Below, one piece after another: positions 1 to 26,613 of a DNA stretch of 26,613 nucleotides. The DNA comes from a virus. The stretch spans positions 1-26,613 of the IMG/VR virus record IMGVR_UViG_3300044301_005320, one strand, 5' to 3'. Numbering within the stretch: position 1 is the stretch's first letter; the number at the start of each line of letters is the position of its first letter. The position numbers and the translations under genes are program-made. The notes below the pieces were generated by a model, which ran no database searches, was not told the DNA's origin, and saw nothing but the letters and a program-made list of their open reading frames with translations.

Positions 1-203
1 GAAGAACACTCGTAGTTCTCTGCTGACTCTCTAGCCCACTTGGTGCAAGGGTGATTGTAGAATGCCCTCTTGTATGGTGCATCACCATTAGGAAACACAG
101 CACAGAGCATCTGCGCTGACTCCAAGATCATTTTGACAACGTGTTTGTCGCACAATTGTTGTGCGGCGGTCTTAGGGTTGGTATCTACTGCAAATATATT
201 CAT
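1..203 (-). CDS. Conserved phage protein, N-terminal part (runs off the window)
   Basis: The reading frame starts at ATG 201-203 and runs leftwards off the window edge, giving about 67 residues that begin MNIFAVDTNPKTAAQQLCDK and continue with HVVKMILESAQMLC. I recognise this as the start of a family common in marine T4-like and other aquatic phages, with a hallmark 'DKHVVKM..E.AQ' helix followed by an 'NHP...W' stretch (seen here as YNHPCTKWA). I know of no established biochemical role and assign none. The start lies 5 bases after the encoded CCA of the upstream tRNA on the same strand, so tRNA and gene probably share a transcript. No Shine-Dalgarno site is visible because the tRNA occupies that space. 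The protein is incomplete here, so length cannot be compared. Confidence 0.7.
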   Translation of the reverse strand, partial: MNIFAVDTNPKTAAQQLCDKHVVKMILESAQMLCAVFPNGDAPYKRAFYNHPCTKWARESAENYECS

Positions 204-208
204 ACTTT

Positions 209-285
209 TGGTAGGTGCAGTGGGACTTGAACCCACACTGGACGGATTTTAAGTCCGTTGTCTCTGCCAATTGGACTATGCACCC
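209..285 (-). tRNA. tRNA-Leu (anticodon UAA), unusually short variable loop
   Basis: Reading leftwards from 285, the sequence folds into a full cloverleaf. The acceptor stem GGGTGCA pairs with TGCACCT, with a G-U at the first pair. U8-A9 follow, then a D-arm with a 3-bp stem GTC/GAC and an 11-nt loop containing GG. The anticodon stem ACGGA/TCCGT closes the loop CTTAAAA, and a T-arm GTGGG/CCCAC closes TTCAAGT. Discriminator A and an encoded CCA end the gene. The anticodon UAA (plus-strand 249-251) reads UUA/UUG leucine codons. The D-arm layout and A73 match bacterial tRNA-Leu. Leucine tRNAs normally carry a long variable arm, whereas only five bases (CCAGT) separate the anticodon and T stems here. 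Leucine identity is inferred from the anticodon. The gene lies between two minus-strand protein genes. Confidence 0.9.
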
Positions 286-291
286 GTCTTT

Positions 292-729
292 TTATTTATC
301 AACTTTGTCGTAATGAAAACCATCATTACCGTTGCGAGCGATAATGTCAATACGCTTTTGACCTTCAAGCTCTTGTTCTTCAGTCAACAATTTGGTATTT
401 TCTGGTTCGATCTGGGATCTTTCCTCCAGAAGCATGGCTTTAGCCAAGATAGCATAGTTAACTATATCATCACAAGCATCTTCTACAGTTTCATTGGGGA
501 CAGATAGTTCACTGTCATTGGTGAACGAATAGATTCTTTTTATTTTGTCGATTACGCGGAGAAGCAAGCCCTGCACGGGGTGAATGTCCAGTATTTTAGA
601 TGCATTAAAATTAGCGAAGGGATCGGTAGCATTTCTACCACCAGTGTAGTCGCTGTTTTTCTTTTTCATGATTGCCCTGCAAGCCTTACAGGTATCATCG
701 TGGAGTTGGAGTAGTTCTTTAGTATTCAT
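292..729 (-). CDS. DUF1599 / nucleotide-modification-associated protein
   Basis: A 145-residue protein whose pattern matches the DUF1599 family ('nucleotide modification associated domain 1'). It shows KKKNSDYTGG near residue 24, then DPFANFNASK, a central RVIDKIKRI helix, and VEDACDDIVNYAILAKAM towards the end. The family is an all-helical phage group often found next to nucleotide-metabolism genes, and an enzymatic role on nucleotides is proposed rather than proven. The acidic E/D-rich helix before NYA is the kind of metal-binding feature seen in MazG/dUTPase-like all-alpha folds. The start ATG at 727-729 overlaps the stop of the upstream homing endonuclease gene by 4 bp, so translation is probably coupled. 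A MazG-like protein is encoded in the same operon (1384-1725), consistent with a nucleotide-pool role. Confidence 0.75.
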   Translation of the reverse strand: MNTKELLQLHDDTCKACRAIMKKKNSDYTGGRNATDPFANFNASKILDIHPVQGLLLRVIDKIKRIYSFTNDSELSVPNETVEDACDDIVNYAILAKAMLLEERSQIEPENTKLLTEEQELEGQKRIDIIARNGNDGFHYDKVDK

Positions 730-1241
730 TGCTCGTCTTGCCTCCTAAAATCACCGAAATATTTTACCTCTGCTTCTCTGCGAGTTTGTATAGCGTCTTC
801 TTTATTGATAAAGTATCCTAAATGATTCATTTTACCATTAGAGGTAATATATGCTACCCATTTTTTTTCTCTTTTGGCCCAACGAACCCCTGTAACGCCA
901 CTAGTATTTCTTTTACTTAAAGCTTTATTGCAGCAGTTTTGCCGACCAGTAGCCAATCTAAGATTTTTAATTCTATTATCTAATCTATTGCCATTTATAT
1001 GGTCCACCTGCTTTTGTAAGGGATCTACACCATGATATATATAATAAGCAAGCCTACTGCATAGATAGAAACCTTTCCTGTATCTCGTTTGTAGATAACC
1101 CCCACCGTTATCTCTTCCTGCCGCTTCACCTATTTTAACACGCCGATCTGGTTTTTTCTTCCAAATGAGTATTCCTGTATCTGGGTTATAATCCAGATGT
1201 TCTCTTAGTTCTTTTAGCGGTGGTAGTGGCCTACTTTTCAT
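726..1241 (-). CDS. HNH homing endonuclease with AP2-like DNA-binding domain
   Basis: A 171-residue protein with the layout of free-standing phage homing endonucleases. An N-terminal NUMOD/HNH_3-type region contains YNPDTGILIWKKK. The HNH core is VDHINGNRLDNRIKNLRLAT followed by QNCCNK (roughly residues 78-105). A C-terminal AP2-like DNA-binding segment reads SGVTGVRWAKREKKWVAYI and LGYF. Such enzymes cut intron- or gene-less alleles and spread themselves by repair. The ATG (1239-1241) overlaps the upstream stop as ATGA, and the stop overlaps the next gene, so the gene is fully fitted into the operon rather than sitting as a recent loose insertion. HNH residues look intact, so it is probably active. 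No flanking intron boundaries are visible. Confidence 0.9.
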   Translation of the reverse strand: MKSRPLPPLKELREHLDYNPDTGILIWKKKPDRRVKIGEAAGRDNGGGYLQTRYRKGFYLCSRLAYYIYHGVDPLQKQVDHINGNRLDNRIKNLRLATGRQNCCNKALSKRNTSGVTGVRWAKREKKWVAYITSNGKMNHLGYFINKEDAIQTRREAEVKYFGDFRRQDEQ

Positions 1242-1384
1242 TCGTCTTCACCATCTTCAAGAGGTATTGATTCTAAAGACTCCATCATCTTATCCATCTC
1301 CTCCTTGGTGGGATAGCGGACCTTATCCTTGTCACACTCGGGAATTGTCCCCAGCCAGCAAATAGTTTTTTCTTCTTCTTTCAT
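1238..1384 (-). CDS. Small acidic protein, 48 aa, unknown function
   Basis: A short frame beginning ATG at 1382-1384 and ending TGA at 1238-1240. It starts MKEEEKTICWLGTIPECDKD and ends with an acidic run (LEDGEDE). Two facts support it as a real gene: its ATG overlaps the upstream stop as TAATG, and its stop overlaps the downstream start as ATGA, the same coupled arrangement used by its neighbours. It also fills the only 140-bp hole in the operon. The two cysteines (CWLGTIPEC) do not form a recognised motif. I do not recognise a family. Confidence 0.7.
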   Translation of the reverse strand: MKEEEKTICWLGTIPECDKDKVRYPTKEEMDKMMESLESIPLEDGEDE

Positions 1385-1725
1385 TATTTGTCTTTTACAA
1401 ATTTACCCCCAACCATTTTGCCAGTTCTGTTTTTGATCTCATCGTAAGCTTGTTGCAAACAATCAGTAGTGTCCAAGTCTATCATCCTAGCTGCGATAAT
1501 AATCGTTACCAACATATCACCGATTCCATCGGCAACCTCTTCCTCTGCTTTTTTAATTGACTTTTTATCAAGAGCGCAGCAGTAATATTCTTTTACTGCA
1601 AGAATCGTTTCTTCAAGCTCTTCTTGTGTCTTGTCTAACTGAGCTAAAACATCGCCATTATCAAAAATGCCTCGATCATCTGCCCAGTCAATGACTTTGC
1701 CTACTAGTGTGTTGTATTTCTCCAT
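1384..1725 (-). CDS. MazG-like nucleotide pyrophosphohydrolase
   Basis: A 113-residue all-helical protein with the MazG/NTP-PPase signature. QEELEET (residues 34-40) supplies the first ExxE metal ligands. EEEVADGIGDMLVTIIIAARM (about 61-81) supplies the second E..D...D set. The C-terminal AYDEIKNRTGKMVGGKFVKD tail is typical of small phage MazG-like proteins (K-x-R-x-G). The family hydrolyses non-canonical or excess NTPs to NMP and pyrophosphate, and in phages is thought to help shape nucleotide pools or ppGpp levels. The single domain and length fit phage members (about 100-120 residues). Start and stop each overlap a neighbour by one base or more, so it is translated as part of the leftward operon. 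Confidence 0.85.
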   Translation of the reverse strand: MEKYNTLVGKVIDWADDRGIFDNGDVLAQLDKTQEELEETILAVKEYYCCALDKKSIKKAEEEVADGIGDMLVTIIIAARMIDLDTTDCLQQAYDEIKNRTGKMVGGKFVKDK

Positions 1726-2045
1726 TATTTTAGTGGTTTCTTAGCTAAATGAGTCGATGAAATGCTATACTCTGTTGAGTATTGGTTAGCTTTCGCTATT
1801 GAGGTAAAGGTAAAACTATCCTGCGGAGAGGCGGGGCCTCCATATCCATACTCTTCATCAACCATGTCCAACATTTTTTCGAGTTGGTATTTAGTTAGAG
1901 TCACCGTCACTGGTATTTCTTTTTCCTTTTTATTCTCATAGGAGACGGTGAGTTTTTCAAGCACAGGTTTCTTTTCTGGCTTTAAGATGGCCGCAGCAGC
2001 AACAACGCTGCCACAGAATAATATAAACAATAATGTCTTTTTCAT
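1725..2045 (-). CDS. Membrane-anchored or secreted small protein, unknown
   Basis: A 106-residue protein starting with a classic signal or anchor sequence: MKKTLLFILFCGSVVAAAA, i.e. two lysines then about 16 hydrophobic residues. The mature part is charged and contains VTVTLTKYQLEKMLDMVDE and a YGYGG turn. The segment after CGSVVAAAA could be cleaved by signal peptidase I (AAA). The Cys at residue 11 is not in a convincing lipobox. The protein probably sits in, or is exported across, the inner membrane. It ends one base into the MazG-like gene, and its ATG overlaps the stop of another membrane protein by 4 bp. I do not recognise a family. The cluster of membrane proteins next to it suggests a shared envelope role, but this is only inference. 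Confidence 0.65.
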   Translation of the reverse strand: MKKTLLFILFCGSVVAAAAILKPEKKPVLEKLTVSYENKKEKEIPVTVTLTKYQLEKMLDMVDEEYGYGGPASPQDSFTFTSIAKANQYSTEYSISSTHLAKKPLK

Positions 2046-2356
2046 TGGATTAACAGGTTAACAATTTCTTCATTGGTAAAAAGTTCTGGATACATGCTCG
2101 CCATTTTTAAATATTCGGTTGGAGTCAACTCAGCATCAGGGACAACGGGCATTGGAATGACCTCCCTAGCTCTCTCGTATTCTCTCGGGATACGGGGCGG
2201 AAACTTTATTTCTTCCCTTGGTTTAATTTGATCTAAAGCAGAATCCCTCTCGATCATAAGACGCAAACAGGTGCAAACTAAAGTAATCATTACCCCAAGC
2301 AAAACACCAATAACAATGCTTTTCATTATCTCTATCTTTCTTTTACTAATTTTCAT
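2042..2356 (-). CDS. Single-span membrane protein, unknown
   Basis: A 104-residue protein with a basic N-terminus (MKISKRKIEIMK), then one strong membrane span (SIVIGVLLGVMITLVCTCL, about 13-31). A proline-rich linker follows (KFPPRIPREYERAREVIPMPVVP), then an acidic helical C-terminus. By the positive-inside rule the N-terminus stays in the cytoplasm and the C-terminal 70 residues face the periplasm. It overlaps the downstream signal-peptide gene by 4 bp and follows the upstream membrane gene by 6 bp. No family is recognised. Confidence 0.65.
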   Translation of the reverse strand: MKISKRKIEIMKSIVIGVLLGVMITLVCTCLRLMIERDSALDQIKPREEIKFPPRIPREYERAREVIPMPVVPDAELTPTEYLKMASMYPELFTNEEIVNLLIQ

Positions 2357-2362
2357 AAGGTA

Positions 2363-2587
2363 TTAGTTGTGATCCTTTTGTTTCATTCTTTTAATGTGAC
2401 GTTCCCATATGTCATCATTTTCTACCGAATAAAGTTTACGCCTCTCAACCTCTAGACAATTACGGTAAATCAAAAAGGGAAAAGCTATCAAGTTATTAAT
2501 AAAAGCCACTATCGCAATAAATAAAGCAATAACAAGCCCCACTGTCAAACCAGCAAGTAAAGATAATATAAAATAAATAACCTTCAT
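2363..2587 (-). CDS. Small membrane protein, unknown
   Basis: A 74-residue protein, about half of it hydrophobic: MKVIYFILSLLAGLTVGLVI runs into ALFIAIVAFINNLIAFPFLIY. This is enough for one long or two closely spaced spans (residues 3-41). The C-terminus is charged (YRNCLEVERRKLYSVENDD...KRMKQKDHN) and probably cytoplasmic. It overlaps the upstream 26-residue membrane peptide gene as ATGA. No family is recognised. With 1725-2045, 2042-2356 and 2584-2664 it forms a run of four consecutive small membrane proteins. Confidence 0.65.
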   Translation of the reverse strand: MKVIYFILSLLAGLTVGLVIALFIAIVAFINNLIAFPFLIYRNCLEVERRKLYSVENDDIWERHIKRMKQKDHN

Positions 2588-2664
2588 GAAAAAACAAAAC
2601 TAATCAAAGCTACTAAACATAGGGCCATTATTAATAAATAAATAGCACTCTCCAATCTAGACAT
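2584..2664 (-). CDS. Membrane peptide, 26 aa
   Basis: A very short frame of 26 residues, MSRLESAIYLLIMALCLVAL then ISFVFS, essentially a lone transmembrane helix with a short polar N-terminus. The ATG (2662-2664) lies one base after the TAG of the upstream gene and its TGA overlaps the next ATG as ATGA. It therefore fills the space between two coupled genes exactly. The same frame stays open upstream to 2817, but that longer reading would lie inside the conserved 2666-2905 gene, so the short start is chosen. Function unknown. The spacing makes translation by coupling plausible, but the size keeps confidence moderate. Confidence 0.55.
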   Translation of the reverse strand: MSRLESAIYLLIMALCLVALISFVFS

Positions 2665-2665
2665 T

Positions 2666-2905
2666 CTAGAATAATGTGGATGGGTTGGATACCTCCTCCT
2701 CGGGGAAGTATTTCGCCAAGGCATCAAGTCTATCGTCAGCACAAGCCAGCAATTGAAGAGCCTCATTTGCATTGTCCCAGAAGTCACTGGTAGAGTGATC
2801 CCCAATTCCAGCTGCATTCTCAGACATGATCTCTAGACTGAGTAAGGCTTTGCTTTTGTCTGCTTCAGCCAGAGATTTCAGCATTCTATATAGTTCTGGT
2901 TTCAT
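2666..2905 (-). CDS. Conserved phage protein ('GIGDHST' type), unknown function
   Basis: A 79-residue helical protein starting MKPELYRMLKSLAEADKSKA, then EIMSENAAGIGDHSTSDFWD and an acidic C-terminal helix with ADDRLDAL. I recognise the 'GIGDHST.D....A.EAL..L..ADD.L..L' pattern from small proteins of cyanophages and other aquatic phages, where no function has been established. I chose the ATG at 2903-2905. The frame also allows a TTG start at 2930-2932 that would add nine residues. The gene is the first clear protein of the leftward operon, downstream of the promoter at 3014-3041. Its first 20 bases overlap the end of the ATT-initiated frame 2886-3005 described separately. Confidence 0.75.
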   Translation of the reverse strand: MKPELYRMLKSLAEADKSKALLSLEIMSENAAGIGDHSTSDFWDNANEALQLLACADDRLDALAKYFPEEEVSNPSTLF

Positions 2906-3005
2906 TTTTTTTGATGAGTTCTTCTGTGTCAATAGCGCACCCGTCTAAGCGATAGAGAAAATAATTAGCGTTATCCAGGCTGCTACAATTAATATCTATT
3001 TGAAT
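2886..3005 (-). CDS. Possible 39-aa leaderless gene starting at ATT
   Basis: Directly downstream of the promoter at 3014-3041 is a 40-codon open frame without any ATG, GTG or TTG start. It reads IQIDINCSSLDNANYFLYRL then DGCAIDTEELIKKNETRTI and stops at TAG 2886-2888. The composition is protein-like. The first codon, ATT at 3003-3005, is 8 nt from the -10 box, the same distance that separates the -10 box from the start codon of other genes here (7587-7592 to ATG 7578). AUU is a known but rare start codon. The alternative is that this is a non-coding leader or a decayed gene. The frame overlaps the next gene by 20 bp. Confidence is low because the start is non-standard. Confidence 0.35.
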   Translation of the reverse strand: MQIDINCSSLDNANYFLYRLDGCAIDTEELIKKNETRTI

Positions 3006-3013
3006 ACGTCACT

Positions 3014-3041
3014 ATTATAGTGATTGAATATACAGAGTCAA
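3014..3041 (-). promoter_or_regulatory. Strong sigma70-type promoter for the leftward operon
   Basis: On the minus strand, -35 TTGACT (3036-3041) and a perfect -10 TATAAT (3014-3019) are separated by 16 nt. The -10 box lies inside a perfect dyad CACTATAATAGTG (centre 3017; 3011-3023 on the plus strand), which could be an operator. Transcription would start near 3005-3008 and run through all minus-strand genes to position 1. Confidence 0.75.
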
Positions 3042-3085
3042 GAGAATTTTTCAAGAATCCAGAAAAAAGTGTAACTTAGAGAGTA

Positions 3086-3370
3086 ATGCCTAGCGTTTAT
3101 ACACTTCTTCAAGAAATACATTCAAGCACAGGGGTGGAATCAGGAGATTGGAGTGGATTTCGACATCGCGTAACAGGATATTATCTTGTAAGTGGAACAA
3201 CAACAAAAGAATTGGAAGCTTCACACTTAATAAGGGAATATAACAACCAAGTAAACTTGCGCTATAAAGCTTGGACGGGAGCTTCACCTGTGACGACAGG
3301 GCTATTCATAGAACCGTATGATGACGGATTTCGTTATTTAGGAACAGGGGGGTTTCGTGATTACCCCTAA
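3086..3370 (+). CDS. Unknown 94-aa protein, lone plus-strand gene
   Basis: A 94-residue soluble protein, MPSVYTLLQEIHSSTGVESG onwards, with many aromatic and glycine residues near the end (FRYLGTGGFRDYP). The purine-rich AGAGAG 3 nt before the ATG is a plausible ribosome site. It is the only plus-strand gene between 1 and 10395. It sits divergent to the leftward operon and convergent with the nuclease gene, its TAA interleaving with that gene's TAG (3367-3370). This placement is typical of single added genes ('morons'). No family is recognised, and an overlapping antisense frame at 3090-3287 is less protein-like. Confidence 0.6.
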   Translation: MPSVYTLLQEIHSSTGVESGDWSGFRHRVTGYYLVSGTTTKELEASHLIREYNNQVNLRYKAWTGASPVTTGLFIEPYDDGFRYLGTGGFRDYP

Positions 3371-3900
3371 ACTTCCTCTAAGGGGATATTATACTTAGAG
3401 TAAGGCAGAAACCAATGCTCACAAGATTGAAGAACATCTTTTAGTAAAACCATTGACATCATATCTTTTCTTCCTTTGCGCCGATACCCTTTATAGAGGC
3501 ATTCATCCACTCTATTTACAGTGTCTCTTAGGTCACATTTTTCTTTAGCTAGATTAAATAGGTCTACATTTTTAGCGTGAAGAAAAAAAGCCCCTAAATC
3601 AAAAGCTATCCACAAAGGGGTTCCGTTTTCATTGCACCATCCCGTCTTTCCATTAACATTTAAAAACTCCAGTAGGATTTTACCTTCACGGGTTGAGTTT
3701 TTTAATCCTTTTAAATCAACAGTTTCACCGTTTACTACAAAGTCTACATGACCTATGTCTTGGTTTTTCCCCGTCTTTTTAATAGTTAAACCCGCACAAA
3801 GGCACGAATGATGATATCTCTCCGTAGATTCATCCATTAATTTTTGAGTATGGGCTACATGTGTAGAACCCGATAAACCCTTCGCCTTATCTGATATCAT
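3367..3900 (-). CDS. PD-(D/E)XK-like nuclease
   Basis: A 177-residue protein whose centre matches the core of restriction-endonuclease-like folds. HVDFVVNGETVDLKGLKN (residues 51-68) gives D53 on one strand and the D-x-K pair D62/K64 on the next. ILLEFLNVNGKTGW and LWIAFDLG then follow as further strands. 'VD.K....(8-12)...LLEF.NV.G..GW' is a pattern I know from hypothetical aquatic phage proteins. The likely activity is metal-dependent DNA cleavage, such as resolving, repair or host DNA attack; the target cannot be told. Three cysteines lie near residues 33-35 and 89. It has its own promoter (3908-3935) with no room for a ribosome site, so its mRNA is probably leaderless. Fold assignment is inference from motifs. 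Confidence 0.6.
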   Translation of the reverse strand: MISDKAKGLSGSTHVAHTQKLMDESTERYHHSCLCAGLTIKKTGKNQDIGHVDFVVNGETVDLKGLKNSTREGKILLEFLNVNGKTGWCNENGTPLWIAFDLGAFFLHAKNVDLFNLAKEKCDLRDTVNRVDECLYKGYRRKGRKDMMSMVLLKDVLQSCEHWFLPYSKYNIPLEEV

Positions 3901-3907
3901 TAATTAC

Positions 3908-3935
3908 AGTATATAAGAATAATTGATTAAGGCAA
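3908..3935 (-). promoter_or_regulatory. Promoter of the nuclease gene, predicted leaderless
   Basis: Minus-strand -35 TTGCCT (3930-3935), 16-nt spacer, -10 TATACT (3908-3913). The ATG of the nuclease gene (3898-3900) begins only 7 nt after the -10 box, where transcription should start, so the mRNA would begin at or within a base or two of the start codon. Confidence 0.65.
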
Positions 3936-3949
3936 CACTAATATACGCC

Positions 3950-3977
3950 AAAACCCCCACCCCGCGCAGGATGGGGG
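3950..3977 (-). terminator. Rho-independent terminator after the 4002-4193 gene
   Basis: On the minus strand a 9-bp stem CCCCCATCC/GGGTGGGGG (one T-G pair) closes a 6-nt loop TGCGCG and is followed by TTTT. It is the most GC-rich spot in the area. It ends the transcript that carries the pyrophosphatase gene and insulates it from the nuclease promoter just downstream. Confidence 0.75.
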
Positions 3978-4001
3978 AATGTCTAGGGAATAATCCGTAG
4001 A

Positions 4002-4193
4002 TTAGTCCGTAGATTTCTGCTTGGCTTTCCCAATGTTTAACGCAGCCCAGTCAATAATTTTGTAGACTTTAGACCACAAAGACCCCTCTTTAGGGGTTGG
4101 GGTGGCAGCAGCAACGGCAGATGCAAAAGCAATTGCGGCTGCTACTACGCCAAACCAAGGGTTATCTTGAACTAGTTGAAGAATAGTGTCCAT
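4002..4193 (-). CDS. Small single-span membrane protein, possible holin-like
   Basis: A 63-residue protein: short amphipathic N-terminus (MDTILQLVQDNPWFG), one Ala-rich span (VVAAAIAFASAVAAAT, about 16-31), then a basic C-terminal half (KEGSLWSKVYKIIDWAALNIGKAKQK). The 'QDNPWFGVVAAAIA.ASA.AA.TPTP' pattern is one I associate with small membrane proteins of aquatic phages. A lysis-related role is possible, but the clearer holin candidate is at 6492-6809. It is the last gene before the terminator at 3950-3977 and follows the pyrophosphatase gene by 14 bp. Function is uncertain. Confidence 0.6.
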   Translation of the reverse strand: MDTILQLVQDNPWFGVVAAAIAFASAVAAATPTPKEGSLWSKVYKIIDWAALNIGKAKQKSTD

Positions 4194-4207
4194 ACTTCTA
4201 TTTACAC

Positions 4208-4810
4208 CTAATCAGGTTGAACTATGTAACTTTTATCTTTAATTCTTTGCCACATTTGACGCTCTGACCATTCATTATGGAGTCTTTCTTGGGTAAAATT
4301 TAACCACCTTTCGTGAGAATCTTTTAAGGCTGAATCAGCCTTTTGTTTACCTACCCACTTGCCGACTTCTGTTTCAGAGTTTCTGTCAATTTTGTATATC
4401 TTAAAGAATTCCCTAAAAATTTTGAGATGTTCTGGCTCAATATCAGCTAATGTTTTATATTTTTCTTTTGGTGACCAGTCTGGAACTGCTATGAGCTTAT
4501 TATCAATCTTGCCGCCATCTACAAACCCAAGAACACCTAGCGCCCTACAGGAAACTAGGACTCCTCTATCAATAGGGTCATGGTTAAATACCAATACATC
4601 TAAAGGATCATCATCAAGTGCAATAGTCTGTGGAATAAAACCGTAATTAATAGGATATTGGAGAGATGAAACTAGACACCTATCTAATTTAAATATATTT
4701 AAATTCTCATCATACTCATATTTTGTATTAGTCCCTTTAGGAATCTCAATAATACAATTTACATGTTCATAATCATCTGATGTGATAGGTATGTCATTTA
4801 CAAGATTCAT
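4208..4810 (-). CDS. ppa: Inorganic pyrophosphatase (family I)
   Basis: A 200-residue soluble enzyme that hydrolyses pyrophosphate to two phosphates and so pulls DNA and RNA synthesis forward. Essentially every active-site position of family I enzymes can be found at the spacing of the E. coli protein: E22 and K30/E32, R44, Y56 (YPINYGFIP), the DDDPLDVLV loop with D66, D68 and D71, D98 and D103 in VDGGKIDNKLIAVP, and K105. GKWVGKQKA supplies the later Trp/Lys region. It is longer than the E. coli enzyme (175) because of a C-terminal extension rich in Trp and charged residues. The ATG overlaps the stop of the small basic protein gene as ATGA. Pyrophosphatases are uncommon in phages. Here it sits with nucleotide-pool genes such as dCMP deaminase and MazG-like protein. 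Confidence 0.92.
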   Translation of the reverse strand: MNLVNDIPITSDDYEHVNCIIEIPKGTNTKYEYDENLNIFKLDRCLVSSLQYPINYGFIPQTIALDDDPLDVLVFNHDPIDRGVLVSCRALGVLGFVDGGKIDNKLIAVPDWSPKEKYKTLADIEPEHLKIFREFFKIYKIDRNSETEVGKWVGKQKADSALKDSHERWLNFTQERLHNEWSERQMWQRIKDKSYIVQPD

Positions 4811-4947
4811 TTCATTCTACCTTGACCTCTATATTTTTTCTTATAAAGCTTGCTAGATTTATTATTAGTATGCTTACTCTTAGAGTGAACACCTTTATTT
4901 CGAACTCTTTTTTTGAGAGAGTATGATGATGTGGATTTTTTAGCCAT
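4807..4947 (-). CDS. Small, very basic conserved phage protein (46 aa)
   Basis: A 46-residue frame from ATG 4945-4947 to TGA 4807-4809. It begins MAKKSTSSYSLKKRVRNKGV and ends KKKYRGQGRMK. About a third of residues are Lys or Arg. The 'SSYSL+K+V+.KG.H.K......S..Y.K.Y+GQGR' pattern is one I recognise from small proteins of large aquatic phages and some algal viruses, where no role is established; nucleic-acid binding is a fair guess from charge. The stop overlaps the pyrophosphatase ATG (ATGA), and the ATG lies 3 bp after the upstream gene's stop, which supports it as a real gene despite its size. Confidence 0.8.
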   Translation of the reverse strand: MAKKSTSSYSLKKRVRNKGVHSKSKHTNNKSSKLYKKKYRGQGRMK

Positions 4948-4950
4948 ATT

Positions 4951-5241
4951 TTAAAGTAAAACGTAAGTGGGGGCAATATCTTCTAGTTCGTCACACAACC
5001 TTTCAATTTCAGTTCTATCCATTTCCTCGCTAAAACTTTTTAGTTTGCTAACTTCCCAGCAGAACTTTTGATATTCACTACTCTGCATTCTTTTTTCCTT
5101 GGTTTGATTATCATGGATAAAAGCATCAAAGACTTCATATCTAGTAGGATCAATACACTTTTCAATAGGGTCAAAAACAGAATGACCCACAACATAATTG
5201 AAGATATCCTCTCTTCTTATCTTGATCTTAAGCTTGTCCAT
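4951..5241 (-). CDS. Unknown 96-aa protein
   Basis: A 96-residue charged, helical protein: MDKLKIKIRREDIFNYVVGH at the start, several Glu/Lys-rich helices in the middle, and an acidic C-terminus (RLCDELEDIAPTYVLL). No membrane span or signal. It is the first gene of the short operon that continues with the basic protein, pyrophosphatase and small membrane protein, ending at the terminator 3950-3977. A TATAAT box ends 6 nt before the ATG, so this gene appears to be read from a leaderless start. No family is recognised. Confidence 0.65.
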   Translation of the reverse strand: MDKLKIKIRREDIFNYVVGHSVFDPIEKCIDPTRYEVFDAFIHDNQTKEKRMQSSEYQKFCWEVSKLKSFSEEMDRTEIERLCDELEDIAPTYVLL

Positions 5242-5247
5242 TGACCT

Positions 5248-5275
5248 ATTATATAGGAAACAATAGCTTAATCTA
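5248..5275 (-). promoter_or_regulatory. Promoter of the pyrophosphatase operon, predicted leaderless
   Basis: Minus-strand -10 TATAAT (5248-5253) ends 6 nt before ATG 5239-5241. With the 16-nt spacer seen at other promoters here, the -35 position (5270-5275) reads TAGATT, a weak match. The -10 lies just past the endolysin stop codon, so this operon can be expressed apart from the lysis genes. Confidence 0.5.
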
Positions 5276-5893
5276 CAGAATTCTTATTCTACTACGAATT
5301 TTTGAAACGTGGCGGTTTTTTTCTAAGACAGAACCGCCCTCCCTGCTGCCAGCCCCGTTGGTATTACCCTCGATAGTTTTAACGTAACCGCTTGAATCTA
5401 CATCGGCTACAGCTAAACCAATATGAGAAAAACTAAAAACAACTATGTCACCAGCTTTAATGTCTTCGTTTGTAGGCTTCCTCAACTCTACACCATTAGT
5501 AGCTTGTTTTTTAGCCCAGTTTTCAAAGTCCCAAGCTCCAGCAGTCTGTGGACGGTTAAATGCAACAGTCTCTCCCTCTATTGATTCCCTAACTAGCCAG
5601 CATATAAACGCAGCACACCAAGGCCAACCCTTGTCAGGATCTAACCATGTGGCAGCTTTGTATTCATCAACCCTTGGCCCACAGTTACTACCATCAACCT
5701 CAGAGACTCCTATTTCTCTCCTAGCGAGAGAGACCATTTTTTCTGGTATGGTGCTACCAGAAACAACAGGTTCCTTGGTAGATAGTTCAGCTAAGATAGC
5801 ATTCCATGTCACAGGGCCGTCTGCTCCATCAGCAGAAACACCTAAAAGCTTTTGGACAGCTTTAACTACTTCTTTTTTTCCTTTAAAATTCAT
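5273..5893 (-). CDS. Endolysin, CHAP-domain amidase/endopeptidase
   Basis: A 206-residue peptidoglycan hydrolase that breaks the cell wall at lysis. An N-terminal peptidoglycan-binding-like segment (residues 5-37, AVQKLLGVSADGADGPVTWN) is followed by a linker and a CHAP catalytic domain. The Cys nucleophile is C93 in WPWCAAFICW, the His is H157 in SFSHIGLAVA, and the third polar residue lies in IEGNTN (175-180). AGDIVVF before the His is the usual CHAP strand. No signal peptide, so it needs a holin to cross the membrane. The gene has one of the best ribosome sites in the window, AGGAGG 5 nt before the ATG. It overlaps the upstream membrane-protein gene by 4 bp and the holin gene lies one further upstream. 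Confidence 0.9.
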   Translation of the reverse strand: MNFKGKKEVVKAVQKLLGVSADGADGPVTWNAILAELSTKEPVVSGSTIPEKMVSLARREIGVSEVDGSNCGPRVDEYKAATWLDPDKGWPWCAAFICWLVRESIEGETVAFNRPQTAGAWDFENWAKKQATNGVELRKPTNEDIKAGDIVVFSFSHIGLAVADVDSSGYVKTIEGNTNGAGSREGGSVLEKNRHVSKIRSRIRIL

Positions 5894-6495
5894 CTACACC
5901 TCCTACTAAATGATGCACACACTGACATTACAATCGAAAGAACAACCGTTAAAATCATAAAATTTCTGTATTCATCTATTCTGCAATATAAGTCCTCAGA
6001 CTTTCTTTCATTATAATACATCTTAGTATCCATAATATTATTGATAGCCTCGATAGTTGGATCGGTCATTGTATACATGTGAGGAATGGAAGCTTTAATA
6101 CTATTAACGTCTTCTTTATTTCCCCACTCGATCAACTGACTAACATAAGAGCTTATTTTCTTCTCTTGCTCAAAAACAAAATCTGCATACTCAGTCTCAT
6201 CGGGAGTAATATCTTTCTTGTATCCCTCTAGATATTCATCTTTATTTGCGCTTTCCTCCTCTAGAACCTCAACCATTTCACTAGGAGATATAATACCGTG
6301 GGAAGTTTTTATCACAGAATCTACAATAATTACACCATACCAATCAAAGCACATTCCAATCTCCATGATAGAGGATTCTGATTGGCGAGCATTTTCTGCT
6401 AGGGTATTATTTATATCTTCTGTAAGAGTTGTTCCTCTCCAGCCAAACGTTAAACAAATTGCCGCTAGGCAATAAACTATGAACTTGGGTCTCAT
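5890..6495 (-). CDS. Two-span membrane protein in the lysis cassette
   Basis: A 201-residue protein with hydrophobic segments at both ends: residues 6-20 (IVYCLAAICLTFGW) and about 177-194 (FMILTVVLSIVMSVCASF), followed by RRCR. Between them lies a polar, Glu-rich, largely helical stretch of about 150 residues that would sit in the periplasm. The gene is sandwiched between holin and endolysin with 4-bp overlaps on both sides, so a lysis role is likely. The layout recalls single-protein spanins, which have an outer-membrane lipid anchor at the N-terminus and a C-terminal inner-membrane span, but the possible lipobox LAAIC has Ile at -1 and is not canonical. It could equally be an antiholin or lysis regulator. 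No family is recognised. Confidence 0.65.
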   Translation of the reverse strand: MRPKFIVYCLAAICLTFGWRGTTLTEDINNTLAENARQSESSIMEIGMCFDWYGVIIVDSVIKTSHGIISPSEMVEVLEEESANKDEYLEGYKKDITPDETEYADFVFEQEKKISSYVSQLIEWGNKEDVNSIKASIPHMYTMTDPTIEAINNIMDTKMYYNERKSEDLYCRIDEYRNFMILTVVLSIVMSVCASFSRRCR

Positions 6496-6809
6496 TTTTT
6501 AATAAATTTTTCTGGGTTTTTAGCAAACCTTTCCCCTAATTTAACGATACCACTAATCACCTCTGGGCTAACCACACCAATAATACCATAAGTAATAGCT
6601 TTCGTAAGGGAAGATACATCAGTTTGTTCTAAAATAAACCAAGCTACACCAGCAGCAATAGCTGCTGTTAATATTCGTTTTAACTGCTGTTTACACGATA
6701 GTTCATTGTCGCCCGACAAAAGCCTAGCCAACATCGCAGCAGCACCCACCAGCGGGACTAACCATCCTCCGTTAAGAAACTCCTTTAAAATAGACTTTTC
6801 GGGTTCCAT
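6492..6809 (-). CDS. Putative holin
   Basis: A 105-residue protein with three hydrophobic segments: GWLVPLVGAAAMLARLL (about 15-31), a central Ala-rich span ILTAAIAAGVAWFIL (46-60), and ITYGIIGVVSPEVISGIV (72-89). A basic C-terminal tail follows (KLGERFAKNPEKFIKK). Length, span number and tail match three-span phage holins, which open the inner membrane at a set time. The position two genes upstream of the CHAP endolysin supports this. Its ATG is preceded by the terminator at 6833-6863. A weak TAAATA box lies 7 nt before the ATG, so it may have its own weak promoter or depend on read-through from the upstream gene. Confidence 0.7.
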   Translation of the reverse strand: MEPEKSILKEFLNGGWLVPLVGAAAMLARLLSGDNELSCKQQLKRILTAAIAAGVAWFILEQTDVSSLTKAITYGIIGVVSPEVISGIVKLGERFAKNPEKFIKK

Positions 6810-6832
6810 GTTTCTTTATTTACACTGAATAC

Positions 6833-6863
6833 AAAAAAAGCCTCCCCAAAAAGGGAGGCTTTT
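6833..6863 (-). terminator. Rho-independent terminator after the outer-membrane protein gene
   Basis: A perfect 11-bp stem (AAAAGCCTCCC with GGGAGGCTTTT) around a 6-nt loop, followed on the minus strand by a run of seven T (6839 down to 6833). It closes the single-gene unit 6889-7578 and separates it from the holin/endolysin genes. The A-tract upstream would let it work weakly in the other direction too. Confidence 0.85.
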
Positions 6864-6888
6864 CTTATTATTTGTTGGGGGGTTACAA

Positions 6889-7578
6889 TCAGAATTTGTA
6901 GTTAAACCCTGCACCTACGACCCAATCGTTGTCGAGAGAGTAGGCAGATCCATCTACATCATTGTGGTTATAAGAAACTTTTGCACCTACAGAAAGGTTG
7001 TTACCGAAATCATAATCGGCAGAAACTCCAACCTCTACTGCGTTGTAATCGTTAGCGATATTTGCGGAAACAAATGGACTAACAGTGAGATTATCTACTG
7101 GAGTAGCAAAATCCCGCGAAACAGTAATTTCAACTCCATAGGAAGCATCAGTTCCAAGCTCATGCCAGAAACTAGCAGTCAAATCTGCCCATTCATGAGA
7201 ATAGGTAAGACCTAGACCAGCTTCCTCCCAGCCACCATAAGAGGATTCAATTTGCTGGAGATAAATCTCTGCGTCAATTGATTGGCCCAGAATGGTTACT
7301 GGACGCGCCCAAGAAATCGAAAGATCAGTGTCAGTGCCTCCGTCAGCATCGTAAATATCAACGCCGACCGAAGCAACCCCACCTTCAAACGAAGTGCCGA
7401 GAAGCACAGAGTAACCCAGAGAATCCTCCCTGACAGCTAAACCTCCACTAGTGGAAAGATTGCTGTAAGAAACGCTAGCGTCCACAGAAATGTTTTCTGC
7501 GAGATCTTCAGCGTTAACACCCGCGCTACCAATGGCAACGCCCAACATTGTTACAAGACTAAACAGTAATGTCTTCAT
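6889..7578 (-). CDS. Outer-membrane beta-barrel protein
   Basis: A 229-residue protein with a signal peptide (MKTLLFSLVTMLGVAIGSAG, then VNA|ED as likely cleavage). The rest is alternating hydrophobic/polar strands ending in the outer-membrane sorting signature GAGFNYKF with C-terminal Phe. Strand-like stretches such as SVDASVSYSN, VASVGVDIYDAD, AGLGLTYSHEW and SVGAKVSYNHN suggest an eight- to ten-strand barrel. It should be inserted into the host outer membrane by the BAM machinery. The barrel resembles bacterial outer-membrane proteins of about this size, and it may have been taken from a host. The gene is a self-contained unit with its own strong promoter (7587-7614) and terminator (6833-6863), typical of genes expressed apart from the lytic cascade. 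Possible roles are receptor masking or change of surface permeability; neither is shown. Confidence 0.8.
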   Translation of the reverse strand: MKTLLFSLVTMLGVAIGSAGVNAEDLAENISVDASVSYSNLSTSGGLAVREDSLGYSVLLGTSFEGGVASVGVDIYDADGGTDTDLSISWARPVTILGQSIDAEIYLQQIESSYGGWEEAGLGLTYSHEWADLTASFWHELGTDASYGVEITVSRDFATPVDNLTVSPFVSANIANDYNAVEVGVSADYDFGNNLSVGAKVSYNHNDVDGSAYSLDNDWVVGAGFNYKF

Positions 7579-7586
7579 ATTTATCT

Positions 7587-7614
7587 ATTATCCAAATTTT
7601 TGACTGGTTGTCAA
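7587..7614 (-). promoter_or_regulatory. Strong promoter of the outer-membrane protein gene, leaderless, with dyad
   Basis: Minus-strand -35 TTGACA (7609-7614), 16-nt spacer, -10 GATAAT (7587-7592). The ATG at 7576-7578 begins 8 nt after the -10 box, so the mRNA would start within one or two bases of the start codon. A perfect inverted repeat TTGAC-N5-GTCAA covers the -35 box (7600-7614) and could bind a regulator. Confidence 0.75.
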
Positions 7615-7629
7615 CTCAATTTTACACAT

Positions 7630-8592
7630 TTACTTTAAAGAGTCGCGGTAAAAATCCCGCATTTCGCGCATATTAGTGATATTTACCCCAGCTTTGTCTG
7701 ATTCAATCACTAGATCAAATGTGCTTGAGGCTTTGAAAGTCTCTCCTGTGGGTAGTTTTATTAACCCCCCCTTATTATCTGACATTTGCCCATCTATCTT
7801 GATTAGACAGTTATGCCACCAACGCACTTTATCTAAGTTAAGAAGGTTTTCTGTGTGACGGGGGCATATATTACGAATATTAATTCCGCGAGGATTATAA
7901 GTGCATACTAGAGGAATTGCAGTTAATTCTGACTCGTAGTTTTCAATTGTTACTTGGTGCGCGTCACCCCAAACAACACCATACTCGCAGTTATGAGCGG
8001 TTATGTTTTCTAAACGAATAGATAAAACCCTTCTTTCGCCAAGCTCAAAGGCGGTAGATCCTTCTCTCGCAAACGAGTCGTCACCACCCAAAGTAGCGTC
8101 ACTGAAAACATCCCTAACTGCATATGTGTCTCCCCCTAACCTGACTCCAATAGAGTTCTCCCCAAAACCACGGACAATTAAATTATATATTCCCGCAGAT
8201 TGTTGCGCTCCACGGAAGTAGACACCATTCAAGCCGTCTTTACTTTGGACATGGATTTGATTGATTCCCGCTCCGAAATTACTGTAATAAGCTCTTGAAT
8301 TAGGTTTATTCCATTTCAGAACCCAATCTCCGTCAAAATTTTCAGTAGCATAAAAACCACAACTACTACCAATATGATGTTTAGCTTTAAATTCACCATT
8401 TAATTCAACGTGACTACCTACATCAAAAGTTCTGTTTAAGGGGTAAGAATCAGTAAGCACAATTGTTCCACTTCTTTGCCTACTACCAGATCTATTTAGT
8501 TTCTTTTGTATATTTTCGAAATAACCAGTCCAATCCCCGTTAACCACTTCTGCCTCTACCTCCTCTTTAACAGGTATAACAATTTTTTTCAT
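7630..8592 (-). CDS. Right-handed beta-helix (pectate-lyase-like) protein
   Basis: A 320-residue protein whose middle has the short repeating strands of a parallel beta-helix: HVELNGEFKAKHHIG, INQIHVQSKDGLNGVYFRGA, IYNLIVRGFGENSIGVRLGG, IRLENITAHNCEYGVVW and VTIENYESE. Each turn is about 20-25 residues, with IxV/N-type inward positions. Such folds occur in phage tailspikes and in polysaccharide-degrading or -binding proteins. No catalytic triad can be assigned by eye. No signal peptide is visible, so it is probably a virion or cytoplasmic product rather than secreted. It is remote from the plus-strand tail module and follows dCMP deaminase by 26 bp, a gap that holds a perfect 20-bp AT palindrome. 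Role as depolymerase is possible but unproven. Confidence 0.65.
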   Translation of the reverse strand: MKKIVIPVKEEVEAEVVNGDWTGYFENIQKKLNRSGSRQRSGTIVLTDSYPLNRTFDVGSHVELNGEFKAKHHIGSSCGFYATENFDGDWVLKWNKPNSRAYYSNFGAGINQIHVQSKDGLNGVYFRGAQQSAGIYNLIVRGFGENSIGVRLGGDTYAVRDVFSDATLGGDDSFAREGSTAFELGERRVLSIRLENITAHNCEYGVVWGDAHQVTIENYESELTAIPLVCTYNPRGINIRNICPRHTENLLNLDKVRWWHNCLIKIDGQMSDNKGGLIKLPTGETFKASSTFDLVIESDKAGVNITNMREMRDFYRDSLK

Positions 8593-8612
8593 TTTAAAAA
8601 ATATTTTTTAAA
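8593..8612. repeat. Perfect 20-bp AT-only palindrome before a start codon
   Basis: TTT, six A, TA, six T, AAA: a perfect dyad ending directly next to the ATG (8590-8592) of the beta-helix gene. As RNA it could pair away the start region. As DNA it is a possible binding or bending site. AT-rich background makes chance possible, but 10 of 10 pairs is notable. Confidence 0.6.
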
Positions 8613-8618
8613 TATTAA

Positions 8619-9059
8619 TCAACTTAATTTTACACATTCTATGTTATAAAAGTCAAAAATCTCCAAAGCTTTCCTGTCTCGTTCATATTCCTGACCATAA
8701 ATTACCTTGGGAATGTTATAAGAGGCTATCAGGGTAGCACAGGAGGCGCAAGGTAAGAGGGTAACCGCCAGTAAACCCACTTCCCCTCTTTTTACCAAAC
8801 TCAAACAGTTAGCTTCAGCATGGATCATATATGGTCTCCTGTCTCTTCTAACTGCCCAAAAAAGTTTATCTACTTTTTTACCAGCAGCTAAACCGTTGTA
8901 ACCAACAGCCACCACCATATTTTCTTTATTTAAAGCACAAGCTCCAACCTTCATAAAGGGGTCTTCACTGCGTTGAGAAGCAGCCTTGGCTAAATCCAAG
9001 GCATATTCATCCCATGAGATCCTCTCATTAGGAGGACTATGATAAACTTTTATTGCCAT
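8619..9059 (-). CDS. dCMP deaminase (cytidine/deoxycytidylate deaminase family)
   Basis: A 146-residue zinc enzyme that converts dCMP to dUMP, feeding thymidylate synthesis. The zinc motif is complete: H80 and catalytic E82 in HAEANCLSL, and C104/C107 in PCASCATL. The region FMKVGACALNKENMVVAVGYNG is the typical substrate-side strand pair of phage and bacterial dCMP deaminases. Length fits the family (about 145-190). A second regulatory zinc-site insertion such as the one in T4 dCMP deaminase is not seen. It lies 24 bp after the lipoprotein gene and before the beta-helix gene on the same strand. Activity on free cytidine or another base cannot be excluded from sequence alone. Confidence 0.9.
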   Translation of the reverse strand: MAIKVYHSPPNERISWDEYALDLAKAASQRSEDPFMKVGACALNKENMVVAVGYNGLAAGKKVDKLFWAVRRDRRPYMIHAEANCLSLVKRGEVGLLAVTLLPCASCATLIASYNIPKVIYGQEYERDRKALEIFDFYNIECVKLS

Positions 9060-9083
9060 ATTCTAGCAACGCGACAACTATTT

Positions 9084-9368
9084 TTATTTGGAATAGATCT
9101 CTCTTTCCAATCTGCGGTAACGAGCGTCTGAATGCCACACCTCATCAGTTTGAGGCGTATAAATACCGTCTTTAGTTTCAATCGGGCTTGCCTTCTTGAG
9201 TCTTAGAGTAGAAGGCTGATAGATGTTCAAATTGCTGACGTTCGGAAAGGAGCTGCTTCCGCAAGAGGTCAGCCCGATCAGCATTATTGCTGCCCCCGCT
9301 ATCCCTAAGTTTTTCAATTTCCTTGATAAGATTGCCTTCTCTTTTGCGATGCTCATTGTAAAGATCAT
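9084..9368 (-). CDS. Lipoprotein, probable outer-membrane spanin subunit
   Basis: A 94-residue protein with a lipoprotein signal: basic n-region (SRKLKNLG), hydrophobic IAGAAIMLIG and lipobox LTSC, with acylated Cys at residue 36, or 32 from the second ATG at 9354-9356. The mature part is about 58 residues with proline and charged residues. The first 191 bp overlap the preceding gene in another frame, the arrangement known for Rz/Rz1 spanin pairs that fuse inner and outer membranes at lysis. Rz1-type proteins are short lipoproteins, as here. The signal has a long n-region, so a start further in is possible. No charge-swap or proline run as strong as in lambda Rz1 is seen, so the spanin call rests mainly on architecture. 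Confidence 0.6.
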   Translation of the reverse strand: MIFTMSIAKEKAILSRKLKNLGIAGAAIMLIGLTSCGSSSFPNVSNLNIYQPSTLRLKKASPIETKDGIYTPQTDEVWHSDARYRRLEREIYSK

Positions 9369-9441
9369 AATAAAACTTTTTATTTTTGAGACTTAAAAAT
9401 AACTCTAAAGATTTTAAAACAGATTTAATTAAGGATAACAT
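9178..9441 (-). CDS. Coiled-coil protein overlapping the lipoprotein gene, probable inner spanin
   Basis: An 87-residue protein with an N-terminal amphipathic/hydrophobic helix (MLSLIKSVLKSLELFLSL) followed by a long charged coiled-coil region. That region includes RKREGNLIKEIEKLRD, then ADLLRKQLLSERQQFEHL after a SGGSNN break. A short helical hairpin with an N-terminal membrane-proximal helix and overlap with a lipoprotein gene fits the inner-membrane partner of a spanin pair. The weak point is that the N-terminal helix carries two Lys and one Glu, so it is not a clear transmembrane span. An alternative is a peripheral membrane or cytoplasmic coiled-coil protein. Similar 'FLSLKN+.FYYD' proteins occur in other phages, without known function. 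Confidence 0.6.
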   Translation of the reverse strand: MLSLIKSVLKSLELFLSLKNKKFYYDLYNEHRKREGNLIKEIEKLRDSGGSNNADRADLLRKQLLSERQQFEHLSAFYSKTQEGKPD

Positions 9442-9449
9442 AATTAGTA

Positions 9450-9647
9450 TTATGTCTTTGCGTCTTTCTTGAAATTATAAATTTCTTCCTCTTCCTCTTC
9501 GTCTTCCAATACTGCCGTTACCGACCCTTGAATTTTTTTGGCGCAATCAATCGCCCAATCAAGGGAGCCATCTAGAGTTGTCCCATAGCTGTGATGGTAA
9601 TCCCCCTTACGGTTATAAACTCTGTAAAGAACTCTGTTATTTTTCAT
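9450..9647 (-). CDS. Small protein with acidic tail, unknown
   Basis: A 65-residue protein starting MKNNRVLYRVYNRKGDYHHS, with a central DWAIDCAKKIQGSVTAV segment and then a run of eight acidic residues within LEDEEEEEEI. It overlaps the upstream GNAT-like gene by 4 bp and is followed 8 bp later by the coiled-coil gene, so it is part of the 10354-to-7630 leftward unit. The fold pattern (strands, helix, strand) could be a small alpha/beta domain. No family is recognised. Confidence 0.6.
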   Translation of the reverse strand: MKNNRVLYRVYNRKGDYHHSYGTTLDGSLDWAIDCAKKIQGSVTAVLEDEEEEEEIYNFKKDAKT

Positions 9648-10354
9648 TTTTTAGGAATAAACTCAAACGCTATTCTGCCAACATTTTCTTCGTCGTCAGA
9701 AAGAAGTCCATGAACTAAAACACGGTCAGGATAAAAGTCAACCCCTTTTTCGTCAAAAAGATAAGTTTTACCCTTTAAGCTTAATTTTCTCACTACCCCA
9801 TGCTTTACCCTTTTAGTTTCCCCTAAGAGAAACTCTTCATCCATGAGGGGTTTTGTTGTTTCGTTAGCCCCAATAACTTTAAATGTAACCTTCATTGCAT
9901 CTCTATCACACCAGACAACGGTATTATTGTCATCATTAAAGATGATAGCTGTTTTGTCATATTTTTCAATCCATTTTTTGTAAGTCTTAACTTTAAAGGT
10001 TCGCCTGATTTCGCTTTTTAAATAATTTTTATTACTGTTTTTAAGAGCCTCGGAGAATATAGCGTGAGTAGCCTCAATGAGCTTAGAGCTTCGAACGCTA
10101 CGCCAAATTCCAAAAATAAAAGCCACATCCAAACAGCATTCCTCTTCTTTTATAAAAGAAAAACCCAAAAGGGTGCCATCCTTTTCGGCCTTGTAAACGC
10201 TGTAAGAGCAAAAATCCTCGAAAGATGCCTTGATTTTATTATCTCTTAAAGTTTTAGACGCAAAAGAACAAAAATCATAAGGCTTAGATTTAATACAGAA
10301 ATCATAAAAATAAGGCCACGCCTCTTTTGCCTGTTTTAGCTGTGTAATTTTCAC
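9644..10354 (-). CDS. GNAT-like protein, GTG start
   Basis: A 236-residue protein. The first 150 residues look like an acetyltransferase fold: VYKAEKDGTLLGFSFIKEEE, then LDVAFIFGIW, a helix ATHAIFSEALKNSNKN and RRTFKVKTYKKWIEKYDKTA near the end of the domain. The usual acetyl-CoA loop (Q/RxxGxG/A) is not clear, so activity is unsure. The last 80 residues form a strand-rich domain, KVTFKVIGANETTKPLM to RIAFEFIPKK, of unknown role. The start is GTG at 10352-10354; no in-frame ATG lies near. A TATAAA box ends 6 nt before this GTG, so it seems to begin a leaderless mRNA. It heads the leftward unit running to the beta-helix gene. Confidence 0.6.
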   Translation of the reverse strand: MKITQLKQAKEAWPYFYDFCIKSKPYDFCSFASKTLRDNKIKASFEDFCSYSVYKAEKDGTLLGFSFIKEEECCLDVAFIFGIWRSVRSSKLIEATHAIFSEALKNSNKNYLKSEIRRTFKVKTYKKWIEKYDKTAIIFNDDNNTVVWCDRDAMKVTFKVIGANETTKPLMDEEFLLGETKRVKHGVVRKLSLKGKTYLFDEKGVDFYPDRVLVHGLLSDDEENVGRIAFEFIPKK

Positions 10355-10360
10355 TTCTTT

Positions 10361-10388
10361 TTTATATTATATTACATTGATGTGTAAA
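10361..10388 (-). promoter_or_regulatory. Leftward promoter in the divergent gap, predicted leaderless
   Basis: Minus-strand -35 TTTACA (10383-10388), 16-nt spacer, -10 TATAAA (10361-10366), then 6 nt to GTG 10352-10354. This is the same geometry as at 3908, 5248 and 7587. The 41-bp gap between the two divergent genes holds this promoter; no equally good plus-strand promoter for the tail genes can be read there. Confidence 0.6.
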
Positions 10389-10395
10389 TTAAAAT

Positions 10396-12507
10396 ATGGC
10401 GGCTGAAGGAAAAAACAAAGTGGCTAGTAGTCTACTCGACTTGCAATCCACCGCGATCTTGGAAATGTATAAAATTTTTCCAGATCGGATAAATAAACCC
10501 ACTCTTTTCATAGGTATTCATGGTGGGAGTGTTTTTGATAAAGCTATTGTGTGGCAAGGAGTTCAGTATTTACCGATGTCCATTGAGGCTGAAGGGTTCG
10601 ATATTCTAGCTGATGGCAAACTGGCGAGACCAAAGATAAGAGTAGCTAACAAAAACAATCTTATTACAAACCTTTTGCAAAACAACAATGACCTAGTTAA
10701 CGCAAAAATAATCAGAAAAAAGGTTCAGGTAAAGTATTTAGATGATGAGAATTTTGACGGCGGGAACCCATTTGGAGAGGCAGACTCTAAAGCGGAACTA
10801 GCAGACGATACATGGTTAATGGGAAGAAAAACCCAAGAGTCAAAAATTTTGGTTGAGTTTGAATTGTCCTCTCCGTTAGATTTAGAAAACTTTTCTGTAA
10901 ACCCTAGAGGGGTGGTATCCAAGTTCTGCTATTGGCAATATAGGGGAGAGGGTTGTCGCTATGCAGGTCTTCCTATTGAGAGAGACGATGGAGAAGTATT
11001 TAAAAATCAAGATGGAGATCCTGTAGTTCCCACTTGGCCCTCAAGTTATAAAGCAGAAGGGTCTCCTGTAACCTATGTTGCTGATCCTGACGCAGTATGG
11101 CAGCAGAATAGAATCTACGAAGAAGGAGACATCGTTTTTACAGAAAGCCCTACTATAAAGCTTTCTCCACCTGATGGAGCCGTCAACACAGAAGGATCGC
11201 CTTTGAGAACTTATTTTGTTTGTGTTAGTGGTGGAGATGCAAATAAAGGGCAACACCCAGAATGGAACCCCAGTTATTGGCAGAAAGACGGGTGCAGCAA
11301 AAGACTTAGTGCTTGTAAAAAAAGATTTAACACAGTTGATTTTGTTGAATTTGTTCAAGGACAGAACACCTTTTCAGGATTTAGCGGGGTAAAAATTACA
11401 GGAGTGTCAAGTTTAGACAATAGGGCTATTCCTACCCATACAGGATTGTTTCACAGCACCGACCCCGCAGTGACAGGTCATTTTGACAAGAATTGGACGA
11501 TAGTAGGATGGGCGCATACTAACGGAGCAACCCCAAAGGGAGGAGGGGTTTTATCTACCTCGATGGGTGACAAGGGCAATTGGCCTATTAGTAGATTTAT
11601 AAATATAGGTAGAAAGCAACATCCTCGGATTGTTGCCAGTTTTTTGGGATGGGAGTTAAACAGTAGCGATGCCGCTGGCACTGCTTTTAGAGAAGTAGTT
11701 TTAAAAAACAACTTACAAACCAACGGGGAAGACAGAGAGTGGACAAGATATGTTATTACCAACAGCACAGGAACAGCAAATTTTATTAACGGAGAAGGGG
11801 ACGACGAAGACACAATTATTAATTTTCATGTTAATGATGGCAATATAGATCTGGGAGCTAATGACCCAGAAACTAGAAGGTTGTTGTCTCACAATTTTGG
11901 AAACTTTGCTAGCTGGGGAGAGAGGAAGGCCATGACATGGGACACTCATTCCAAAAAAGCCACCCCTCAAACTTTCATGTTGGGAGCGCAAGAGTATTCA
12001 CAAAATACACAAGGTTATGAAACCAATGATGGTTTCTATACTACCTCTATGAATGGTATATTAGGTCCGTGGGCCGTGTGGAATAGGAACTTGAATCAAG
12101 AAGAGATCAGTTACCTTTATAAAACAATTCCCTCGCCTTATGGGGGGGTAGAAAATACAGTAAGTTTTGTCCCGCGCCCTTACCATGAATGCACAGGAAG
12201 GATGAGCACTTTAACAGGGGGAACTGGTGATGGAATGCCAGCAGGAACAGCCCCCCTTCTTTACGGACAACATAGTTTGGTTGCGTGGTGGGATGGAAGC
12301 ACGGGAAGCGCAGCAATTGGTAATGGTTTGCTTGATATTCACACAGGTGGAAATCACTTAACGGGAAGTGGAACCTTTAGCGGAGTAAGGGAAGACTATT
12401 ATATGCCATCTTCGACTTCAGTAGCTAACCCAACCCCACCCAACCCTAGATATGGAGGATTCCCAGGAACAGATGGATTTAGTTATGGAAGAAACACAAG
12501 ATTTTAA
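10396..12507 (+). CDS. Minor tail protein L-like with carbohydrate-binding and LamG-like insertions
   Basis: A 703-residue tail-tip protein. The N-terminal third matches the lambda gpL family (DUF2163-like): IVWQGVQYLPMSIEAEGFD near the start, LSSPLDLENFSVNPRGVVSK, then the paired cysteines KFCYWQYRGEGCRYAG (about 174-189) and GCSKRLSACKKRF (about 299-311). gpL of lambda binds an iron-sulfur cluster through such cysteines. Between the two pairs sits a CBM5/12-like segment (about 233-297: WQQNRIYEEGDIVF ... TYFVCVSGG ... PEWNPSYWQ). After the core comes a concanavalin/LamG-like domain (about 360-580: WTIVGWAHTNG to GPWAVWNRNLNQEEISYLY). Lambda gpL is only about 230 residues, so the extra parts probably contact host or environmental glycans. 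It is the first gene of the plus-strand tail-tip run. Confidence 0.8.
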   Translation: MAAEGKNKVASSLLDLQSTAILEMYKIFPDRINKPTLFIGIHGGSVFDKAIVWQGVQYLPMSIEAEGFDILADGKLARPKIRVANKNNLITNLLQNNNDLVNAKIIRKKVQVKYLDDENFDGGNPFGEADSKAELADDTWLMGRKTQESKILVEFELSSPLDLENFSVNPRGVVSKFCYWQYRGEGCRYAGLPIERDDGEVFKNQDGDPVVPTWPSSYKAEGSPVTYVADPDAVWQQNRIYEEGDIVFTESPTIKLSPPDGAVNTEGSPLRTYFVCVSGGDANKGQHPEWNPSYWQKDGCSKRLSACKKRFNTVDFVEFVQGQNTFSGFSGVKITGVSSLDNRAIPTHTGLFHSTDPAVTGHFDKNWTIVGWAHTNGATPKGGGVLSTSMGDKGNWPISRFINIGRKQHPRIVASFLGWELNSSDAAGTAFREVVLKNNLQTNGEDREWTRYVITNSTGTANFINGEGDDEDTIINFHVNDGNIDLGANDPETRRLLSHNFGNFASWGERKAMTWDTHSKKATPQTFMLGAQEYSQNTQGYETNDGFYTTSMNGILGPWAVWNRNLNQEEISYLYKTIPSPYGGVENTVSFVPRPYHECTGRMSTLTGGTGDGMPAGTAPLLYGQHSLVAWWDGSTGSAAIGNGLLDIHTGGNHLTGSGTFSGVREDYYMPSSTSVANPTPPNPRYGGFPGTDGFSYGRNTRF

Positions 12508-12892
12508 AAGAGCAAGTTCTGCAATAAAGCATATAAAGGAGCTATCTCACAAAAACTTTACAAGAGAAATTTGTGGATTCCTTGGCTATGACAGAAACTT
12601 AAAAAAGTATATTGTTCAGCTGGAAAATAATATTGCACACGACCCTTCTTCCTTTTTCCTGATAGACCCTCTTAATTATTTACTTTTTAAAGATAAGTAT
12701 GCAATGATAGCTGTTTTTCATAGTCATGTAGTCGGCAACGAAGACGAATCAGAGTTTGATATAAAAATGGCAGACAACTGTTGTCATCCTTTTTTGATTT
12801 ATAGCCTTAACACTAAAAAAATTAATATTTATACACCCAAAAACTCTGAAGTAGATGTAAATAAACTAGAGAGGATTAAGGCTGCATTATGA
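12452..12892 (+). CDS. JAB/MPN-domain tail-tip protein (gpK N-terminal type)
   Basis: A 146-residue protein with a complete JAMM zinc-peptidase motif: E39 in REICGFLG, then H90 and H92 in FHSHVVGNEDESEFD with S100 and D103 at HxH-x7-S-x2-D spacing. In lambda, gpK carries this domain fused to a C-terminal NlpC/P60 cell-wall hydrolase; here the NlpC part is missing and the protein stops after the JAB domain. It lies exactly where gpK is expected, between L and I, so it should be a tail-tip assembly or entry protein. The start is uncertain: ATG at 12452 overlaps gene L by 56 bp, while ATGs at 12473 and 12485 would shorten it. 12473 has AGGA 4 nt upstream. The motif is unaffected. Confidence 0.85.
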   Translation: MEDSQEQMDLVMEETQDFKRASSAIKHIKELSHKNFTREICGFLGYDRNLKKYIVQLENNIAHDPSSFFLIDPLNYLLFKDKYAMIAVFHSHVVGNEDESEFDIKMADNCCHPFLIYSLNTKKINIYTPKNSEVDVNKLERIKAAL

Positions 12893-13518
12893 CAACGGTA
12901 AAATTACATGGTATTTTGGCAACGGAATTTGGCAAAGTATTCAAAATGCAAATAGACAATCCTAAAAATGTCTTGGAGGCTATTGACTGCAATAGAAGTG
13001 GTTTTATTAGAAGGGTTATTGAACTCCAAAAAGACGGTTTTTGTTATGACATTATTATTAATAAAAATAAAATTGTTGATGGAAACCAAATGAATTCTCT
13101 TAAGAATCCCGAAACAATAGATTTGGTTCCCGCTATTGTGGGAAGCGGAATTGGCATGGCAGTTAGTGCAATAGTTAGCGCAATAGGTCTTACTGGACTA
13201 CCAGCACTTATAGCAAAAGTAATTATATTTGCTGCTATCGCTTACGCCTTAACACCCAAACCAGAATTTGACCAATTAGAAATAGAGGCTGACGCTTCAA
13301 AAACATCACTTGTTTTTAGTAACACAGTAAACACCGCCAGTCAGGGTTCTTTGGTTCCCATAGGTTATGGTAGGTTGAAAGTGGGATCTCAGGTCGTTCA
13401 AGCCTCTGTTAAGTCATATCCACAATCTCAAACAACAGAACAGACTTTCTTGAGGAATTCTCCGCTTGGAGACAATGCCCTAATTACCAATCGCGCTCCT
13501 AACGCTAATACCCAGTAA
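12889..13518 (+). CDS. Tail assembly protein I-like
   Basis: A 209-residue protein following the lambda gpI pattern. It has an N-terminal ubiquitin-like strand set (TTVKLHGILATEFGKVF ... DYNPKNV-type region DNPKNVLEAIDCN), then a long Ala/Ile-rich hydrophobic stretch (about 87-125, VGSGIGMAVSAIVSAIGLTG and following). The family signature VPIGYGRLKVGSQVV lies near residue 165. gpI is needed for tail-tip assembly and is not known to stay in the virion. It overlaps gene K by 4 bp and ends as TAATG with gene J. AAGG 7 nt before the ATG is a reasonable ribosome site. Confidence 0.85.
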   Translation: MTTVKLHGILATEFGKVFKMQIDNPKNVLEAIDCNRSGFIRRVIELQKDGFCYDIIINKNKIVDGNQMNSLKNPETIDLVPAIVGSGIGMAVSAIVSAIGLTGLPALIAKVIIFAAIAYALTPKPEFDQLEIEADASKTSLVFSNTVNTASQGSLVPIGYGRLKVGSQVVQASVKSYPQSQTTEQTFLRNSPLGDNALITNRAPNANTQ

Positions 13519-16500
13519 TGAGTCATATATTAAAAAAGGTAGGAATTGCAGGAGCGGGAGGCGGTGGAAAACCAAAACCCCCAATATATAGACCTCCACA
13601 ACTAGGACAGCTTCAATATGGAGCTTCTTTTAGCTATTCTGAAACGTTAGACTTAATAAGTGACGGGCCAATCGAAGGGTTAGTAAATAAAGATGGAAAC
13701 ATTGTAAAGGGTCTCAAAATATTACAAGGAATTTATTTAGATGATACAGCAGTCGCCGTTAGCGATAATACTTCTGTTGGTCAGACGACAGCTGAAATAG
13801 ATCAATTAACTGCTGAACTGGGAGCAATGCCTCTGACTAGCACCTCTGCTCCAACCTTTTGTAAGAAATATTTTTTAGAACTTCAAAATGCCAGCACCAG
13901 AAGTGCGGCTGGAAGAATTACAGCGTTACAAAGTTCAGCTGCGGACGGATCAATAATAGCTTCAGAAATAACAGAATTACCCAGCGTAAACCTTGTCTAC
14001 ATTCAAACCAGAAACAATTTTAGGCCAAATCAAACAGAGATAGTTCAAGGAGAAGGAACTTATTATCCTACAAAAGCAGATAGATATGCCCTATTCATAA
14101 GAGCCTATCTAAAATATAGGCAATCTCTGGGAGCTGAGACTTTTGAATTCTTTTTAGATGGAACCAGAGTGACAGGGCTGAGTGATACAAACGCAGCATA
14201 TAGAAACACCCATAAACTAAAAACTAACACAAGAGCTTGTTTCTGGACAGATAATACCACACTAGCAAATTCTAAATTTTTCTTTGGAGTTAATGTAAAC
14301 GCCTTTGACCCTAACACTTGGGCGTGGGGTTTGGGAAATTTTGGCCCAGGATGGGCGGGGTTCGCACCAAACTGGGCCACAAATTCAAATACTATTAGGA
14401 ACAATGAGAATGGAATTAGCGTCTTTCCTGATACTCACTTATTCGCAAATGAGTTCGCTAAAGAAGAGTTAGAAGCAATAAAGGCTTTATATGATGAAGC
14501 CAACGGTTTGACATCTCCCAATATTTATCAAAAAACGGTGGCTGAACAAGCTCTCGCTAGACTTGGTTGGACAGAAGGCAGCTCGATAGCTGATTTGGTT
14601 AAGAATTTTTTAGGCCCAGCGGAGCTTGAGCCTATCATAGCTACGTGGGATGACCCGTTTGATATCTCAGAGGGTGATGGACCCGCTTGGAACATACAGG
14701 GTGGGGGCAATATGCTGCAAGAAAACAGTCAGGTGGGTTTTGTTATTTTAAAAGTGGAAAACACGGGTAATTCGAACCTAGATGATAACAGTATTGTAGA
14801 TGACGGAAACGTTATAAATATGCAAAGCATTCTTGTGGGGGGGGTAAACGGGTATAATTTACAAAATTTATTGTCACAAAACCCAGCGTTTATGGAATAC
14901 GTGGATGTTAGCTGCCCCGAAGTCGATACTGATGGCAAAATGAATGGAAAAATGAGGGGTTTTGTCATCATAAAATTTAGAATAGACAAGGAACAGGAAA
15001 GGGTGCGTTTTGACACCAATTTCGATGGCAGTGTGAATGAAAGGGATTCCTATGCTCCCCACGGAATGACTCACACTTTTAATGTTGACGGAAATTTAAT
15101 AAATCTTTTGTCTGACATTTCGACCTTAACTTATACTTCAGTAGCAGATATGGAAGAGGTTGAGACTCAAGTAGAAGATGACTCAAGCACCGTTAATAGT
15201 TTTCCTATAACCAATTTAAAATATAATTACAGCAATGTAATGGCAGAGTTTAGACGGGGAGAAGAAAATCAAAGCCCGTTTAATTTCTTCAAAAGTGTTT
15301 ATATAGATCACATTTACAATAGGCAATTATTTGGGCCATTTGGAACCAAAAAAGCCACGACAAATACAACACTAAACGCGCAAGTTAATGCTCCTCAAAG
15401 AATTTTTCCAAACCCTCTAATGCTCACAAGGTCACAAGTATTAGATCCTGTAGGAAGTGCGGGAAGCAGCAATGGTAAAAACTTCAACTTAGATATTGGT
15501 GAAGACAGCCTTCCTGTTAACGAAGGAAGCGATGACGAGAGATATACGGGTTCAGACGAAGGATACAGAAACTATTCTGAGTGGGGGAAAGATTCATTTG
15601 CACATTGGGACGAACAAGCTATCCCTGTTGTCCACACTGTTTATAATCCAAATGTAAAAAGTGCATTTATAACTTTGGACGTAACTTCTTTAAGAGACAC
15701 TTTAATTAAAGATGTGGAAAATGTTGATTTTGCAGAGGATACGCTTAAGGTGGGAACAACATTCCCTACTGTAGTAAACTTTAGAGTAGAAACGGGTAAA
15801 ATTGGAAAGAACTCAGATGGGACAGAAGGTCAGGAAATACCATACAGAACCTATGATTTTAAAATAGTAGCCTTAATTGAAGGAAACACTTTAATTGATA
15901 TAGGGAATCCTGAACTAGACCCCAATACAGCAAGGGAGTTTATTACCCCACTTAGTTCAGTAAATCAAACGTCTACAGTAAACACACCCTTTGAGTTGCC
16001 TCCAACAAAGATTACGCAACAAGAAGTTCTCTCAGCAGACGGGGAAAGAGGTATAGAAGCAGGAACAATCGAGGAAGACAGCACACAAAAAAGATATATT
16101 AAAGTAACTAAACTGTCTTATGAAACTAATTCTGTTCTTTTGTCTAAAGACATAAGTGTAAATAAAGTAACGGAAATTATTGATTGTAATCTAACTTATC
16201 CATTTGCTTCAATTATTGCTACAAAATTAGACTCTAGGTCTTTCTCAAGTATTCCTAGAAGAAGCTTTGACTGTAAGTTAAAAAAAGTAAAAGTTCCAAG
16301 TAATTACTTTCCTGAAAAAGTAAATGGAAAAGACAAGAGGTATTATCAAACACAAGGAGAATTCGATGATGCTCCTAAGGAAGACAAGTTAGTTTATAAA
16401 GGAGATTGGAACGGTGAGTTTCATGACACCTTAAAATGGACAGATAACCCCGCTTGGATTCTTTACGATTTATTAACTAACAACCGCTATGGTATGGGTT

Positions 16501-18431
16501 CTCATATTGACCCCACTACAATAAACAAATGGCAGTTATATAAAATAGGAAGGTTTTGTGATGCGGTGGATTCTAATGGATACTTTGAAGGAGTAACAGA
16601 CGGCAGAGGTGGAAAGGAACCCCGTTTCTCTTGTAATATTGTATTTGATCAAGGGCAGAAAATTTTTGATGCAATTAATACTATCTCCTCCCTGTTTAGA
16701 GGGCGCACCTTCTTTAATAGTTCAGAAATTAATTTTGTAGACGATAGGCCGCGAAACCCCGTTAATCTATTTACCAACGAATCAGTAAAAGACGGACTCT
16801 TCTATTATTCAAATAATCAAAGAGATCAACAGTTCAATACAATAGAAATTGGATTTAGGGATCGTTTTGATAACTTTAGTCCAAAGATTGAGGTTATTGA
16901 AGATGAAGCTGACATTATGCAGCGAGGAGTCTTTAAGAAGCGGATAGAGGGGATAGGAATAACTTCCAGATCAATGGCAAGAAGGGTGGGTCAACACCAA
17001 ATATATTCCAACATTAAAGAGAACCAAAACGTAGCGTTTACAGCGGGACTAGAAACCCTTTTGTGTAGACCTGGAGATCTAGTAATTGTAGAGGACGAAT
17101 TAAAAACAAATCACGCAAACTTCGGTAAAATTCTAAACGTAGACCTAGATGAAGAACAAATTAGAGTTTCTAATAAATTTATTACAGATGATTTTGATGG
17201 AAAATTAACTATTTATAATCCAACTGGAATAGATACAATTGCAGATATTGGTGATATAGCTACACGAAACAGAGAACGTTACTATAGCTTTGAGGTTACA
17301 GGTTTAGGCACTGATGCTTGGAGTAGCTATACGGGAGAATATGGTTTCTCGGGATATACTGAGGGTTACTCGGATGCCGTTGGGGGTATTGAAGGACAAA
17401 GTAAATTCCAACAATACGCTATGTATACTGGTGCAATAAGGACTGCCGCTTCATATTTCGCCAGTGGAAACTTGCTTTACTTTGAAACTGGGGTTACAGG
17501 CTGGGTATTTGGGTCTGGAAACGCAGTAGAATTATATTCTGGAGATTTAATATCTAAATTAACTGGTGATCAAAGTCTGACAGCATTTAATACGGGAACA
17601 ATAACAGAGATTGACATGACTGAGGCAAGTAAAAGAGCCACAGCAGGAGCAAAGAACCACTATCCATTTTCTGGAATAGACGAATCAACACTTCTCGTTG
17701 GGACGAGGGGGGTTCTGGAGTCAGAGGTTTCTGGAGTTACCCCCGAACAAATTACTGTTTTAAATGTTACAGGGGAAATTACAAACAAAAGCTACGGATG
17801 TTTGATTTCAGGATTTGATAGGCCAGAACTTCTTCCTTTTGTTAAATTAGGAAGCCCAACTAAATTTGAAATTAAGAATGCTAGCGAATTTGTTTACAAG
17901 GTAACCTCCATGAAAGAAGAGGCTGCTAATGAATATTTAGTAACCGCAACTAAATACGACACAGGTAAATTTAATTTAATTGAAAACCATGTAAGTGTCG
18001 AAGATAAGCCCAATACTTACAGCTACAAGGTTTCTCAAAGCGTTAATGGAGTCACATATTCTACGTTAGATACTCCAGAAATAAAGTCTTTAAATACAGG
18101 CATTCCCAACGCTGTTGACAATACTCTTAGTGTTACAGGCATGTGGACAGCTGTTGATAATAATACTGGATATAATGCTAGGTTAACCTTACCTAATGGA
18201 TCACTCATATCATCAGGAAATGGACAATACGTTACAGGAATAGAGTTTACAGGACTAAATCAAGTAGGAGTGTATACATTAGAGGTTTGTGCTCTTGGTG
18301 ACAATGTGGCAGCAGGAGGAAGCACGGCCTCATATTTCGATTCTCAATACGATTCATCTGGAATTTTTGTTCTTTACGATGAATTGGATGCATTCACTAA
18401 ATCATTTGTAAATAACATACAGGTTTTATAA
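13518..18431 (+). CDS. Tail-tip attachment protein J-like (central tail fibre/host specificity)
   Basis: A 1637-residue giant of the lambda gpJ family, which forms the tip of the tail and contacts the receptor. The N-terminus has the Gly-rich opening (GIAGAGGGGKPKPP) and LDLISDGPIEGLV (about 44-56). The conserved central block is about 970-1190: TDNPAWILYDLLTNNRYGMG, FSCNIVFDQGQKIFDAINTI, LFRGRTFF and LLCRPGDLVIVEDE. The last 150 residues form a fibronectin-III-like strand region. Lambda gpJ has 1132 residues; the extra length here is mostly between about 110 and 700, where the sequence does not resemble lambda. It starts within the TAATG of gene I. The next gene follows its stop by one base. 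The C-terminal part normally decides host range. Confidence 0.88.
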   Translation: MSHILKKVGIAGAGGGGKPKPPIYRPPQLGQLQYGASFSYSETLDLISDGPIEGLVNKDGNIVKGLKILQGIYLDDTAVAVSDNTSVGQTTAEIDQLTAELGAMPLTSTSAPTFCKKYFLELQNASTRSAAGRITALQSSAADGSIIASEITELPSVNLVYIQTRNNFRPNQTEIVQGEGTYYPTKADRYALFIRAYLKYRQSLGAETFEFFLDGTRVTGLSDTNAAYRNTHKLKTNTRACFWTDNTTLANSKFFFGVNVNAFDPNTWAWGLGNFGPGWAGFAPNWATNSNTIRNNENGISVFPDTHLFANEFAKEELEAIKALYDEANGLTSPNIYQKTVAEQALARLGWTEGSSIADLVKNFLGPAELEPIIATWDDPFDISEGDGPAWNIQGGGNMLQENSQVGFVILKVENTGNSNLDDNSIVDDGNVINMQSILVGGVNGYNLQNLLSQNPAFMEYVDVSCPEVDTDGKMNGKMRGFVIIKFRIDKEQERVRFDTNFDGSVNERDSYAPHGMTHTFNVDGNLINLLSDISTLTYTSVADMEEVETQVEDDSSTVNSFPITNLKYNYSNVMAEFRRGEENQSPFNFFKSVYIDHIYNRQLFGPFGTKKATTNTTLNAQVNAPQRIFPNPLMLTRSQVLDPVGSAGSSNGKNFNLDIGEDSLPVNEGSDDERYTGSDEGYRNYSEWGKDSFAHWDEQAIPVVHTVYNPNVKSAFITLDVTSLRDTLIKDVENVDFAEDTLKVGTTFPTVVNFRVETGKIGKNSDGTEGQEIPYRTYDFKIVALIEGNTLIDIGNPELDPNTAREFITPLSSVNQTSTVNTPFELPPTKITQQEVLSADGERGIEAGTIEEDSTQKRYIKVTKLSYETNSVLLSKDISVNKVTEIIDCNLTYPFASIIATKLDSRSFSSIPRRSFDCKLKKVKVPSNYFPEKVNGKDKRYYQTQGEFDDAPKEDKLVYKGDWNGEFHDTLKWTDNPAWILYDLLTNNRYGMGSHIDPTTINKWQLYKIGRFCDAVDSNGYFEGVTDGRGGKEPRFSCNIVFDQGQKIFDAINTISSLFRGRTFFNSSEINFVDDRPRNPVNLFTNESVKDGLFYYSNNQRDQQFNTIEIGFRDRFDNFSPKIEVIEDEADIMQRGVFKKRIEGIGITSRSMARRVGQHQIYSNIKENQNVAFTAGLETLLCRPGDLVIVEDELKTNHANFGKILNVDLDEEQIRVSNKFITDDFDGKLTIYNPTGIDTIADIGDIATRNRERYYSFEVTGLGTDAWSSYTGEYGFSGYTEGYSDAVGGIEGQSKFQQYAMYTGAIRTAASYFASGNLLYFETGVTGWVFGSGNAVELYSGDLISKLTGDQSLTAFNTGTITEIDMTEASKRATAGAKNHYPFSGIDESTLLVGTRGVLESEVSGVTPEQITVLNVTGEITNKSYGCLISGFDRPELLPFVKLGSPTKFEIKNASEFVYKVTSMKEEAANEYLVTATKYDTGKFNLIENHVSVEDKPNTYSYKVSQSVNGVTYSTLDTPEIKSLNTGIPNAVDNTLSVTGMWTAVDNNTGYNARLTLPNGSLISSGNGQYVTGIEFTGLNQVGVYTLEVCALGDNVAAGGSTASYFDSQYDSSGIFVLYDELDAFTKSFVNNIQVL

Positions 18432-18432
18432 A

Positions 18433-21400
18433 ATGGCTACTAACCCCGCACCAACAGGACTAAACGAATTAGCTAGAACTCCAAGTGGCTCCTACACTTG
18501 GACTGTTAGTGGAAACATTAATATTACTGGAGCCACTGGAGCAGGGGGCTACCTTAGAAATGACGCAGTTAATCTAGGTATTACAGGAATTGAGTTGTTT
18601 ATGGTTGCGGGTTTAACGGGGGCTGCAATTCCCACTGGAATAACTACCCCAGCCTCAAATCATTACTACGCTACAGCATCAAAGGATTGGGGAGCTGGGG
18701 TTTGGGGACCAAGAGGAAATATTGATTATACTGCCGCAGTCGGTGGTTCCGATAGTCCACTACTACCTGACACGGAATATAGATATGCTTTATGCTTTAA
18801 AACTTTGGGTGGTATTCAGGTGCTTTCAGGAAAGGCTAGGGATGGAACATCGGCCAGTGATCCTTTCTGTGAGTTTGTGTCTACCACTGTTGCTGAGTGG
18901 GATTTTGTTTCAGAATATACTATTGATCAAGATGACCTCACAACAACTGGTGAGGGAAGTGGGATTACCCATATGCCTGGAGGCTCAGTTGTAGTTAACA
19001 GTGTTTTTGTTGATAATCAGGGAAATCAAGCAGGAACCGCTGGTGCTTTTGCTGCTAGCCCAAGTCTTAGTGGTAATACTGTCAACCTGCGAGACAAAAA
19101 CAGGGAGATGGTTTATTCGGGATATAAAGAAAACCACAATAGTCCTGTTTTAGCTATTCCACAAGAAGATTTGGTTGCATATTTAGGATCACCCACTCCA
19201 AACTTTTGTGTCGAGCAAGTAGTAACAGATATAAAAAGCGGACAAAACGTGTCCTTTATGGATATCCGTGGAAATTATCCAAGGACGGTAAAAATCTGGA
19301 CAGAGGATAAAAATGGAACCAAGTTAAACGAAAGCTATAGAAACTTCGAACTCTTAGACACGGGAAACATTTCAAATGCAACCTATAGAGAAGACGCTAT
19401 AAAATTTCAAAATAACCAAGTAATAAGCGATGTCGCACACTCGGGAGGTATTATTTTAACTTTTGCTTTCGAGCCTGATCAAACAGTGGTAACTAAAAGA
19501 GAAATAAATTTATTTACAGGTGATTCGGCTGAATCGGTTAATACTGATTATACTTCATGGGCAGGAACTGTGCCTCTTAATCAAACTGAAGTAGGACAAA
19601 CTGTTAGGCTTACATCTACAGATGGATACCCCGAAGAGACAGATATATATTTTAAAGCTATAGTGGGTGGCTCCATTGGTTACTCTGAAGAAATATTTCA
19701 ATTTGGACCATGTAAGATAGCTACCATTACTGGAGCAGAAAATTTGGACATGCATACTGTTGGAAACCAAACGCTTCAGGGTAGCCTTCTAATTAAAGAC
19801 CCAGCCGATCCAACAGAGTCTACTTACGGTTTAAAAGTAACCGCCCACGACAGCGATCTTAAATTAGCAACCACTGATGGATATTCGATTGAATCGACAA
19901 CAAGATCCAGAATATCCTCTATTGATAGTGAAGGTCATTCGACAGCGACAGCCCTCTTAGGTGGGTCAGGAAATCTCATAACAGGAAACTATAATGTAAT
20001 TGCGGGAGGAGCAACAGCAACAATATCAGGGGGAGATTATTGCTTTATTGGGGGAGGCTCTGGTGTTGATATCACAGGAAGTAATTATTCCTCAAGTGTT
20101 GGGGGGTATAATAATGATGTTAAAAAAAGCGACTATTCTGTTATAGCGGGGGGGTATAGTAATCAAGTAAATGATAATTGCAATACTTCTATAATTGGAG
20201 GCGGTTATACGAACCAAATTAGCGGAACTAGTAATGCTTGTATTATAGCAGGAGGATACGGAAATAAGATTTCAGGAGCTGATGGATCAGCAATTGGTGG
20301 AGGATCAAATAATACAATCCAGAATGCTAGTGTAGCCTTCATTGGCGCAGGAGGAACTAATGTTATAGAAAAAGGTTCTACATACTCCCTAATAGCAGGT
20401 GGGTTAGCACATAAAGTTTCAGGAACAAATTCTGCCATATTGGGAGGTTCATATGCTGCCGTAAGTGGTGATTATTGTATAGCGGGTGGCCGAAAAGCTC
20501 ACATTCCTAAAGATGTAGATGGTGCTCTAGTTTTAGCAGACGGTCAAGATCGCAGCCATATATCTAGCGGAGATAACACCGCCCTTCTTGATTATGCTGC
20601 GGGAACTTACGTTACTTCTACTGGCTTCTTTAATCATCTTCATGTAAGTGGAGTTCCTGTGGGAACTGGTGGGGGAGGAGGAACCCAGACACTACAAAGT
20701 GTCTGTGATAACGGTAGCACAACCACAACATCTGTTACTATCGGTGATGATCTAATCGTAAATACTGATACTTTGTTAGTTGATGTTTCTAATGACAATG
20801 TGGGTATTGGAACACAAGCTAACGACAATTTTGATTTACAAATTTATAGTGCAGGTGCTGCTGCTAATGCTAGGGGCGCTAATTTAAGTTTGGTGACCAT
20901 TAATAATAATGAAACAGGATCAAAAATAAGATTTACTGAAAGCACTTCAAATTTCCAAGGGGCTTACTTGCACTATGATGGAAACTCAAATGGATTTAAC
21001 ATTGGTGTGCATGAAAACGCTAATACTACTTTATCAGACGATATAGATGTTATATCAATTGATAGAGCAAGCGCTAAACTATCAGTGGCAGGAGATCTTT
21101 CTGGCTCTGCTAGCTTCTTAGGAACGGGCATTGGAAATAGAATCACAAACAACCATGTCCCTTATTTACTATCGGGAGACGTAACAATCTCTGAATTAGG
21201 ACTTGGAACTGCCGCGACAAAGGATGTAGGGATTAGTAATAACAACGTTATACAAGCAAACAGCACACTTGTTGATAATGATTTCTTAAGAATAGATGGC
21301 ACACAAGTAGAGGGAAGATCGGCATCAGAAGTCCTGTCGGATATTGGGGGACAAGCTTCACTTACGTTTGGTATATCAAATACAAACGCAGTAAAGATTG

Positions 21401-23547
21401 ACAGCGCAGACGTTGCTGATGACGAATATGCGAGATTTACATCTGACGGTTTAGAAAGCAGGTCTACTTCAGAAGTGCTTTCGGATATCGGAGCGCAAGC
21501 TTCGCTTACCTTTGGTATATCAAATACCAATGCAGTCAAAATAGATAGCGCGTCAGTAGCTGACGATGAATACGCTAGGTTTACAGCTAATGGTTTAGAA
21601 AGCCGCTCTACTTCTGAGGTCAAAAGCGATATAGGTTTAAGTAGTAATGATTCTCCCACTTTTAATGGGTTAAAATCAACGGGCGCAGCTGGTATATCGG
21701 GTGGAGCTAACTTTATTGGGACTGGAATAGGTAACAGGATCACAGCCGAAAACGGTAAAGTTTATCTTATTTCTGGAGATGTCACTACATCTGAACTAGG
21801 GCTTGGCACTGCTGCTACAAAGGACGTAGGTATTAGCAATAATAATGTCATCCAAGCAAACAGCACACTTGTTGATAACGATTTTCTCCGCATAGACGGA
21901 ACTCAAGTAGAAGGTAGATCGGCATCAGAAGTTCTTTCAGACATTGGAGGACAGGCTTCACTTACCTTCGGAATAGCAAACACAAACGCTGTTAAAATTG
22001 ACAGCGCAGACGTTGCTGACGATGAATACGCACGGTTTACTGCTGACGGTTTAGAGAGCCGTTCAACATCTGAGGTTCTTAGTGACATCGGGGCGCAAGC
22101 CTCGCTGACCTTCGGGATCTCAAACACGAATGCTGTAAAGATCGACAGCGCTTCAGTAGCAGATGATGAATACGCAAGATTTACCGCTAACGGCTTAGAG
22201 AGTAGATCTACTTCAGAAGTAAAAAGTGATATAGGTTTGTCATCAAATGATTCTCCAACTTTTAATGGATTAAAATCCACGGGTGCAGCAGGAATTTCGG
22301 GAGGAGCAAACTTTATTGGAACTGGGGTAGGCAACAGGATTACAACAGAGAACGGAAAAGTTTATTTAGTATCAGGTGACGCACAAGGCCCACTGACGTT
22401 TGGTATTTCAGACACGAACGCTGTTAAAATCGACAGCGCGACCGTAGCCGATAACGAATACGCTAGATTTACTGCTGATGGATTAGAGAGTCGCTCTACT
22501 TCTGAAGTTTTGTCTGACATTGGAGGGGTTGCTGATGGAGGCTCTCCGACTTTCGATAGTATCTATCTTCAAAACACAATTTATCATGATGGAGATACAG
22601 ACACTCGTATAGATGTTAGCGCGGATACAATCCAACTTGCTACAGCAGGAACTACAGCACTTACAGTAGCTTCAAACAGCAATGTCGGTATAGGAACAGC
22701 AACTCCCAACGCTGCATATAAACTCCATACGCAGGGACTTTCCTATGCAACAGGAATGGTTGTAGGAGGCGGTATCGCAGGGCAAAGCCCTTCTCAAAAC
22801 GGATTAATAGTCGAAGGAAAGGCGGCAGTGGGTTATTATTCAACCAATAGCACACTGGGAGTATATGGGAACGCTAGTGTGGGAACATCTTACATAGGCA
22901 GTGCCGCGCCTTCTAATGGATTAATAGTGCAGGGAAGCGTGGGTATAGGAACAGCCTCTCCCAACGCTGCATACGAACTCCATACGCATGGACTTAGCTA
23001 TGCAACAGGTGCGGTTATAGGAGGTAGTTACGCAGGGCAAAGCCCTCCTGAAAACGGATTAGCCATAGAGGGGAATACAGCAATAGGATATTATACAACC
23101 AGTAATAACTTAGGGATATATGGGAGCGCTAGCGTGGGGACATCTTATATAAGCACCTCCGCGCCTTCTAATGGTCTAATAGTTCAAGGAAATGTTGGGG
23201 TTGGAACTCAATCGCCAGCAACTGCCCTTGAGGTCAATGGGGCAATAAAAGGTGGAGTAAATGTTTCCGATAAAAGTGCTGATTTTACTTTAGGATCAAG
23301 TGATAATGGAAACTTTGTTAACGGGACATCTGCTTCATTCGATCAAATATCAATCTCTAGTGATTTAGGTTCAAACTTTAACTGTTCTGTAATGCATCCA
23401 ACATCAGATGTAGAAATTACTGGCTCCAGTAGTATGATTATTAATGGCGTGACAAATGGCATTGTGACTTTAGCATCTGGATATCAACCAGCTTCTATAG
23501 TTAGAATTGCATCCAACAGTTATGCAGTATTTGGTAATTTATTATGA
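18433..23547 (+). CDS. Giant repeat-containing tail fibre / adhesin
   Basis: A 1704-residue fibre directly downstream of gene J. Parts in order: an N-terminal region with FN3-like strands (about 1-490, probably the tail attachment side); a beta-roll of YadA-head type (about 508-685), with many short turns of the form IAGGYSNQ, IIGGGYTN, AIGGGSNN; then a linker with VGIGTQAND. Two tandem 200-residue units follow (from about 921), each with two 48-residue sub-repeats around TNAVKIDSA, plus a third partial unit. Next come two and a half 85-residue VGIGTA.PNAAY.LHT units (from about 1418). The C-terminal domain (about 1620-1704) is a small beta-sandwich often found at fibre ends. No S74 chaperone-protease domain is present although VGIGT repeats usually come with one. 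The stop overlaps the next ATG as ATGA. Confidence 0.85.
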   Translation: MATNPAPTGLNELARTPSGSYTWTVSGNINITGATGAGGYLRNDAVNLGITGIELFMVAGLTGAAIPTGITTPASNHYYATASKDWGAGVWGPRGNIDYTAAVGGSDSPLLPDTEYRYALCFKTLGGIQVLSGKARDGTSASDPFCEFVSTTVAEWDFVSEYTIDQDDLTTTGEGSGITHMPGGSVVVNSVFVDNQGNQAGTAGAFAASPSLSGNTVNLRDKNREMVYSGYKENHNSPVLAIPQEDLVAYLGSPTPNFCVEQVVTDIKSGQNVSFMDIRGNYPRTVKIWTEDKNGTKLNESYRNFELLDTGNISNATYREDAIKFQNNQVISDVAHSGGIILTFAFEPDQTVVTKREINLFTGDSAESVNTDYTSWAGTVPLNQTEVGQTVRLTSTDGYPEETDIYFKAIVGGSIGYSEEIFQFGPCKIATITGAENLDMHTVGNQTLQGSLLIKDPADPTESTYGLKVTAHDSDLKLATTDGYSIESTTRSRISSIDSEGHSTATALLGGSGNLITGNYNVIAGGATATISGGDYCFIGGGSGVDITGSNYSSSVGGYNNDVKKSDYSVIAGGYSNQVNDNCNTSIIGGGYTNQISGTSNACIIAGGYGNKISGADGSAIGGGSNNTIQNASVAFIGAGGTNVIEKGSTYSLIAGGLAHKVSGTNSAILGGSYAAVSGDYCIAGGRKAHIPKDVDGALVLADGQDRSHISSGDNTALLDYAAGTYVTSTGFFNHLHVSGVPVGTGGGGGTQTLQSVCDNGSTTTTSVTIGDDLIVNTDTLLVDVSNDNVGIGTQANDNFDLQIYSAGAAANARGANLSLVTINNNETGSKIRFTESTSNFQGAYLHYDGNSNGFNIGVHENANTTLSDDIDVISIDRASAKLSVAGDLSGSASFLGTGIGNRITNNHVPYLLSGDVTISELGLGTAATKDVGISNNNVIQANSTLVDNDFLRIDGTQVEGRSASEVLSDIGGQASLTFGISNTNAVKIDSADVADDEYARFTSDGLESRSTSEVLSDIGAQASLTFGISNTNAVKIDSASVADDEYARFTANGLESRSTSEVKSDIGLSSNDSPTFNGLKSTGAAGISGGANFIGTGIGNRITAENGKVYLISGDVTTSELGLGTAATKDVGISNNNVIQANSTLVDNDFLRIDGTQVEGRSASEVLSDIGGQASLTFGIANTNAVKIDSADVADDEYARFTADGLESRSTSEVLSDIGAQASLTFGISNTNAVKIDSASVADDEYARFTANGLESRSTSEVKSDIGLSSNDSPTFNGLKSTGAAGISGGANFIGTGVGNRITTENGKVYLVSGDAQGPLTFGISDTNAVKIDSATVADNEYARFTADGLESRSTSEVLSDIGGVADGGSPTFDSIYLQNTIYHDGDTDTRIDVSADTIQLATAGTTALTVASNSNVGIGTATPNAAYKLHTQGLSYATGMVVGGGIAGQSPSQNGLIVEGKAAVGYYSTNSTLGVYGNASVGTSYIGSAAPSNGLIVQGSVGIGTASPNAAYELHTHGLSYATGAVIGGSYAGQSPPENGLAIEGNTAIGYYTTSNNLGIYGSASVGTSYISTSAPSNGLIVQGNVGVGTQSPATALEVNGAIKGGVNVSDKSADFTLGSSDNGNFVNGTSASFDQISISSDLGSNFNCSVMHPTSDVEITGSSSMIINGVTNGIVTLASGYQPASIVRIASNSYAVFGNLL
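19955..20500 (+). repeat. YadA-head-like beta-roll repeats in the fibre gene
   Basis: About a dozen degenerate protein repeats of 13-17 residues built on (I/S)xxGGxxNxISG, e.g. VIAGGYSNQV, SIIGGGYTNQISG, IIAGGYGNKISG and AIGGGSNNTI. The Gly-Gly turns and alternating Ile/Ser indicate a left-handed parallel beta-roll, a trimeric adhesin fold. At DNA level the repeats are much less alike. Confidence 0.7.
21193..21792 (+). repeat. Fibre tandem repeat, unit A (600 bp)
   Basis: First of two adjoining units of exactly 600 bp (200 codons), beginning ELGLGTAATKDVGISNN. It contains two 144-bp sub-repeats starting at 21352 and 21496 (QASLTFGIS and following). Compared with unit B, only two residues differ over the first roughly 170, but 12 of the first 20 codons differ, all silently. 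Confidence 0.9.
21793..22392 (+). repeat. Fibre tandem repeat, unit B (600 bp), plus partial third copy to about 22530
   Basis: Second unit, exactly 600 bp after unit A, with sub-repeats at 21952 and 22096. It uses different codons for the same protein, including CGC and CGG for Arg where unit A uses AGA. From about 22318 a third, shorter copy begins (TGVGNRIT, then PLTFGISDTNAVKIDSA) and ends near 22530. Confidence 0.9.
22684..23193 (+). repeat. Two 255-bp VGIGT repeats in the fibre gene
   Basis: Units at 22684-22938 and 22939-23193, 85 codons each, followed by a truncated third start (VGVGTQSPATALEVNG) at 23194. Unlike the 600-bp repeats, these share long stretches of identical DNA while differing more in protein, so the two arrays have different histories. 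Confidence 0.85.
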
Positions 23548-24506
23548 TTATAAGACCCTCAATGTCGGGGATATTTCAGAGGAATGTTATCCCTCCTCTT
23601 GACATAAGTGGAATGCCAACTGCTAGGCTGGCATACAGCTTAAGAAAACTCCGCGCTGACTATACTGGTTATGCGTTGAGAGCAAGGAACTCAAGCGGAA
23701 CCGAAGCAGATGTTGCGTTTTATAACGGTAAAGAAGTTACCAGCGAAAGCATGACAAGTGCGGGTTCAACTCTTAGGGATTTTGCAGGAGGCGGCAACGT
23801 TACAGTCCCCAAATGGTATAATCAAAGCGGTAATACCAGCACACAGGCTGGAGGTTCCCCTTGGAGTGGTTATCCTACTGCGCCAGATGCAGCTCAAACT
23901 ACATCAAGTAAGCAGCCCGTTCTAATAATATCAGGCACTAAAACTAAACTAGCTTTAAAATTTGAAACATCAGGGGGTTGGAGCGCACATGGTGATTTTT
24001 TTCTAGTAGACGAATACAGACTACCTAACTCCGCTCCCGATGCTTTTACTTTTGGTTGGGCTGGAGAGTTCCAGAATTTTAGTAACCACATGGGCATCAT
24101 TAGTGATATAGATAATTTTAATGACGGGGTTGAATTGATTTTTCTCTCACCTAACGGGTTTAGGTTTTCTATAGACGCTCATGATTTAGATACAAGTGGA
24201 TCTGTAGGCAATCCAGAAGACAGGATTTTAGTTATTGCTTCTTATGACTACTCTAGGGCGACTGGCGCTGGAGGAGATGGAAAATCTCAAATAATTAGAA
24301 TTGACAGCACCGAAAGCACCAAAGACACATACGAGGATAAGCATATAGGAAGGGACGATAGATTTAGAATTGGAGTAAGAAAAATCTCCAACAGCCCTTT
24401 TGATGGCACCATGAGAGAAGTAATTGTATGGGAAAGCCAACTTTCTGACGCTCTGCAAGTGGAGTTAGAAAGAAACATGGCAATCTATAACCAAGTTGAT
24501 TTGTAA
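23544..24506 (+). CDS. Concanavalin/arabinofuranosidase-like tail-associated protein
   Basis: A 320-residue protein. Residues 27-125 match the opening of the arabinofuranosidase-B catalytic-like domain seen in many phage tail proteins: AYSLRKLRADYTGYALRARN, VAFYNG and VPKWYNQSGN. The rest is a jelly-roll lectin-like fold (QPVLIISGTKTKLALKFETS, FTFGWAGEF, FDGTMREVIVWESQLS) ending in the helix common to LamG-type phage proteins. It is likely to bind or cleave surface polysaccharide. Catalytic residues cannot be confirmed by eye, and many phage copies are probably binding modules only. It overlaps the fibre gene by 4 bp and its TAA overlaps the next start (TAATG), so it belongs to the tail-fibre transcript. 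Confidence 0.75.
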   Translation: MIIRPSMSGIFQRNVIPPLDISGMPTARLAYSLRKLRADYTGYALRARNSSGTEADVAFYNGKEVTSESMTSAGSTLRDFAGGGNVTVPKWYNQSGNTSTQAGGSPWSGYPTAPDAAQTTSSKQPVLIISGTKTKLALKFETSGGWSAHGDFFLVDEYRLPNSAPDAFTFGWAGEFQNFSNHMGIISDIDNFNDGVELIFLSPNGFRFSIDAHDLDTSGSVGNPEDRILVIASYDYSRATGAGGDGKSQIIRIDSTESTKDTYEDKHIGRDDRFRIGVRKISNSPFDGTMREVIVWESQLSDALQVELERNMAIYNQVDL

Positions 24507-24799
24507 TGAGATATTTAAAATTCGAAAATATTGATGGTGCCGAACAAAGAAGTAGGGAGCTTTGGGAAGAGAAACTGGGGCGACCTAAGAAGCAAGAAGA
24601 TGAAACAGAATTTATGTATGCTTGGGAAATATCTGAAAGCAGTGAAGGAGGATCGTATCTCTTAATAGAGGACGATGGCATGATTCTCAGTGATGAAGAA
24701 AAGCTGGCTCTAGAACCAGAGCAGTCTTATCAAGACTGGCGCGAACAATATCAGCCAGAATCAGTTCAAGAAGAAAGAGAAGAGGATGGAAACTTGTAG
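24506..24799 (+). CDS. Small acidic protein after the fibre genes, unknown
   Basis: A 97-residue highly acidic protein, MRYLKFENIDGAEQRSRELW at the start, with SYLLIEDDGMILSDEEK in the middle and a Glu-rich end (VQEEREEDGNL). Short strand-helix-strand patterning is visible, with no membrane span. Its position directly after fibre and lectin-like genes, with TAATG coupling, suggests a fibre assembly factor or a small virion protein. No family is recognised. Confidence 0.6.
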   Translation: MRYLKFENIDGAEQRSRELWEEKLGRPKKQEDETEFMYAWEISESSEGGSYLLIEDDGMILSDEEKLALEPEQSYQDWREQYQPESVQEEREEDGNL

Positions 24800-24814
24800 C
24801 ATATTAATTATAAT
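24787..24814 (+). promoter_or_regulatory. Promoter of the glycosyltransferase-like gene, predicted leaderless
   Basis: Plus-strand -35 TGGAAA (24787-24792, 4 of 6 matches), 16-nt spacer, -10 TATAAT (24809-24814), then 7 nt to ATG 24822. An ATG at 24815 inside that gap stops after four codons. The geometry matches the minus-strand promoters, so this gene can be read apart from the tail genes. Confidence 0.55.
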
Positions 24815-24821
24815 ATGAACG

Positions 24822-25505
24822 ATGCTTGATTATGTATTCCTGACCCCTATAGGGAATGGGATTTCTGGGAAACTATTCCCCCAATATTTAAAGTTGCAGT
24901 CTTGGTGTGACCAAAACAATTCTGCTATCATGACTTGTCATGGATTCTTTTTGAACTTCGCAAGAAACTATTTGGCCACAGGAGGAAAGGGTTTTGCTGA
25001 TACCACCCCACCAGATTCAGAGTGGCTTTTTTGGATTGATTCAGACATCAGTTTTTCCATAGAGCAAATAGAAATGTTAATTAATATACCTTCTGAACAT
25101 AAGTTTGTAACAGGATGGTATAGATCAAATTATTCTGATCAAGCCATGCTTGGATACTGGGACGAAGATTTTTTTAAGCATAACCATTATATGCCTTTCG
25201 CTTCAGTAAATTGGCTGACAGAGTTAGGCGAAAAAACCCCTAATAAATTGGTGCAGGTAGACTGGTGTGGTTTTGGATTTACCAAAATTCACCGATCTGT
25301 CTTTGAGAAAATGGAATATCCTTATTTTCCTTTAAATCACGTAGATATAAAAGACTGCGATGATCCAAAAGGTGGTAAATTCCACATGAAAGACTTAAGC
25401 TTTGAAGATGTTAGTTTTTGCATGAACTGTTACGAACAAACAGCGATTAAACCATTAGTCGTCCCGCGACTTAGAATGATGCACTACAAATCTTTCTTGG
25501 TTTGA
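24822..25505 (+). CDS. Glycosyltransferase-like protein (GT-A fold)
   Basis: A 227-residue protein with a GT-A-like layout. It has an N-terminal strand VFLTPIGN, a helix with FLNFARNYLA (nucleotide-sugar site in related proteins) and WLFWIDSDISFS (about residues 68-79), where DSD is the metal-binding DxD. TGWYRSN, QVDWCGFGFTKIHRSVFEKM and a C-terminal DVSFCMNCYEQT helix follow, with VPRLRMMHYK at the end. Many viruses carry similar single-domain enzymes. Possible targets are phage DNA bases, virion glycans or host O-antigen. It is the last plus-strand gene and faces the minus-strand operon, overlapping its last gene by 22 bp. It has its own promoter-like sequence upstream. Confidence 0.75.
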   Translation: MLDYVFLTPIGNGISGKLFPQYLKLQSWCDQNNSAIMTCHGFFLNFARNYLATGGKGFADTTPPDSEWLFWIDSDISFSIEQIEMLINIPSEHKFVTGWYRSNYSDQAMLGYWDEDFFKHNHYMPFASVNWLTELGEKTPNKLVQVDWCGFGFTKIHRSVFEKMEYPYFPLNHVDIKDCDDPKGGKFHMKDLSFEDVSFCMNCYEQTAIKPLVVPRLRMMHYKSFLV

Positions 25506-25714
25506 GAAACCGTGTATATGTGAAAATGCGGAGTATTACCCTCTTGGAAATCATTTTTGAATATTAGACAAGGTATTTTCCTGCCGTCGATTTCTATCGA
25601 ACCAGACAGGTAGTGTTTCCCATCATCCTTGTTCTTTATCCAAAATGCTCCTACTTTGTTTTTGTTCCAAGTTGAAGCTTGTTTCGAGCAGGTCGATGAA
25701 GTCTCTTTTTGCAT
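25484..25714 (-). CDS. Conserved small phage protein, DUF736-like
   Basis: A 76-residue protein whose core, VGAFWIKNKDDGKHYLSGSI then EIDGRKIPCLIFKND and HFHIYTV, matches the common phage pattern 'iGalW.k....+yLsG.iei.g....i.vFkN.....PdyrIy'. This is a small all-beta domain found beside replication or recombination genes, with no firm function. The conserved part begins near residue 21. The first 20 residues (MQKETSSTCSKQASTWNKNK) overlap the upstream gene by 92 bp in another frame and may be a weakly conserved extension. No better start codon exists in the frame. It ends the leftward operon, convergent with the glycosyltransferase gene. Confidence 0.7.
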   Translation of the reverse strand: MQKETSSTCSKQASTWNKNKVGAFWIKNKDDGKHYLSGSIEIDGRKIPCLIFKNDFQEGNTPHFHIYTVSQTKKDL

Positions 25715-25823
25715 AATGGGGTAACTTATTATATTGTTTTTTAAGCCTTCGATATACTCTTTTTGAAACAGGGTCGTAAGGGTTGCAAATTTTTCTTAGT
25801 CTTAGGGATACTCTTTTGTTCAT
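25623..25823 (-). CDS. Small basic protein, unknown
   Basis: A 66-residue basic protein, MNKRVSLRLRKICNPYDPVS, then KRVYRRLKKQYNKLPHYAKR, with a helical C-terminus (DFIDLLETSFNLEQKQ). The 'RVY+RLKK.Y..LP...+' helix looks like a real folded unit and not a shadow frame. It overlaps the upstream acetyltransferase gene by 4 bp and its last 92 bp are shared with the next gene. Either both long overlapping genes are real, or the downstream one starts later. Function unknown; the charge suggests nucleic-acid contact. Confidence 0.6.
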   Translation of the reverse strand: MNKRVSLRLRKICNPYDPVSKRVYRRLKKQYNKLPHYAKRDFIDLLETSFNLEQKQSRSILDKEQG

Positions 25824-26275
25824 AACTCAGCAATGTATGTTTCACAATCTTTAACGAATCCTAATCTTTTATAAAAGTTAGAAACCTTTTCTGACTTAGG
25901 GTGCTTGTGGACACAACTCATGGACACATACTTAAATTCTTTTTGACGAGCAAAGTCCAAAGCCTTTACTAATAGCTTGTGGCCTATCCTTCCATTTTTA
26001 GATAGCCAGAGATATTCTGTAAATATTTCTTCTCCAAACTTTTCGTTTTTATTATTAACAAATGCGATAATAGCATCGTATTTATTTTCCTCATTTACAT
26101 TAGCCCATACAAAAAAATCCCAAGCTAAAATATGCTTATGAGAAAAAGCGTTAATAATATATTCTTTATTATGTTTTAGGAAATGGCCCTCATTTTCGTT
26201 TTCATACTTAAAGAGAAGATCTATCTCTCCTATTAAGACGTTAAACTCTTCGGGGTTGGTAATTCTTTTAATCAC
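25820..26275 (-). CDS. GNAT-family acetyltransferase
   Basis: A 151-residue protein with the order of a GNAT fold: DFFVWANVN and YDAIIAFVNN as central strands, EEIFTEYLWLS as strand 4, GRIGHKLLVKALDFARQKEF as the acetyl-CoA loop and helix, KYVSMSCVH as strand 5 and SNFYKRLGFVKDCETYI as the closing NxxxFYxxxGF-like motif. The enzyme moves an acetyl group from acetyl-CoA to an amine; the substrate cannot be told. The length is typical for single-domain members. It overlaps both neighbours by 4 bp, so it is co-translated with the partial gene at the window edge. Phage GNATs may modify host proteins or DNA bases. Confidence 0.8.
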   Translation of the reverse strand: MIKRITNPEEFNVLIGEIDLLFKYENENEGHFLKHNKEYIINAFSHKHILAWDFFVWANVNEENKYDAIIAFVNNKNEKFGEEIFTEYLWLSKNGRIGHKLLVKALDFARQKEFKYVSMSCVHKHPKSEKVSNFYKRLGFVKDCETYIAEL

Positions 26276-26613
26276 TTGTTTAATACAGCAATTAACTTTC
26301 GCGCTTCTTTAGCAGGAATATCCTTGAAGGAAGACCATTCCTTTGCCTGTTCGTTCCTATAGACATCCTTCTTCCATAGCTCTCTTAGAACACCCTTACA
26401 ATCTTGGAAAGATCCAACGTTGTATTTATCACTAAGAGTTTTTTCTAAAAGATCCACAGGGGTAATGGGAGAGGCAACAACTTCCGACTCATAAGACTGG
26501 GAGCTTGCCTGAGATTTGTCGATCTCATCAGCGCCGACAATGTGGATATTTAAGTAGTTCCGAACACAACGAACAAATGCGCGATTACAAGCGATTGTTT
26601 CCAAAAACTTAGA
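26272..26613 (-). CDS. Phage protein, C-terminal part, possible recombination-related
   Basis: The frame is open to the right edge of the window and therefore begins outside it. The visible 113 residues include ETIACNRAFVRCVRNYLNIH, then IVGADEIDKS, a Ser-rich linker and a C-terminal helical part (LLEKTLSDKYNVGSF ... FKDIPAKEARKLIAVLNK). The 'ET.A.NRA.R..L.I....DE' helix recalls the end of the annealing domain of some phage Erf/Rad52-like proteins, which would fit the DUF736-like protein in the same operon. This is a suggestion only, since the diagnostic part is outside the window. A TTG at 26602-26604 is an unlikely start because the reading continues upstream. Confidence 0.5.
   Translation of the reverse strand, partial: SKFLETIACNRAFVRCVRNYLNIHIVGADEIDKSQASSQSYESEVVASPITPVDLLEKTLSDKYNVGSFQDCKGVLRELWKKDVYRNEQAKEWSSFKDIPAKEARKLIAVLNK

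Follow-up and report, generated by a model that had tools for sequence, protein, structure and literature searches.

The window analysed in this study, the whole 26,613-nucleotide stretch of viral DNA, contains a single tRNA gene, a tRNA-Leu(UAA) of 77 bases including an encoded CCA, which ARAGORN placed at positions 209-285 on the minus strand. A covariance-model scan, as proposed in an earlier sequence-only reading of this DNA, gave a score of 60.7 bits with Rfam RF00005, against a gathering score of 29, which places the gene among the tRNAs. The acceptor stem is of 7 bp, including a G1-U72 wobble pair, and the D arm (260-276, minus strand) consists of a 3-bp stem (GTC/GAC) and an 11-nt loop that carries A14, A15, G18, G19 and A20a, as seen in the ARAGORN bracket structure. 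The anticodon TAA is at 249-251, and the discriminator A73 together with the encoded CCA is at 209-212, both on the minus strand. The long paired variable arm that defines class II (type II) bacterial tRNA-Leu is replaced by a loop of 5 nt, CCAGT, at 237-241 (minus strand), the final base of which is U48. The position and the description given by the sequence-only reading (3-bp D stem, 11-nt D loop, 5-nt variable loop, A73 and CCA) were thus accurate, and the strand, which it had left unstated, is the minus strand. Folding of the tRNA as a single strand did not by itself favour the D arm, since in the minimum-energy structure (z -1.83) the D loop pairs with the variable region. The anticodon reads UUA and, via wobble, probably UUG as well.

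The tRNA begins 6 bases past the stop of a gene on the same strand (292-729, minus strand), which belongs to phrog_1485 and has a weak match to DUF1599. On its downstream side is the start of a further minus-strand gene (1-202), which is present as a whole (protein MNIFAVDTNPK...) in a nearly identical contig, G001 (L250). Scans for promoters and terminators near the tRNA in G001 returned promoters at chance level and nothing usable. The window encodes a lambda-like tail tip protein and a tail assembly protein, and so represents a fragment of a tailed phage; since it also encodes a CHAP-domain endolysin and a MipA-like outer-membrane domain, the host is probably Gram-negative. Several other genes deserve mention in their own right. 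An HNH endonuclease gene occupies positions 726-1241, and in G001 a different ORF is found there (L250, 2010-2580), a swap that is as expected of a mobile homing gene. There is a clear inorganic pyrophosphatase gene at 4208-4810 (PF00719, 157 bits). The MipA-like match (28.4 bits, cut-off 24.2) is a weak one, to a beta-barrel-like protein encoded at 6889-7578, and would be an unusual phage cargo. A tail-region protein of 1704 aa, encoded at 18433-23547, contains several near-identical internal repeats (TNAVKIDSADVADDEYARFTADGLESRSTSEVLSDIG and similar).

Relatives of the phage were sought using one of the tail genes of the window, which recovered 10 loci. The tRNA was present in two of the 10 contigs, and most of those that lacked it were short fragments. 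G001 carries an identical tRNA. The second contig, G005 (L251), is considerably diverged, with a tail protein 53% identical to that of the window and a tRNA that is 89% identical, and there the tRNA follows the same gene as in the window, immediately after its stop codon. Its occurrence in both contigs means that the window tRNA is neither a chance match nor an assembly error. Between the window and G005, pair 7-66 changes from A-U to G-C and pair 50-64 from U-A to C-G, so that both sides have changed and pairing is kept, while pair 4-69 changes from U-A to U-G. Compensatory changes of this kind are the trace that selection on a working tRNA would be expected to leave.

The frequency of short-armed tRNA-Leu among viruses was examined in two samples. 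The first, biased by design, was drawn from viral contigs with a pattern in which a short variable loop comes after a UAA anticodon loop; it matched at least 120 loci, and 95 of the 120 matches listed contained, according to ARAGORN, a tRNA-Leu(UAA) whose variable loop was ≤6 nt. The second was blind to leucine, its loci being picked by tRNA-Asn and tRNA-Met patterns, 229 viral loci together; identical tRNAs were merged and relatives kept, so these loci are only roughly independent. Among the 94 unique tRNA-Leu that they contained, 22 had a variable loop of ≤6 nt, 6 had one of 7-9 nt and 66 had one of ≥10 nt, the intermediate lengths being possible ARAGORN parse errors that were not scored as short. 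By anticodon, the short forms made up 5/32 for UAA, 6/18 for CAA and 9/34 for UAG. In the same 229 loci none of 72 tRNA-Ser and only one of 43 tRNA-Tyr had a short loop (Fisher p 7e-8 for short Leu versus Ser plus Tyr), and within the loci selected for a short UAA tRNA, among those listed, the other leucine tRNAs were short in 24 of 33 cases, compared to 0/32 for Ser and 0/13 for Tyr. Arm loss in viruses is thus leucine-specific. The sole short tRNA-Tyr, a tRNA-Tyr(GTA) with a 5-nt variable loop (L402, 10786-10857), could reflect either a parsing error or a genuine loss of the arm. The exceptional status that the sequence-only reading had implied for the short loop therefore falls, since the same short loop is common among phage tRNA-Leu, a finding that the reading itself had named as one that would count against it.

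Short tRNA-Leu(UAA) genes are also found in cells. A stricter version of the short-UAA pattern matched at least 118 loci in bacterial genomes, mostly Actinomycetota to judge by the 80 record titles listed; in 116 of the 118 matches listed ARAGORN reported a UAA tRNA whose loop was ≤6 nt, and 108 of the 118 held a single tRNA. The complete chromosome of Mycolicibacterium sediminis (G011, NZ_AP022588.1) has 46 tRNAs, all of which were read with ARAGORN. Its single Leu(UAA) and its single Leu(CAA) (L573 and L598) both have a 5-nt variable loop, and so the decoding of UUA and UUG in this organism rests on short tRNAs, while its CUN leucine tRNAs (GAG, CAG and TAG) are long, with arms of 15-18 nt. 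Across 149 Actinomycetota genomes, a pattern covering both short and long forms matched in 110, and 29 of these were short, a count from which short matches without a matching anticodon stem were dropped by eye (for example in G036, G050, G059, G069, G073 and G074). In each of the 29 genomes the short match was the only match of the pattern, and many of the other genomes had the long form (among the matches listed). A match was obtained in 87 of 99 Bacteroidota genomes, with one clear short leucine form among the matches listed (G016:C150), found alongside a long one in the same genome. A BLAST search of E. coli genomes with the window tRNA gave no match.

The short tRNAs share more than the missing arm. 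Most short UAA tRNAs have C12-G23, C13 and A22, whereas the long ones have G12-C23 and usually G13; C12, C13 and A22 were each present in 118 of 119 genome rows. The window tRNA shows the complete signature, including a CCAGU variable loop that resembles NCAGU. A FastTree reconstruction of 248 leucine UAA tRNAs, from which the variable arm and rows with a shifted parse had been removed, and which was used without its support values, comprised 63 columns, too few to resolve the deep order of the tree. On this tree, short and long forms changed into one another 6 times, compared to a mean of 50 for shuffled states, and the nearest 20 rows to the window were all short; it grouped with the short tRNAs of viruses, and some from cells lay close by. 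Judged by signature and tree, the window tRNA is a member of a type I tRNA-Leu family common to phages and Actinomycetota. The sequence-only reading had suggested a phage tRNA that lost its variable arm, and given a short family that is shared with Actinomycetota, a recent loss in this phage is probably not the explanation. Separate arm losses may have occurred elsewhere: the viral short rows with G12 (18 of 97), as well as the genes of Vibrio phage VspSw_1 and Escherichia phage EscoHU1, look like such cases.

One broader proposal, which is speculative and rather improbable, is that leucine alone of the three type II amino acids has a mobile class I tRNA lineage, exchanged by phages and actinobacteria, through which UUR codons can be decoded without a long arm and which, in phages, is maybe kept for escaping arm-reading defences while being charged by the host LeuRS. 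Less likely still is the reading in which evasion is the reason and decoding merely the means, the short arm being kept because it would protect the leucine tRNA from defence enzymes of the host that cleave or modify tRNAs by way of a long variable arm. Published accounts offer some precedent, with Septu described as cleaving the variable loop of tRNA-Tyr (PMC13096335), MenT3 as favouring the long arm of tRNA-Ser (PMC11541572), and nuclease evasion presented as possible for phage tRNAs (PMC10264068, PMC11555353). However, viral tRNA-Ser and tRNA-Tyr, which carry the arms named as targets, stay long in the leucine-blind counts with the exception of one tRNA-Tyr, tRNAs of this short kind serve cells as their sole tRNA-Leu(UAA), and no enzyme attacking the arm of tRNA-Leu was found in the literature examined.

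As summarised in a review that covers leucine identity (PMC9976931), E. coli LeuRS needs A73, A15-U48, G18G19 and A20a, the determinants in A. aeolicus add U8-A14, E. coli tRNA-Leu variants without the long arm and the anticodon arm remain active, and it is only in Archaea that the long arm is read in a sequence-specific way. The window tRNA carries every determinant on the combined E. coli and A. aeolicus list: A73, U8-A14, A15-U48, G18G19 and A20a. Among the matches listed, 77 of the 95 short UAA tRNAs of viruses had A15-U48 and 86 had A20a, and for the 103 short UAA tRNAs from genomes the corresponding counts were 100 and 102; elsewhere, A20a was found in only 4/84 Lys and 15/167 Arg tRNAs. 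The combination of A20a, A15-U48 and an unpaired 13-22 is, on this sequence evidence, a leucine pattern.

Isotype was also examined with a naive Bayes classifier whose training set combined long tRNA-Leu with every other isotype and whose features left out the anticodon and the variable arm, a weak test with a cross-validated accuracy of 1486/1868 on all features. The window tRNA scored best as Leu in all four feature sets, by a modest margin on all 68 features (Leu -54.6, Tyr -57.1, Lys -57.4) and by a wide one on the identity-centred set (Leu -3.3 versus Tyr -13.5), so that a clear score as another amino acid, which the sequence-only reading had named as evidence against it, was not seen. 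For the short UAA tRNAs as a group, Leu was the best isotype on all features in 44/95 viral and 74/103 genomic cases, the remainder being mostly Tyr or Lys; on a 30-feature core set the figures were 26/95 and 57/103, with Tyr next or ahead, and on the identity-centred set they rose to 72/95 and 100/103.

That some members of the short family score best as Tyr or Lys is a point in favour of a second suggestion of the sequence-only reading, that the tRNA carries a different amino acid and so recodes UUA, but this is very unlikely for the window tRNA in view of its Leu-first scores and leucine pattern, and of the cells in which a tRNA of this kind is the only UAA leucine tRNA. Charging with serine would be a poor fit, as SerRS is described as reading the long arm and G73, and the window tRNA has a short loop and A73. 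In 25 chosen ORFs of the window, UUA accounts for 200 of 571 leucine codons (35%) and is the commonest of them, and at that frequency recoding would be drastic; the strong use of UUA may merely reflect the 39% G+C of the window. tRNA genes are frequent sites of phage integration, and the gene is solitary in the window, but a role other than decoding, whether as a degenerate or relic gene or as a retained integration site, is the least probable of the readings, as no evidence for it was found, the stems are intact, CCA is encoded, the gene keeps its place and its pairing in the diverged G005, and no integrase was present among the window and G001 proteins examined (a scanned subset of ORFs).

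The best explanation, to which a probability of roughly 0.88 is given, is that the window tRNA is a functional, leucine-charged decoding tRNA of class I shape, belonging to the type I tRNA-Leu family and reading UUA. An ordinary leucine carrier is most likely because many phages have the short form and many actinobacteria depend on it as their sole UAA tRNA. The phage would transcribe the tRNA between two same-strand genes, host enzymes would process it, and a bacterial LeuRS would charge it via A73 and the D-loop/T-loop core (U8-A14, A15-U48, G18G19 and A20a), without need of the arm. The charged tRNA would then decode the commonest leucine codon of the phage, presumably to its benefit. Loss of the arm would be tolerated for leucine because the bacterial LeuRS is independent of it, whereas SerRS depends on it; an archaeal-type LeuRS, described as a reader of the long arm (PMC9976931), would not suit the window tRNA. 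The suggestion that a phage tRNA-Leu without its arm could still be charged by LeuRS is thus well supported at the level of sequence, with leucine charging as the prediction.

The same review describes the long arm as universal except in animal mitochondria (PMC9976931), which, for leucine, is contradicted by the Actinomycetota genomes and the many phages described here. A tRNA-Leu(TAG) with a short loop has been described in a mycobacterial tRNA cluster (PMC6582537). A search of the literature, confined to titles and abstracts and with thin coverage of subscription journals and older work, did not find short-armed tRNA-Leu treated as a general feature of phages or actinobacteria, and no claim of first description is made. 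The short-armed window tRNA is real and conserved, and it is an ordinary member of a family overlooked by the reference texts examined. For this phage the result means little beyond one more short tRNA-Leu, while the wider pattern merits a brief report. That leucine tRNAs can lack the arm while, in the viral sample, those for Ser and all but one for Tyr keep it is what the biochemistry of E. coli LeuRS would predict, and annotation tools that expect a long leucine arm could mislabel short tRNA-Leu genes.

A BLAST search of phage records with the window tRNA matched 71 records, and 9 of the 10 that were fetched contained a tRNA-Leu(UAA) whose variable loop, as read by ARAGORN, was of 5 nt like that of the window: Prochlorococcus phage P-SSM7, Pseudomonas phage ZC03, Escherichia phage EscoHU1, Vibrio phage VspSw_1, Rhodococcus phage Trina, Bacillus phage P59, Myxococcus phage Mx1, Lactobacillus phage Bacchae and Acinetobacter phage vB_AciJM_313. 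The short gene was labelled plain tRNA-Leu in 8 of these 9 records, and that of VspSw_1 had no annotation there. The tenth, Mycobacterium phage CicholasNage, matched at 62 of 77 bases, but in the part retrieved ARAGORN found no tRNA for Leu, Ser or Tyr, and this phage was left uncounted. The D arms of VspSw_1 and EscoHU1 are unlike that of the window, and their short loops appear to derive from a long form. Phage T4 has a tRNA-Leu(UAA) with the same anticodon but has retained a 15-nt variable arm, and in the 20-42 kb stretch of T5 the only tRNA-Leu is a UAG form with a long arm of 13 nt. The tRNA-Leu(UUR) of animal mitochondria, like the window tRNA, lacks the long arm and is described as being leucylated via A73 and A14 (PMC9976931), but it is organellar and charged by a mitochondrial LeuRS; the comparison made here is of described features. 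Among cellular tRNAs, the tRNA-Leu(UAA) of Actinomycetota such as M. sediminis shares with the window the 5-nt loop, the TAGYCC start of the D arm, A14, A15-U48, A20a, A73 and the CTTAAAA anticodon loop, with up to 84% identity overall, and differs in having another acceptor stem, in lacking an encoded CCA in some cases, and in belonging to a host chromosome rather than to a phage.

What the first reader, a model, noticed from the sequence alone, without database searches (positions are those of the whole stretch)
3898..24824. A set of leaderless promoters with constant geometry
At five genes (3900, 5241, 7578, 10354 minus; 24822 plus) a sigma70-like -10 box ends only 6-8 nt before the start codon (7, 6, 8, 6 and 7 nt). 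In each case the -35 position fits a 16-nt spacer: TTGCCT/TATACT, TAGATT/TATAAT, TTGACA/GATAAT, TTTACA/TATAAA, TGGAAA/TATAAT. Transcription starts about 7 nt after the -10, so these mRNAs should begin at or next to the start codon, one of them GTG. The -35 boxes at 5270 and 24787 are weak, so the case rests on the pattern. This suggests the phage (or host) uses leaderless translation for genes that head operons, while inner genes rely on ATGA/TAATG coupling.
Basis: partly seen in the sequence, partly recalled or inferred. Interest (0 to 1): 0.75.

Follow-up and report, generated by a model that had tools for sequence, protein, structure and literature searches.

The report
Leaderless phage genes, two promoter types
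A group of uncultured, probably marine phages appears to start transcription right at the start codon of many first-in-operon genes, so the messages would begin with the gene itself, and it seems to do this with both host-type promoters and a second, phage-specific promoter used mostly for late genes.

Summary
All five sites have the stated geometry. In the window alone TATAAT-N5-8-ATG is not above chance (3 vs 2.2). I pooled the window with six related contigs (up to 109 kb). In 156 non-redundant operon-head upstreams, sigma70-type promoters ending 5-9 nt before the start number 38, against 2.6 expected, with no excess at 10-50 nt. TTG falls almost only at spacers 16 and 17. T5, T4 and other control phages give none or one. 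All five sites recur in relatives. Gene 3900 shows the geometry behind many unrelated upstreams and lacks it where operon-internal.

Relatives encode an ECF-like sigma factor that may read it. The "-35" of 10354 overlaps the late element of its divergent neighbour.

Transcript starts, host and the sigma pairing remain inferred. Mass leaderless phage mRNAs are known (phiYS40), so I rate this a new variant.

The parts
3901..3935 (-). Promoter of gene 3367-3900: TTGCCT (3935-3930), 16 nt, TATACT (3913-3908), 7 nt to ATG
   Evidence: 17 unrelated upstream contexts of this gene, most terminator-preceded ones with the same geometry
5242..5275 (-). Promoter of gene 4951-5241: weak -35 TAGATT (5275-5270), 16 nt, TATAAT (5253-5248), 6 nt to ATG
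   Evidence: TATAAT with gap 6 kept in orthologues G010, G009, G004 at 58-100% protein identity
7579..7614 (-). Promoter of outer-membrane-protein gene 6889-7578: TTGACA (7614-7609), 16 nt, GATAAT (7592-7587), 8 nt to ATG
   Evidence: orthologues at 39-93% identity keep -35, spacer 16/17 and gap 6-8
10355..10388 (-). Promoter of gene 9644-10354 (GTG start): TATAAA (10366-10361), 6 nt to GTG; putative -35 TTTACA (10388-10383) overlaps the late element of the divergent gene
   Evidence: orthologues have TATAAT in the same register with gap 6, and ATG or GTG as start
24787..24821 (+). Promoter of gene 24822-25505: TGGAAA (24787-24792), 16 nt, TATAAT (24809-24814), 7 nt to ATG
   Evidence: orthologues in G002, G004, G009 (63-74% identity) have TTAACT/TTGATA/TGGATA, spacer 16, TATAAT, gap 6
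10382..10395 (+). Putative late promoter element GTGTAA (10382-10387), 8 nt before ATG of minor tail protein L gene 10396-12507
   Evidence: conserved with gap 8 in G010, G009, G012, G001
4194..4207 (-). Putative late promoter element GTGTAA (4207-4202), 8 nt before ATG of gene 4002-4193
   Evidence: conserved in G010, G009, G012
6810..6825 (-). Putative late promoter element GTGTAA (6825-6820), 10 nt before ATG of gene 6492-6809, directly behind a terminator
   Evidence: conserved in G010, G001, G009, G002, G012
3069..3085 (+). Putative late promoter element GTGTAA (3069-3074), 11 nt before ATG of gene 3086-3370
   Evidence: conserved in G010, G009, G012 and, distantly, G002
6836..6863 (-). 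Strong hairpin with a T run on both strands: terminator of gene 6889-7578, followed by the late element of 6809
   Evidence: terminator-like site; sequence
3367..3900 (-). Gene of unknown function, sigma70-type leaderless class; start codon supported by the codon-position pattern of substitutions
   Evidence: homologues; no PHROG or Pfam match
4951..5241 (-). Gene of unknown function, sigma70-type leaderless class
6889..7578 (-). MipA-like outer-membrane protein gene, sigma70-type leaderless class
   Evidence: Pfam PF06629, 28.4 bits vs cut-off 24.2
9644..10354 (-). Gene of unknown function, GTG start (ATG in some relatives), sigma70-type leaderless class
24822..25505 (+). Gene of phrog_1574 (unknown function; weak similarity to a glycosyltransferase family), sigma70-type leaderless class
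10396..12507 (+). Minor tail protein L gene, late class
   Evidence: Pfam PF05100, 140.7 bits; phrog_18

Best explanation
The window is a fragment of an uncultured, probably marine siphovirus lineage whose relatives reach about 105 kb. Many genes that need their own promoter are transcribed from a promoter placed so that RNA synthesis begins at, or within a few nucleotides of, the start codon; the mRNA then carries no Shine-Dalgarno leader and is started by direct recognition of the 5' AUG or GUG. One class uses host-type sigma70 promoters (TTGnnn, 16 or 17 nt, TATAAT, 5-9 nt to the start) and heads mostly small, replication or accessory genes. A second class uses a -10-only element, GTGTAAWT, with the hexamer 8-11 nt before the start, mostly before structural genes; it is probably the late promoter, read by host core polymerase with the phage's own ECF-like sigma factor. 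Shown here: both motifs, their fixed distance to the start, their conservation, and a sigma-like gene in the three largest relatives. Inferred: the transcript 5' ends, leaderless translation, the early/late timing, and the pairing of sigma factor with GTGTAA.
For: Non-redundant heads: 38 sigma70 promoters at gap 5-9 vs 2.6 expected, none above chance at 10-50 nt (all heads 23 vs 1.25 and 38 vs 1.65). TTG concentrated at spacers 16/17 when sites are picked by the -10 alone. Shine-Dalgarno in 3 of 61 leaderless-class heads vs about 15-22% of other heads. T5, of the same G+C, shows the mirror image: 0 at gap 5-9, 14 vs 4.2 at 20-50, SD in 84% of heads. Gene 3900: 17 unrelated upstream clusters, of which 11 are terminator-preceded and nearly all of those have the geometry; operon-internal copies lack it. 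Its coding pattern begins at the first codon. GTGTAA: 26 vs 0.4 in heads without the sigma70 class, 44 vs 0.93 overall, 62 unrelated upstreams with no -35, practically absent at starts of control phages. Late-class genes: tape measure, portal-like, minor tail L, virion structural. Sigma-like protein: Pfam Sigma70_r2, a model whose best known-fold matches are mostly ECF sigmas, and GTGTAA at gaps 8-10 in carriers below 50% sigma identity.
Against: No transcript data. Gene calls are my own. About a third to two fifths of heads in the large relatives show no signal scored here. One clade of gene 3900 (L046-L053) has its best match at gap 12. RNR small subunit and PhoH, not obviously late, carry GTGTAA. 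The sigma model has pTM 0.42 and Foldseek E-values no better than 5e-3, and no Sigma70_r4 match was found. GTGTAA also stands before 17 inner genes vs 0.9 expected, which a pure operon-head promoter would not predict.
Confidence: 0.77

Rival explanations
1. Chance: AT-rich upstream sequence gives TATAAT-like boxes near ATG, and the reader picked five.
For: In the window alone TATAAT-N5-8-ATG is not enriched (3 vs 2.17), and two of the five -35s are weak.
Against: 38 vs 2.6 in non-redundant heads and none above chance elsewhere; TTG at spacers 16/17 almost only; no excess in phages of similar G+C such as T5 and T4; conservation in orthologues.
Confidence: 0.02
2. The promoters are real, but the true start codons lie further downstream, so the mRNAs have ordinary leaders.
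For: Starts were called by a simple rule (farthest upstream ATG without overlap), and this rule could misplace some starts.
Against: In gene 3900 the coding substitution pattern runs from codon 2 (0.22/0.15/0.58 by codon position), while upstream is flat. In the operon-internal clade the same ATG overlaps the preceding stop. Gene 10354 swaps GTG and ATG at the same place. Control phages under the same rule show no peak.
Confidence: 0.06
3. GTGTAA is not a promoter but a translation or mRNA-processing signal placed 8-11 nt before the start.
For: It also occurs before 17 inner genes (0.9 expected), often right after the preceding stop codon.
Against: It does not match the Shine-Dalgarno consensus. 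Several copies follow a terminator directly, where a new promoter is needed. It is flanked by A/T with no -35, as T4 late promoters are described. Sigma-gene carriers have it and the control phages practically do not.
Confidence: 0.15
4. GTGTAA is a promoter read by a host alternative sigma factor and not by the phage sigma.
For: The pairing of GTGTAA with the phage sigma gene is an association only.
Against: Carriers of sigma homologues below 50% identity still have GTGTAA as the top start-adjacent hexamer. Structural genes dominate the class, as expected of a phage late regulon.
Confidence: 0.15

Closest known systems
Thermus phage phiYS40 (leaderless middle/late mRNAs)
   Same: A phage reported to make most middle/late transcripts without leaders (review PMC3594737).
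   Different: There the leaderless class is middle/late and linked to changed IF2/IF3 levels. Here the sigma70-type, presumably early, class is also start-adjacent, no close sequence relationship to cultured phages was found, and the late element is GTGTAA.
Leaderless ('TA-led') genes of bacteria, e.g. Deinococcus-Thermus and Actinobacteria
   Same: A TATAAT/TANNNT -10 box about 10 bp before the start and no Shine-Dalgarno (PMC3160421, PMC12340547).
   Different: Those are cellular genes. Here it is a phage lineage with a clear -35 at 16/17 nt and a second, phage-specific element.
T4 late promoters and gp55
   Same: A -10-only, A/T-flanked element with no -35, a late regulon, and a small phage-encoded sigma factor (PMC2988020).
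   Different: Element GTGTAAWT instead of the T4 TATA box; the sigma looks ECF-like, with a possible region 4 and a cysteine-bearing linker in most members; no PHROG match; predicted leaderless placement.
T5-type siphoviruses
   Same: Tailed phages of about 105-120 kb with many sigma70 promoters.
   Different: T5 promoters lie 20-50 nt upstream with SD in 84% of heads; no close cultured relatives were found for the genes tested here.
Lambda cI transcript
   Same: A leaderless phage mRNA, the first described (PMC3160421 credits lambda; that it is cI from PRM is my own knowledge, supported by a reference title).
   Different: One gene in lambda; here dozens per genome.

Membership tests
Leaderless genes with a sigma70 promoter | -10 box ending 5-9 nt before the start codon, above chance | tested here: met
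   38 vs 2.6 in non-redundant heads; five of five window sites recur in relatives
Leaderless genes with a sigma70 promoter | -35 box at 16-18 nt spacing | tested here: met
   TTG at spacer 16 or 17 in 40 of 57 sites chosen by -10 alone; weak at 5241 and 24822 in the window
Leaderless genes with a sigma70 promoter | no Shine-Dalgarno sequence | tested here: met
   3 of 61 heads of this class with a match of 4 nt or more
Leaderless genes with a sigma70 promoter | primary transcript 5' end at the start codon | not testable with these tools
   no RNA data; uncultured phage and host
T4-type late promoter system | -10-only element without a -35, before structural genes | tested here: met
   62 unrelated upstreams show no -35; tape measure, portal-like, tail L, virion structural
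T4-type late promoter system | late sigma homologous to gp55 | tested here: not met
   no PHROG match; Foldseek matches are mainly cellular ECF sigmas. It may work like the T4 system but is not filed as a member
T4-type late promoter system | dependence on the sliding clamp and replication | not testable with these tools
   needs experiment
Sigma-70 family / ECF-like sigma factor (phage protein) | region 2 match | tested here: met
   PF04542 above cut-off in G001, G002, G004; the window fragment does not contain the gene
Sigma-70 family / ECF-like sigma factor (phage protein) | region 4 helix-turn-helix | tested here: inconclusive
   no PF04545 match; the model has C-terminal helices and weak Foldseek matches to a sigma -35-binding domain
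phiYS40-like leaderless phages | shift of IF2/IF3 during infection | not testable with these tools
   needs infection experiment

The most novel reading that the evidence does not exclude
A widespread lineage of uncultured, probably marine phages expresses most independently promoted genes from leaderless mRNAs throughout infection, through two sigma factors. Host sigma70-type promoters and a phage ECF-like sigma reading a new late element (GTGTAAWT) have each settled at nearly the same distance from the start codon.
Probability: 0.55. Interest if true: 0.75.

Novelty: new variant of a known kind. Interest (0 to 1): 0.62.

Why it matters
Genome-scale leaderless expression in phages is documented, in what I could read, for a Thermus phage. 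If confirmed here, a common viral lineage would do it for both host-type and phage-specific promoters. That would predict that the unknown host translates leaderless mRNA well, and that annotation tools which expect Shine-Dalgarno sites will misplace starts in these genomes. It would also give a motif (GTGTAA) and a sigma family for reading the timing of genes in uncultured phages. The rule 'promoter at fixed distance from ATG' turns any transferred gene with about 40 bp upstream into a complete expression unit, which fits the many unrelated upstream contexts seen for gene 3900.

Tried and rejected
RNR large subunit is nearest to alphaproteobacterial phages, but the alphaproteobacterial phages tested show no leaderless peak, so I do not name a host. 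The sigma and gene-3900 proteins have no cultured phage relative. The idea that the outer-membrane gene is a recent addition was dropped: orthologues at 39-49% identity sit in distant relatives with the same promoter geometry. A sequence-profile search of the sigma family against solved structures gave only unrelated weak hits. A test without per-gene start information (pattern TATAATN5-9ATG in whole contigs vs the reversed pattern) showed only a modest excess and was replaced by start-aware counts. Two literature queries failed on syntax and one PHROG query on wrong coordinates. With a coding model trained on a single short contig, gene calling was too sparse (window, G010 and G012); pooled training was used for those.
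Full report
WHAT THE WINDOW IS. The window is a 26.6-kb virus record from IMG/VR. Its right half holds a lambda-like tail module: minor tail protein L (10396-12507), a weak JAB-domain match (12452-12892), an unassigned gene in the place of lambda tail gene I (12889-13518), and host-specificity protein J (13518-18431). This marks it as a siphovirus. Contigs that share its genes reach 104-109 kb. I call the lineage 'probably marine' from the kind of records involved and my own knowledge; I did not verify sampling sites. Terminase, DnaE-type polymerase and RNR place it far from cultured phages.

THE OBSERVATION. In the window alone the key pattern is not significant: TATAAT-N5-8-ATG occurs 3 times against a shuffled mean of 2.17.

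GENOME-WIDE TEST. I fetched six related contigs: G001 104 kb, G009 44 kb, G010 26 kb, G012 31 kb, G002 109 kb, G004 107 kb. I called genes with a simple coding model and took as start the farthest upstream ATG that does not overlap the neighbour, with no reference to promoters. At operon heads, -10-like hexamers peak at gaps 6-8 (close relatives) and 5-7 (distant relatives); inner genes have no peak there. With a full promoter score, heads have 23 vs 1.25 expected (close) and 38 vs 1.65 (distant) at gap 5-9, and nothing above chance at 10-50 nt. After removing similar upstreams: 38 vs 2.6, then 5 vs 6.9 at gap 10-19 and 15 vs 17.1 at gap 20-50. In 57 heads chosen by the -10 alone, TTG stands at spacer 16 in 26 and at 17 in 14, and 0-1 times at other spacers. 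Counts across related genomes are not independent; the non-redundant figures are the ones to trust.

CONTROLS. The same procedure on T5 (G+C 0.39) gives 0 at gap 5-9 but 14 vs 4.2 at 20-50, with SD in 84% of heads; T4 behaves alike. SAR11, SAR116, Ruegeria and Agrobacterium phages show no gap 5-9 peak (at most one site), and the one Thermus phage tested has one. The three large relatives have SD in 5-26% of heads.

CONSERVATION OF THE FIVE SITES. Orthologues were located by tblastn and their upstreams read. The outer-membrane gene keeps TTGAC., spacer 16/17 and gap 6-8 down to 39% protein identity, while the sequence between the boxes changes. Gene 24822 keeps spacer 16 and TATAAT with gap 6 in three orthologues (63-74%). 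Gene 5241 keeps TATAAT with gap 6 in three, with a weak -35; a 40%-identical copy in G001 has TTGACA-16-TACTAT-8. Gene 3900 is the best case. Seventy-odd homologues fall into 17 unrelated upstream clusters (48 loci sampled); of the 11 that follow a terminator nearly all show the geometry. In the 54%-identity clade the gene lies inside an operon, its ATG overlaps the previous stop, and no -10 is present. Codons 2-15 differ by 0.22/0.15/0.58 at codon positions 1/2/3, whereas the 42 nt upstream differ by 0.69/0.68/0.65, close to unrelated sequence. So the start codon is right, and the promoters were acquired separately or remade.

A SECOND START-ADJACENT ELEMENT. Heads without a sigma70 promoter were inspected and then searched by hexamer counts. 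GTGTAA is the most enriched hexamer 4-14 nt upstream: 26 vs 0.4 expected. Near starts it occurs 44 times vs 0.93, with the hexamer mostly 8-10 nt before the start. Sixty-two unrelated upstreams show A/T-rich flanks, GTGTAAWT and no -35. It is absent at starts in T5, T4 and the marine phages tested, apart from one copy in Agrobacterium phage Atu_ph07. Four copies are in the window, before 3086, 4193, 6809 and 10396, and are conserved in relatives. Several stand directly behind a terminator. Genes behind it include tape measure, a weak portal match, minor tail L and virion structural proteins, but also RNR small subunit and PhoH. The sigma70 class heads mostly small genes (median 124 aa vs 287 aa), including a clamp loader and a nucleotide-sugar epimerase.

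THE SIGMA FACTOR. G001, G002 and G004 encode a protein of about 230 aa with Sigma70 region 2; the family has hundreds of relatives in viral contigs. Its model (mean pLDDT 77, pTM 0.42) matches mainly ECF sigma factors in the PDB, with Foldseek probability up to 1.0 but E-values of 5e-3 or worse. Contigs that carry it, down to below 50% identity, again have GTGTAA at gap 8-10, though the small 50-59% group shows it weakly. The association suggests, and does not prove, that this sigma reads GTGTAA. The window itself does not include the sigma gene.

MECHANISM. Sigma70 RNA polymerase starts about 7 nt after the -10 (established knowledge), so gaps of 5-9 nt put the RNA 5' end within about 3 nt of the start codon. 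T4 late promoters are described as a TATA box about one turn upstream of the start with A/T-rich DNA downstream and no -35 (PMC2988020), so GTGTAAWT at the observed distance would also put the 5' end near the start codon. Such mRNAs would be translated by ribosomes that bind the 5' AUG. Steps shown: motifs, distances, conservation, gene classes. Steps inferred: 5' ends, leaderless translation, timing, sigma pairing.

COMPARISON. Leaderless genes are widespread in bacteria, most in Actinobacteria and Deinococcus-Thermus (PMC3160421; PMC12340547). Phage phiYS40 makes mostly leaderless middle/late mRNAs (PMC3594737). My literature searches found no report of GTGTAA late promoters or of a marine phage lineage with this organisation, but the library lacks most subscription papers. 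I rate it a new variant of a known kind.

OPEN POINTS. The host is unknown. About a third to two fifths of heads have no signal scored here. The L046-L053 clade of gene 3900 has its best promoter match at gap 12. GTGTAA before inner genes needs explaining: internal late promoters would do, but a translation signal is not excluded.

Noticed in passing
209-285 (minus): tRNA-Leu(UAA) of only 77 nt, without the long variable arm normal for bacterial tRNA-Leu: either a shortened phage tRNA or a misassigned identity.
   Followed up: no
7600-7625 and 8619-8640: The 3' end of the deaminase gene (TGTGTAAAATTAAGTTGA) recurs as TGTGTAAAATTGAGTTGA just downstream of gene 7630-8592. In relative G010 (L110) the deaminase end appears to lie directly before the outer-membrane gene promoter, so gene 7630-8592 looks like an insertion flanked by a short direct repeat.
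   Followed up: partly
726-1241: HNH endonuclease (PF13392) with a sub-threshold AP2 match: a likely homing endonuclease.
   Followed up: no
4208-4810: A phage-encoded inorganic pyrophosphatase (PF00719, 157 bits); no relative found in 84,980 genomes by peptide patterns.
   Followed up: partly
21200-22540: The 1704-aa fibre protein (18433-23547) contains long internal near-repeats whose copies differ largely at synonymous positions.
   Followed up: no
L046-L053, upstream of the gene-3900 homologue: This clade keeps a terminator and TTGCTA but has no TATAAT near the start; a conserved ttcttttgtc-like stretch stands before the ATG instead. Possibly a promoter with a short leader.
   Followed up: partly
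G002:28700-33400 and parts of G004: A run of small genes with similar promoters (TTGC or TTGAC, 17 nt, TATAGT, 5-6 nt to ATG), perhaps an immediate-early cluster.
   Followed up: no
   Followed up: partly
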